Positions 1 to 64,000 of a stretch of 64,000 bases of DNA are shown in pieces. The notes under the pieces are model-generated. The model was not told where the DNA came from. It searched no databases and was given only the letters and a program-made list of their open reading frames with translations. Origin of the DNA: Obelidium mucronatum. Its lineage: Eukaryota > Chytridiomycota > Chytridiomycetes > Chytridiales > Chytriomycetaceae. Position 1 is the first letter of the stretch. Each line of letters begins with the position of its first letter. Both the position numbers and the translations under genes were made by a program. The stretch covers positions 1-64,000 of the forward strand of contig JAIVFH010000003.1 of the NCBI GenBank assembly GCA_025765595.1. Direction: 5' to 3'.

Positions 1-1006
1 CTGGCGGAGGCGGAGGTTGGGTAAAGGCGGCAACAATATTCTTAGTCTTAGGATGAAGCAAAGACACGTGGAATACTGGATGAATACGCATGGTTGAAGG
101 TAAGGTAAGTTCAAAGGCGACTGCGCTGATGATTTGTTTGACTTTAAAAGGACCAAGTTTCTTATCATCAATCTTTTGAAGGACGATTAGTCTTGATGTT
201 CAACAATCCAAGAATACCAAGTCTCCGGGTTTAATTTCAGGAACCGGTAACCAAGATTTGTTGGCTTGTGTGGTGTAACCTTCCTGGGCAAACTTCAAGT
301 TCGCACAAAGGTCTTCAAGGATAGTTTTCATATACCCGAGGCGATCTTCAGCGTCAGGAACAGAGGATGCATGAATAACAGAGGGGTCAAAAATTGGATT
401 GTGACCAGAGTTTGCGAAGAACAGTGTATGACCAGTAGTGGTTACCAAAAAATAGGCAAAAGAGGTAACTTGGATACCCAATCGTCTTGCTGGTAGTTAC
501 AGAAAACAAGTAGGTATTGCATAATGACTTGGTTGAGGACCTCAGTAGATCCATCTGTTTGGGGGAGAAAAGCGGTAGAAATGTTAAGTTTAACGTTTAG
601 GAGTTCCATAAAACGTTGCCAGAAACCACCAGTGAAACGTGGGTTGCAATCAGTTTTCCATTTGTCACCAGAGCGAATTCTTACTAAGTGGTACGCGTCC
701 GGGAGATCCAAGTGAGTGAAAATTTTAGCCTTCGATAATTTTCCCGCGAGATCCGTGAACAGCGGTAGCGGAAACTTGTTCTTGACTACAATGTTGTTGA
801 TGGCATGATAGTCAATACAGAGGCGGAAACCATCATTTGGTTTCTTGACAAAGAAGCAAGGGGCAGCAACCGGAGAGGTAGAGGGAGATATCCAGCCTTT
901 AGCCAAGGCATTAGTAAGATATTCCTGGAGAACTTTTTCTTCGGCTGGGCACAGTGGATAAATTTTCCCAGGCGGTGGTAATTTTGCCAAAGTTCCATCT
1001 TCATTC
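1..1006 (-). pseudogene. Ty3/gypsy pol remnant (RT fused to integrase C-terminal part)
   Basis: On the minus strand the translation enters a Ty3/gypsy reverse transcriptase (motifs AKGWISPSTSP, VKKPNDGFRLCIDY and LDLPDAYHLVRI). Just after GDKWKTD it jumps into the integrase core (PRFTGGFW, STAFLPQTDGSTE). The RT catalytic YxDD block, RNase H and the first half of integrase are therefore deleted. Beyond 442 the frame breaks, and integrase C-terminal sequence continues to base 1, including [12 protein letters not shown] and [12 protein letters not shown]. Its upstream protease part lies at 3,731-4,391, across the Harbinger insertion. The copy is dead. Family assignment rests on these motifs. 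Confidence 0.9.
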
Positions 1007-1009
1007 TTA

Positions 1010-1057
1010 GGGCCCGGTCTAAGTACAAAAATTGTCAATAAAAGTCATTGCAAAAAG
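1010..1057 (+). repeat. Harbinger left terminal inverted repeat
   Basis: Begins GGGCCCGGTCTAAGTACAAA directly after the TTA at 1,007-1,009. It matches the minus strand from 3,727 inward with several substitutions and one indel. Confidence 0.88.
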
Positions 1058-1485
1058 TGGTTTTGTGTTTTCGCAACGAAATTTCAAAAAACGGTCATTA
1101 TGAAAAGATAATAAAAACATCAAAAAAAAAGCATGAATCCTGTTCATTGGCGTCTGGTTCGGCTCTTGAAGAGGATGATGACCTGGAAGTTGAACCAGTT
1201 CAGTCAGTTGTACCAGTTCGCAAGAGAGCCGTTGCCAAACCTATGGCACCGGTGAAGACCCCAATCAAAAAGGCAGCTACAGCAAAGCAACCGCCAAAAA
1301 GAATGGCACCAAAGTCTCTGGAATCAAAGCTGAAGAAGATGAAGAAGGAGGATCTCGTAAAGTACATCTTTGAAAACAAGGAGCCGGAAATTGAAGAAAT
1401 CCACAAGTCCCCATCCAAGAACATGAGATGGTTGATTGGCCTAACAAAGACTCTTCTGGATGTAGGATTCAGATGGAAGTCATAG
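1048..1485 (+). CDS. hypothetical ORF inside the Harbinger element
   Basis: A 145-codon plus-strand frame rich in Lys, Pro and Ala (RKRAVAKP, KKAATAKQ), with a basic helix-like segment (ESKLKKMKKEDLVKYIFENK). Autonomous PIF/Harbinger elements usually carry a second, Myb/SANT-like gene beside the transposase. The position fits such a partner, but I see no Myb tryptophan pattern. It may be one exon of a gene that continues in the frame at 1,693-2,259. Its N-terminal residues overlap the terminal repeat, so the start is doubtful. Confidence 0.35.
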   Translation: MQKVVLCFRNEISKNGHYEKIIKTSKKKHESCSLASGSALEEDDDLEVEPVQSVVPVRKRAVAKPMAPVKTPIKKAATAKQPPKRMAPKSLESKLKKMKKEDLVKYIFENKEPEIEEIHKSPSKNMRWLIGLTKTLLDVGFRWKS

Positions 1486-1692
1486 TAAGTGCTTAAGACC
1501 ACAATATGGAATGGTTAACTTTAGTACCATACTAGCTTTCAAAAATGCAAGAGTAATTCCCAAATGAGTGTAGTGCATCAGAAAATGGTGGATGAAGTCA
1601 ATTTGACTGCTACTGGAGGCGACCTTAAGAATCAGATTGTTCTTGGGGAACATGTCAAAACAAAGCTTATTTCATGAAGGAAAGAGCATTCC

Positions 1693-2259
1693 TTGATTTG
1701 TGGACGAATTCAGCAAACTGGAAATTGTTTTTGCCATTGTGAAGAATCTGAATGTGAGTGTGAGGCTGAGTCGGATCTTCCAGAATATTGGGAGGAGCTC
1801 AAGGAATACTGTGAGGGAGAAGCTGGAGGAGCACATATTAGCTACGGGGACTCTCAAGCTATTGATGATGACAACAAAGCCGGCCGCAACAGCAATGCCT
1901 TGGAGGATCATGCCTTTGATGACAATAACAATGAAAATGACGGGGACCATGAGTATAATAGTGATGGTGATGGTGAAACAAGCTATAATCGCGGATCTTC
2001 TTCGGAGGCAATTACTGCCATGACGCGTAAACAGGCTTTAAAGCAATTGCAAGTCAGCTATGATCGCCAATCCTGCTCCTCTGCATCCAAGAAGCCAACA
2101 TTGGCTGAGTCGATTGAGTCGAATGGGAAATCTATGGACTCTGCAGTTACAAAGCTATCAGAGAGCATTGTTCGAGCTGCTGAGATTTCAAAAGCTCCGG
2201 AGACTTCCACGACAACTTCCGCAGTACAATCAACACTGGAAGCCATTCTCCAAAGATAA
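1693..2259 (+). CDS. acidic hypothetical ORF inside the Harbinger element
   Basis: A plus-strand frame of 188 codons. It has an acidic Asn/Asp/Glu-rich middle and a C-terminal helix-prone part (TRKQALKQLQVSYD, KLSESIVRAAEISK). No family is recognised. It lies tail-to-tail with the transposase, as in two-gene PIF/Harbinger elements, and could be a later exon of the same accessory gene as 1,048-1,485. Function cannot be assigned. Confidence 0.35.
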   Translation: MICGRIQQTGNCFCHCEESECECEAESDLPEYWEELKEYCEGEAGGAHISYGDSQAIDDDNKAGRNSNALEDHAFDDNNNENDGDHEYNSDGDGETSYNRGSSSEAITAMTRKQALKQLQVSYDRQSCSSASKKPTLAESIESNGKSMDSAVTKLSESIVRAAEISKAPETSTTTSAVQSTLEAILQR

Positions 2260-2346
2260 GACGAGGGTGCAAAGGCTCAAAAGCAACAAGCTGAAATCAA
2301 TGAACTGTTTCTGCAACGGCTTCGTAGCGGCTAGCTGGTTTTTGTT

Positions 2347-3300
2347 TTATGCTGCTTTTGGATGGATTCTCTTTATTGTTGTTGTTCCTTCTTTACCCTT
2401 CACAATATTTTGCTTTCGCACTGCTTCTCCATCCCCAGGTTGATTGCTGTTACAGAATGTTTGAGGTAAATCATCATTCATTTCCATCCAATCCTTTACA
2501 TTTTCACCAGCAGGAATCTCCCAATCATCTTCCAGCTCAATGAGCCAGTTATGTAAAAGAAGTGAGACAAGAATGATGTCAGCCATGGCTTGCGGTGATG
2601 AATGATCTAGATTCCGTTTGAAGATGCGAAAACGCTATTTCAAGAGACCAAAAGCTTGCTCTATAACTATCCTTGTCTTGCTATGAACATAGTTGAAGTG
2701 AGATTCCTCAGTTGGCATTCTCCAATAGATTTTATAAGGGATCAAGATGTGTGGCAGCAGTTTGTACCCAGCATCAGCAAGAAAGAAATGACCATTTGGA
2801 ATGAGACGGGTAAAAGTTCTTCCAAACTCTGAACTATTGAAGAGGCCTTTGTCGCTTGAGCTTCCTGAGCGTAGAAAATAACTCATAATCCGCATTCGAT
2901 GGTCAACAATGGCCTGCAGGTTGAAAGCCGGGAAGAATTTTCGGCAATGCCAGCCTTGATGATTGGAGAATCGGAATATGCTGAAGAGGGAACCATTGAT
3001 TGCACCGAGTACATATGGGAATCCTGTTTTTGCCTCAAATCCGCTAGCAATTGCTTTCCACTGTTCCACTGTGTTTGGCAGTCAAATATCTCTTTTCAAA
3101 TAATGACGCTTCAGTACCTATAAATCCAAAATATTATCAATCTGAAATACTCAGTTCAGAATACAGATTGAAAGAATCCGCAGACCTTGACCACCTGGCG
3201 CACATGCCAAACAAGCTCCCTGCGTTTCTCATTGTTCCTCAACTTGCAAGATAGTAAATTGCCACTGCAACACGCTCCTCAATTGAGAATATTACGTTTT
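2347..3300 (-). pseudogene. PIF/Harbinger transposase (DDE_Tnp_4), inactivated
   Basis: The best frame (3,069 down to 2,347) shows DDE_Tnp_4 landmarks: GAINGS, FNLQAIVDHRMRI, GSSSDKGLFNSSEFG, FFLADAGYKLLPHILIPY and RIVIEQAFGLLK, then RFRIFKRNLDHSSPQ. Remnants of the N-terminal helix-turn-helix part lie in broken frames up to about 3,300 (EERVAVAIYYLAS, RNAGSLFGMCA). Two lesions are visible: an in-frame TAG at 2,635-2,637 just after AFGLLK, and Asn in place of the usual Asp in the GAIDG motif, which I take to be the first catalytic acid. The later D (LADAG) and E (IEQAFG) are kept. Confidence 0.88.
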
Positions 3301-3680
3301 TCCGGAGGGTTTGTTGTATTCAGCCCACACGTGTTTTACTTGTGCCGCAATGACGTCAAATGATGCCTGAGAGCATCAAAGATTGGCGCAAAACCAGCCT
3401 TGGCTATAGCAAACATCACCATTTACTGTTTCCCAAGTGTTATTGCGGATGGACCAGAGTCGAGTACGAGGGGCTGGATTGGATCGACCGTCTGGGTGGT
3501 CACTGGCTACAACTGCTGCTGTGCTGATTGCCACTGACGCAAGAATAAAAAAAAGCGATCCGGCGGTGGCTGCAAGAGTGACTGAGTCCATCAGAATTGT
3601 GAGGTTTGTGCTTTTCTGTGATCCAAGTAGCGACAATCGTCGCAAAAGATCGTCGCGAAAACTTCAAAATGACAAAAATA

Positions 3681-3727
3681 TTTTTTGCTATAACTTTCAT
3701 TGACAATTTTGCACTTGGACCGGGCCC
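3681..3727 (-). repeat. Harbinger right terminal inverted repeat
   Basis: Read on the minus strand it begins GGGCCCGGTCCAAGTGCAAA. It is followed outside by TTA (3,728-3,730), the partner of the left target duplication. Confidence 0.88.
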
Positions 3728-3730
3728 TTA

Positions 3731-4391
3731 ATGATCTTGATAGGCAAGCTGTAAGGGCGATGAGGTGGAAGCTGCTGGGGAGTCTCAGCCTCGGGTGCAA
3801 ACACGTCTGAATACTGCTTGTAGCATAGGCACTCTTCCATCGTCAGAATCCATAGCTGACTCCTGATAGTCCTTTGTATTAATCACAGCAGAAATTGACA
3901 CGGTGGGAGTGTCATCATCTTTAGAAGAAGTGACATCCATTCGAGCGGCAAAGATAGTAAGCCCGTGTTTTTTGGCAATGCCAAAGAACGCAGTGGTTAT
4001 TAAGCAACTCAACATAAGGTGTAGAACTTGCTGGCGGATTTTCCGTCGGGATTGAAACAGAAGCGGTAGAAACCTCCAGATCCTTGACAGCTGGATCGTC
4101 TGGAGGAGAATAAGGCAAGGCGGTAAAAGCCTCAGGGGGCACGTGGTCAGCTGAAAGGCAAGCCCCATCGGAGAATGTGACCAACATGTGACGCCAATTA
4201 ACGCAAGGGTTATGAAGGCAAAGCCATGGAAGACCTAAAATGAGCGGACATGAAATATCTGCAACAAGAAGAGACATCGTTTCGGTATGAGAACCAATTG
4301 GACAAATCAAAGGTACAGTTTGTTTATTAATGAAGGGAGAGCGCAAACCATCTGCCAAATTAACATTGTACAAGGTGGAGGAAGGAATAAC
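3731..4391 (-). pseudogene. Ty3/gypsy protease and RT N-terminus remnant
   Basis: Minus-strand translation gives retropepsin-like sequence with the late motif CPLILGLPWL and HNPCVNW. A frame change leads into the linker and RT start (YSDVFAPEAETPQQ, LPPHRPYSLPIKII). It is the upstream part of the element at 1-1,006 and is split from it by the Harbinger insertion. Its own 5' side is cut off at 4,392, where the copia LTR and palindrome arm begin. The catalytic DTG/DSG part of the protease is not visible. Confidence 0.85.
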
Positions 4392-4533
4392 TGTTGTAGA
4401 GGGACTGGAAGCGGTGCTGGTTCTGTAGACAGGTGAGCTGATTGTTGTGGACACTAGAGAGATTTTGGAGAGAATTCTTAAACTTTATTCCCAAACATGG
4501 AGCTTGCAACATGAGTTTCATGTGCCTCCAACA
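4392..4533 (-). repeat. 3' LTR of truncated copia element 2, left copy
   Basis: On the minus strand it begins TGTTGGAGGCACATG just after a purine run (GAGGGGAAG) and ends CTCTACAACA, giving TG..CA ends and 142 bp. The mirror copy is 25,315-25,456. The downstream flanks differ between arms (GTTAT here, CAACC on the right), so the LTR end is also the palindrome edge. No matching 5' LTR was found. Confidence 0.7.
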
Positions 4534-4840
4534 CTTCCCCTCAAGCAAACATGATTGAATAAAGAATGAATTGAACAACAATCAGACTTGCGTCATGTGA
4601 CATGAATGTGACATGATTAATTGCCAATGATTGATTAAGGCTTGGTGATTGTCACGTGATGGTGCCTTCCCCTTGATCGTGTGAATCGCTTGAGAGTTGT
4701 GTCTTTCTGTGCGGTATTGCGTTATTACACCCTGTGTCAGATTCTTACTGACTAAAACACTCGTCCCTCGCTCAACCATTAAAAAGGCGAAGCAAGGATA
4801 AAGTGAAACCTTCATAGGCGGATATGTAATAATCGAACAA

Positions 4841-4913
4841 GTGCGCAGAGCAGGTCTTGAACCTGGGTTGTCATGGTAGTAGACTTGTATTCTAACCAAT
4901 GAACTGAGTGGTT
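4841..4913 (-). other. tRNA-like sequence in copia element 2, decayed copy
   Basis: Mirror of the better copy at 24,907-24,978. The B-box-like GGTTCAAGACC is intact, but the A-box-like part reads CAGTTCATTGG and the D- and T-stem pairs are partly lost. Not a functional tRNA. Confidence 0.45.
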
Positions 4914-5078
4914 GGTTTTCTTGTGTACTTTTGAACTTGAATAATTTTTCTATGTGAGTTGTATGTTTAAAATATGAAGTATTCTATAGTCTAGAATCAA
5001 AATCGAGTTGAATTGAATAGAGTTGACTTAGCATTATTGGGGGCAAATCACGACTAGCCCCAATGCGTATCGTGGAAG

Positions 5079-6915
5079 TCAATCTTGAATCGTGAATAGT
5101 TCAATTATAATTGCGGTAAGAGACATCATGCCAAATTTGGCACGTAGTTTCTTGAATTGATCGCGTCCAAGGCACTTGGTGAGTAAATCGGCTGGCTGGT
5201 CAGCGGTCTTGATCCAAGTGACCTTGACTTGTTTTAAATTGACTAGTTTGCGAATGTAGTGGTATCGAATGTTGATGTGTTTTGATTGATGTGAGAATAC
5301 GTCATTGTTGCATTGATGAATAGTAGACTGGTTATCTTCGAATACTTGAATTGGTTTTTCGAGTGGTATGTTGAGTGTATCGTATAGCTGAATAAAAGAC
5401 TGTAGTTCGCATCCTAGTTCGCTGATAGACATGTATTTGGCTTCTGTAGATGAGAGTGGGGTGACTGGAGTCTTGGTTGATTTCCAGCTGATGACGCCAT
5501 CCGCAAGGACAACCATGTAGCCAAGCTGCGACTTAGCTTCGTGGTGGATGTTGTACACGGCGTCACTGTAGCCGATAGGACTTGAATTGCCTTGTTTGGA
5601 GTAGAAGATACCGTGGTCTTGTGTGTCATGGATGTAGCGGAAGACACGCATGAGGTCTTCCCAGTGTTGTTGTGATGGTTTGCTGGAGAAGATAGATAGG
5701 AAAGAGATAGCTGTAGAGATTTCCGGGCGAATGTTGATAGCTGCGTAGTTGAGGCATCTGATGGCTTCAAGGTATAGGGATGGGTTGTTGAATAAGGGGG
5801 TGGTGTCTGATGCTGGAGTTGGTGAAAATGAGCTTGGCAAGGGAGTGGAAATTGGATAATGCAAAAAATGCCCTGTAAATCGCTCCAAGATTTCCTTGAT
5901 GTATTTTGATTGGTGGATGAAGATTCCGGAGGGCATGTGTTCAACTTGTATTCCAATTGTGTAGGTAATTTTTCCTAAGTCTCACATTGTGAATTCCTTC
6001 CTAAGAGAAATCACGCCCTCATCGATAAGTGCTTGGTCACCAAAGAAACACAAGCCGTTGACGTAGATAGCCAAGTACACCGTCTTGCCATCCACAGTCT
6101 TAAAGAAGACGCACAGGTCCGCTTTCGACTGAGTATATTCTGTTTCTTTGAGGTGAGTCGTCAACTTCTTATACCATATACGACCTGCTTGTTTTAATCC
6201 ATAAAGTCCTTTTAGGAGTTCATAGACCCTGCCGGTTCCATCGTCTTATCCGGGAGGCTGCTTCAGGTTTGTCGATATCGCCATACAAGTATGCGGTGCT
6301 CACGTCTGACATGTGGGTATCCCACCCGTTGATTGCTGTGAGCGATAAAAGCCATCTGAAGGTTGCAGCGCGCATAACCAGTGAGTGAGTTTCTGTATAA
6401 TTCAATCCGAATTGTTGTGTGTATCCCTGAGCAACTAAACAGGCCTTAAATCTTTCAGCATATCTGTCGCTGTTCAACTTGACCTTGTAAACCCATTTGC
6501 TGCCAACAATATTGATGCCGTCAGGAGCTTTGACAAGTCTATAGGTCTTGTTATCCACAAGCCCGTCGAGTTCGGCTTTTTCGGCTGCAAGCCATTCTTC
6601 TTGAAATTTGCTCTTCATAGCTGCGTTCCGTGTCTTCGGTGATTCAGGAGTCTTTGAGATTGGCGTCGAGGTAAGTGGTACGTCGTGTAATTTGTCTTCG
6701 ATTGTCGCTGATGACCATTCTTCACCAAAAACATGTGTTTCTTCTTCGTCGAGTGTCGGTGAGCAAAGTAGCGTCGTCACAAGCAGTGTGCGTGATTTGC
6801 TGAGTCTCTGAGACATGCATCGCGGCGCCGTTGCTGGTTTTGGTACTGTTGGTGGTGGCTGCGGCGGCGGTCGTACCGAAGTACCAAGACCTTGGCTTGT
6901 TAAGGTACGTTTCAT
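5079..6915 (-). pseudogene. copia element 2 RT/RNase H, left copy, decayed
   Basis: Minus-strand frames give a Ty1/copia RT and RNase H: VGSKWVYKV, ARLVAQGYTQQFG-like, STAYLYGDID and YMSISELGCELQSF. They end with the usual TKCLGRDQFKKLR tail. Compared with the mirror copy at 22,912-24,710, it has a frameshift near 6,250, a broken catalytic motif (YVNG for YVDD near 6,050) and many C-to-T or G-to-A changes at CpG. It keeps a 25 bp piece near 5,900 that the right copy has lost. The N-terminus (from 6,915) is Pro/Thr-rich and no gag, protease or integrase is present. Confidence 0.88.
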
Positions 6916-7564
6916 TGCACTTTTGAGTGGTTTTGTGGTTTTACTAAGTGTTAATTGTATTGTGATTAGTGTATTGTTGTTGATTTGAGCGATTGAGGTC
7001 AGAGTATATGTGTTTTTGTAATGATGTGTGTTGAAAGTTGTTTTGATTTTTGTAGTGATATTGTATGTGGAGATTTTCCTCTCTTCGAGAGTACTTCCAA
7101 TTGTATGTGGCTACTGTTGATTTGCGGCGAGCTAATGTAAGCTTTATGTGGTTAATTGTTTGTCAGGAGAGAAGTTGTTGTCTTTTTCCCTGCCACAGAC
7201 TCCGCTTTTATAGCGTTTTACTGTTGCTTTAGTCTTTTACATGTGAGCAGCTGTTAAACCACATCCTGCCAAGGTCCAAAAGCATAACCCATCTCTGGTT
7301 AAGGCGTCCCTTAATCTCGGCAGCGCACGGCCGATGTATTATGGTGTTTTGGTTTGGAGAGCATGCAGGAAAGATGGACTTGGTGCAGCGGTCAAGGCCC
7401 TGGCTTTGAGAGCGTTATGCCCCAGGTTCGAATCACAGAAACTCCTTTTATTCTAACAATAAAGATTCGGGTTGAATTATTCAATCCGTATAACTTATAG
7501 TTTATTTCTAATCTCTGTTAAGTAGTGCAAGTGATATTGTATCTATTATGCGTAATACTCAACA
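6916..7564 (-). other. copia 1 3' LTR and copia 2 leader, left copy
   Basis: Non-coding mirror of 22,263-22,911. On the minus strand it begins TGTTGAGTATTACGC after the purine run GCGGGGGAA. It contains a TATA-like CTATAAAAG and ends near ACAATTAACA, so about 627 bp of it could be one LTR. With no second copy of this LTR in the window, its limits are inference. Confidence 0.5.
7374..7446 (+). other. tRNA-like sequence, left copy
   Basis: An A-box match (TGGTGCAGCGG, 7,381) and a B-box match (GGTTCGAATCA, 7,425) are 44 bp apart, the spacing of a class I tRNA gene. A T run follows. The T-stem and anticodon stem do not pair, so this is a tRNA-derived or mimicking sequence inside the LTR region and not a tRNA gene. 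The mirror copy differs by one base in the B box. Confidence 0.45.
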
Positions 7565-7577
7565 TTCCCCCGCAATA

Positions 7578-9703
7578 TTACTTGGCTGCGTTTTGGGGTG
7601 TGGTGGAAGATTTGACTTCTTGCAACATAGCCAAACTTCGTAACCCAAGATTGAATGTCGCCTCTCGATGTTCAGTAGGCCCAACTGCTTTCGTTAAGAA
7701 ATCAGCCCACATTTGTTTTCGGTCGGAGTGTCCTCAAGGACCACTGTGCCGTTGTTAATGTGGTAGTTTAAGTTCTTATCTTTCACGTCCATATGTTTAA
7801 TACGTTGATGTTGACCTTCCTCATTAGTGATGAGAATACTTGACGTGTTATCAATAGCAATATGATCTTGAACAGAAATACCCAAAGATTTCATAAGCTG
7901 CAATAGCCAGATAATCTCGCGTATGGCTTCAGAGAGCGCAATGAGTTCTGCTTCAGTGGATGACAAAGCAACAGTAGTCTGTTTCCTTGACTGCCACATG
8001 ATTGCAGCGCCAGCGAAGAGAATAACAATGCCTGTTCTAGAAGCGCGTCCTTTAGCTTCAGCAAAGCTTGCATCTGCGTAGCAGATTGGCCGTAGTGTAG
8101 GATCATTTAGGAAATACTTTCCCCCACCAATGCGTAAGATTTCATTACCTGGTTTCTGGTAACAAATTCCCAAATCGCGCGTACCGTTGAGATATAGAAG
8201 AACGCGTTTGAGCGCTTTCATGTCCCCATTGGTAGGTTGAGTCTGGTATTGTGAAAGAATGCCAATACTACAAGAAAGATCGGGACGAGTCTTCCCTGCT
8301 AAGTATAGTAAGCACCTGACCACAGATCGATATGCTGCGGACTCAGCAACATTAAGAAAACCTAACGTATCGTCATGTTTCCAGTTCCTGGTCATCGGAT
8401 TTGGTGCCGTGTCAGTAGAATATTCTAGTCCTGCAAACGTTAAAATTTGCTTCGTGTAAATTGGTTGACCAATCCACGTAGAATCTTCAAATTGAACAAT
8501 CTCCACTTTGAGAAACCATTCAGCAGGTCCCTGCTTACCTTTACCAAAGCGTTGGTTCAGCTTCATTAATTGAAATTCAGCTTCAACTTTATCTTCAGTA
8601 ATGTAAAGCAAGTCGTCAACATGACTAGCCATTTGTAAAGTGTTCTCTGGGCCGTTCGGCTCCTTAGGAGGTAGAGTTTTGATTAGATGACAAATGTCAG
8701 CAGGATCAGACTCAAACCCGAGAGATTTGTGAAAATTGATGAGAGTTTCAAACCAAATACGCGAGGCTTGGTGAATCCCGTAAAGAGACTTGTCAAGCCT
8801 ACAGACAATTACTTGCCCATGTATATTGACTTTTCTAAACCCATGCGGCATTTATAGATACAGTTGCGTATCTGTTTCACCATGTACAAATGCGTTTGGG
8901 ACATCCACTTCGAAAACAAATTTACCTGTGAGCACTGCGAAAGCAATAAGAAACCGAATAGTCTCTGTTTGCGCAACAGGTGAGTAAGTTTTGAAATAAT
9001 CAAGATTCTTGACTTGGGAAAATCCGCGTGCAACCCAGCGGGCTTTAAAACGTTCCAAAATTCCTTTGGCAGAAATTTTGAAAGCAAAAACCCACTTGCC
9101 TGACATAAGGCGAGCGCCTTCCGGTAAGACAGTTTCTGCCCAAGTCTCATTATTCATGAGTTCGTTGTATTCACGTATCATGGCAGCTAACCAATAGGCA
9201 GCAAAGACTGGGTCTGCCATGGCCTCCTTGACAGTGTTTGGGATCTGAGGCAAGTTTCTTTTCGTAGGCACCGGGCTCGGGGCCGGAGTTACCCAAGTGA
9301 ACTTGGCAAGGTGATCACGTAAGAAAAACAAAAGGGGTGAACTAGAGTCTAGCAGTGACAATTTTACTGCTTTTGCAATATCAAAGTCATTAGCTTCCCA
9401 ATCTGGCAAGGATTCTTTGTCTGAATCAGAACCCTCGGAATCCAATTTTTCCGATGAATCATCATCACGTGGCAGCAATGAAGATTGTGGTTCAGGTTCA
9501 AGACTCGAATTAGACATTCCTGAAGTGTCTAACAAATCAAGCGGATAGCTGGCCTCAGCTAACTCAAGAGTGGAATCTTGAGGATTCATACCAAGGTGAA
9601 TGGCATCATGAACAATAACGTGACGTAACTGGTCAACTTTACCTGTCCGATAGTTTTCTACTAAGTAAACTTGACTGTCAGGATCTCTACTATCTTCGGC
9701 CAT
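7578..9703 (-). pseudogene. copia element 1 RT/RNase H, left copy
   Basis: A near-complete Ty1/copia RT-RNase H in one frame: GKWVFAFKI, FKARWVARGFSQ, FVFEVDVPNAFVHG, RLDKSLYGIHQASRIW, HVDD at the catalytic site, TRPDLSCSIGILSQYQ, SSTEAELIALSEA and RIKHMDVK. Two lesions are shared with the right arm and so predate the duplication. One is an in-frame TAA at 8,852-8,854, before MPHGF. The other is a one-base shift near 7,710, after which ADFLTKAVG is found in another frame. The N-terminal DSQVYLVEN is encoded by the 30 bp inverted repeat. Confidence 0.92.
9651..9680 (+). repeat. 30 bp inverted repeat at RT edge of the integrase cassette, left arm
   Basis: Encodes the shared peptide DSQVYLVEN on the minus strand as the RT entry. 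Its exact reverse complement is at 10,803-10,832. Confidence 0.85.
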
Positions 9704-9723
9704 CAGGAGCTTCCAATACTGCC

Positions 9724-10833
9724 ATGGAAACCAACAAAGGTAAACGCAAGCGAGATGTTTACTTTTCGGTTACTGATGAACCTACCTCTCTTTTAGGTGA
9801 CGATTCTGCCCCCAGGGGAGAAATTGCTCCGGACGTTGCTGTTGATGAAGTTGAGAAGGGCTTGGACGCTACTAAGGTAAAGTCTACAAAAGTCAAACCG
9901 GTTAGTGTACCTCAAACTAAACGTGATTCACAAAACAGATTGCTGACGCGTAAACAGCAGGGTTTGACCTTGGTAGAACTTCAAGATTTGCATCGGAAGT
10001 TTGGTCATGCGAACATCTCTTCTGTTCTTTTTACTTTGAATAACGTGAATAAATCTAAAATCTATGTTGTTGATGATTCTCTTCAATATATGTTTTTGAC
10101 ACCAACTTTTGAGAATTGTCTGATTTGTGCTAAGCATAAAATGACACGCACAGAAATTTATTCTACAAACAATCCTGCAACACACATTGGTGGTAGACTT
10201 CATGCAGACATTATCCACCTGGATGATTCATCTCCGGATGATGATTCCTATTGGTTATGTATTGTCGATGAATTCACGCGATGGATTTCCATTTATCTTT
10301 TGGAATCTAAAAGCGACGCATGTTCTACAATGCGCCAACACATTGGCAAATTTGAACGCGACCACAGCATAATTGTGGGGGAAATACGTTCTGACACTGC
10401 AGAACTGATGACAACACAATGGTTTATTGATTTTTGCTCTAAGCGCATCAATAAAATTGAGTTGACTGCATCTCCTCCTTATTTTAAAGAATTCAACGGT
10501 CTTGTAGAACGTACAGTTTGTACTTTGAAAGGTATGACTGAGTGCTTACTATCACAAAGTAAACTGCCGCGTGAGTATTACTATACATACGCGCTGTTTT
10601 ATGCAGCGTTTTTGAAGAACATGTTGTTTCATCCTTACCTGAAAGGAACACCATTCTTTGCGCTCTTTAAAAGACATGCTGACACTAAGGACGCCCGCGT
10701 TTTTGGTTCCCTTGCAAGCATTCTCATCTTTGATGAACAACGCTCAAGGAGAAACATTATTGAAAAGTCTGAACTCGGTGTATTTCTTGGTTACAAAGGA
10801 ATTGACAGTCAAGTTTACTTAGTAGAAAACTAG
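9724..10833 (+). pseudogene. copia element 1 GAG-pre-integrase and integrase, inverted, left copy
   Basis: An intact 369-codon frame with the zinc-binding pre-integrase pattern (LHRKFGH, CLICAKH) and an rve integrase core carrying D (HADIIHLD), D (IRSDTAEL) and E (FNGLVERTV). The C-terminus reads GVFLGYKGIDSQVYLVEN and stops. It runs opposite to the RT of the same element, although copia order is integrase then RT on one strand. It differs from the right copy by Thr for Lys in MFLTPTFE. The segment has been inverted, so the element cannot make a normal polyprotein. Confidence 0.92.
10803..10832 (-). repeat. 30 bp inverted repeat at distal edge of the integrase cassette, left arm
   Basis: Reverse complement of 9,651-9,680. 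It encodes the last residues (DSQVYLVEN) of the inverted integrase frame. Confidence 0.85.
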
Positions 10834-11012
10834 TTACTAGTTTTGATGATTTCAGCTAGATCATTCAGTTTCTTTAATATTGTTCTAAACTACTGATTGG
10901 GCGTTTACCTGTACTTGGAGATGTCTGTGCTTTGGCATCCCGATATCTCCGCAAGAATTTCAACAGTCTCTATCCAGTACCCTGGTGGCTTAGAATCTTC
11001 AATTCGGTCGCC

Positions 11013-11618
11013 TCACGCGTTGCATAAAGAGTCTCCATATTTTGCAGATTTTTGTTGTAGGTTGATGAAACTGCCGACCCAGTGACTGTTGTTAATATGG
11101 GTGGGAACAACAATCTGAGCACAAGATAAATTGATGGAATTTGATAGGAAAAAATTCTTGCCAATGCCTTTAGTGATAATAGATGTCTTTGTTTCCCCTT
11201 TCGCAAGTAGTGATATGACAGCAGAGACATCACCAGGATCCAGTACAATGACGTCCTTCATGTTGGAGTTTGCAACAATGGATTTCAAGCAGAATGAAAT
11301 AACACATCCATGAAACCACTTCTTGCCAGCAATGCTGATCACATCTTCCAACGTCAAGTCTGAAGAGACATTTCCAAGTTGAAGATGAACCTTGAGAAAA
11401 TTCTGACGCAGCCTGCCTAAGAATAATAGATTCTCATTCTGGGTATCCTGAGTGTCGATCCATTGTATGACAGACTTTAATACCTCCCGCAGTATCGTAA
11501 GTTGGTGATACACCACCTGACTGTTTATCTCATGATACATATACAGTGTACGATCGAAGACAGTAAAAGAGTTCTTCACGGCTCGCAAAAGTAGATGATT
11601 TTGAATGGCAGTAGCCAC
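11013..11618 (-). pseudogene. Ulp1/C48-like protease fragment, left copy
   Basis: A 201-codon frame ending in the first half of a C48 (Ulp1/SENP) protease catalytic region: QIVVPTHINNSHWVGSFI with the His, then SAKYGDSL with the Asp. The following Gln and Cys motifs are missing because the frame stops at LCNA. Ulp1-like proteases are often carried by fungal and plant DNA transposons, so this may be transposon cargo. It has no clear start context and is probably non-functional. The copy at 18,209-18,814 is the same. Confidence 0.6.
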
Positions 11619-11722
11619 ATCAAAGGAAAGGAGTCACCTGACTGCCTTGCCACTTGGCATCAAACACCAACAGTCCTTGGAAACAACGCGCTCCTCTTGC
11701 TCTTCACCACTCTCTTGCGTGA

Positions 11723-12163
11723 TTACATCGTTCCTTCTTCGGTAGATAATGTCACGCCGTACCTGAGTTGTAATGTTTTACTCTTCAAGACCCACATGAC
11801 AAGCTGGGGAGCCCAACCAAGTAACTCTGTCAGCCTCTCCAAAAGCAAAACGGCACTGAAGGCTGTCGCGGCGTCCAGAGTCTTTCCTTCAACGAGCGTG
11901 TAGACGGTAAACGTGACAAAGAAGCATAGGATACTGTAGGTGAAATTACTAATGTGCAGCGTGATATAAATAAAACTGAGTTTGAGAAAGATAATGTCAC
12001 GCCGTACCTGAGTTGTAAGGGGGTAAAAACAGCCAGGTGCATCAATCAACAGAGCCACAGTCCATGTCGCTCGAGCGACTGTTGCAGCATGTTCTCCCTC
12101 ATCTGGAGCTTCCACAGGTTCGTCGACCCCTGCAATGCCTGGACCATCATTGAGTGTCGCCAC
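11723..12163 (-). pseudogene. ABCC-type transporter fragment, left copy
   Basis: Within this 146-codon frame, about 75 residues resemble part of the first transmembrane domain of an MRP/ABCC transporter (FFVTFTVYTLVEG, LDAATAFSAVLLLERL, WAPQLVMWVLKSK). No nucleotide-binding domain is present. The piece is bounded by two direct copies of a 30 bp sequence (11,744-11,773 and 11,989-12,018). It looks like a captured or stranded exon of a host gene. Identical to 17,664-18,104. Confidence 0.6.
11744..12018. repeat. pair of 30 bp direct repeats around the ABCC fragment, left arm
   Basis: The same 30 bases (starting AGATAATGTCACGCC on the plus strand) occur at 11,744-11,773 and 11,989-12,018, a period of 245 bp. 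Confidence 0.8.
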
Positions 12164-12445
12164 TATTCTTGGTTTGACAGGTGCACGTCAATTTCGCAAG
12201 TACATCGCTGCCAGTGTTGGATGCTCTGGTACATTGCCAGCATTACTTGGGTTTAGGATGGGTCTGTTTCGAGTTGTTCCTAGTCGTGTTTTGCCAAACA
12301 TGGCGGGCTGCTTTGAATGTTGTCTTGAAACAAATTTCGATAACTTTACAATCGAGTAATGGTGTGCTTTTTTGGAATAAAATTAATTTTAAGGTGGGGT
12401 ACAACGCAGCTACACATATTAAATCATACACCCCCTTACGACCCT
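12008..12445. repeat. MITE-like inverted-repeat segment, left copy
   Basis: Mirror of 17,382-17,819: about 435 bp with GTNGTAAGGGGGT at both ends in opposite orientation. CAGG flanks each side as a possible 4 bp duplication. No coding content is recognised. Confidence 0.3.
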
Positions 12446-12537
12446 GCGTAGTGAGGGGGGGTATGACCGAAGCGTGAAAAGGGACGGTATGAAATAATTT
12501 TTTCCTCTTTATATTGTAACCAGACAATGGAAAACAT

Positions 12538-12543
12538 TTTATT
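12538..12543 (-). terminator. polyadenylation signal of surface gene A
   Basis: AATAAA on the minus strand about 195 bp past the stop codon of the minus-strand surface gene. Confidence 0.5.
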
Positions 12544-12736
12544 CAGAATTCAAAATATGCAGATACAGAATGGAAGAGTGTAGAAAAAAATGACTCAAGC
12601 AAAAGTCGAAATCAGAAGCCAATGGCAGTAAAATATGTGAAAAATCAGGAGAATGAATGCTCCATCAATATCATAAATGGACCAGAAAGCGAACTAGAGA
12701 TCAATAAAAAAGTAGAAAGACAATCAAATCAACCAC

Positions 12737-14285
12737 TTAAAGCATGAAAAGGCCAGCAAGTGTGGCAATTCCCGCAGCGACAGTATTGGCAGAAGAGCCA
12801 ACAACATAGATTCCAGTCTTGACTGGAACAACTGGTGCTACCGGCGATGGAACTACAACCTTAGTAGTGACAACTCCGGTGGTGGTAACAATAACTGGTG
12901 GGACAACAACTGGGATAGCGTTAATGGATCCCTGATTACAGATCTGGGCAACATTGTTCGAGTTCTCTGTGATACAAGCATAGATGGTGCTTCCGTTGAA
13001 GCTGGTGGATCCAACCAATGGAGTGGAGACTTCGGATTGGTTGCATTCCTGCTTGACGGTGGCAGAGTTGTTAACCACACAGAGGAAGCACTTGGAACCT
13101 GCAGCACAGTTGATGACAAAGGATCCAGAGCCGTTGGAGTCGGCAGTTTTGGTGGTGGTGGTGGCAACAGCAGCGGTGGTGGTGGCAGCAGTGGTGGTAG
13201 TGGCAGCAGCAGAGGTGGTGGTGGCAGCAGCAGAGGTGGTGGTACTGGCAGAAACAGAGGTGGTGGTGGTGGCAGCAGCAGTAGTGGTGGTTGTAGCAGA
13301 TGCAGTGGTGGTGGTTGTAGCAGATGCAGTGGTGGTGGTAGTAGCAGATGCAGTGGTGGTGGTAGTGGCAGATGCAGTGGTGGTGGTAGTCGCAGGAGCA
13401 GTGGTGGTGGTAGTGGCTTCAATTGGAACAGTGAATCCAGTAACGCTAACAGGGCCGCTCTTTTCAACAGTCACACTGACAATTGCAATGTTCTTAGTTC
13501 CAGAGTTGATGTACACCTTCCCATTAGCAGTGTGGACCCAAACATCGGTGACAGACGCTGGCAAGTCAGCAGCAACAATCAACTCGCCCGCTTCAGTAAT
13601 CTGAGTGGTGATGGTCTTTCCAGCAAGAACATCGTAACCAAATCCAGAGGCAGTCAAAAACTTCTGGCCAGAAACAATAACGGCAAGCTTGTTACCAGTA
13701 GCTGAGGCAACAATTGGGACAGCGAGGTCATCAGCAGTAGCAACAGCTTGACGACGCTTGCGTCCTCCGGTTGTAACAACCTGGGCGTGGTCAGACGGTA
13801 ACACACCGACACCACGCAGTTCGTCTAACTGTTTTTGGGTAAAATATCCCGCACTAGTGTACCCCTGAGGGCCAGCGGCAGCCTGCCTGTCGTCACCAAC
13901 TGTGGAAGAGATAGGGCAAAACTTGATAAGTTGGCACGCCTTGACAAACATGTTAACAAGGGCTCAAATCATCGAATGAATCCTCACCACACTGTTAGAA
14001 AGGAGAGGGTCCTCGTCAGTCACTGTCGCAACCTTGGCCGAAACTTCGTACAAATTGTCACACACTTCATCGATTCCAGGAAGCTGATTGAAACGTTAGA
14101 CATCTGCCAATTGAATGCAAAAAACAGACCAATAATGTGGTTAGTGACGGATTGAATGAAACTTTGAATAGTGTTTCCAAGGCGAGCTTGTTTTCAGCTG
14201 CATTGCTGTAAGAATTGATATGACCACATGATAACAGTGCCGACGCCTGTCCAGCAAAGGCAATAATTTTGATGAAAGGAAACAT
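12737..14285 (-). CDS. Thr-rich GPI-type surface protein A (short paralog)
   Basis: Three exons on the minus strand: 14,285-14,130, 14,083-13,988 and 13,939-12,737, giving 484 residues. Introns are 46 and 48 bp; the first has an unusual GTCTGT donor, chosen because it keeps the frame and matches the paralog. It starts with a hydrophobic signal-like peptide (MFPFIKIIAFAGQASALLS). A short Cys-containing region and a conserved beta-rich segment (KTITTQITEAGELIVAADLP) follow. Next come a Thr/Ala stalk of ATTTTTAS repeats and a Cys-containing segment. The hydrophobic tail NTVAAGIATLAGLFML fits a GPI-attachment signal. From RRQAVATADD onward it is almost identical to gene B; before that it is a diverged paralog. 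A wall or adhesin role is inference. Confidence 0.8.
13147..13414 (-). repeat. Thr/Ala codon repeat (stalk), left copy
   Basis: ACC/ACT-rich tandem repeat encoding ATTTTTAS-like units. It has four full SATTTTTA units against three in the mirror copy, a 24 bp length difference. Confidence 0.9.
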
Positions 14286-14434
14286 TATCGTTCTGGATGG
14301 GAAAATGGAGAAGGCGGAATTTTCACCTAGGGCCATGCGTGAGGTCCGTGCCACTCGCATGGCTTACTTCAATCGCATGGCTCAGCAGTTTATTTAAATA
14401 ATGAAAATGAGGGTACTGGAAAAGACTGACAAAA
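14286..14434. promoter_or_regulatory. shared divergent promoter of surface genes A and B
   Basis: Only 149 bp separate the two start codons (14,285 minus, 14,435 plus), so both genes must be driven from here. An AT-rich TTTATTTAAATAA at about 14,391 could serve as a TATA-like element for gene B. No known operator is recognised. Confidence 0.6.
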
Positions 14435-17090
14435 ATGCGTGCTGGAGCTTTAATCGCCTTTATATTCGCTGCCGCGCCAGTTTGGGCCGCTGCCACTATT
14501 AACATTGGACAAGTTGGATGCTCCGTCGATAGTGATTGCAAGGATGTTACCGTTGGAAAAACTGTTGAGGTTGTGAAATGTGTCTTGGGTGGCTACTGCA
14601 AGATCACCTGTCCAACTACTCACTTCCTAAAAAATTCTGGAACAAACGATGTCTCCAGTTGTCAGGCCATCGCGTTTGGAGGCGCCTGTGGAACTGACGG
14701 CTACAACACTGTGGACAAGGCTTGCCCAGCATCTGCTGGAAATGCCACGGTCATTTGCCCTAAAGACAATATCATCGTCGGTGGTAACCCCGTTACAGGC
14801 ACCAAGCAACTATGTACACTCTCCTGTCTGTCTGGGTACACCGCGGTTAAAAAGGACCTGACTGCTCCCACTCCTATCTCTTCTGACACTCTTGCGTACT
14901 CCCAAGACACGGATGCTTTCTCTTGTTTGAAGACTGAAGTTAGTTCTTCATGTAAAGCCGACAGCGAATGTCCAAGCGAAGATGTGACCGGTATCTATTC
15001 CTGTGATGCCACCGACAAGGTGTGTAAAATTACCTGCCGTACTGCCGACAAGTACTCCCTGGTTGGAACTGACGGTAAGACGAAGGGTGATGTTTGCAAG
15101 ATTGCTGGCCGTGGGTCAAAGTGTTCGACAAACGCAGATTGTCCATCAGGACAGTCTCTCAGCTGTGAAAGCGGCAAGTGTTCATTGAAATGTCCATCAG
15201 GAGATGTTGCGATCGGTTTCGGAAACCCTGTCGACCTCACCAACTCGACCACTATATGTGGAAAGCCAGCCATTGGCGGACAGTGTACTCAAGATAATAA
15301 GGGATCTGCTTGCCCCATTGCCCCAGCTGGACTCACTGTTGATTGCGTTGGTACAACTTGTGCATACACTGGTTGTCTCGATGTAACCAAATCTTTGAAC
15401 GGATCTGCTACTGTACCATCCACCGCCTGTACTCCAAAAGCCATTGGATCCACCTGTGCCGATGTCACCAAGGACTGTCCAGTTAACCCACCAAACTTTG
15501 GATACTTTACATGTGCATCTAACAAATGTGCATTGAGATGTCAAGAGAACTACTTTGTAAATGGAACCACTTGTGCCCCTGGAAATGCCCCAACTCCTCC
15601 AACTTGCGGTGCTGTTGATTCGTCTGCTGACCCAGCCAAGAATAAGGAAGCTCTCAAAACCCTCTTTGGCCTCACTTACAACAAACAAATCACTTCCTTG
15701 CTTGTAAGAAATTTTTTTTGGAAAGATTTTCAAATTCACTTATTCGACTTTTAGGCCGCTGGTGTTGATGCTGTGTGCAAAGCTGCTGCAGACGTTGCTG
15801 CTAAGGTCAATGTTGTTTCTGACGATTCTGCCACTGTGGCCAATGGAGTGGTGAGTATCCTGAACCATTTACAAAGCTTTCTCTGATGCTAAAGCAATGA
15901 CTTAGGCTTGCAAGATTGTGAAGTTGTGTCCACTTTCTTCCACAACTGGAGACGACAGCCAAGCTGCCGGCGGGCCAAAGGGGAACTCTGCTTCTGGTAC
16001 TGTTCCAAAGATTATCTTGGACATCTTGAAATCTCTTGGCTTCAAGATTCCAGACAATGTTAAGGTTGCAACCACGTCCAAAGCTTCCAGCATTCGTCGT
16101 CAAGCTGTTGCTACTGCTGATGACCTCGCTGTCCCAATTGTTGCCTCAGCTACTGGTAACAAGCTTGCCGTTATTGTTTCTGGCCAGAAGTTTTTGACTG
16201 CCTCTGGATTTGGTTACGATGTTCTTGCTGGAAAGACCATCACCACTCAGATTACTGAAGCGGGCGAGTTGATTGTTGCTGCTGACTTGCCAGCGTCTGT
16301 CACCGATGTTTGGGTCCACACTGCTAATGGGAAGGTGTACATCAACTCTGGAACTAAGAACATTGCAATTGTCAGTGTGACTGTTGAAAAGAGCGGCCCT
16401 GTTAGCGTTACTGGATTCACTGTTCCAATTGAAGCCACTACCACCACCACTGCTCCTGCGACTACCACCACCACTGCATCTGCCACTACCACCACCACTG
16501 CATCTGCTACTACCACCACCACTGCATCTGCTACAACCACCACTACTGCTGCTGCCACCACCACCACCTCTGTTTCTGCCAGTACCACCACCTCTGCTGC
16601 TGCCACCACCACCTCTGCTGCTGCCACTACCACCACTGCTGCCACCACCACCGCTGCTGTTGCCACCACCACCACCAAAACTGCCGACTCCAACGGCTCT
16701 GGATCCTTTGTCATCAACTGTGCTGCAGGTTCCAAGTGCTTCCTCTGTGTGGTTAACAACTCTGCCACCGTCAAGCAGGAATGCAACCAATCCGAAGTCT
16801 CCACTCCATTGGTTGGATCCACCAGCTTCAACGGAAGCACCATCTATGCTTGTATCACAGAGAACTCGAACAATGTTGCCCAGATCTGTAATCAGGGATC
16901 CATTAACGCTATCCCAGTTGTTGTCCCACCAGTTATTGTTACCACCACCGGAGTTGTCACTACTAAGGTTGTAGTTCCATCGCCGGTAGCACCAGTTGTT
17001 CCAGTCAAGACTGGAATCTATGTTGTTGGCTCTTCTGCCAATACTGTCGCTGCGGGAATTGCCACACTTGCTGGCCTTTTCATGCTTTAA
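14435..17090 (+). CDS. Cys-rich, Thr-rich GPI-type surface protein B
   Basis: Three exons (14,435-15,703, 15,755-15,850, 15,906-17,090), introns 51 and 55 bp, both phase 0, 849 residues. A signal peptide (MRAGALIAFIFAAAPVWAA) leads into six tandem six-cysteine modules (residues ~29-390; spacing about C-x5-C-x8-13-C-x4-6-C-x3-C-x15-25-C). A conserved segment, a Thr/Ala stalk (16,437-16,680), a second Cys-containing segment and a hydrophobic C-terminus fitting GPI attachment follow. The last exon from 16,095 lies in the palindrome arm and is nearly identical to gene A; the Cys modules are unique to B. Extracellular adhesion or wall function is inference from architecture. Confidence 0.85.
16437..16680 (+). 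repeat. Thr/Ala codon repeat (stalk), right copy
   Basis: ACC/ACT/GCT-rich tandem repeat encoding ATTTTTAS-like units. It has one 24 bp unit fewer than the left copy. Confidence 0.9.
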
Positions 17091-17283
17091 GTGGTTGATT
17101 TGATTGTCTTTCTACTTTTTTATTGATCTCTAGTTCGCTTTCTGGTCCATTTATGATATTGATGGAGCATTCATTCTCCTGATTTTTCACATATTTTACT
17201 GCCATTGGCTTCTGATTTCGACTTTTGCTTGAGTCATTTTTTTCTACACTCTTCCATTCTGTATCTGCATATTTTGAATTCTG

Positions 17284-17289
17284 AATAAA
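17284..17289 (+). terminator. polyadenylation signal of surface gene B
   Basis: AATAAA about 195 bp after the gene B stop, in a T-rich 3' region. Confidence 0.5.
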
Positions 17290-17360
17290 ATGTTTTCCAT
17301 TGTCTGGTTACAATATAAAGAGGAAAAAATTATTTCATACCGTCCCTTTTCACGCTTCGG

Positions 17361-17407
17361 TCATACCCCCCCTCACTACGCAGGGTCGTAAGGGGGTGTA
17401 TGATTTA
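17361..17407. repeat. C/G-run hairpin downstream of gene B
   Basis: TCATACCCCCCCT and AGGGGGTGTATGA can pair around a short loop containing CACTACGCAGGGT. It could be a transposon end or a 3' structural element. The mirror copy lies at 12,420-12,466. Confidence 0.4.
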
Positions 17408-17819
17408 ATATGTGTAGCTGCGTTGTACCCCACCTTAAAATTAATTTTATTCCAAAAAAGCACACCATTACTCGATTGTAAAGTTATCGAAATTTGTTTC
17501 AAGACAACATTCAAAGCAGCCCGCCATGTTTGGCAAAACACGACTAGGAACAACTCGAAACAGACCCATCCTAAACCCAAGTAATGCTGGCAATGTACCA
17601 GAGCATCCAACACTGGCAGCGATGTACTTGCGAAATTGACGTGCACCTGTCAAACCAAGAATAGTGGCGACACTCAATGATGGTCCAGGCATTGCAGGGG
17701 TCGACGAACCTGTGGAAGCTCCAGATGAGGGAGAACATGCTGCAACAGTCGCTCGAGCGACATGGACTGTGGCTCTGTTGATTGATGCACCTGGCTGTTT
17801 TTACCCCCTTACAACTCAG
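17382..17819. repeat. MITE-like inverted-repeat segment, right copy
   Basis: GGGTCGTAAGGGGGTG at 17,382 and its inverted partner (ACCCCCTTACAACT) near 17,803-17,817 bound about 435 bp. CAGG lies next to each end. The short imperfect ends make this tentative. The minus-strand frame inside (GLTGARQFRKYIAAS and on) belongs to no family I recognise. Confidence 0.3.
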
Positions 17820-18104
17820 GTACGGCGTGACATTATCTTTCTCAAACTCAGTTTTATTTATATCACGCTGCACATTAGTAATTTCACCTACAGTATCCTA
17901 TGCTTCTTTGTCACGTTTACCGTCTACACGCTCGTTGAAGGAAAGACTCTGGACGCCGCGACAGCCTTCAGTGCCGTTTTGCTTTTGGAGAGGCTGACAG
18001 AGTTACTTGGTTGGGCTCCCCAGCTTGTCATGTGGGTCTTGAAGAGTAAAACATTACAACTCAGGTACGGCGTGACATTATCTACCGAAGAAGGAACGAT
18101 GTAA
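17664..18104 (+). pseudogene. ABCC-type transporter fragment, right copy
   Basis: Mirror of 11,723-12,163 with the same translation. It is a stretch of an ABCC transmembrane domain (FFVTFTVYTLVEG to VMWVLKSK) with no ATPase domain nearby. The 30 bp direct repeats at 17,809-17,838 and 18,054-18,083 border it; the second is read as LQLRYGVTLS inside the frame. Confidence 0.6.
17809..18083. repeat. pair of 30 bp direct repeats around the ABCC fragment, right arm
   Basis: Identical 30-mers (starting TTACAACTCAGGTACGG) at 17,809-17,838 and 18,054-18,083. Confidence 0.8.
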
Positions 18105-18208
18105 TCACGCAAGAGAGTGGTGAAGAGCAAGAGGAGCGCGTTGTTTCCAAGGACTGTTGGTGTTTGATGCCAAGTGGCAAGGCAGTCAGGTGACTCCTTT
18201 CCTTTGAT

Positions 18209-18814
18209 GTGGCTACTGCCATTCAAAATCATCTACTTTTGCGAGCCGTGAAGAACTCTTTTACTGTCTTCGATCGTACACTGTATATGTATCATGAGAT
18301 AAACAGTCAGGTGGTGTATCACCAACTTACGATACTGCGGGAGGTATTAAAGTCTGTCATACAATGGATCGACACTCAGGATACCCAGAATGAGAATCTA
18401 TTATTCTTAGGCAGGCTGCGTCAGAATTTTCTCAAGGTTCATCTTCAACTTGGAAATGTCTCTTCAGACTTGACGTTGGAAGATGTGATCAGCATTGCTG
18501 GCAAGAAGTGGTTTCATGGATGTGTTATTTCATTCTGCTTGAAATCCATTGTTGCAAACTCCAACATGAAGGACGTCATTGTACTGGATCCTGGTGATGT
18601 CTCTGCTGTCATATCACTACTTGCGAAAGGGGAAACAAAGACATCTATTATCACTAAAGGCATTGGCAAGAATTTTTTCCTATCAAATTCCATCAATTTA
18701 TCTTGTGCTCAGATTGTTGTTCCCACCCATATTAACAACAGTCACTGGGTCGGCAGTTTCATCAACCTACAACAAAAATCTGCAAAATATGGAGACTCTT
18801 TATGCAACGCGTGA
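18209..18814 (+). pseudogene. Ulp1/C48-like protease fragment, right copy
   Basis: Mirror of 11,013-11,618 with the same 201-residue translation. It keeps the His and Asp regions (HINNSHWVGSFI, KYGDSL) of a C48 protease and lacks the Cys half. It lies between the ABCC fragment and the inverted copia integrase, so it is probably debris of a DNA transposon. Confidence 0.6.
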
Positions 18815-18993
18815 GGCGACCGAATTGAAGATTCTAAGCCACCAGGGTACTGGATAGAGACTGTTGAAATTCTTGCGGAGATATCGGGATGCCAAAGCAC
18901 AGACATCTCCAAGTACAGGTAAACGCCCCATCAGTAGTTTAGAACAATATTAAAGAAACTGAATGATCTAGCTGAAATCATCAAAACTAGTAA

Positions 18994-20103
18994 CTAGTTT
19001 TCTACTAAGTAAACTTGACTGTCAATTCCTTTGTAACCAAGAAATACACCGAGTTCAGACTTTTCAATAATGTTTCTCCTTGAGCGTTGTTCATCAAAGA
19101 TGAGAATGCTTGCAAGGGAACCAAAAACGCGGGCGTCCTTAGTGTCAGCATGTCTTTTAAAGAGCGCAAAGAATGGTGTTCCTTTCAGGTAAGGATGAAA
19201 CAACATGTTCTTCAAAAACGCTGCATAAAACAGCGCGTATGTATAGTAATACTCACGCGGCAGTTTACTTTGTGATAGTAAGCACTCAGTCATACCTTTC
19301 AAAGTACAAACTGTACGTTCTACAAGACCGTTGAATTCTTTAAAATAAGGAGGAGATGCAGTCAACTCAATTTTATTGATGCGCTTAGAGCAAAAATCAA
19401 TAAACCATTGTGTTGTCATCAGTTCTGCAGTGTCAGAACGTATTTCCCCCACAATTATGCTGTGGTCGCGTTCAAATTTGCCAATGTGTTGGCGCATTGT
19501 AGAACATGCGTCGCTTTTAGATTCCAAAAGATAAATGGAAATCCATCGCGTGAATTCATCGACAATACATAACCAATAGGAATCATCATCCGGAGATGAA
19601 TCATCCAGGTGGATAATGTCTGCATGAAGTCTACCACCAATGTGTGTTGCAGGATTGTTTGTAGAATAAATTTCTGTGCGTGTCATTTTATGCTTAGCAC
19701 AAATCAGACAATTCTCAAAAGTTGGTTTCAAAAACATATATTGAAGAGAATCATCAACAACATAGATTTTAGATTTATTCACGTTATTCAAAGTAAAAAG
19801 AACAGAAGAGATGTTCGCATGACCAAACTTCCGATGCAAATCTTGAAGTTCTACCAAGGTCAAACCCTGCTGTTTACGCGTCAGCAATCTGTTTTGTGAA
19901 TCACGTTTAGTTTGAGGTACACTAACCGGTTTGACTTTTGTAGACTTTACCTTAGTAGCGTCCAAGCCCTTCTCAACTTCATCAACAGCAACGTCCGGAG
20001 CAATTTCTCCCCTGGGGGCAGAATCGTCACCTAAAAGAGAGGTAGGTTCATCAGTAACCGAAAAGTAAACATCTCGCTTGCGTTTACCTTTGTTGGTTTC
20101 CAT
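18994..20103 (-). pseudogene. copia element 1 GAG-pre-integrase and integrase, inverted, right copy
   Basis: A 369-codon frame on the minus strand, head-to-head with the RT frame that starts at 20,124. It carries the HHCC-like pre-integrase pattern and an integrase core with D, D and E. The last ten residues duplicate the first residues of the RT frame because both come from the 30 bp inverted repeat. If 19,025-20,146 were turned round, integrase would read straight into RT through GYKGIDSQVYLVENYRTGK. This shows that the segment was inverted in an ancestor of both arms. Confidence 0.92.
18995..19024 (-). repeat. 30 bp inverted repeat at distal edge of the integrase cassette, right arm
   Basis: Exact reverse complement of 20,147-20,176. 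Immediately outside is a short palindrome, AAAACTAGTAACTAGTTTT, overlapping the repeat. Confidence 0.85.
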
Positions 20104-20123
20104 GGCAGTATTGGAAGCTCCTG

Positions 20124-22249
20124 ATGGCCGAAGATAGTAGAGATCCTGACAGTCAAGTTTACTTAGTAGAAAACTATCGGACAGGTAAAGTTGACCAGTT
20201 ACGTCACGTTATTGTTCATGATGCCATTCACCTTGGTATGAATCCTCAAGATTCCACTCTTGAGTTAGCTGAGGCCAGCTATCCGCTTGATTTGTTAGAC
20301 ACTTCAGGAATGTCTAATTCGAGTCTTGAACCTGAACCACAATCTTCATTGCTGCCACGTGATGATGATTCATCGGAAAAATTGGATTCCGAGGGTTCTG
20401 ATTCAGACAAAGAATCCTTGCCAGATTGGGAAGCTAATGACTTTGATATTGCAAAAGCAGTAAAATTGTCACTGCTAGACTCTAGTTCACCCCTTTTGTT
20501 TTTCTTACGTGATCACCTTGCCAAGTTCACTTGGGTAACTCCGGCCCCGAGCCCGGTGCCTACGAAAAGAAACTTGCCTCAGATCCCAAACACTGTCAAG
20601 GAGGCCATGGCAGACCCAGTCTTTGCTGCCTATTGGTTAGCTGCCATGATACGTGAATACAACGAACTCATGAATAATGAGACTTGGGCAGAAACTGTCT
20701 TACCGGAAGGCGCTCGCCTTATGTCAGGCAAGTGGGTTTTTGCTTTCAAAATTTCTGCCAAAGGAATTTTGGAACGTTTTAAAGCCCGCTGGGTTGCACG
20801 CGGATTTTCCCAAGTCAAGAATCTTGATTATTTCAAAACTTACTCACCTGTTGCGCAAACAGAGACTATTTGGTTTCTTATTGCTTTCGCAGTGCTCACA
20901 GGTAAATTTGTTTTCGAAGTGGATGTCCCAAACGCATTTGTACATGGTGAAACAGATACGCAACTGTATCTATAAATGCCGCATGGGTTTAGAAAAGTCA
21001 ATATACATGGGCAAGTAATTGTCTGTAGGCTTGACAAGTCTCTTTACGGGATTCACCAAGCCTCGCGTATTTGGTTTGAAACTCTCATCAATTTTCACAA
21101 ATCTCTCGGGTTTGAGTCTGATCCTGCTGACATTTGTCATCTAATCAAAACTCTACCTCCTAAGGAGCCGAACGGCCCAGAGAACACTTTACAAATGGCT
21201 AGTCATGTTGACGACTTGCTTTACATTACTGAAGATAAAGTTGAAGCTGAATTTCAATTAATGAAGCTGAACCAACGCTTTGGTAAAGGTAAGCAGGGAC
21301 CTGCTGAATGGTTTCTCAAAGTGGAGATTGTTCAATTTGAAGATTCTACGTGGATTGGTCAACCAATTTACACGAAGCAAATTTTAACGTTTGCAGGACT
21401 AGAATATTCTACTGACACGGCACCAAATCCGATGACCAGGAACTGGAAACATGACGATACGTTAGGTTTTCTTAATGTTGCTGAGTCCGCAGCATATCGA
21501 TCTGTGGTCAGGTGCTTACTATACTTAGCAGGGAAGACTCGTCCCGATCTTTCTTGTAGTATTGGCATTCTTTCACAATACCAGACTCAACCTACCAATG
21601 GGGACATGAAAGCGCTCAAACGCGTTCTTCTATATCTCAACGGTACGCGCGATTTGGGAATTTGTTACCAGAAACCAGGTAATGAAATCTTACGCATTGG
21701 TGGGGGAAAGTATTTCCTAAATGATCCTACACTACGGCCAATCTGCTACGCAGATGCAAGCTTTGCTGAAGCTAAAGGACGCGCTTCTAGAACAGGCATT
21801 GTTATTCTCTTCGCTGGCGCTGCAATCATGTGGCAGTCAAGGAAACAGACTACTGTTGCTTTGTCATCCACTGAAGCAGAACTCATTGCGCTCTCTGAAG
21901 CCATACGCGAGATTATCTGGCTATTGCAGCTTATGAAATCTTTGGGTATTTCTGTTCAAGATCATATTGCTATTGATAACACGTCAAGTATTCTCATCAC
22001 TAATGAGGAAGGTCAACATCAACGTATTAAACATATGGACGTGAAAGATAAGAACTTAAACTACCACATTAACAACGGCACAGTGGTCCTTGAGGACACT
22101 CCGACCGAAAACAAATGTGGGCTGATTTCTTAACGAAAGCAGTTGGGCCTACTGAACATCGAGAGGCGACATTCAATCTTGGGTTACGAAGTTTGGCTAT
22201 GTTGCAAGAAGTCAAATCTTCCACCACACCCCAAAACGCAGCCAAGTAA
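20124..22249 (+). pseudogene. copia element 1 RT/RNase H, right copy
   Basis: Mirror of 7,578-9,703. An acidic linker (about 20,200-20,500) precedes RT motifs (GKWVFAFKI, FEVDVPNAFVHG, SLYGIHQASRIW, HVDD) and RNase H (SSTEAELIALSEA). Lesions are TAA at 20,973-20,975 between TQLYL and MPHGF, and a frameshift near 22,115. From there the terminal ADFLTKAVG..AAK runs in another frame to a stop at 22,247-22,249. TETIWFLIAF here versus TETIRFLIAF on the left is one of the few arm differences. Confidence 0.92.
20147..20176 (+). repeat. 30 bp inverted repeat at RT edge of the integrase cassette, right arm
   Basis: Encodes DSQVYLVEN at the start of the RT part. Inverted partner at 18,995-19,024. Confidence 0.85.
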
Positions 22250-22262
22250 TATTGCGGGGGAA

Positions 22263-22889
22263 TGTTGAGTATTACGCATAATAGATACAATATCACTTGC
22301 ACTACTTAACAGAGATTAGAAATAAACTATAAGTTATACGGATTGAATAATTCAACCCGAATCTTTATTGTTAGAATAAAAGGAGTTTCTGTGATTTGAA
22401 CCTGGGGCATAACGCTCTCAAAGCCAGGGCCTTGACCGCTGCACCAAGTCCATCTTTCCTGCATGCTCTCCAAACCAAAACACCATAATACATCGGCCGT
22501 GCGCTGCCGAGATTAAGGGACGCCTTAACCAGAGATGGGTTATGCTTTTGGACCTTGGCAGGATGTGGTTTAACAGCTGCTCACATGTAAAAGACTAAAG
22601 CAACAGTAAAACGCTATAAAAGCGGAGTCTGTGGCAGGGAAAAAGACAACAACTTCTCTCCTGACAAACAATTAACCACATAAAGCTTACATTAGCTCGC
22701 CGCAAATCAACAGTAGCCACATACAATTGGAAGTACTCTCGAAGAGAGGAAAATCTCCACATACAATATCACTACAAAAATCAAAACAACTTTCAACACA
22801 CATCATTACAAAAACACATATACTCTGACCTCAATCGCTCAAATCAACAACAATACACTAATCACAATACAATTAACACTTAGTAAAAC
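22263..22889 (+). repeat. probable 3' LTR of copia element 1
   Basis: Starts TGTTGAGTATTACGC after a purine run (GCGGGGGAA), 14 bp past the RNase H stop. It contains CTATAAAAGCGG at about 22,613 as a promoter-like TATA and could end at ACAATTAACA. No second LTR copy remains, so the right limit is a guess. Confidence 0.5.
22381..22453 (-). other. tRNA-like sequence, right copy
   Basis: Mirror of 7,374-7,446, with A box and B box 44 bp apart. The B box reads GGTTCAAATCA here, one base different from the left. Stems do not pair well. Confidence 0.45.
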
Positions 22890-22911
22890 CACAAAACCAC
22901 TCAAAAGTGCA

Positions 22912-24710
22912 ATGAAACGTACCTTAACAAGCCAAGGTCTTGGTACTTCGGTACGACCGCTGCCGCAGCCACCACCAACAGTACCAAAACCAGCAACGGC
23001 GCCGCGATGCATGTCTCAGAGACTCAGCAAATCACGCACACTGCTTGTGACGACGCTACTTTGCTCACCGACACTCGACGAAGAAGAAACACATGTTTTT
23101 GGTGAAGAATGGTCATCAGCGACAATCGAAGACAAATTACACGACGTACCACTTACCTCGACGCCAATCTCAAAGACTCCTGAATCACCGAAGACACGGA
23201 ACGCAGCTATGAAGAGCAAATTTCAAGAAGAATGGCTTGCAGCCGAAAAAGCCGAACTCGACGGGCTTGTGGATAACAAGACCTATAGACTTGTCAAAGC
23301 TCCTGACGGCATCAATATTGTTGGCAGCAAATGGGTTTACAAGGTCAAGTTGAACAGCGACGGATCTGTTGAACGTTTTAAGGCGCGTTTAGTCGCTCAG
23401 GGATATACACAACAATTCGGATTGGATTATACGGAAACTCACTCACCGGTTATGCGCGCTGCAACTTTCAGATGGCTTTTATCGCTCACAGCAATCAACG
23501 GGTGGGATACCCGCATGTGCGACGTGAGCACCGCGTACTTGTATGGCGATATCGACGAACCCGTCTACATGAAGCAGCCTCCCGGATACGACGATGGAAC
23601 CGGCAGGGTCTATGAACTCCTAAAAGGACTTTATGGATTAAAACAAGCGGGTCGTATATGGTATAAGAAGTTGACGACTCACCTCAAAGAAACAGGATAT
23701 ACTCAGTCGAAAGCGGACCCGTGCGTCTTCTTTAAGACTGTGGATGGCAAGACTGTATACTTGGCTATCTACGTCGACGACTTGTGTTTCTTTGGTGACC
23801 AAGCACTTATCGATGAGGGCGTGATTTCTCTTAGGAAGGAATTCAAAATGCGAGACTTAGGAAAAATTACCTACACAATCGGAATACAAGTTGAACACGT
23901 GCCCTCCGGAATCTTCATCCACTGGAGCGATTTACAGGGCATTTTTCGCATTATCCAATTTCCACTCCCTTGCCAAGCTCATTTTCACCAACTCCAGCAT
24001 CAGACACCACCCCCCTCTTCAACAACCCATCCCTATACCTTGAAGCCATTGGATGCCTCAACTACGCAGCCATCAACACTCGCCTGGACATCTCTACAGC
24101 TATCTCTTTTCTATCTATCTTCTCCAGCAAACCATCTCAGCAACACTGGGAAGACCTCATGCGCGTCTTCCGCTACATCCATGATACACAAGACCACGGT
24201 ATCTTCTACTCTAAACAAGGCAATTCAAGTCCTATCGGCTACAGTGACGCCGCGTACAACATTCACCATGAAGCTAAGTCGCGGCTTGGCTACATGGTTG
24301 TTCTCGCGGATGGCGTCATCAGCTGGAAATCAACCAAGACTCCAGTCACACCACTCTCATCTACAGAAGCCGAATACATGTCCATCAGCGAATTAGGACG
24401 CGAACTACAGTCTTTTATTCAGCTATACGATACACTCAACATACCACTCGAAAAACCAATTCAAGTATTCGAAGATAACCAGTCTACAATTCATCAATGC
24501 AACAACGACGTATTCTCACATCGATCAAAACACATCAATATTCGATACCATTACATTCGCGAACTAGTCAATTTAAAACAAGTCAAGGTCACTTGGATCA
24601 AGACCGCTGACCAGCCAGCCGACTTACTCACCAAGTGTCTTGGACGCGATCAATTCAAGAAACTTCGTGCCCAATTCGGCATGATGTCTCTTACCGCGAT
24701 TTCAATTTAA
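22912..24710 (+). pseudogene. copia element 2 RT/RNase H, right copy
   Basis: Begins with a Pro/Thr-rich stretch and reads a good copia RT (SKWVYKVKL, RFKARLVAQGYTQQFG, CDVSTAYLYGDI, KGLYGLKQAGRIWYKK, YVDD at ~23,777). Near 23,925 a 25 bp deletion relative to the left copy shifts the frame. RNase H continues in another frame to 24,710 (TEAEYMSISELGRELQSF, SKHINIRYHYIRE, LLTKCLGRDQFKKL). Gag, protease and integrase are missing, so the element was already an internal-deletion derivative before the arms formed. Confidence 0.88.
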
Positions 24711-24906
24711 ACAATTCACAATTCAAGATTGACTTCCGCGATACGCATTGGGGCTAGTCGTGATTTGCCCCTCATAATGCTAAGTCAATTCTATTCAATT
24801 CAATTCGATTTTGATTCTAGACTATAGAAACTTCCATATTTTAAACATACAACGCATATAGAACGATTCAACTATTTATTCAAGTTCAAAAGTACACAAG
24901 AAAACC

Positions 24907-24978
24907 AACCACATAGCTCAATGGTCAGAGCTCAAGTCCGCTACCAAGACAACCCGGGTTCAAGACCTGCTCTGTGCA
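24907..24978 (+). other. tRNA-like sequence in the 3' region of copia element 2
   Basis: An A-box match TAGCTCAATGG (24,914) and B-box match GGTTCAAGACC (24,957) are 43 bp apart. The D arm (GCTC..GAGC) and T arm pair well, but the anticodon arm does not. It lies in about 600 bp of non-coding sequence between the RNase H stop and the purine run before the LTR. It could be a SINE-type head or an internal Pol III promoter. Confidence 0.5.
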
Positions 24979-25314
24979 CTTGTTGATTATTACATATCCG
25001 CCTATGAAGGTTTCACTTCATCCTTGCTTCGCCATTTTAATGGTTGAGCGAGGGACAAGTGTTTTAGTCAGTAAGAATCTGACACAGGGTGCAATAACGC
25101 AAGACCGCACAGAAAGACACAACTCTCAAGCGATTCACACGATCAAGGGGAAGGCACCATCACGTGGCAATCACATGAACTTCGCCGAACCCGAATTAAT
25201 CACCAAGCCTTAATTAATCATTGGCAATTAATCAAGTCACATTCATGTCACATGATCCAAGTCTGATCGTTGTTCAATTCATTCTTTATTCAATCATGTT
25301 CGCTTGAGGGGAAG

Positions 25315-25456
25315 TGTTGGAGGCACATGAAACTCATGTTGCAAGCTCCATGTTTGGGAATAAAGTTTAAGAATTCTCTCCAAAATCTCTCTAGTGTCCA
25401 CAACGATCAGCTCACCTGTCTACAGAACCAGCACCGCTTCCAGTCCCTCTACAACA
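25315..25456 (+). repeat. 3' LTR of truncated copia element 2, right copy
   Basis: TGTTGGAGGCAC..CTCTACAACA, 142 bp, after the purine run GAGGGGAAG. Its end is the outer edge of the palindrome. Confidence 0.7.
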
Positions 25457-25665
25457 CAACCACACCCGAAACCAAGAAATTGCAGTGAACAAATTCAAAT
25501 AAAGCATATGTCTCAATTGTTTTATTGGTCAGGTTGCTAAAAAGCACTAGATCGACATGGGAATTGCTGGGTACTTTTCTGAGATGAACAAATACAATAA
25601 TTGAAATTGGTCATCGCGTCAATGGACTATACTATATTAATATATTCGGAATTGGGAATAAAATC
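25457..25665. other. AT-rich spacer, nothing recognised
   Basis: About 210 bp between the palindrome edge and the next copia element. No coding or repeat signal seen. Confidence 0.5.
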
Positions 25666-28600
25666 TTGACGGCCGCTAGAGTTAACATGGTGAGATCTAT
25701 TCAGCTGATCGATAATCTGGAAGAATTAGAAACATTCCATCAAGCGAATAATAGTAATAGTCAGAAGAGAAAGAAAGTTGAAGTAGAAGTGAAGAATAAG
25801 AGAGCAACAACGCGTTCTACGTACCTCCAATTCCACGTGCAATTTGGGCATATAGGTCAAGAACTGCTATGTAAAACTCTTGATGCTGCTGGAATAACCT
25901 ATGATTTTTCCAGAGACTCCACTGAATGCGTGACTTGTCAATTAGTAAATTTTTGAAGACTCACCACTACAACAGTCTCAACGCCAGCAACACGATTTCT
26001 GCATACGATAGGTGAAGATATATTCCTGCTAAAAGTAGTAGCATGGAATTGAGCGAAATACTGCTCATTCATCATCGATAAATTTACAAAAAAGTGTTGG
26101 GCGCTATGGCTGAATTCTAAAGATGATTTCACAGAAGAATTTATTAAGTTTCTCGAAACAATACAAGCAAATCATAGTAAAAGAATATTGATACTGCAGG
26201 GGGATGGGGGGAGAGTTGCAAGCAAATGCTATAAAAGAATATTGCAAGCGCGCCTCACCTCAAATCAAACTCGTCAAATCGCCAGCCGAAACACAGGCAC
26301 TAAATGGTGGAGTTGACAGACCTCTGGGGTCTATAGAGAAAGAGCTGTGTGTATGTTAGCAACTGCTGGTTTGACGCATAGAATGTTTCATTTTGCAATG
26401 AACTACGCAATAAGACTAGGATCAGTAATACTTAACACAGAAACTGGAAAAACAGATGTGTAGTTTATGTCTACAAATATAGAACAAAGTCAGTTCATGA
26501 AGAATTTCATGTCAGATACCTTGAATCCATATTTCCCGGTCTAAATCTAAGTCCAACTTATTTGAATCCATTGTCAAATCTCAATTTCACAAAATTTGAA
26601 GAAGAAGACAATAGTGGGGATGAAATTAGTGACGACAAAGAGACAGAGTTTAATAATAACTTACCATTTGAGTCTCCAGTCTCGGATGCTGACGCAATTA
26701 TTGAAGATGTTGACTTTGGAGGAATCAAATTCCGTGGTATAATCGAAACTGAACGAGACGAAAGCGGTTAGTAGCTGTTCACTACAACGCAAATAATTAA
26801 AACTACACAAATAATTCCAAAAGACACAACACTTACCAAACCTATGGATGTAACTGGAAGAGTTGGTGATCTGGAGGAGGAGACTGAAGAGGGTTCCTTG
26901 GAGAGAGAAGGTTTGTTTGTCCAAAACTATCAACGCTCTAACCAAAGAAATTACTTAATTAAAATAAGACCTCGACAAAAATGAAGAAGAGGAGATAAAA
27001 GAAATAGATAGGGAAATGGACAAACCCGAAGTGGATAAAGACTTAAACCCACTTAGCGGTAGTAAACCCATTGACGCTAACAAGTACAACTTGCGAACAC
27101 GTAAACCTAAAAATTATGCAAAAAGCACAAAACATAAGTATTCATCAGATGAAAGTGAATGAAATGAATTGCTATTACTGAATGAAGAAATGTCGAGTCT
27201 CTTGCATCTAGCGGAACAAGTCGGGTTATTCGGAGAAAATGGTATAAATTATTGAATTTAATACTCACTTGATAACTGTCACATCCGATTCCATTAGATG
27301 AGATCAATAATAAACTACCGTCGGAGTTGACTGAAGATGAGGCATACACCGCGTTTGCGAACAAAGCAATAAGCTTGACAAGCGAGATTGCGGGCCTATC
27401 TGATGAATTTATCAGGCTATCTATATTGAAAGAAGAATTTGAGCGAGATGGTAGGACTCCACACCCTAACTTACTCAAGAACTTGAATCAAGAAGCTGAT
27501 AAATTAAATCGCAAACTTGATGAGAAAATGGAGACTAGATGGAAAATATAAAACCATTAGTCAACGTGTAAATAGCGCTCGGAAAGGGAAACTCGATATA
27601 GACTGGTCAACAGCCGCTGAGAGTCATATACCTACTGAGAAAACTCACATTTCAGAAGCACCAAGAGCTCCTAAAAGTGTGCGAGAAGCGATGGAAGGTC
27701 GTTTTGCTGCATATTTTAAAAGGGCGATGTTAGCTAAAATGCAATCGCTATTAAAACATGAAGTATGGGAAGAAGAAACCTTACCGCCAGGACGGAAAGC
27801 CATCAGCTCCAAATGGGTGTTTGATTATAAAACTGACCCGCTAGGTATGATTGAGCGATTCAAGTCGCGTCTGGTTGCTGTTGGATCCAGTCAGGTAAAA
27901 GATCACGATTATACAGAAACCCATTCTCCAGTAGTGAAGACTAAAATAATTCGATTTTTAATTGCTATGAGCGCCATGTTGAACTTACACATTGAGCAAC
28001 TTGACGTCGAGACAGCATTTCTATATGGAACGCTGACTGAAACCAATTATATGAAAATGCCGCAAGGGTTTGAAAAATACAAACCTGATGGAACTCCAAA
28101 AGTAGCGAAGCTAGTAAAAAGCCTCTATGGTTTACACCAAGCTGGACGCAAATGGTATAAAGTTCTACGCGACTATTTCCTAAGATTGGGTTTTACGCAG
28201 TTAAAATCAGACGCTTGCACATTTCTTACAATTGATCCTACATCGAAAAACTTGGTGATTGTTTTGATTTATGTAGATGATGTGTTGATAGCAAGTTCTG
28301 ACCGACAAGCGATTGCGACCCTAAAAATTGATATTGGTAAACAATTCAAGATTAAAGATATGGGAGACGCGCAATGGATCCTCAAAATTCAAATTGAAGA
28401 TTGTGGTGACGCGAAGTGGTTGGGACAAGTACAGTATATAACTGCATTGTTGAAGGAGTTTTTTGTTTGGGACTTACCTGAAGACAAATGGAGAACTACT
28501 CCAATGGCGGTAAATTGGGAGCACGATCCAAAAAGCGTTCAGCTTTCGGGGGAGAAAGCAACAGACTACGCTAGCTTAATTGCAAAGCTGATCTACTTGT

Positions 28601-29357
28601 CGACTCAATCGCATCCTGATATTCAATATTCAGTAAATACGTTGGCACAATTCCAGAGAGACTCACGCGAGTGTGACTGGAGTGCAGTGATACGCATTTT
28701 GAAGTACTTGCGATTCACTGTAGACTTGGGTATAACATTCTTCAAGAGTAAAGGAATCGAATCTGTGGTATACATGTCAAATACTGATGAGTTACTAAAC
28801 ATGGAACCGATTGATTTACCTGAAGGTATGAAACCTATGGGCTATACTGATGCCAGTCATGCTATGGAAGATGACAGAAAGTTGCAATCCGGATACATAT
28901 TCATGGTATTTTGCGCTCCAATTATCCCAAGAAGCAACCGACGGTAGCATTGTCTTCATGTGAGGCTGAATTGATTGCACTGGTTGAAGGTACCAAAGAG
29001 GGATCCTGGATTCGAGACTTCTTTAGGGAGTTAGGATTTTAATTGGATGAACCTACGGTAATGCAACAGGACAATCAAGTGGTTATTGCGATAGCGGTGA
29101 ATCCTATACATCATGCAAGGATTAAACATATGGAAGTCAAGAACCACTACATACCTGAAAGCGTAGACAATAGGACCATTATACTCATATATTGTCCGAC
29201 CAATTTGATGATAGCGGATGTTTTGACGAAAGCTCTTCCTGCACCTCAACATTGGAAACTGTTGGAGGTGTGGGGGATGAGACGACTCTCGGAACTAAGA
29301 GATGGTCAAAAGGACAAAGCTCACCTTGCGATATATTCGATCGATGCTGATGAATAA
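25666..29357 (+). pseudogene. copia element 3, degenerate pol
   Basis: Order is as in Ty1/copia. A pre-integrase stretch (YLQFHVQFGHIGQELL, CVTCQL) starts at 25,666. A badly broken integrase follows to about 26,460 (LNSKDDFTEEFIKFL; AGLTHRMFHFAMNYA), then an acidic linker (26,560-27,550). RT at 27,517-28,947 is still well preserved (SSKWVFDYKTD, QLDVETAFLYGTL, SLYGLHQAGRKWYK, YVDD at ~28,270). A frameshift near 28,910 separates RT from RNase H, which ends at 29,357 (CPTNLMIADVLTKALP). No gag or 5' LTR is identified; the left side is next to the palindrome edge. Confidence 0.88.
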
Positions 29358-30236
29358 AAGTGATGAACTATTTTGTGTGTTTTGACGTTTATTGTCTTTG
29401 ACATTTTGAGTTCATGATCGCAGCTGGGTTCGAGTCCCTCGCAAGCACGGCGCCATGGTGGCCTGTGATCAATCACTAAGAATATTCTATAAAATTTGAT
29501 GACAACTTACCCGATGCTGATGTCATGGGGGAGTGACAGAGTATCTGGCTGGTCCAGAACCTGTGTTCGATGAATCAACATCAAATTGTCATTTAATTGT
29601 ATTTAACACTAAATAAATGTATAATTGGTTTATTCAATATATTATGTTACGTATTTATATTCAATCGCCAATGTGTATGCGGTCGTAGTCTGTAGAGAAT
29701 GCAGAGCGTACGCATGTAGCTGGAGATTGATTAAGTAAAAGGGTAATAGAATACTTTATTTGATATAAACACGAGACACATATATTAGTGGTGTTGTAGT
29801 TTAGAGAGTATCTGCTTGCGATCTGAACACCCCTGTGTTTCAGATATGAGGCAATGCCCTATAAATACAGGACATCGCAGAGTTAGTGAAGAATAATATT
29901 TTCGCTACGAAATGAGTGCTACACGCACTTGTGACCCTACGCAGATTCTCTGACATAATCCAATAAATATAAATAGACAATTAAACTAGTTTTTCCATTA
30001 TCTTTATATTTATTGAACCCTAACCCTCGCAGGCACGTACAACTTTCAGATATGCGGTTGAAAGCAATAGTGGCAATAGCCACAACCTGGACGGCATAGT
30101 ACCAGTAGAGCGGGCAGACAATCTTGGTGATATCTGTCGCGCTCCCCTGTTGTTATCCAACTGTTTCCGGCTTCACATCCGGAATTTACAACGGTCCTTT
30201 ATTGGCCAGTGGACCCAGCGGGAAGTCATCTGACGT
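29358..30236. other. 3' end of copia 3 and non-coding sequence
   Basis: A purine run (GGGGGAG, 29,527-29,533) followed by TGACAGAGTATCTGG at 29,534 is a plausible PPT and LTR start. A lone B-box-like GGGTTCGAGTCCC lies at about 29,425. The rest is AT-rich; the LTR end cannot be fixed. Confidence 0.4.
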
Positions 30237-30583
30237 TCAGATTTTCCTGATATCGTTGCCGCTGCGGCTCGAAATTCCGTCCCCATTCCGGAACACACAC
30301 TTTTGGGGGTGCAGAGTTACGAGCAACATACTTGTGAGGAAGTCCCAAATCAAGCAATTGGCGTTCAGGATATCCAACGAAAGAGCATGGCCAAGAAGGT
30401 CCAGTAGCTCCATTCTTGCCTCGTCCTGAGGCTTACAGGTTTCCAAACTTGCAACAGCACGTAAATGCTTGAAAAACTGTTTTCCAAAAGTGCTTTCAAA
30501 CATGGACTTGTATGGTTCAAGTTGTCTTTCAAGCTCGGGTATTTGACGACTGCGTTCTGCAACGCCGTCGGAATCTCATTCAT
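30237..30583 (-). other. unrecognised minus-strand coding-like remnant
   Basis: Two overlapping minus-strand frames (30,583-30,365 and 30,503-30,237). The second reads as a plausible helical protein (QFFKHLRAVASLETC, DEARMELLDLLGHALSLDI), but has no family I can name. No start context or introns can be set. Probably a fragment. Confidence 0.25.
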
Positions 30584-30760
30584 ACATCGTGTTTTGAGAG
30601 GTCATTCGGCCCCCTGGACGTCCGATTCGGAGAGAGCGTTCATTAGACCTATCCCCCTGCAGAGTCCAATTTCAGCGTAAAGCGGAGCATGGCCTCATTA
30701 GATGGACCATGCGCCCACCACAAATGGCGTAACGCAAATTTTCCATATGCAAAAGGCAAC

Positions 30761-32263
30761 ATGATGCTTTTCAAAGCCATTGTTTGCCTCATCTTCGCAG
30801 TTCCAACTTTGGCTTGTACAGCTGCAAATGAATGTAGTTTAGTAACCGATGCCGTCACCATGGAGTGCAGCTCAGCGACGTGCCAGATCGAGTCATGCAA
30901 AGTTGACTTCTCTCCAAATGAGGCACTCGACACCTGTATTCGTGACGGAACTGTCCTTGTCAACGGAACATGTGCTCGAGACAAGCAATGCAAAGCGCCA
31001 ACTGGTGAAGCTGGTGGAAGTGCGACCTGCTCCAACGCCAAAAAAGTGTGTCACACAGTGCGGTGAAAATCCTCTCTGAATTCGAACGGCGATGTCTGTA
31101 TTGGTGATGCACCTCTCGATTTCACCAAGTCATGTTCTCAAACTCGGCAATGCAAAGGTGTAACCTGTGGAAGTGTGGACTGCCTCAACAAAGTGTGCGC
31201 CATTCAGTTATGCCCTGCTGGTCATTCTCTGAATAAAGCGGGAGACGCTTGTACTGCGAACTCAAACGTCGCTCTCGGCAATCCATGTGTTCTGGCTTTA
31301 AGGCAATGCGCCTCTATAACTGATGGAACTGTGGCCTGCAAAAACAGCAAGTGCACCTTTACATCATGCGATCCTGGATACAATCAAATAGGCAGTGGTT
31401 GTAGTGCCATTCTTGTTACCTCAAGTTTGGCTACTGCTACAACCGGAGCTACTACAACCTCAGCTGCTACCACTACCACTCGCTCTCCTACTCCAACTGC
31501 AACATTTAAGTGTGATGTTCAGCCGCAACTTAAGGCTGCGGACAATAAGGCGACTCTCGATGTCGCCTTTTAACAAGGCTTTGTGTCTTCTGTCAAATCT
31601 TTACTGGTAAGATATCTGCAAATATTCCGAAGAAGGCAACTAATGTTTTTAGAGCGCTGGTGTGGAAGCGGTTTGCCAGAATTTTGAGTCCGTTGCTGTG
31701 AACCCTTTCAACCAATGAAAGTCCTGAAAAAAAAATCCTCTGGTAAGAGATGAAACTTAAGTCTGATGAAGCTCATTCCTGAAATAGGTCTGTAAAATCA
31801 GAGCTCTCTGCCCAAATTCATCAAGTGTTGCTCCTAAGGAAGCTGTTGACCAAGCCGCCGCTGGTCCAGCGAACTCAGTCGTTGTTGCTAAACTGAGTAT
31901 CGATGACGTCAAAGACTACAAAGAGGCTGGTTTTAACCCACCTGTCGACGCGGCCAGTGGAGTTGGTGTTGCGCGTCGTCAAGCGTCTGGATCTGTTATT
32001 TTCCCAGTTAAATCCAGTGCGGCCGGAAGTGAGCTCTTTCTTCGTTTTGCCGACCGGAAGTTTTTGGAGGTGACTGGCACAAAAACTTATGGTGTTCTTG
32101 ACGGAGTCTTGGTCTCCACCAAAATTGTTTCCTCTGGGGCCTTGGTTGTTAATATCAAGCTGCCTGTCGCTGTTAAGGACATCTGGGTCAACACTGCTAT
32201 CGGAAAGATCTACATTAACTCCGGCAAGGATGTTTTCATCCCAATCTTTACCACAGCCCCATG
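30761..32263 (+). pseudogene. surface protein paralog C, broken, 5' part
   Basis: Starts with a signal peptide (MMLFKAIVCLIFAVPTLA) and continues with the same six-Cys modules as surface protein B. Breaks are a frameshift near 31,050-31,080 and an in-frame TAA at about 31,571. Exon structure is kept: GTAAGATAT at ~31,610, then an exon starting SAGVEAVCQ, then one starting with the VCKIRALCP stretch. It runs to about KIYINSGKDVFIPI and stops at 32,263, where gypsy sequence begins. The Thr stalk is absent and a diverged 3' end lies at 49,441-49,761. Orientation is the same as gene B. Confidence 0.85.
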
Positions 32264-32755
32264 AACATACAAAAGACTCTATCTCTTCATCCTCTTCTGA
32301 GATGGGGACTATATCCCTAATGGCCTGGGCCGGTTTAGGATACAGGGGGTCATCAGGACTGATGCCAAAGAAGGCATCAGAGGGAAGACGTGCATCACGG
32401 CCATGATACATGAAGAAAGGTGTTTCGCCTGTTGACGAGTGAACATGTGTGCGATATGCAAACAGAATGAAGGGTAGAATATCATCCCAATCATTAAAAT
32501 CATACTGATTAATGTAAGCTCGTAATTCCTGGGATAAGGTCTTGATTAACCTCTCCACAGGTCCGTTAGCCCGGGGCCAGTATGGTGCTGTGAAGGTTTT
32601 ATAGAACCCCATCACCTTACTCACTTGTTTCATTAAGTCATCGTTCAATGGAGGGCCGTTATCTGAATGAACAAATACAGGTACCCCCGTTCTTGTAAAC
32701 ACTTCTTTTACCAAGGCTTCGCAAACAGTCTTGGCAGACAAATTAGGCAAAGGAA
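32264..32755 (-). pseudogene. gypsy element 2 integrase part
   Basis: Ty3/gypsy integrase from NLSAKTVCEALVKEVF through VFVHSDNGPPLN, YWPRANGPVERLIK and ILFAYRTHVHSSTGETPF. It ends abruptly at 32,264 against the surface pseudogene. Upstream it is joined to the protease-RT linker by an internal deletion that removed RT and RNase H. Confidence 0.85.
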
Positions 32756-35647
32756 CTGCTTCTTAATATCGGCTTGTCCGTTCTTGGGGATGACTACATC
32801 CTCGTCCAAGTAGAGTTCATGGAGAGCACTCTCCGGAGTCAATTCTACAGGCAAAGTAGTGTAGTATTCCAAAGGAGCTCGTTTGCGCGGCAAGGGGTTT
32901 GCTTTCACCTCAACAGTGAGCGACTCCAAACCCAGTTCATCGTCACTACAGGTATAGTGCTTGCGGGATGCAGTAGGACTTTCAGGTGGTCCCCAAAAAA
33001 TGCAATCTGATGAGAAACAAATGTCTATCTCAAAGAGATCACACTCAGGTGTACCGAGCAGTACACCTCGAGGACATTCAGGTAATAAAGTATACTTTAC
33101 AATTTTACTTCCTCCAACACTAGATTCACCAAGATTCGTTTTAACAAAACAGTACCCTAAGACTGGAACACGTCCTCCTATACCACGGTTTGTGATGTTA
33201 CGCGTTTCTTTGTAGAATGTGTGACTCTTAGGAAGTCTTTGGAAGAAATTCCAATCCATAACACTGTGATAACTACCTGAATCTATCAGTAATTTGTCAA
33301 TTCGAACACCACCAACCCAGCCATTCACAGTAGCAACACCGTATGACTGTTTTCGTGAGTTCTTTTTAATAGCGTTTCTCATAAAGTTGTTGTAACTTTT
33401 TGAGGGATCAGTACAGAGCTTTGTTGTTGCATAAGAGTTGTCCTCAAATCTAGCCATAACAGAATCATTAAAACAAACAGCCTTTGGTCTAGTTAGTTTC
33501 TTGTCTTTGAGGGATAATAACATGACGCTCTTTTTGTGTCTTAGCGGCAAGGGGAGTTGTGGTTTCACCACAACTTTCCATTGGTTCCTTAATGAAGGTT
33601 CATCCTGAGCCTCCAGTGCAAGGGAGTCGCTAAAATCCTCAATAGTTCCTTCCATTTCAAAAGAAAGTGAGAGGAGGGGTTTATCCTTAAGTGAATTGCA
33701 AGTTGAGGCTCCACTCAACTCCAATGTGCCGTTTACTTCATCACATGTAACACACTCAACGACATCAATTTTATTTGAATTAAAACAGCCATCAGCTCTA
33801 GAAATATTTGAATGGTCTAACATCGGTGACTCTGAAGCCTCAATGAAATTGGAAGAAAACTCAGTAGAAGAAGGGACTTGGGGATTCTCTGTGTTTAAAA
33901 CATCTTCAATAATTTCCTTAATTATATTAATAACTTCAGTCTTACAAGAAGGTTGATTCTTGGGGCATTCAGGATCGCGGCTCATATGCCCCAAACCACC
34001 ACAACGGTAACAGCGAACTTTCTCCTTAGTAAAGCGAGAGCGTTCCTCCACATTCATGTAGGTCATAAATTCACAGAGTTTAGCTTCTTCCGCTTCACTC
34101 GCAAGATCATCTATATGATCCGGAGATGTTTCCAACTCACTAATGTTGGTTTCCTGCTTCACAGGTTTAATAACTTCATTAAGAGATGGTTTCTTTGCTC
34201 CGTAGGTGGGAGTTGAAGGGACACCGATATAACGCTGTGGTTGAAGTATGCGGGGCGCATCAGGAGTTCTCTCTCGCGCGCTCAAAAACTTAGAAGCCAA
34301 AAGTCGCTCCATATTGGAGATACGTTGCTCATATTCGCGACTAGACTTATTCTCTAATTTTGATGAACTAGATTTAGCAGACATCCCTTGACCGTGCAAG
34401 TATTCTGCAATGTCACGCACAGACACCTGAGGGTCTAAGTAGTCAAGGCGACCAACACCAGGTACTGAAATAGTAGTGTGGATGACTTTAGTATAGAATC
34501 TTTCGTAGTCCCTACGAAGGCCCGAAAGGTAGGAGTTTTTTAACTCAGTATTAGTGAAGGGCATTGCAAGACGTCCATTCATCAATTCCAAATATTGTTG
34601 TTCCAATATAGCATCGGCTGAACTCCATTTCCACGAACTAACCGCTTCACGGTGTCTAGCAACGGTCTCAGGATTGTTAAAAACTTCTTTGAAGTAGCGT
34701 TTGTAGGAACTAAAGGTGGAATCCACCTCCATAAATTCAAAGAATCGGTTTGCGGTTGCATCACCGGCAACACCGCACATAACCAAAGACCTAATAACTT
34801 CATCTTGAGAATGGTACGTAGCATTTGCACCAATTTGCTGGGTCATAACTGAGTCAATAAACTTGCCCCATCTCAGAGCCAAATCATTGGTCAATAAAAT
34901 TTTCTTCAATGTGGCCAAGTTGGTCTCGTGAGCCGATGAAACCATTCGGTTCTCTCTGAACGCGTTTTCAAAACCAGCTACGTTGATATTGACAGTTCCC
35001 GGTGCTGAATTGGTGGCAGCGGCCGCTGTCCCCCTATTTTCCGAAACGCCCGCATGACTGCGGGGAGGCATCGGACGCGTTTCTTCCTGCTGTCTCGCGT
35101 TTTCAACACGTAAGCGAATAGCTGCACGTCGCGTAGCTAGATTAGTACCGGCCATGTCGAAGGTGGTGTAGTTGTCCAGATGTCCGATACCCAGCGACAA
35201 CTCCGCAAACGCGGACTGATCAACCTCCGTATCCTCATCCAATTGGGAGAGGTCACGAACCATTTCCATGAGGCGGTCGTAGTCGTATGGTTCAGGGTAG
35301 GTTTCTTTGAAGTACGCGACTGCATTCCAAAGACAGTAATACAGTGTCTCTTTGTGCTGTGCTGAGAGCTCACGGCCGTTGCTAGCCCACTGCACTTCTG
35401 GTGATTTAGACTTGACGATCTTCAAAGTCCTCGTCATGACGTCAAACTTGACTGTGTCTTTATTGTTTTCAAGCCTAGGACGCGATCGCGATCGCGTTGA
35501 ATAAAACAAGGAAGTTAATCCCACAATGATTAAAATAATCATGATAATAATGAACAGCGTTAAGATGCTGTAGATCAGGAAAGGGAGACTCACAACATAT
35601 GGGTCTTTGCGATGTGACAATTCTGGATTTATTAAACCACCAACCAC
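32708..35647 (-). pseudogene. gypsy element 2 Gag-protease ORF with N-terminal membrane segment
   Basis: A long open frame of 979 codons. The first ~50 residues hold a strong hydrophobic segment (SILTLFIIIMIILIIVGLTS) followed by basic residues. A gag capsid-like helical region with the internal GTVNINVAGFENAF stretch follows, then a coiled segment and a zinc knuckle CYRCGGLGHMSRDPEC (C-x2-C-x4-H-x6-C, near residue 545). A retropepsin-like domain comes next (LLIDSGSYHSV near residue 787; GVLLGTPECD). The frame runs into the protease-RT linker and then out of frame at the deletion join (~32,755). The open gag suggests fairly recent loss; a start after the membrane segment is possible. Confidence 0.85.
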
Positions 35648-35650
35648 AGG

Positions 35651-36031
35651 CTATCCTGCCAGAGTCACCAGAAACAATCCAAATAGGTTGACAGATAATA
35701 TTATTCTTAAATACAAATTAACCATTATTCTTAGTACATTTAGACAAGGTGTGAATCCTAACACGTTCAAAAAAGCTTTTATTTTCAAATTGAAACTACG
35801 CAAAGTAAGTTTGAAACAGTTAATTATTGTTTCTTCTGCCCTCACGGCGATAATAACCACCATCAACAGGATTTCTGTTTGCGTCAGTGCTCTCATCATC
35901 TGATGGGAAATAAAGTAAAATATTACTAAAAATACCACATATTTGCGAGCCATACCGCGGCGGCGTTTTTCAGCAGCTTTTGCAGCGCGATCAGCATTCT
36001 GCTGTTTGTTCATCGTCGCGATGAAGCTCAC
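35651..36031 (-). CDS. small hydrophobic ORF upstream of gypsy 2 Gag
   Basis: A 126-codon frame with two or three hydrophobic stretches (KYVVFLVIFYFISH, ILLMVVIIAVRAEE, LYLRIILSVNLFGLFLV). It ends just before the Gag start. No family is recognised. It may be a leader ORF of the element or chance in AT-rich leader sequence. Confidence 0.25.
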   Translation of the reverse strand: MSFIATMNKQQNADRAAKAAEKRRRGMARKYVVFLVIFYFISHQMMRALTQTEILLMVVIIAVRAEETIINCFKLTLRSFNLKIKAFLNVLGFTPCLNVLRIMVNLYLRIILSVNLFGLFLVTLAG

Positions 36032-37174
36032 GTGTGCGACGGCTTCCTGTTGGATGCCCCCCTTTGCCAGAAACCGCTTAGGAGTTGTTTATTGTTTAAC
36101 AGTAGTGGCACAGTCTGTTCAGACAATTCACAGACGCGTTAATCCAAATCGGTAAAACACCACTGTTTTAACTGATTCTACTCCTTGCCACCAAAGAAAC
36201 TAATTAACTAAATTAAAATAAACACTCAGCGTATTCCTGGGGATTGGTAAGTTGTGAAATTCCAACGGTCCCTGATATTGGAATTGCTTATCAAAGCTGC
36301 CCGCACTGTCTCAAGGCTCAAGGGAATAGTACAACAATAAATAAATAAACAAATAATAACAGAATAAACACGTAACTAAATAAATAAATAACTAATTCCC
36401 TTCGCATGCTCTTTCCGCTACTTATGGTAACTGGAGGAGTCTTCGCATCAGATCGCGTTCAACAATGCCTCACATCCGCGTCAGATCCTCTCCATCTCTG
36501 GTTCAATGACATCACCCAGTCTGTGCTTCCTGGACTTTCTCGGTTCCCTCGCGCGTGGCCCGTTTCACCCGACTCCATGTGAGATACGGCTTCCACCCAG
36601 TTTCCCGCTATGAGAGGTCCAGTTAATCCCTGCGTTAGATCATTACTCCCTGCCGCAGATCCCCGGATTGGCGCTAAAGGTATGACTTGGATCTAGCCCC
36701 GCCGCTCTCTTCGAGTGACACCTACCACTAAACCCATTTAGTATCACTGCTTACAAGTATAGAGCCCCTGTGCTGGTCATATGACGCGTAAAACGCGCCC
36801 CCAGCACGTCCTGAACCTTCAGGACGGTGAACCTTGTAGGAAGTGCCTCGCAAGTGCCCCACCAAATCAGTTGGTACGCGTACCCTCTCCGCTGGCCACT
36901 TCAGGGGACCCGGACATCCCCCTTATGGTGCTTTTGGGCTTACGCGTGACTGTCCAGTCAGTAGCAATGCTCGCGGAGTTCTTTGAACTAAGTGTCAACT
37001 CTGATTCACAACTACTTCACTTTATTCAATGTCGATCCCCCGCAAATCTCTCAACCAAAGAGAATAATTACAATAAATGCGAAAGAGATAACGAATGAAT
37101 AAAAACAACTATTTACAACTGCTAACATTAACTCCCGGTTCAAACCCCAGTGAGTGCCCTAGCGGCATCTCACA
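36032..37174 (-). other. gypsy element 2 5' LTR and leader
   Basis: Non-coding 1.1 kb upstream of Gag on the minus strand. TGTGAGATGCCGC at 37,174, next to copia 4 LTR sequence, is the likely LTR start. A TATA-like CTATACTTG is near 36,760 on the minus strand. A GGTTCAAACCCC B-box-like motif on the plus strand is at about 37,136. The 3' LTR is missing, so the LTR end is unknown. Confidence 0.5.
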
Positions 37175-37262
37175 GAAATAAACAATAAGTTTTTCCAATG
37201 AAATCCACAAGTCACATAACACTATTAACATAAATACAATAGGCTTTATTGGGATCGTGACC
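37175..37262 (+). repeat. 5' LTR remnant of copia element 4
   Basis: About 88 bp (GAAATAAACAATAAG to GGGATCGTGACC) matches the end of the 3' LTR at 49,350-49,437. The rest of the 5' LTR was removed or displaced by gypsy element 2. Confidence 0.75.
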
Positions 37263-37334
37263 AACATATAGATGGCTGCGTCATGGGCCTAGAACTGAAA
37301 ACCTGGTGATGGCGACCAGGAAAAGTGTTCGAAA

Positions 37335-38215
37335 TTGTCAAACAAACTTGTAAATTGTCAAAAGATGAACAAAAACATTTTGTCACCTAATAAGTACAGC
37401 TCTGTGGAGAATACTAAGAAGGTGAAAAATAGCGATCAAAGTGATAACTGTGCAAGACAAAGAGACAAAATGAACACAAACCATAAGACTATCCAGTTGC
37501 GCCATGGAAGCAGTAAGCTTCAAGCAGCTGAGTGGGTCAGAAGCTCGATTGAGGCTGGCGTATTGCCACGAATCAATGAAATGCTCCAGATGGATAATGA
37601 CAAACCCAAGTTTGGCTTGGAGAAAAAGGTTATTAAATCCAAGGAGGGTTTATTGAGAGAACATGCTGAAAAACGAAAACGTTTTGATCGCGAGATTGGA
37701 GAACTTGAGATGAGGGAAGAATAGGCGAAAGCGAAAGCATTATTCCCGAGATATTTCAGGTGGTCTAAGAAAGCAGATGAGATATTAAAATGTACAAAAG
37801 TGGTAGATACTGACCCGACGGACAATGGAAAACAAATGGAATTTGATTATCCATCAGAAGTTGAAAAGGAAATCAGTATCAAAGTGGAAATGATTCGGGT
37901 TAAGAAAATGAAGAAAGAACTCGAAACTGACCAGAAAGTGGAAGTTGCAATGTTCAAAGAGCAGCAAAAGGCTGATGAATGTCACAGCAAGTCACTGAAA
38001 TCACTACTGGCTGCACAGTTCAAGAATATTTAAGAGATTAGATCTCCAAAATATATGGACGATACCTGGATTAAAGAGACCGAGGATTGTACTTCCATCC
38101 AAGAAATCTATGACCGGGTAAAGGCAGCGGCGTTAAAATTCTTGGATCAAGATGTAATTCAGAATCTGTCAGTGGTAAAATCACAGATGCTAAGAAAGGA
38201 TTTTGAGGATCCGGA
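37335..38215 (+). pseudogene. copia element 4 gag, first part
   Basis: Lys/Glu-rich helical gag-like frames broken by stops near 37,725 and 38,033. The last piece ends DFEDP at CCGGA, where the younger copia 5 is inserted. It continues in frame at 43,330 as DEVISIAKDVW, which proves both halves are one element. Confidence 0.75.
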
Positions 38216-38453
38216 CGTATGATCTCGGGTACTGGTAATTTGGAACACAAAGTGTTTATTTAATAAGACTCAATAAAGATGGTGATAAAGCTGAATAATG
38301 ATGATGATGTACACACCTGGTAATTTGGAACACAAAGTGTTATCTTGTCCAAATCACCAGGCCTTCCGATTTGTAGCATTTTTCCGAAATGTTCCGAAAC
38401 GCGCCGAGAGGGCACGTTCACCATGGAACTTCCAAAACTCATGGAAGTCCACG
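38216..38453 (-). repeat. copia 5 3' LTR
   Basis: 238 bp, identical to 43,092-43,329. It starts CGTATGATCTCGG on the plus strand and ends AAGTCCACG. The polyprotein stop codon (38,354) lies inside it. Confidence 0.95.
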
Positions 38454-41400
38454 CTCCCCTTGAACAAGCCCATCTCCCGCGTGAAGTCCCCGTGTTTGCT
38501 TTTCCCCAATGCTTTTGTCATCACGTCCGCCACGTTCCTTGACGTATGTATCTTTCTCACTTCGATTACTCCCCTCTTCACCATACACCTCAGCATCATG
38601 TATTTCGTGTCCATGTGTTTTGTCTTGTGCCTATCAGCCCCTTCTTGCGTATTCCTCACCGCACCTGCATTGTCGCAGTGTAGCACCGTTGGCTTCGGCT
38701 GAGGGAATCCCAGCCATTCCATCACATTTCTTCCCCATTCCACAAGTTTCCCTCCGCCTGCCAATGCGAGCGTTTCCGACGCCACAGTTGAATCCGTCAC
38801 AATTTCCTGGCTCTTGGATATTGGTGCTATTGCTGCCCCGGACAGCATCATTACTAGGCCTGTAGTGGACTTTCTGGTGACTTTGTTTCCAGCTAGATTC
38901 GCGTCGCTGAAAACTTCCAGAATCATGTCCGTATCTGCTTTAAAGTATAGCTTGGTTGTGTTGGAGCCATTCAGGTATTGTAGCAGGTGTTGAGCGGCTG
39001 CCCAGTGAGTCCGATTAGGGTTGTTGGCGTAGGAGCACATGCGACCGAGTGTTTCAATGATGTCGGCTCTTGTGAGACATGCGAATTGCAGTAGTCCTAA
39101 TAATCTCATCCATCTCCCCTCGAAGAAAGCTATGTCCTCACTTGGAGTTGGTTGGTCTGTATCGAAAGTGTCTTCCAATTTTGAGTTCCACGGAGTCGAT
39201 CTTGAAATCGGCTTGTTTCCAGGAAAATTCTTTTCTTCAAGAAACTCGTCGATGATGCTTTGAATGTACACTATTTGATCCATGGTAGAGTACCCTTTGA
39301 AGTATTCACAATTGATGCCCGCCCACATTCCGATTCCTTCTTGCCATTTGACTTCGACCTTTGTGGCTAACCAATCCCAAAAAGCTAGGGTATCCTCTTC
39401 GAATTCGCAACCAAGCTTTCCATCGTCTGAATGCTACAGTGTATACATTCTTCCGCCTGTCTTTTTTGAGACTGCTTTGAACAGGCATGGTGAGCCAGGG
39501 CATTCTTCAAAACCGTATTCGATAAGGAATTCGTTCCTGAGACACTCCCATAGGTATGCACCTTGTTTGAGACCGTATATACCTTTGAGCGCCAATAACA
39601 CCTTTCCTTTGTCTTCCTCGCTCAGCTGCATGCCTTGGGGCACTCGAATGTGGATCACTTTGTCAATGGTGGAGTTGTGGTAAGCGCCTTTTACGTCCCC
39701 TTTCGACATGTGTAGACCGAGATGCGTGCATATGGCTTGGAATATCTTTGCGGATTCATGGTACGGGGTGGACGTGAAAACCTTGTCGTACTCGCTGGAG
39801 AGCTGCTTGGAGCCGTTGATTACCAATCTTGCCTTTTTCTTTTTCGATCCTGTTGCCTCATCCACTTTGATTTTGAACACCCATATCGTGTTCAGCAGGT
39901 GTTGTCCCACTTGCGCTTCTACAAGTCTCCATGACGCTTTCTCCGTAAACTGGTCTAGTTCTTCATTGATAGCCGCCACCCACTCCTTGTCCTTGAGAGC
40001 TTCTTTTATGCTCCTTGGGCCGTCTATTGTGCTGAACGCGAGTCCCTTCTTTAGAGCTACAAACGCCAGGAAAGTGGGTTCGTGGATAACATATCCTGTG
40101 TTGTCGTCTAATTTCGCTAATCCCGCAAATAGGGCCAGTCTGTCGGGCATTTTTGATTCACGCTGAGATCTTCGTGGTGGAGTTGCCGGCGTGGATGGTG
40201 CTAGTGTTGCTGAGCTGCTTGAACTGGATACAGACATGCTGTCCTCGAGGTCTGGGTCATAGTCTGATCCGTTGTCACTGACAGGAGTGTTTGTCTCGAT
40301 CCCCTCAATTTCTCCTTCTTCGGTTTGTTCCCCCATTACTATGTCTTCCAATTCCTGCACGTTTCTTTCAATGATGATGTCTTCCATGTGTTTTCCTTCA
40401 TCCACCATTTTTTCTACTCTTTTCCTCTCATTAACAAAATCCTCATCAGCGTCCCAGCCATCGTCGTCATGGTGTGAGTCAAATTGAGTTGCTTGGATCT
40501 TCTCCATCGACGTGATGGGGTTCTCTACGTCGAACTGGTTTTCTACAAAGTAAACGTCTCTGCTGATGACGGTGCTGTTATCGTCGAAGAGGATTCTATA
40601 TCCTTGTCTGGTGTTGGCGTGGCCGTCGGGGTACGCGTAGGATATGAAACGACCCCTTCTGGCCCTGTCCTGTGTCTTTCCGGTTCCTGGGATGAGAGGG
40701 TACGCCAGACATCCTGGTACCCTGAGGTCGGATACAGTTGGCTTTCGGCGGAATGTCAATTCGTACGGGGTGAGTGGTTCCGATGCATGTTTTGTCCTGT
40801 TCCATACATGACATTTGCATTCTAACAGATCTGGCCATAAGTCTCGTGGTATTTTTGTTTCAGACATCGTTGCTCTGACTGCGTCCATCGCTGTCCTGAA
40901 CCACCCGTCTATTTCCCCGTGCTGGTTGTGAGCTCCAGTGGATGTCGTTACTAGTTTGATGCCCAGGTGGTTGCAAGCATCCTTCAGGGTGGAGCCAGTG
41001 AAATTTGATCCCTGGTCAGAGTATATTTCCAGTAGTTTCTCGCCTGTTGTTCTCTCTAACATGGTTTTCACCCACAGGATGATGCCACTAGCCTCTTCCA
41101 TGGTCATGGAGTGCAATTTGAACATGAGGCGTAGTTGGGTGCGATGGATGTTGACTCCTAGGTAGCCAATGACGCCTCCTCTGCCGATATTTGTTTTTCC
41201 GTCCTCCCCTTTTCCTGGGAAACCCACGTCCATGGACACTTGTGAAAGTATGTCGCCATCTCTTGGTTTCTTTTTGTTGTACGGTTGTTGATGGCTTTTT
41301 CCCAGGATGCAGTCTTCGCAGAAGAAATCTTTTATGGTTTTTGGTCCGTCGATCTTGAGTCCGTGTACCACCTTTGCTGTTTCAATGATTTGCTCTGGGG

Positions 41401-43036
41401 TGGCGTGCATGAATCTTGAGTGCCAGAGCTGGATTGTCTTTTCTTGCGGGAGGCCCTTTCCAAGAAAAGCACTGGCGAGGAGAGCCTGATCTGACGGTAT
41501 GGTGTTGATTTTCCAAGTTCCGTCTACTTCTTCCACACTTTTTAATATTGTGTGTTTGCCAGGACCGGAAGAATCGAGGCGGCCGATTGATATTTTCTTG
41601 TCAATGTGGTTGAACCAGACGTCGTATCCCTTGTTGAGAAGATCGATGACTGCTATGAGCGTGGCAGGTGCTTCAGGTACGTGTTGTATGTTGTCAACTG
41701 TGAATTCCCCAAAATTCATTGTTCCTTCCACCCCTGTACTTTGAATATTGCTCCCTGATGCTGTTTCGTAGGATATAGATGGAGCCGCTGTTTTATTGAT
41801 GAGTTCGCCGATGTCTCCTGTCATTGATTTGCTACAAGCAGAATTGATATACGCCGGAGACTTGGGTTTATGGTTGTGCGCAGATAGGTAAGCGGAAACC
41901 TTGGCCTTGGCCACCTTTATTTCTGCACCATTCAATAACTTCCCATCCTTTTCTTTCACCAGCTTGTCAACATTGGCGTTGGTGAATGGTTTCTCCAAGA
42001 TAATCATGGCGTAGGTGCCTCCCGATTTCTTTGACACAGCTACAAAAGAGTCGCTCGCGATTTTTGTAGGATGGAGGAAAGTCGTTACTTGATCAAGGGA
42101 AGTGCCACTCGCCAACTTCGTTAATACTAACTGAATTGGCTTTTTTTCGGCAGAGACCGGTTTTGGTTGCCTTGGGGATTCATTCCCGTCAAGTCTAGCC
42201 ACCATTGCTTTCATCAACTCCATCATGGTGGTCATGTTAATGTCCGGCTGTTGATTCGCGACCGCGGCGTTGGCTTGTGATGGCTGTCCGAGCTTCTCTT
42301 CTTCTCTGGCTGCAATGACCGAAAGGACTCTTGCGAATGCCTTGAAGTCGTCGGGGGGACATCCGGTGAGTTGGGTTCTCATGTTGTCCCTCTGTCCATG
42401 ATCTTCTATACCATAGACCAGGGTGTATCCGCATTCCTTGTTCCAGTTGTCATCGTCGGGCTGGCCAAGTTCTTGAGCCTTGAGTTTTAGGAGATTAAAT
42501 CTGGTGAACCACTGGTACTTGGATTCGTGGGAATGTTTCTTGGCTGTGGAAACGTCTCTTCTTGCTTTGGAGAGGGCTTGGCCGGGGTTGAAAGCTATTG
42601 TCGTGGCAAGAGCATCAAATCTCGCCTTGATGGATCCAGTGGCGGAGTTGTAGGATGCAAGTAATGTGGCATCAAGGTGAGGAGTAACAACCTCGTTTAT
42701 CTTTGATGACACTTCATTCCAGGTCGAGAATGCTTCAAAGTATTTGTCTTCGTTAAAACTGTTGTCGGCATTGAAAATTGGATCATCCTCCGAAGGCTCA
42801 GGAATTTCATAGATGATGAAATCTGAGTATAAACGGACTGTCTTTGTGGATTGAAATTCAGCTCCGCTGTTGTCAAAGGAGATGATAGTTGGTTTGTAGT
42901 AGTACGCTTTTTCAAGTTTGTTCTTATTGACTGCTGATCTCACGCTTGCAAGCCAGGAAACCGAATGATGGCTCTTGTTCTGCGTTGTGAGTGGCTCGAA
43001 GCTCTGCCCTCTCTTGAGAGTGTATGTCGTAGCCAT
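38354..43036 (-). pseudogene. copia 5 polyprotein (RRM-like Gag, PR, IN, RT, RH) with one TAG
   Basis: Starts MATTYTLKRG at 43,036 and is open for 1,200 codons to TAG at 39,434-39,436, then open in the same frame to 38,354. In order: gag helical region (~70-270); an RRM-like domain (~298-382; RNP2-like IQLVLTKLASG, RNP1-like GGTYAMIIL, NGAEIKVAKAK) and no zinc knuckle; a protease with INSACSKSMTGD (~395) in place of DSGA..HMTGD; pre-integrase (LWHSRFMHA, CEDC); integrase with D, D and a third position read as Asp (QHGEIDG); RT; RNase H (LHCDNAGAVR, ADVMTKALG). The stop is one codon before HSDD, the RT catalytic spot. Confidence 0.9.
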
Positions 43037-43091
43037 GTTTTCTCTTTTCGTTTTTTTCTTGTTGCTCAATGGAGGGTTAAGACTCCTAATC

Positions 43092-43329
43092 CGTATGATC
43101 TCGGGTACTGGTAATTTGGAACACAAAGTGTTTATTTAATAAGACTCAATAAAGATGGTGATAAAGCTGAATAATGATGATGATGTACACACCTGGTAAT
43201 TTGGAACACAAAGTGTTATCTTGTCCAAATCACCAGGCCTTCCGATTTGTAGCATTTTTCCGAAATGTTCCGAAACGCGCCGAGAGGGCACGTTCACCAT
43301 GGAACTTCCAAAACTCATGGAAGTCCACG
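43092..43329 (-). repeat. copia 5 5' LTR
   Basis: 238 bp, identical to the 3' LTR. CCGGA follows at 43,330-43,334. Confidence 0.95.
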
Positions 43330-44866
43330 CCGGATGAAGTGATTAGTATCGCGAAGGATGTTTGGAGAGCAACAAGAATGACTCACCCATCCTGACAGCT
43401 TAGTGATTTGTCGTTCACTGATATAATTCATCAAATGAACACGAATTTTAGAATGGCGATGAGCAAAGTGATAAACACTGACTGCGCTCATGGACACCAT
43501 TTCCAAACCTTGTGTCAAAGATTAATTGCAGACAAAGAGGGAGTGTACACACCTGATAGACTTTCGGGAGAATACTCTACTGCTAAGTCGAATTATGTTC
43601 TAAATTTAAACACACTGGACTTGATTCGGATTCTGAAGACGAAAAGGAATCATCGCTGTCAAAGGGAAAGAAAAAGGCAATGAAAGGATTGTCGACTAAC
43701 CCAAAAAGCCATGGACCAAAACCTTCTGAATCGCAAAAGCACTGGTGTTCTTGGCATGGGAGATACGAAGTGGAGAAAGACTGCTACTGGCGTACCCTGT
43801 GTCCAAACACTAAGAAAGGTGAATCGCGTCAAGAGCATGCGAAGAACTGTAACTTACGTCAAATGGGTCCGTGCTGTCCAAAGTCCAAACCAAATGGAGA
43901 CAAAGACGCTGGAAACAAAAGTGGTGGTTTTGGAAAGAATGGAGCGACGAAGTGGGTTGACAAGAAACGCAAATCCGATGCGCAACTTGCAAATCTGGAA
44001 AAACAAATGTCAAAACTTCAACAGTTAAAAGAAAAGTTATTGAGACAGTCGAAAAAGAAACTCAAGTCATGTGAAACTGAAGACGAAGAGATGGAAAGAC
44101 GAAGAAACCGATGACGGAGAAGACGACTCACCAAAACCACCACCAAAAAAAAAAGAGAAGTAAAATTCAATAGCATAATGAAGCGTCTTGGAATTACTGA
44201 ATTGGATTCGAAACCCGGGAATGGAAATTCTGAGAATAACCATTCTGACGTTGATGAACATGGAGATGTCATCATGAGTCTGGGCAACGATGAAAATAAC
44301 TCTGAAAAGATTAAAACAACTGCTGATAGTGGAGCACAGGTACATGGATATAAAGAACCCTTACCTGTTGGTGCAAGAATAACTAATATTCGCCATGTCC
44401 AAAATCAGACAGTAACCGGAATCTTGAATAACCCTTCAAAGGTCTACGCAATCGCTGAAATTATTCAGAAGATTAATGGTAAGAAGTTTAAGTTAAAAGA
44501 AGTGCGAATGATAAAGACACTTACTGAAACTTATTTTCAATTGGTACATATTTAGACACTGAAGGTGGAAACGTGTACACAACTGCAACTGGAATGTATC
44601 ACTCGAAAGCCAATAATCCTAATAGTTGGGTAAGAATTGCTCAACGCATTAAAGGAGGCGAATACTCGATGCTTCCAGCCAAAGCTGTGGAATCTCCTAA
44701 GACAATGTTGGAGATAATGGATCCAGTAACCATCGCGACGCTGAAACATGTAATTGAGATGGATCAAGCGGAAAAGAAATTGAAAGGTAATGAATATTTG
44801 CTTACTTCGGAATATTTCATGATTAACCCAGAATTTGTCGAACCCACAGATAAAGAAATGGAGTAG
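43330..44866 (+). pseudogene. copia element 4 gag (second part), protease, start of pre-integrase
   Basis: Gag resumes (DEVISIAKDVWRATRM) with stops and frame changes. A Cys/His-rich knuckle-like stretch (HWCSWHGRYEVEKDC, C-x2-H spacing) is at about 43,740. A Lys-rich tail follows, then a copia protease with TADSGAQVHG (about 44,320) in a frame ending 44,555. The frame at 44,573-44,866 continues towards the pre-integrase region. Multiple lesions make it inactive. Confidence 0.8.
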
Positions 44867-45156
44867 GAACTGAACCGACTGTTTGATATCAATAACGCAA
44901 GCGATTCTCCTGCTATGGCCTCCAGCAGAAAGGACGCTGATTTCCTGAACAACCACTTGAAGCCTGGTTTGGAAATTGAAAACCCGTTGTTGGCGGACAG
45001 AGCAAGCCACGTCCCACCAAACGCGGAAAGCAAAGTAAGAAAAGAGTTAATATGTCGTATAGCTTCCATGAAAGAACGGAAACTAAACTCACCAAAAACA
45101 GACCAAATTGAAAGAGATGACGCCCCAGCGAAAAGAGTAAAAGGGGGAAGAGGAAA

Positions 45157-46268
45157 ATGATTAATCTGGAGGATTTACATTGTTTCGCTCATTTGTCACC
45201 TGGTTTAATAAAGAATTCTGTTAGTGCTGGTGTAGTTGTGGGAGTTGAAGTGAATCATGTAAAGAAAACAAATGACAAACCTCAGAGGGAAATAGGAACC
45301 AAAACAGGTTGTGTTAGTTGTGTGATTGGTAAAATAAGGAGAGATCCAATTACCAGTAGAATTGATGGTAAAGCGACGCGTTTATTAGAAATGATACACG
45401 CAGACTCAATATTACTACCATGTGAAACACCAAATAGGGAAAAATACATGATAATATTGTGCGATGAATGGTTTCAAATGGGAGCGGTTCTATTTTGTAG
45501 AGGGAAAGACGACACAGTACCTCGAATGGTAGAAATACTGTTAAAATGGGAACAAAAATTTGATAAACAAATTGGGGGAATCCATACCGATGAAGGTTCC
45601 AAAATAATAAATAGTAGCTTGAAAAGCAGTTTGAATTGAGCGCTAAAAGACCAATAGCGCCCAACTACGTGAAAAGCCCGCCATGCACAAAAGAATTGAA
45701 TGGGCTGATAGAGCGGCTGGATCAATCCCTAAAAGACGGGGTGATAACAATGTTAATTCAATCGCAATTACCAAAAAACATGATAAAATATGCTGCAGAA
45801 TATTACATGCGCATAAGAAACCATTTGATTCACAAACAGGCGGGATACCCAAGTAAAGAATTAACCTCCCCTTATATGCTATGGGAGGGAAAACCAGCAA
45901 ACCTTGCAAGAGAATTGCCGTTTGGGTGCCAAGTCACTATTTATCAAGACCCCGATAAGCCGGATGGTAAATGGGAAAATAGGGGCTCACCTGGAATATT
46001 CCTCGGCATGGAAGGGAACATTGTATATCGTGTGTATGATTTGAAAGCATGCAGAGTTACATCGTGTTTTCACCTAATAGTGCACAGAGAAAGATTTCCA
46101 GAATTAGTAAGAAGTAAAAATGAATTAGTAAACTTATCTGATCCGATGGCACACTATGCGCCAAGTCATCCAGTTCCAACAGATCAGGATAGAGACAGCG
46201 TCTGGAGACCAGACGAGGTGCAAACAGAGACGGTAATTGAGGATGAAGAACCTCAAGAACTGAATTGA
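45157..46268 (+). pseudogene. copia element 4 integrase
   Basis: Pre-integrase (CFAHLSPGLI, CVSCVIGK) and integrase core: IHADSILLP, ILCDEWF, GGIHTDEGSK, and after a frame break near 45,640, KELNGLIERLDQ with the Glu. The C-terminal part GSPGIFLGMEGNIVYRVYD is typical. Two frames, so broken, but all three catalytic acids are still there. Confidence 0.85.
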
Positions 46269-46322
46269 TATAACCTCCGATGGAGAGGTCCACGTGATGA
46301 TTCAATTCAGGGGAGGAAAGAG

Positions 46323-47734
46323 TTGACATCCCCTGATGATCCAGAAATAGTTGAAGAGACATCTGAGACAACAGAAGAAATGTCAACAACTAAAGAAGGA
46401 ATCGAAGCAAATAAAGAGGAACTCACAATGGATGAGACAATTGATGGTCTGATTGAATTAGCACCAGAACTAATCATCCCAGATGCCTCCAATGAAGTGA
46501 TGCCTAAACTCCTAGAAGATGATGACGATGACTCAGATACTGAGATTAGCGACGAATCATCGGATGAAGGAGAAGAGGATAGAGAGAAAAGGAGACCAAC
46601 ATTAGATTGGGATCCGATGATTGAAAATGAAGACAAACCTGAGAAAATAAATAGGATCCAATGGGACCCCGAAGGTTTGGAAGAAGTATTAAATAAATGG
46701 GGTATTGCGAAGAGCCTGCAATCGAAAGGCGAGACCAAAAAGTTGGGTAAACTGAAACTGATGGTCCAACAAAAGATCAAAGATAGCCTTCCAACTGATA
46801 AAGGATTCAGAAAGAAGCTAGAGAAAAGAATTAAACGAAGAGTGAAAAGAAAGAGCATAATGAGAATTAGAGCTTTCTTAACTGATCCAATAATCGAAAG
46901 TATGTTGACAGCGGCAGTTGTTTAATCAACAAAGCCGTTCGCAAACCCAAACCCATTCCCTGATGAGAGAATAGACATCAATGACCTGGAACCTGTACCA
47001 AAGACACTCGCGCAAGCGAAAAAGTCAAAATACTGGTTAAAGTGGTTGGATGCCCAAAAGGCGGAGATGAACTCACATTTTGAAAGGAACACATTTGGAT
47101 ATTTAAAACAATCCAATGTACCTCCGGGAAAGAAACTATTAAGAAGTAAATGGGTATTTGATTATAAATTGGATATAGAAAATGGGTGCCTGCTCAAGTT
47201 CAAAGCGAGATTAGTCGCAATGGGAAACACGCAGGAATATGGTGTGGATTATAAAGAAACGTTTGCACCTGTAATTAGAAAAGAGACCTTGAGAATGATG
47301 GTCGCGCTTTTAGAAATGAATGATTGGCTCATAGCGCAAATTCACGTGTCAGTAGCATTTCTATATGGGGACTTACAGGAGAGGAATTTCATGTTCTGCC
47401 CTGAAGGTTACCCGCAGTACAATGAATCGGGTGAGAACCTCGTATGCAAAATCTATAGATTGCTTTATGGTTTACACCAATCAGCGAAAGACTGGAACGA
47501 TGTGTTAACAAAATATCTATTGGATAAAGGTTATATACAAAGTGTTAAAGATTCATGTTTATTTCACAAATACGATAAAGAACAGAAAATATTTGTAATG
47601 GTGTACGTCAATGATTTCATATTCATGAGCTCCGATAGAGAGACAATTGAAGAATTGAAGACATTGATGAAGGATCGTTTCGAAGTAAAAGACTTAGGCG
47701 AGGCAAAACATGTCATCGGCCTACAAGTCGAGAA
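46323..47734 (+). pseudogene. copia element 4 linker and RT
   Basis: An acidic linker (46,323-46,925) precedes the RT (RSKWVFDYKLD, FKARLVAMGNTQEYG, SVAFLYGDLQ, LLYGLHQSAKDW). The catalytic motif reads YVND near 47,607, losing one Asp. The frame ends at IGLQVE, where the solo LTR is inserted, and resumes beyond it. Confidence 0.87.
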
Positions 47735-47959
47735 CGTGCGTTCTCTAGTACTGGTGATTTGGAACACAAAGTTTAATAAACATACATCAGTAATATGAAA
47801 TGAGTTATGACGAAGCACACACCTGGTGATTTGGAACACAAAGTGTTATCTATCCCAAATCACCAAGATTTCCGGTTTGTCCCAATTTTCCGAAATGTTC
47901 CGAAGCGCACCAAGAAGGCATATTCATCATGGCGCTTCCAGAACTCATGGAAGTCCACG
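47735..47959 (-). repeat. solo LTR of the copia 5 family
   Basis: 225 bp, clearly related to the copia 5 LTR (shared GTACTGG, TTTGGAACACAAAG twice, CCGAAATGTTCCGAA, CATGGAAGTCCACG) but diverged. Ends CGT..ACG and the 5 bp duplication GAGAA (47,730-47,734 and 47,960-47,964) are exact. Removing it rejoins the copia 4 RT frame (IGLQVE to KIKNDKYEG). Confidence 0.92.
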
Positions 47960-47964
47960 GAGAA

Positions 47965-48975
47965 AATAAAGAACGATAAGTATGAAGGAACGTGGATTGG
48001 GCAACCAAAGTACACGAGAGACTTACTTATGCGTATGAAAATGTGGAATAGAACAATAAACGGCAAAGAGATGCCGATCAAATAAAGCTTTCGCCAATGT
48101 CAGAGGGATGGGTTAGAGTAGAAACCAGCCCGACTCTGAATAAAGAGAAGAATAGTGAGTATCGCACAGTGGTAAAGAGTATGATGTACTTAGCTATGAT
48201 ATCTCGACCGGACATAGTACATGCTGTACACACACTATCGCAGTATCAGAACAACGCAACCAAACACAAATGGAAAGCCGTGTTACACTTGTGAAGGTAT
48301 CTGAGAGGATCTTGGGACCATGGGATTTTCTATCAGAAGTCCGCATTGCTGCCCATTGTATTCCCAACTGATGATGTGTTCGATGATTTCCTGATTCAAT
48401 TGACGAAAGACCTAAAAGAGTATGCAGACGCTAGTTATGCTATGGAAAAGGGGAGGAAATCCAGATGGGGTTACCTTTTCATGATGGCAGGCGGCATCGT
48501 CTCCTGGTTCAGTAAGAAGCGATTGGTAGTAGCCCTCTTGTTGACCGAGGCGGAATTCTATGCGTTGGCAGAAGGAATCAAAGAAGCGCTGTGGTACAGA
48601 CAGATATTAGAAGAGGTGGGTTTTCCCTTAAAAGGACCAACTGTGATTGGACAAGACAATATGTCAATGATCGCAGTGGCGACAAACCCAGTGCATCATA
48701 AGATGATGAAGCACATTGATATCAGAGCGAGTTTTCTTCGAGACCATCTAAAGAAGAAAAATGTTGAGCTTATCTACTGTCCAACAGAAGATATGATCGC
48801 AGACATTCTAACAAAAGCCTTACCTGTGAAGCAGCACAGAAAGATAGTGGCATTGATGGGAATGAGATTGCTTGCTGATTTGAAGCTTGAGAGCATGATA
48901 CCGGCTTTTACGGAACGTAGGTTCTGGAGCACCTATTATATAATACTTTTGTCCGCAAAGGTTTTTATTGTATAA
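47965..48975 (+). pseudogene. copia element 4 RT C-terminus and RNase H
   Basis: Continues from 47,734: GTWIGQPKYTRDLLMRM, SRPDIVHAVHTLSQYQ, a stop near 48,290, then RNase H (KEYADASYAMEKGRKSRWG, TEAEFYALAEGIKEALW, HIDIRASFLRDHL, CPTEDMIADILTKALP). Ends at a stop at 48,973-48,975. Confidence 0.87.
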
Positions 48976-49127
48976 TAATTGAGAACAGGTGATAGGTGCA
49001 ACTCCTATTAATCTTTTTAAGCCATTTTAGTTGGACACCTGTGATCGATAGAGTATTAAATTGTAGATATTGTAAATATGCTAATTACTCTGGGGTGTAT
49101 TATATAGCCATTCACCTTGAGGGGAGG

Positions 49128-49437
49128 TGTTAGATGGAATTAGAATACAAGCCAAATGGATATAAAAGGGAAGGTTTATTTTATTGTGTTGCGTCAGAAC
49201 ACGTAAGTATTACCTGGGACACATTACCCTTCCATCTATACAACTAACAAGATAAAGTAATCAACATATGAATATATGATTGATAGTGAGACTTGTGGAT
49301 GGGATTGGGGATGTGGCGCGGGTGGAATACGTCTGGAGAATACAAAGAAGAAATAAACAATAAGTTTTTCCAACAAAATCCACAAGTCACATAACACTAT
49401 TAACATAAATACAATAAGCTTTATTGGGATCGTGACC
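49128..49437 (+). repeat. 3' LTR of copia element 4
   Basis: Starts TGTTAGATGGAATTAG after the purine run GAGGGGAGG. Its last ~88 bp match 37,175-37,262. It ends against surface-gene sequence at about 49,438. Confidence 0.75.
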
Positions 49438-49440
49438 GCA

Positions 49441-49761
49441 GATTCCAACAGAATGCAACCAGTCCGAAGTCTCCACTCCATTGGTTGGATCCATCAGCTT
49501 CAACGGAAGCACCATCTACGCTTGTGTCACTGATAACTCGAACAACGTTGCCCAGATCTATAACCAGGGATCCGTCAAGGCCATCCCAGTTGTTGTCCCA
49601 CCAGTTGTTGTTGCCACCAGTGGAGTTGTCACTACTAAGGTTGTTGTTCCATCCCCTGGTTCTCCAGTTGTTCCAATCAAGACTATAATTACGTTGTAGG
49701 CTCCTCTGCCAATGCCCTCGCTACTGGACTTGCCACTCTTGCTGCCCTTTTCATGCTCTGA
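49441..49761 (+). pseudogene. surface protein gene 3' fragment (C-terminus and GPI signal)
   Basis: Homologous to the ends of surface proteins A and B: NGSTIYACVTDNSNNVAQIY, VVVPPVVVATSGVVTTK, then after a one-base deletion VVGSSANALATGLATLAALF. It ends with TGA at 49,759-49,761. It probably is the 3' end of the gene broken at 32,263, separated by 17 kb of nested retrotransposons, but about 300 bp of stalk is missing between the halves. Confidence 0.8.
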
Positions 49762-50201
49762 GCGATTGATTTGATTAACTTTTTACTTTTTTAATTGATC
49801 TTTTTTTTTAATTAACTTTTGCAATTGATTTTATGCTATTGATTTTATGCTATTGATGGAGCTAGGCTCCTGATTTTTCAAAATTTTGCGCTATCTGATA
49901 CACCTTGGGCAAAAATAATATTCTGAAATATTTTTTTGGATGAAATGCTCCTGCCATTATTTTGAAATAAAAAATCCCCAAATTAAATCAGCATACTTGA
50001 AATGTTATTGTTTGAAAATATTTTGGCACATAAATAGGTTGCAATATTGTTATTTGTTTCTGTGGAAATGTTTTTTTGGTTTTACATCAAAATGTTGAAA
50101 AAAATGTGTCACAATAATTCAACATTATGTGAAAAGATTTGAAGGAAAAAGAAAGGGAAATATTCAAAAAAAAGAATACGGCAAACTATTTAAGAGTCAA
50201 A
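49762..50201. other. AT-rich intergenic sequence
   Basis: T- and A-runs, with short direct repeats of TTGATTTTATGCTA near 49,827. Nothing else recognised. Confidence 0.5.
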
Positions 50202-51705
50202 TTATTCCGAATCTGACTCAATTTCAACCTGTTTCCTCTTTCGCCCACGTTTCTTTGGAGGAACAAAGTTTGCTTTCAAAATTTCAGCAACTTGCTCATC
50301 TGAAATGTAATTTGGCGTTTTGATACTGTCTTGAAAATGCTTTCTGGTTTGTATTGAAAATATATTGATACAGAAGAGGTCATTTGCACTGTGTTTTCTG
50401 ATGGAATCATGCACAGTGACATCAACTCTTCGTTTCAATCCCGTTTTGCAGTTGCCATTGCAGCAATGTTGCACATCAAGCAAAACAACATTCGACAAAT
50501 TTACAGTTGTTCTGTCTTGGGTGGGGACAATTATCGGACATCCATAATGGCGATTGTTAGTCTGCCACCATTCAAACCCTTCTATTGAACCACACTCCAG
50601 GTTGAATGATGTTAAACAAACTATGGACTTGATAGTGTTACTTTCAGTTTGGCCTACAAAGGAACCAAGAATGGGCTTTGAAATTGGACCAGTAGATTTG
50701 TCTTTTTGAAAACCATCATTCACCAGGAAGTCACCATTCACAAGAAAAAGTCCACCATCGGCAATATAGCACATACACAGCTCAGTTGCAAAGGCAAGAG
50801 CAACATCTTTTGAAGTGTTGAGGCGACTTGTGTGAAGGATACTTTTATGGATCACCTTGTTGAAGCTCTCAAATGCTTCAGTTGCAGATAAACGTGGAGG
50901 ACCATAACGATCCAATAATTCACCAATATGGTACAATAAGTGGAGCTTGGGCTTGATAATAGCGCTGAAAAGCTTTGTTTTTGCAATGCTTGTGACAAAA
51001 CTATGCAAGTACTGAACACTAACTTTGTTGAAAGCCCGTCGATCGGTTATTTCTGATGCATAAAGGTGGGCCGTGAGGTTTGAAAGGGCAATCCATCCGT
51101 TTAATAGATCAGTTGAAACCAAAGATGCCAGAACAAATGGAGCAATTTGAACAAAAGCTTGAAAGTCCTTCCCATTAGATGACTTTATGTACTGAACCTA
51201 AACAAATAAAAGTAAGTTGTTAATTATTAGCTGTTGACATACCATTTTATGGCCATTAATTTTTGTGGTGAATGCAGACTGGTTTAGCCCCTCCAAGTTT
51301 GACTTCAGGGTCTGTTTTGCATCTGTTCCCAAAGCAGAAACTGTCCCAATTAGCAAATATTTGATGATTCCAAGGAGGAGGCAATGTAATAATTCAATTG
51401 GTGTATCAAGAGGACCAGCAAAAAACGGGTCCTCTTTGTCCACTCCCATAAAAAAATTAATCAATGGTATGTGGAAATGATTCTGAAGAAACTTTGCAAA
51501 GAAATAGTTTTTGATTCCTTGTCTGTTCAATTCAGCCTGGACTTCTTTTGGTGTTTTCTGGCCACTCAGTATGTCATTGCGCAATTTCAAGAGAATTATT
51601 TTGGCATCCTTGAAGTTAAGAGTTGCTGGTGTGGTTAGGTCTATATTCTTGCCAGTAGTGGATTCTTGAGTTATTGAAGATTCTGCGTTGAGTGCCGTCA
51701 GATTC
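50202..51705 (-). pseudogene. CACTA/Plavaka-like transposase, 3' part
   Basis: Two exons: about 51,705-51,243 and 51,197-50,202, with an intron of 45 bp (GTATGT..TTTAG). Motifs match the conserved C-terminal half of fungal CACTA-type transposase genes: PLDTPIELLHCLLLGIIKYL, KPKLHLLYHIGELLDRYGPP, ATEAFESFNKVIH and NTSKDVALAFATE. The C-terminus is a Lys/Arg-rich nuclear-type tail (PPKKRGRKRKQ). The N-terminal catalytic part is missing and no CACTA ends were found, so it is probably a remnant, though both exons are open. Confidence 0.65.
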
Positions 51706-51797
51706 TATATCAACATATTTTTGAACTCTGAATAAAGCGGTTTCAATTCTTTATATTCTTTATATTATCTGACTTTTTGTTTGTATCCATAATTCTA

Positions 51798-53400
51798 TCA
51801 CTTTTTTGAATAGAAAACCATTCCGGCAAGTGCGATTAAAATCCCTGCTCCCTTTGTTCCAGCCATACCGTCTGCACCAAACAACAAAGCGCCAATTGCC
51901 AAAGTCAAAACAGTCTTGGCATGCCCTACAACCTGGTACGTCATTGCACTCGTCTCCTTAATCACAGCAAACCCAAACAAATTCGTCAAAACGGATAGCA
52001 AACACGAAGCAAGAACCCATGCACCAAGAACCCCGCTATTCTGACTCCCGCTCAACTTTGTCAAGAAGCTAATAAACTTTCCAATCAAGTGTTCCGTAAG
52101 GTACGCGCGACTGCTCACACCACCAAGGAATTCATGGTAATCGTGGCCGGCGCCTGCATCCATAGCAGCGACTTTCACAAGGTCCAAGTCTTCTCCACTG
52201 AAGAGAAGCCATTCGAAGCCAGATGGGACGAGGCTATACAATAGGGAGCTGACGCCGCTCATACTAAGGCCAAGACGGATCCAGTCTCCAGGGTAAATCC
52301 CAACGTCGATTGCAATCGCGCTTGTTCCACATACAAGGAAACTTGCGAAGCTGAGTGCGGCGATGGATTGGAGACTGGAAAGGCGTTTTAAATCTGGGTT
52401 CGAGTTGAGGAGGATTTGAGACAGTGATGTTGTGAGGACCGCGAGGATCGAGATGATGACGGGACTGAATGTGTTGAGAATAGAGAGGATATTGTCGCCG
52501 ATTGGTTTGTTGGCATTGAATGATGTTGTGAGCTTTTCGTTGATTAGAGATGGGTTGGAATCAGCTGTGGTTGTGATGAAAACCCCAGCGAGAATTAGGA
52601 CCAGGGAGAAAGCTGTGGAGGTGCTGAGGAGAGTTCCGTACAAAAAGAATTGAAGTATTGCTATGGCAGGGATGCATGACATCTAAATAGATGAAATTAT
52701 TGGTGAGTAATCAAATAAAGTCAAATAGTGGATCGCGGCCCATGTAGGCCGCGGCCATGTCAGAATACTGACAAAAAACAAAACAATACGCATTGTACCT
52801 TCAACAGCTGATAGAATGACACCGAGTTCAATGCAAGACTCTGATTCATGAGTACCAATCCAGAAGCATATAGTGTTGCAACGACCAAACGTGAAAAGTG
52901 TTGATTTGGCTTAGCGGGGGGTAGCTTGGGAATAACTCCCCACCAAATCAGGATATTTGTGAAAACGAAACCAAAAAGCTGGGGTGTTTGGTTAGTTTGG
53001 TTGGGTGGCGCGTCAGGAAAGTGTGAAGTAAAGAGCAACAGGAAGAGAACGGATCAAAAACAGTGTTAACCACTATAAGAAGAAAGTCATCGCTTTACCT
53101 GATGCAGAGCCGTCAGGGTTGAAGCGAACGGAAAGCCAGATCCCAGAACATGTTTGTTGACCTGGACAACCGCACGACACCACGCGCAAAAGAAGCTGTT
53201 AGAATGCCGAGAGCCACTGGACCAAGAAGGACAGGAACACAGACCATGACAATGGCCACAGACGACGCGATCGAGCCGACAATCGCAAACAAACTGCCGA
53301 AGCCGCCGCTCGGCGTCGCTGGCGGTCGCGCGGGGTCGGGCTTCAGCCGCGGCTGCTGCGGCTTCGGGGCGGGCTTCGACGGCGGCGTTCGTTTACGCAT
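51798..53400 (-). CDS. TPT/SLC35-type membrane transporter
   Basis: Four exons (53,400-53,245, 53,161-53,099, 52,978-52,799, 52,682-51,798), 427 residues. Joining them gives family landmarks: SIASSVAIVM|VNKHVLGSGFPFAST, LTALHQ, ASGLVLMNQSLALNSVSFYQ and LLK|MSCIPAIAILQ, then multiple hydrophobic helices and ETSAMTYQVVGHAKTVLTL. This is the triose-phosphate/nucleotide-sugar transporter fold, nearest in style to SLC35E-type Golgi or ER transporters; the substrate cannot be read. The N-terminus is Pro/Lys-rich. Intron 1 uses a GTCTGT donor. The start lies 23 bp from the start of the divergent gene at 53,424. Confidence 0.85.
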
Positions 53401-53423
53401 TTTTGTTGTTTCTTTTTGGGAAA
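53401..53423. promoter_or_regulatory. 23 bp between divergent start codons
   Basis: The two annotated ATGs are 23 bp apart (53,400 minus, 53,424 plus), so 5' UTRs and promoters must overlap the coding sequence of the partner, or one start lies elsewhere. Confidence 0.45.
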
Positions 53424-53930
53424 ATGTCGCAGCGAAAACGCAAGCAGAGCCGCAGTCTGCCGGCGGACGCGGCGGGTGTTCCGCCGCCGCGCCGCCCGCC
53501 GCAGGGCCACGCGCTGCTTGCCGCCGATGCGCCGCTGGCCGCAGCCCGCTGCGACTGGCTGCTGCCCCTCTTCGGCGCGCGTTCGGCGGCGGCGGCGCCT
53601 GACAAGCGCGAGTGGCGCCTGGGCTTTTCGCGCGTTGTGGAGGCAGAGGTGCGCATGCTCGTGCGTCGGGCGGGCCTGGACTGCGCGCTGCTGGCTGCAG
53701 GGCTGGATCAGCAGAGTGAGGCCGCCCGCATGCATGTCCTCCGGCTGGTGCACTGTCTGGAGACCAGCAAAGGCGTGGTGGACATGTGCGACGTCCAAGG
53801 ACTGACTGTGGATGTTGTGCATGATGTGCTTGTTGAAGCAGTTGTTTGCTTGTTGAAGGAGGCTGGCAGAAACAACGACGCAATGAATGTCGATATCAAT
53901 GCCACGCGGCCTTCTTCTCTTCAGCAATAG
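53424..53930 (+). CDS. hypothetical GC-rich protein
   Basis: 168 residues from MSQRKRKQSRSL. It has a basic N-terminus, an Ala/Arg/Pro-rich first half, then a helical region (SRVVEAEVRMLVRRAG, ARMHVLRLVHCLETSK, TVDVVHDVLVEAVVCLLKEAG). No family is recognised; the helical part could be a small protein-interaction domain. Codon use is extremely G+C-rich compared with the genes downstream, a property shared by the adjoining parts of both neighbours. I chose the second Met over MLFLFGK because that start would overlap the divergent gene. Confidence 0.55.
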   Translation: MSQRKRKQSRSLPADAAGVPPPRRPPQGHALLAADAPLAAARCDWLLPLFGARSAAAAPDKREWRLGFSRVVEAEVRMLVRRAGLDCALLAAGLDQQSEAARMHVLRLVHCLETSKGVVDMCDVQGLTVDVVHDVLVEAVVCLLKEAGRNNDAMNVDINATRPSSLQQ

Positions 53931-53982
53931 AATAAACAAACAGTTGTTTTGTTATACATCATCAAAAGCCAATGCCAAAGAG

Positions 53983-56002
53983 ATGAAGGGAGATGCCAAA
54001 TTGTTTACCCAATTTTTCTTTCAATTGCAATTTGGAAGTTTGATGAGCGAAATCACACCATCCTCGAATGCAAGCGGTGCCTGTGTGCCTCTGAGCAGTA
54101 GCGGGCCGTGTGGCGCTGGGTTTGCGGGGCAGCTTGCGCCGGCGGGCCTCGAGGCGCAGCTTGCGGACGGCGACTTCCTCGTTGCGCTGCTCAGCGACGC
54201 CCGCCACGGATGCACAGCCGGCCCGGGCCTCTCGGCGGCCGTCGGCGACCTGCGCTACCAGAGCCTTGCGGCGTGCGCCGGCGGCGTGGCTGCGTGCGGC
54301 GTTGCTCCGGGCGGCGCAGCGGCGTGTCCGGGGCCCGTCGCGCTGGCGTTCTCGTCGTACGCGCTGCTGTTTTCGCAGGCGCCGTTCTGCCCGTCGCCGC
54401 CGACGCCGTTTGTGCAGGCGGAGCTGGCGCTGCGCAAGAAGCTGCTGCTCGCCCTGACGAGCGCCCAAGCTGCCACAGACGCTGCAACGCCCGCGCGAAA
54501 GTGCATTGTGGCCACGCGGATCGAGGATCGGTGCGGACTGTCGCTTGGGCGCGCAGCTGCGGTCTGCGAGAAGACAGCCAAGAATCCGAACCTGAATGAC
54601 CCCTGTTGTGTGCTGCCGGCCACTGCATCGTTTGCCCTTCTCGCTTCGAACGGCTCTCTTTTGCCTGTAGTTGTTGCCCAGTCAGAAGCAGCATCGACAC
54701 CAGCTTCTGCCTCATCCTCATCAAGCAACACGTCAATTGCGATTAGCGTGGCCATCATTGGCGGTGTCGTTGCTGCTCTTTCAGCTGCTCTATTCATGTG
54801 GATGAGAAAGCGCCGTCAAGAAAAACTCAATTCATTAGATTCCCCTTCATCTAACACATCCACGTCGCCAGCACCCAAAACCTCGTCCTCCTCATCTACA
54901 ATAAGAACAGAAAAGGCATTGCCATCTCTTCCACGGTCTGTCACGAAAAAGCTTCGATCTGAGGCTCCATTTGGAAACTCTGCGGTTGCACCAATACCGC
55001 CATCCAAGTATACCCCATCCTCTGGAAATGCAATTGCTGTTGTGCCTCAGGGCAAAGCGCCTACGGCTGTGGCGGAAGCGGTGTCCCAGAAGAAGAACAG
55101 CAGCCAAATCGTGAGAGTTAAGCAGGTTTTCCAGGCAGCTGCTTCAGATGAACTATCCCTTGTGAATGTTGGCGATGAAATCTATGTGTTGCAAACGTGA
55201 GAATTCTATTTTAGATTCGATATTGTTAAATTCCAGTGCATACTTATTTACATATTTTCTAGGTTTGAAGATGGTTGGGCATTTGGTGTGGATCGAACGC
55301 GGGGAACAAGAGGGATTTTCCCTCTGGTGTGTTGTTCTGGCGGCAGTTCATCATCTGCTGCTTTGGGAACGTCTCCCCCAACACCAACACCAACAAACAA
55401 CTCTGGAACTGAGTTGGAATACCACGCCCCAATTTCTGCCGCTGCATTTCGACGACGAGAGAGCTCGAAACACTATGCTGGCGTCCATAGACCGAGTGTT
55501 TCTTCTTCCGTGTCAGGAATGGATGGGGACGATGATGCTCCCTATGTCCATCCTAGCTCCTTAACCGGTGGGGCACCGTCGTTTGGAAGGAGAGTTAGCA
55601 GCGTTGATCAAGGACTCATTGGGGGAACAAACGGAACTACAACAAGTGATGCAGCCAATGTGGAAGGTGTTGTAGCCTATTATGGAACCGACAGCGGAAT
55701 TGTGATGCGAGTTGTGTATCCATATGAGGCAGTAGATGGAAGTGACGAATTGACTTTGACAGTTGGTTGTGATTTGATCATGTTTGCAGAATTTGAAGGT
55801 AAGATCAGGGTCATTCCTCTTTCTTTTTTTTTTTGTAAGAGTCTAACAGGTTTTTTTTTTCAACCGCTTCCATTATTTTTCTGTAGATGGTTGGGGATTG
55901 GGTATGTTGCCACTAACTGGACAGAAAGGGGCGTTTCCTTTGCCTTGCGTCGTTCGATTCGATCAAGTTCCAAGTTCTGTGAAGGAAAGTGATCTGGAAT
56001 AA
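53983..56002 (+). CDS. single-pass membrane protein with two cytoplasmic SH3 domains
   Basis: Three exons (53,983-55,196, 55,263-55,798, 55,887-56,002), 621 residues. A weak signal-like N-terminus precedes a Cys/Ala-rich ectodomain (~20-245), then a Ser-rich stem and a TM helix (AISVAIIGGVVAALSAALFMWM, ~250-274) with a basic stop-transfer. The tail is Ser/Pro-rich and holds two SH3 domains. SH3-1 (~373-425) is split by intron 1 (DELSLVNVGDEIYVLQT|FEDGWAFG); SH3-2 (~552-600) is split by intron 2 (LTVGCDLIMFAEFE|DGWGLG). The layout resembles Sho1/Fus1-type fungal surface proteins, but with one TM and two SH3 domains. A signalling or polarity scaffold role is inference. The start could also be 54,043. 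Confidence 0.82.
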
Positions 56003-56203
56003 CGCCTGCTCTTCCTCACTATACCAATTCTTTGTGCATATGATAACTCTTTCACTCTAAATGCCCTCTTCTTATGGTTGAGAAACAATAAATAGAAACC
56101 CAGTGTAGAAATGAAAAAAAAGGGGGGAAAACGTGCCCTAAAGCCCACCAGACACAAGCACAACACGTGTTTCCAAAAAAGAAGAAAGAAAAAAAACCAG
56201 GAA

Positions 56204-56926
56204 ATGAAAACCAAACCTCTTCGATGTGATTCCCCTGTAGACTCCGCATACGGATCTGCTCCAACGTCGCCAACCTGGTCTCGACATGAACCACTCTTTT
56301 CGGGAGTTGTGATGGAAGCCATTACAGCGTCTCTTCGTAGCATTGATGCGGAATCTATGATGGCAAAGTTATCTTCCAACACAAATCAACCAGAGTCGTC
56401 GGTTCCGAAAGAAGATCGTGGATCCGTATTGGATGGGAATGGACTTTCTTCATTTGGAATCAGTCGGGATTCCACTTCATGCCCTGTTGTAACCATCATT
56501 GAATTTGGAAATGGAACTGCATCAAATTCTCCTACTATTTCTTCTTCTGCTTCTACTACTTCCTCCTCTATTCTTATATCAAGGAGCGGGTCGCCTGGGT
56601 ATAATCCAAAGTCGCCGGCAACAAGGCTAAACTCAGCCCACATGGAACGGAAAAGCCAGCAGCCTTCAGTGATTCCCTGTCCAGATAGAGTGTGCGAGAT
56701 TGTGTTTGGATGTATGATATTATACAGTGTGGCGGTGCTAGTTCCCTGGGTTTTGGGGAATATCATCAGCATTGCAAATGAGTGGCAGGGGTTTCAAAAC
56801 TCTTTTATAAATCTATGGAAACCGGTTCGGGATATAGGTGTGGCCTGTGTGTCCATATTGTGTATCCTAGTTTGTGGAGCCAGCTTTGGTCGTGAGTGGG
56901 TGATTGATAATATGTTTGGCTGTTGA
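56204..56926 (+). CDS. two-TM protein, tandem paralog 1
   Basis: 240 residues from MKTKPLRCDSP. A Ser/Thr/Pro-rich N-terminal two-thirds is followed by two hydrophobic segments (MILYSVAVLVPWVLGNII; VACVSILCILVCGASFG) and a short end REWVIDNMFGC. The next gene has the same length, layout and C-terminal motif (SVEWVVENL), so these are probably tandem duplicates. No known family is recognised. An in-frame upstream Met at 56,111 would add a low-complexity Lys-rich start, which I judge to be 5' UTR. Confidence 0.6.
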   Translation: MKTKPLRCDSPVDSAYGSAPTSPTWSRHEPLFSGVVMEAITASLRSIDAESMMAKLSSNTNQPESSVPKEDRGSVLDGNGLSSFGISRDSTSCPVVTIIEFGNGTASNSPTISSSASTTSSSILISRSGSPGYNPKSPATRLNSAHMERKSQQPSVIPCPDRVCEIVFGCMILYSVAVLVPWVLGNIISIANEWQGFQNSFINLWKPVRDIGVACVSILCILVCGASFGREWVIDNMFGC

Positions 56927-57057
56927 AAATGATTCATTCCGGCGTTATTTGATTACAAACGTGGAAAGAAGAGAATATTAGAAATCGTTTATTTGTAATT
57001 TCTCTGCATGTGGGTGACAAATCCAACTTGCAAAAAAAAAAAAAACAATCCTTGAAA

Positions 57058-57777
57058 ATGAACAAGCATTCACCATTACAACAACAACAGAGAAGGGCTT
57101 CCCTGACGTCTGCCTGTCCAAGCTTAAGCAGGTCTAGCTCACCCGTGGGAGTTTCTGGGGATGAAGCGTCTCTCCCACCATCTCCAACTCCCTCCCACCA
57201 GTCATTCAGCCATTCAGCGCATTTGCCCTTGTCGCCTATCCACTTTCTTGGAAAGCCAATTCAGGTGCAAGTTCGACCCCTTCAAGTGATAACGTCAGTC
57301 GAAAAACAAGAGGGCTTGTTTGATGCGACGTTTGGGGGTGGTGCTGAGCTTGTGTCTGTCGAATCCTTCCTTGTGACAGATTTGAACTCCAATACAACAA
57401 CAACGATAGCTCTGTCTCATTCCATCTCTCCTGTACCAAACGGCAATCATTCTCAAACTACTACTCCTGCATCTTTGATGGATGGGTCATTGTCGTCAGA
57501 ATCAACGACTCAAGAAAATAAGTACCCCTTTGCCGCAAAAGCAGGCGAATTCATCTTTTTTGGACTTTTGGTTGTGGGTTTTGTTGGAATATGTGGCTTG
57601 CTTCAACAAGAGTTTATGAAAGGGAGCTTGTTTGAAGTTGTAACGCAAACGGCGGTTCCAGAGTCTCTATCGGGAAGCGAGAAACTTTTAGATGTATTCG
57701 TTGCTTTTGTGCTGGTTTTGTTTATTGTTGGGTCTGGACTCGTTTTCTCTGTGGAGTGGGTCGTTGAGAATCTGTAG
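57058..57777 (+). CDS. two-TM protein, tandem paralog 2
   Basis: 239 residues from MNKHSPLQQQQR. A Ser/Pro-rich, probably disordered N-terminus (~1-165) is followed by two TM-like segments (FIFFGLLVVGFVGICGLL; VFVAFVLVLFIVGSGLVF) and the terminal SVEWVVENL. It shares architecture and the EWV-(I/V)-(D/E)-N end with the gene at 56,204-56,926, in the same orientation. The upstream in-frame Met at 57,010 is followed by a long A run, so the start at 57,058 is preferred. Function unknown. Confidence 0.6.
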   Translation: MNKHSPLQQQQRRASLTSACPSLSRSSSPVGVSGDEASLPPSPTPSHQSFSHSAHLPLSPIHFLGKPIQVQVRPLQVITSVEKQEGLFDATFGGGAELVSVESFLVTDLNSNTTTTIALSHSISPVPNGNHSQTTTPASLMDGSLSSESTTQENKYPFAAKAGEFIFFGLLVVGFVGICGLLQQEFMKGSLFEVVTQTAVPESLSGSEKLLDVFVAFVLVLFIVGSGLVFSVEWVVENL

Positions 57778-58033
57778 CCCCTGAACTGTTTTTATGTTTC
57801 ACTTTACTCGGATTAATCACAAACGCAAGTAGTTGATACTACATTGCGTAAAATAAAGCCGCCATTTGCATTTCAACCCCCCGGTCATTCTGTTAAGTGT
57901 TGTTGGCATTTTTTCAAGTCAGCCAATCACATTTTTGCCAGCACAAATTGCTTGGTTCCACTCCCCCCTATTTTTTTTTACAAAAAGGGAGGTCGTTTTT
58001 TCACTGTCCACTTTTCAGAAAATCATCCAAAAA

Positions 58034-59884
58034 ATGAAGTTCACAAACATTCTCTTTTCCCTTCTCGCTGCCACAGTGTATGCTCACGCTGGGCACGACC
58101 ACGACCACGATGATGCCGCTGATGCTGGTCCTTCCGATGTCGTTGTCTTGACTGACAGTAAGTTTTTGGATTGCGTCGTTGCTTGGGTCTTTTCGGGTGG
58201 CTTATGGCATATCTTTATGTAATAATTAGAGACCTTCTCCAAGTGGGTCAAGGGTGAAGACCTTGCCCTCGTTGAGTTCTACGCGCGTAAGTATTGCATT
58301 TGTTTATTTATCCGTCTGTTTCGATTGAGGAGCTATGACGAGCTATGAGAAGCGTGGAAGCATGAATGCATGGAAGGATATTTTGACATCGAGATAAATG
58401 CGTCGGGATGCGGATACGTTTTGTTGCATTGCTTGTTGCGGGTGGCTGACGATTTTATCAATCGTGGCATTTCTGGATTTGCGAAATTTCGCTAAATGCT
58501 CTTCCACAACAACAGCATGGTGTGGACACTGTAAGGCTCTTGCTCCAGAATACGAGATTGCTGCCACTGAATTGCTCAAGGACAACATCAAGATTGCCAA
58601 GGTGGACTGTACTGTTGAGAAGGACACCTGTTCTGAAGTTGGTGTCTCTGGATACCCAACTCTCAAGGTCTTCCGTAAGGGAACTGCCTCTGATTTCAAG
58701 GGTGAACGTAAGGCTCCATCTATCATCAGCACCATGAAGAAGTACGTATTTTTAAATAGGCTGGCTGTTCGTTTCGTTCTGACTTAAACTGATTTCACAG
58801 GCAAGCTCTTCCAGCCCTCTCCGCCGTTGCCGCCGCTGATATTGAAGACTTCAAGTCCAAGGACAAGGTTGTCGTTGTTGGTTACTTCTCTGACAAGGTC
58901 TCCAAGAAGTTCAAGGCCTACGAAGCCGTCGCCAACGCTCTTCGTGACGACTTTGTCTTCGGATACACCAACGACAAGGTTGATGGAGTTAAGACTCCAG
59001 CCATCACTTTGTACAAGTCCTTCGATGAAGGTGAAAACAAGTACACTGGAAAGTTCACTGAGGAAGACTTGACTGAATTCGTCAAGACCAACTCTGTCCC
59101 ACTTATTGATGAAATCGGCCCAGAAAACTACCAAAAGTACGTCCAAACTGGTCTCCCAATCGCCTTCACCTTTGTTGAGTCCGACGCCCAGCGCAAGGAA
59201 CTCACTGAAGTCCTCACCCCAGTTGCCAAGGAAAACAAGGGCAAGGTCTCCATTGTCTTTATTGACGCCACTAAGTTCGGATCCCACGCCAAGAACCTTA
59301 ACTTGAAGGAAGGTGAATGGCCATCCTTTGCCATCAACGAGCCAGCTAAGAACCTCAAGTTCCCATTCAAGGGAAAGAAGCTCACTACTAAGGCCCTCTC
59401 TAAGTTTGTTGAACAATACGTTGCCGGTGAAATCGAACCAGACTTGAAGTCCGAAGATGTCCCAGCCTCCAACGATGGACCAGTCAAGGTTGTTGTCGGA
59501 AAGAACTTTGCCGAAATCGTTTTGGACAAGAAGAAGGATGTCTTCCTTGAAGTTTACGCTCCATGGTGTGGACACTGCAAGAAGCTCGCTCCAATCTGGG
59601 ATGAGCTTGGTGAACTCCTCGCTGACAACAAGGACATTGTCATCGCCAAGATGGACGGTACTGAAAACGACTTCCCCAAGGACGTCAACGTTCAAGTTCA
59701 AGGTTTCCCAACTTTGAAGCTGTGGAAGGCCAAGACCAACGAGATCGTTGACTACGACGGTGGTGACCGTACCCTTGAGCCATTGTTGGCCTGGTTGAAG
59801 AAGAACGCCACTAACGGCAGCAAGATCACTGCTACCGTGGCCACTTCTGCCGATGATGAAGATGACGAGCACGATGAGTTGTAA
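58034..59884 (+). CDS. PDI1: protein disulfide isomerase
   Basis: Four exons (58,034-58,157, 58,230-58,286, 58,516-58,741, 58,801-59,884), 496 residues. ER-lumenal thiol oxidoreductase that forms and rearranges disulfides. A signal peptide ([17 protein letters not shown]) is followed by a His/Asp-rich stretch ([10 protein letters not shown]). Thioredoxin domain a has WCGHC at 62-66, two redox-inactive domains (b, b') follow, domain a' has WCGHC at 391-395, then an acidic tail and HDEL at the C-terminus for ER retrieval. The first CGHC motif is split from its preceding Tyr-Ala by intron 2. Length is normal for the family. The His/Asp run after the signal peptide is unusual and could bind metal. 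Confidence 0.97.
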
Positions 59885-60068
59885 AAATCTAGTTTTTGAG
59901 TAGTTTCCTATTCTCAATGTCTTTTTTTAACGTTCTGTATTTTGTGGCATGATCTCCTAACGCTTTGTAATGCAATAAAATCTGCTTGTATTCTGTATTT
60001 TGAAGTCTGTTGGTGTTTTTGAATTATGAGGCCTTTGGAAATCTGCAAATCACGTCTGACGGCAAACC

Positions 60069-63000
60069 ATGGATCCACTTGTGCTTCTTCCCCAACACGT
60101 TCGGTCGCTTGTTGTCTCACAGGAGATTCCGCCTCTTCCTATGGCGCTTAGGGAAGATTTTGCTTTGGTGGCTATCATTGACCTTTCAGGTGATTATGAT
60201 ACATTATTACAACAAGCCCTCACACGCGCCAAATGCAGGATATTCTAAACTGTCAAGTAAGCTGGAAAGCGAGCTGGGAAGTGACTCGGGAGCAAAAATT
60301 AAGGAAGTCATCAATCCCCCAATGGAGAGTATCACGAAGTGTGTCCACAAGTACGCCGGATCCATCGTAAAACTTGCAGGAGATGCTGTGATTGCGTCTT
60401 GGACTATTGACGCCAACTCAAAGATTCCAGTTGAAGAGTATAAAACTCTGCTTTGCATCAACGCGTTTCTGTGCTGTATCGAACTTCTCCAAGTCTTTCA
60501 GGACTACTGCATCAAAGTTGCTCTTCCAAAACCAAACCAGCAACAGCAGCAGCAACAGCAGGAGCGAGATTCCGTAGAAAGCATATTCGCTCCATTGCCT
60601 TCGATCAATCTACCTCACACCCCAAACCACAGACCTTCATCAGCATTTCTCGCATCCAGCCCCCAACTCAATGCCTTTGCGCGTCGAATTTCGTATCAAA
60701 TTATGGGAAACGAGGCTCTGCCACTCTTGGCGCCAGCACCTGCACCACCACCAACCCCAACTATCCCAATGTTTGAAACCACTCTGGCGATCCACATTGG
60801 ATTGGCTTTAGGATCGCTGGATCATATTCACATTGGAATTAACAAGAAATCGACTGCCAGGAGCAGTGCACTACGTGGAGTTCGAGACTCCGCTGCCGCC
60901 ACACGGTTCTCCACAGCATCCAACAGCAGTGGACACAGGAAAAAGCGGTCCATAGACATGAATGAAGTGCATGAACGCATCGAGTACTTTATTGCTGGCG
61001 AAGCATTAGCAAAAGCTGGTTCAAATTTAAACATTGGGAAACAAGGCGACTTTGTATTCACAAAATCCTTCAACCAAGTCTTGAAGCAGGCGATAGGGGT
61101 GTCTGGGATGAAGGTCAACAATGGTGCCTATATTATTAGTGATAAGGATCCGATTGTGGATTTGCGGGCCAAAGCAGTGCAGTTTTTGTGGTCGCCTGAA
61201 ACCACTGGCGAAGATTCACCCTCTTCGGGCCGAGAGCTGATTTGTTTGGAGGGGAGGTTATCATCTCGGGAATCGAGGGATGTGGTTGCTTCAGGGCCTA
61301 AATATCTGTCTCTTGCGAAGGCGTATATGGACGATTCTGTTTCAAAGATTATTGAGACAGGGAACGTGACCGATCAGTTGCGGTCTGTTTCAGTTGTATT
61401 TATCAAGTTTGGGGGGTTTCAATCAGAAACAATCGCAGAGTCTCGAAATCTTGCGTTTTTGCAGGCGGCGGCTACCTCTATTATATCAAAAGTGAAGGAA
61501 TTCGAGGGTTGTATTCGGCAGTTCAATTGTGACGATAAAGCGCTGACAGCACTGTTGGTTTGGGGATTGGAAGGCCACGCACATGAAAAGGGGGAAGCCC
61601 ATGTCGCAATGCTTGCTGCCATTGAAATCTCTAAAAGTCTTAAAGTATGTCTTGAGGACGAAGATGGGTTTTCAATTGGGGTCACAACCGGTGTTGTTTT
61701 CGCTGGAATCGTGGGGAGCGCCGAAAGATGCGATAATACAGTTCTGGGTGTCGCAGTGAACAATGCAGCCCGACTTATGTGTTTAGACATTTGCCATGGA
61801 AGAGTATTGTGCGATCAGGAAACCTATCTGCAAACCTCAGGAGTTATTAATTATGGGAAGGATATTCCTCCAGTATCACTAAAAGGAGTCCCACATCCAG
61901 TTCGAATATATTACCCGCTAGGAAATGCCCTCTCTGACATCAAAGAAGAAGCGAAAATAAGTGGAAGAACAAAAGAAATTGAAGTTCTACAGGCAGGATT
62001 GGATATTTGGCGATCAGAGTCTTCTGATTCAAGGACAAAGAACGCCGTCTTGTTGGGCAGCAGTGGAATTGGGAAGGTATACAATTTATAAGAATCAACA
62101 AAGCGAATTTGCTCAGATCTCTCTTTTATACAGACCCAAATGACTAGATGGTTGCAAAGCCAGATCTGCGAAAATGAAATACTATGGTATTCAAGAATAT
62201 TCATTTTAATCTACTAAAAGTTAAAAAAAAACAGTGTAAGTACGGCACAAGAACACAAAAAAACGAAAGCGTTGTTGTGCTGGAGCAAAGTCTTCATCAG
62301 CTTTTTGGATCAGATTTCCCTTAATGACGCCTTAATGGTTATGATGGAGGAACATCAAGAGCAAAAAGAGTTGAAAGAAGCTGCTATGGGAGAAGTTGTT
62401 TGCCATCGGCTTTCAATTGAGGCAAAGGAAGTTTACCAAGACTATCTCTCCCGACACTACCAATCCACCTCAATTTCACGGCATGCAACACAGCATACGA
62501 CAATTGGAAGAGTCGTCAATGATGATTCTGAGGATTTTACATTGGAAACCAATGGCTCTGTTGACCCTATGAAAGAAAAACTGACTCAATATATGGCAAA
62601 AGTTCCAAAAACACTACTTCGAATAATGAGTGCGTTAAAGCTACCTGCCTCATATCTTGAAGCATTGCTTCCTATTTCTGGAATCGCGTTGGAGCCGTCC
62701 TTTCTAATACATGTAAAAGGAATGGCGACAGCTCTGCAACACATTTTTAATGCATTCATTGAAGCTGGACTCAGGATGTGTTTTATTATTGATGATATTC
62801 ATTGGTGTGACTCGTTCTCGTTGGAATTGGCTGCTGACTTGTTGAGAAAATGCCCTTCGATTCTATTTGTTTTCTCAGCAAGACCTTTGGAGGTATGGTA
62901 AAACTTTCAATGTACAATCTCTTAATTTGTTTGCAGGAGTGGAGTCTTGCCGTCTCTGATCAGTTCCAACTCATTCTCGAGCAGAATATCAATCAAATTA

Positions 63001-64000
63001 AAATCGGAGCTCTTAATGCGTATGGCATTGAGAATATGCTGCGCGATCGTTTGGCTGGTCAACCATTGATCAAGTTCAAATCTGTAAACCTGGATATTGT
63101 TCGAGAAATTCTTGATAAGGGTCAGGGGAATCCTATGGTCACAGATATCCTCATCAACACTCTCTTTGAAAACAATTTACTATGCGTAAAGAATGGCACT
63201 TTGACACGAGAAGAAGGAAAAGAGTTGCTTTTGGGGATGGGGTCCACAACTGCGGTTGTCGCCCAATTTGACAAATTGACAGCACCCATGAAAACACTTT
63301 TGCGAGTATTTGCCATGGCGGGACAGCTTACATTCAAGCTGTCAGAAATGTGCTCCACATTAAAGATCTTAAAGGACACTGCTACTGAAGACATTGGAGT
63401 CGATATAACAGCGGAAGGGATATTAGAATTGATTCAAGAGCAGGATAAATACAAATTCGTTAAGTTTACAGATGATGTGAATGAATTGGGATTTTGTCAC
63501 TACTTGATTCAGCAGGGGATTATAAGTGCTATGGTTCCCTCAAAGAGAGAAGAAATTAGGACTGCATTCGTCACGTATTACGAAAAGGCTGTGGAGGCCG
63601 AAACTGACGCGAGGGAAAGATCTTTCCTTCGGCAGTCATTGATTTTTCATTTGATTAAGGGACATGGAAATGAAGACAAGAAGAAAGTGCATATGTATGA
63701 AGCCTTTGTTGAAGCCGGCGAAGCAAACCAGATTACAGACGCTCTTGCGTACTACGAGAATGTAGGATCATTTGATTCTTCTTTGAACTGCGCGGATTCT
63801 GTCTTCAAAAAAGTGAGAGAGTGTCGAATATTGTCGAAATTGCACTTTGAAAAAGGGTAAGCGAGAGCCGTCGATATGAACTATTTTTTTACTAATATTG
63901 ATATTCATAAGCAATATTGAATTGTCTTTTGCCCTCGGAAAACTTGGACTTGAAGTTGTTGGTTGTGGCAAACATCTTTTGAGTCAGAATTGGCTTGGCT
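60069..64000 (+). CDS. soluble-adenylyl-cyclase-like protein (tandem class III cyclase plus ATPase), partial
   Basis: Exons seen: 60,069-60,189, 60,239-62,076, about 62,272-62,892, 62,937-63,856, 63,912-64,000 and beyond. Exon 1 joins exon 2 to give the first cyclase entry (VAIIDLSGYSKLSSKL), then KYAGSIVKLAGDAVIASW and FETTLAIHIGLALG. The second cyclase homology follows (SVVFIKFGGF, GFSIGVTTGVVFAGIVGS, DNTVLGVAVNNAARL). Next are a P-loop (LLGSSGIGK) at an exon end and a Walker B (MCFIIDDIHWCDS) with AARPLE-like sensor, as in sAC/STAND ATPases. Family role: making cAMP, often bicarbonate-regulated. The exon(s) right after the P-loop (62,077-62,330) could not be resolved. The 3' end is outside the window. 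Confidence 0.85.

Follow-up and report, generated by a model that had tools for sequence, protein, structure and literature searches.

An inverted 7.3-kb tract joining a head-to-head gene pair to copia-like elements in Obelidium mucronatum

The gene pair and the inverted arms

Analysis of a 64,000-nt window of the genome of Obelidium mucronatum, a chytrid (aquatic fungus), revealed two genes lying head to head within an inverted repeat. The left gene (12737-14285, minus strand; exons 14285-14130, 14083-13988 and 13939-12737) encodes 484 aa and the right gene (14435-17090, plus strand; exons 14435-15703, 15755-15850 and 15906-17090) 849 aa, with models identical to the NCBI entries BDR26DRAFT_1003031 of O. 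mucronatum and BDR26DRAFT_914384, respectively. The right product has a Cys-rich part and a Thr-rich stretch, together with a signal-like start and a hydrophobic tail read by eye, and judged by their sequence the two are paralogous, putative surface-protein genes. Each carries a Thr-codon repeat, at 13150-13417 in the left gene (units of about 24 bp, one more than in the right) and at 16434-16675 in the right gene. For the two genes, Pfam gave nothing above cut-off and the PDB no sequence match at E up to 1. Homologue searches returned only itself for the right gene (1 of 7997 scored candidates), and itself plus five weak matches for the left (6 of 7985). Two remnants of the family lie further along the plus strand: a decayed member at 30740-32264, with an internal stop, no 3′ part and a 40% amino acid match to exon 3 at 31791-32234, and a fragment at 49446-49801 comprising only the 3′ end of a member (86.7% to 16772-17129). 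The window contains no tRNAs and no Rfam families at the gathering score.

Self-blastn of the window aligned 4392-13756 with 25456-16095 at 97.7% identity over 9414 columns, reproducing exactly the arms proposed in the initial annotation, and this match is too long and too alike to be due to chance. Between the arms, the core (13757-16094) holds the 5′ parts of both genes. It is itself non-palindromic, and an assembly fold-back was rejected on this ground. Among the matches listed (40 of 64 candidates scored), no other near-identical copy of the core occurs, and it is matched only by diverged stretches on C109, the location of a paralogue. Arm identity varies along the length, in one step at 6465|6466 and with no gradient (2dLL 305): mismatches amount to 112 of 2048 aligned bases outside this split and to 5 of 7267 inside it. 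The near-identical inner tract extends over 6466-13756 on the left (7291 bp) and 16095-23361 on the right (7267 bp). Its two copies differ by the five scattered mismatches and by one 24-bp indel in the Thr-codon repeat (13304-13327 on the left, missing from the right), and apart from this unit 10898-13756 is free of mismatches. The arms are thus non-identical in the ways first described, including a more diverged outer 2 kb. Nevertheless, only the 7.3-kb inner tract forms the palindrome proper, and the 9.4-kb arm is not one duplication.

The inner edge (13756/16095) lies within exon 3 of both genes, with the 3′ part of the left gene from 13756 outward and that of the right gene from 16095 on falling inside the tract. 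Comparison of the two exons bears out the earlier proposal that this edge sits in a coding run shared by paralogous genes. Upstream of the edge, the N-terminal parts encoded by exon 3 are 54.6% identical in nucleotides and 42.6% in amino acids over 61 codons, with a dS of 1.7. Downstream, the genes agree fully in the next 114 codons and in the last 129, and one 24-bp repeat unit is the sole difference in these coding parts. Frame and alignment register are both preserved at the junction. The C109 paralogue is somewhat closer to the right N-terminal part (dN 0.60) than to the left (dN 0.80), but rates vary along the gene, and neither direction of copying is favoured by this comparison.

Transposon sequences in the arms

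Outward of the step, each arm consists of the distal part of a copia-like element, at 4392-6465 on the minus strand and at 23362-25456 on the plus strand, and both end in the same terminus, TGTTG, at 4392 and 25456. The assignment to the copia type follows an RVT_2 match above cut-off and a TG terminus common to the dispersed copies; TGTTG is found in 18 of 19 rows, the remaining row having TGTTT. The element is abundant (at least 50 matches), and 20 loci were cut from these matches, two being the arms and the other 18 serving as reference copies. The outer edge, initially described as a copia LTR end, is a retrotransposon terminus and putatively an LTR end; the terminal 309 bp have at least 41 matches, among which no pairs were assignable to one element. 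The shared start of these matches is uninformative on where the element ends because the query begins there, a point covered by the comparison of flanks.

The outer left arm is 94.53% identical to the outer right arm and 93.57-94.98% identical to the 18 other copies. In order of identity to the left arm, the right arm comes 7th of 19 rows; in order of identity to the right arm, the left arm is last of 19. Since the 153 pairs among the other copies range from 94.61 to 99.90% (median 96.04%), the outer arms stand as distant from each other as any pair of copies. The flanks of the element match at 9 of 50 bases between the left and right arms, against a median of 12 of 50 over 171 pairs; 17 of the 18 copies entered this comparison, C128b being left out as its match begins at base 76. 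Because the insertion-site flanks are unrelated and the distance is that to other copies, we read the outer 2.07 kb from sequence comparison as independent insertions, one per arm, of a single dispersed copia-like element. The greater divergence noted at first therefore stands, but the outer 2 kb are not part of a 9.4-kb unit, and the unrelated flanks led us to reject an older or fast-evolving part of one duplication. An AU test of the outer part did not reject the two arms as sisters (p 0.446); the family tree is star-like, so that the independence of the insertions rests on flanks and distances and not on topology.

The same element continues for 656 bp within the inner tract (6466-7121 on the left, minus strand), where the arms are 99.85% identical and appear as sisters with 100/100 support. 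This inner part of the left arm is 91.88-95.11% identical to 16 other copies; C254 and C107 were left out of the inner tree because their inner part is interrupted. Next to it lies a second, truncated copia-like element (7122-10833, minus strand), with RVT_2 above cut-off and rve and SH3_retrovirus below theirs. Its integrase piece of about 1.15 kb (9681-10832) lies in inverted orientation between inverted ends of 30 bp, and in copies on C405, C550, C70 and C41 the two pieces match on opposite strands. The inversion is common to both arms and was not seen among the copies listed elsewhere. An open frame at 11013-11633 (minus strand) has a borderline match to the Ulp1/C48 peptidase family (PF02902; E 3.6e-4, 20.9 bits for a cut-off of 20.7).

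Copying between the two sides and its alternatives

At both ends of the inner tract, the sequence switches abruptly from diverged to near-identical, within homologous sequence and in register, and each side retains its own outer flanks and its own 5′ gene part, as a transposed block would not. We infer that the tract was probably copied from one side onto the other by ectopic gene conversion or gap repair. The starting state would have been two paralogous surface-protein genes in an ancient head-to-head arrangement, with separately inserted copies of the same copia element beyond each gene, on opposite strands. One side, probably the right, would have suffered a break or gap that was repaired from the other side, with synthesis proceeding in register from within exon 3 outward for 7.3 kb and ending inside the copia element, where both sides were again homologous. 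The event would thus have been bounded by two unrelated anchors, the paralogous gene on the inner side and the retrotransposon on the outer, and would have left a palindrome in which the two genes share one 3′ half. A point against conversion is that the inner anchor may have offered little homology at the time (54.6% in nucleotides just 5′ of the edge). A comparable two-tier identity is seen in another inverted copia pair, C200, with 1 mismatch across ten windows of 200 bases followed by 29 in about 1350 aligned bases; its flanks match at no more than 19 of 50 bases.

The direction of copying was approached through the copia sequence. The distance of the right arm from the C190 copy rises from 2.92 to 5.05% across the step (p 0.013), and against the three other reference copies the same step gives p values of 0.043, 0.17 (C128a) and 0.023. 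For the left arm, none of the four references reveals a step (p 0.69-1). Likewise, the inner/outer distance ratio of the right arm (1.57) is the highest of 18 copies, compared with 1.09 for the left arm. The test also yields low p values for pairs without arms (C200R against C190, p 0.0062, and against C128a, p 0.021), and left-to-right copying is weakly favoured.

The copied stretch may have been already homologous on the two sides, or gap repair may have crossed non-homologous DNA. A tentative and more far-reaching form of the proposal is that the palindrome arose with no prior inverted duplication, through gap repair over two anchors that copied kilobases of previously non-homologous interior; retrotransposons would then set the reach of 3′-half homogenisation in the gene family.

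An old palindrome of full length, renewed by recurrent conversion between its arms as on the Y chromosome but with the outer parts escaping, would also leave a near-identical tract between two diverged ends. In its favour, the remnants of the gene family at 30.7-32.3 kb and 49.4-49.8 kb show an old cluster at this place, and an old sister relationship of the outer parts is compatible with the AU test. We nonetheless consider it unlikely, as the outer homology stops at the element terminus with unrelated flanks, as in separate insertions, the ends have diverged very unequally (about 5% against about 45%), and C109 has none of the listed matches to the arm interior. A single old duplication over the whole arm is at odds with the terminus, the unrelated flanks and the family-level distance, even though tree topology by itself would allow the arms to be sisters. 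Between the recent duplication and the continuing conversion initially suggested, recent copying from arm to arm is supported, but continuing conversion is not called for, since one event explains the five scattered mismatches. Inversion of the core through recombination between the arms, likewise raised at the outset, may occur. End joining or fold-back replication usually yields near-identical inverted copies flanking a short core, as seen here. Such a homology-independent, one-step inverted duplication with a chance landing is scarcely credible for this locus, because homologous sequence surrounds both edges and alignment register is kept at each, with the reading frame kept as well at the inner edge, and chance joining would hardly achieve this twice.

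The palindrome could also reflect the assembly, if a single real arm had been entered twice or sequences had been misjoined across the copia repeat. The left edge is near the contig start (window position 1 is C3:1), the copia element is abundant, and near-identical local duplicates occur elsewhere in the assembly, for example one of 8443 bp at 99.99% on C41. The left junction itself is 6.5 kb from the contig end and within a dispersed repeat, where misjoins are easiest, which counts against gene conversion. A missed-adapter read gives a palindromic core, unlike the one found here, and the inner junctions border sequence just 54.6% identical, leaving an overlap assembler little reason to misjoin. 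The reading frames of both genes are clean and their models annotated, and a misjoin at 6465 would alter the outer part only. The five mismatches and the 24-bp indel between the arms, first taken to dismiss a collapsed contig, make it improbable. Taken together, an artefact appears very unlikely.

Relation to known systems

The origin of palindromes is hard to see, as most are found once their arms have long been alike. At the Obelidium locus, both copying edges can be closely placed and the older, non-palindromic state is still legible beyond each of them. If the interior was non-homologous, dispersed transposons would have acted as landing sites that turn gene conversion into segmental copying on the kilobase scale. 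The locus would also exemplify a route by which two diverged putative surface-protein genes acquired an identical mucin-like 3′ half. Among the papers listed in our literature searches, none reports this locus; papers retrieved with the species name and "genome" were titled on TPPP proteins.

The palindromes of mammalian Y chromosomes have near-identical inverted arms carrying genes, explained by gene conversion. The Obelidium arms resemble them in being near-identical, inverted and gene-bearing, but measure 7.3 kb, can be accounted for by one event, and owe their outer homology to separate transposon insertions.

Long-tract gene conversion in yeast likewise copies long tracts from a donor, and gap repair, half-crossover and late template switching in break-induced replication are among the routes proposed in the parts of that study considered here (PMC8473981). 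There the setting is a fragile site in a diploid, whereas here paralogous loci in inverted orientation share a contig, and the two anchors are unrelated. Ectopic recombination of the copia-type element Ty1 in yeast, which occurred mostly without crossover in a haploid test, is similar in being non-allelic conversion between dispersed LTR-element copies; the events in the sections cited are conversions of Ty itself or crossovers between Ty copies (PMC9879454), whereas the Obelidium tract leaves the element and runs on for about 6.6 kb into a gene. Inverted repeats next to a break also influence repair in yeast, steering it off plain gene conversion in the single-strand annealing work considered in part here, but the products described are inverted dimers, fold-backs and break-induced replication (PMC6103520), while distinct flanks and the core are retained on both sides in Obelidium. 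Set beside these systems, the locus seems to illustrate clearly a DNA-repair process that is already known and not a new kind of element, the double anchor being its interesting part.

Two-tier identity of the inverted repeat

Comparison of the window (the initial 64 kb of the 741,013-bp contig C3, in an assembly of 48.3 Mb and 694 contigs) with itself reproduced exactly the inverted repeat of the initial annotation, 4392-13756 against 25456-16095. The repeat stands, but its description as a single 9.4-kb arm does not, since the arm alignment is split by an identity step between 6465 and 6466, within a copia-type reverse-transcriptase frame. Outside the step, 112 mismatches are found over 2048 aligned bases, compared to 5 over 7267 inside it, where a single 24-bp Thr-codon repeat unit also differs, in agreement with the more diverged outer ~2 kb and the Thr-repeat indel reported earlier.

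From 6466 inward, the inner tract (6466-13756 and 16095-23361) contains the rest of the outer-arm copia element, a second, truncated copia element with its integrase part inverted, a frame with a borderline profile match to Ulp1 and, at its inner end, the 3' half of a gene. The inverted integrase part (9651-10832), framed by 30-bp inverted ends, is common to both arms. Among the matches listed, this inversion was not seen in the copies on contigs C405, C550, C70 and C41, where two pieces of the second element are matched on opposite strands. The shared inversion, not seen in these other copies, marks the inner arms as copies of one original.

Gene pair and transposon at the tract edges

The core (13757-16094) holds the 5' parts of two head-to-head genes (left, 12737-14285, minus strand; right, 14435-17090, plus strand), both composed of three exons that splice in phase; the left and right models are identical to the NCBI proteins BDR26DRAFT_1003031 and BDR26DRAFT_914384, respectively, of the chytrid Obelidium mucronatum. 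Read by eye, the right gene product is a putative surface protein, with a signal-like start, a Cys-rich part absent from the left gene, a Thr-rich stretch and a hydrophobic tail. As annotated initially, the inner edge lies in a coding run common to two paralogous genes. Upstream of it, the exon-3 parts (61 codons) share 42.6% amino acid and 54.6% nucleotide identity with a dS of 1.7, values indicating old homology. Identity changes at RRQAV with frame and register kept, and the 114 codons directly downstream, as well as the last 129 codons, are identical in both genes; over 10898-13756, the sole difference from the other arm is the 24-bp repeat unit.

A paralogue on contig C109 (89225-91719) has the same gene layout, with a change of frame within the Thr repeat. 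Its 3' end is 90.7% identical in amino acids to the window genes (dS 0.61) and its first exon 47.8% (dS 2.0), a contrast that stronger constraint, or an earlier conversion of the 3' module, may explain. Family remnants at 30740-32264 (lacking the 3' part) and 49446-49801 (3' part only), separated by ~17 kb of mostly transposon-like sequence, represent one or two members, perhaps one gene split by insertions.

The outer arms (4392-6465 and 23362-25456) belong to a dispersed element, 2.07 kb of which has at least 50 matches in the genome. Its start, TGTTG, is found at both 4392 and 25456. Beyond it, 9/50 bases match between the arms; over 171 pairs from 19 rows the median is 12/50, with only two pairs above 21. 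The outer arms are 94.53% identical to each other. Against 18 other copies, the left arm shows 93.57-94.98% identity (the right arm being 7th closest of 19) and the right arm 94.88-97.08% (the left arm being the most distant of 19). Owing to these unrelated flanks and family-level distances, we read the outer arms as independent, oppositely oriented insertions of one element. Taken alone, a topology test of these arms did not reject their sisterhood (p 0.446), the element family being star-like. Over the inner 656 bp of this element, the arms share 99.85% identity and group as sisters at 100/100 relative to 16 other copies. Elsewhere in the window, a copia-type element (38216-43330) has 239-bp direct terminal repeats with 100% identity to each other, suggesting a very recent insertion.

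Probable direction of copying and a second element pair

The right arm is the probable recipient. Relative to copy C190, the distance of the right-arm element rises from 2.92% outside the step to 5.05% inside (p 0.013), compared to 5.02% and 4.89% for the left arm. With copies C200R, C128a and C221 as references, right-arm p values are 0.043, 0.17 and 0.023, and those of the left arm are at least 0.69. The inner/outer distance ratio averaged over references is 1.57 for the right arm, the highest of 18 copies, and 1.09 for the left. This evidence is weak, as some pairs without either arm reach similar p values.

Contig C200 (12000-31800) carries a further inverted pair of the outer-arm element, with at most 19/50 matching flank bases (below the top eight pairs). 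The two copies differ by a single mismatch across ten 200-base windows (27831-29830, ~2 kb); next to these, 29 mismatches fall in ~1350 aligned bases, and there is a gap of ~600. This two-tier identity suggests that conversion between inverted copies may extend beyond the window locus. Near-identical local duplicates, such as a directly repeated segment on contig C41 (216500-234456; at least 8443 bp, 99.99% identity), which is either a recent event or an assembly duplicate, call for care about the assembly when reading the C200 pair.

A probable single copying event and its parallels

Both tract edges lie in register inside homologous sequence, yet the two homologies are mutually unrelated, an old gene pair inside and a transposon outside. 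The simplest account of the inner tract is one event copying 7.3 kb from one side to the other. Such an ectopic gene conversion or gap repair would have entered within the gene, run 7.3 kb outward and exited within the copia element. A misjoin at the left outer junction, which lies in repeat sequence 6.5 kb from the contig end, would not affect the inner junctions or the inner arms. Homology of the replaced recipient DNA separates plain conversion from double-anchored copying of non-homologous DNA, the more novel version. In yeast, long conversion tracts attributed to gap repair or template switching are described (PMC8473981) and resemble the present case in being long stretches copied from a donor; non-allelic conversion between Ty1 copies (PMC9879454) is alike in involving dispersed copies of one element.
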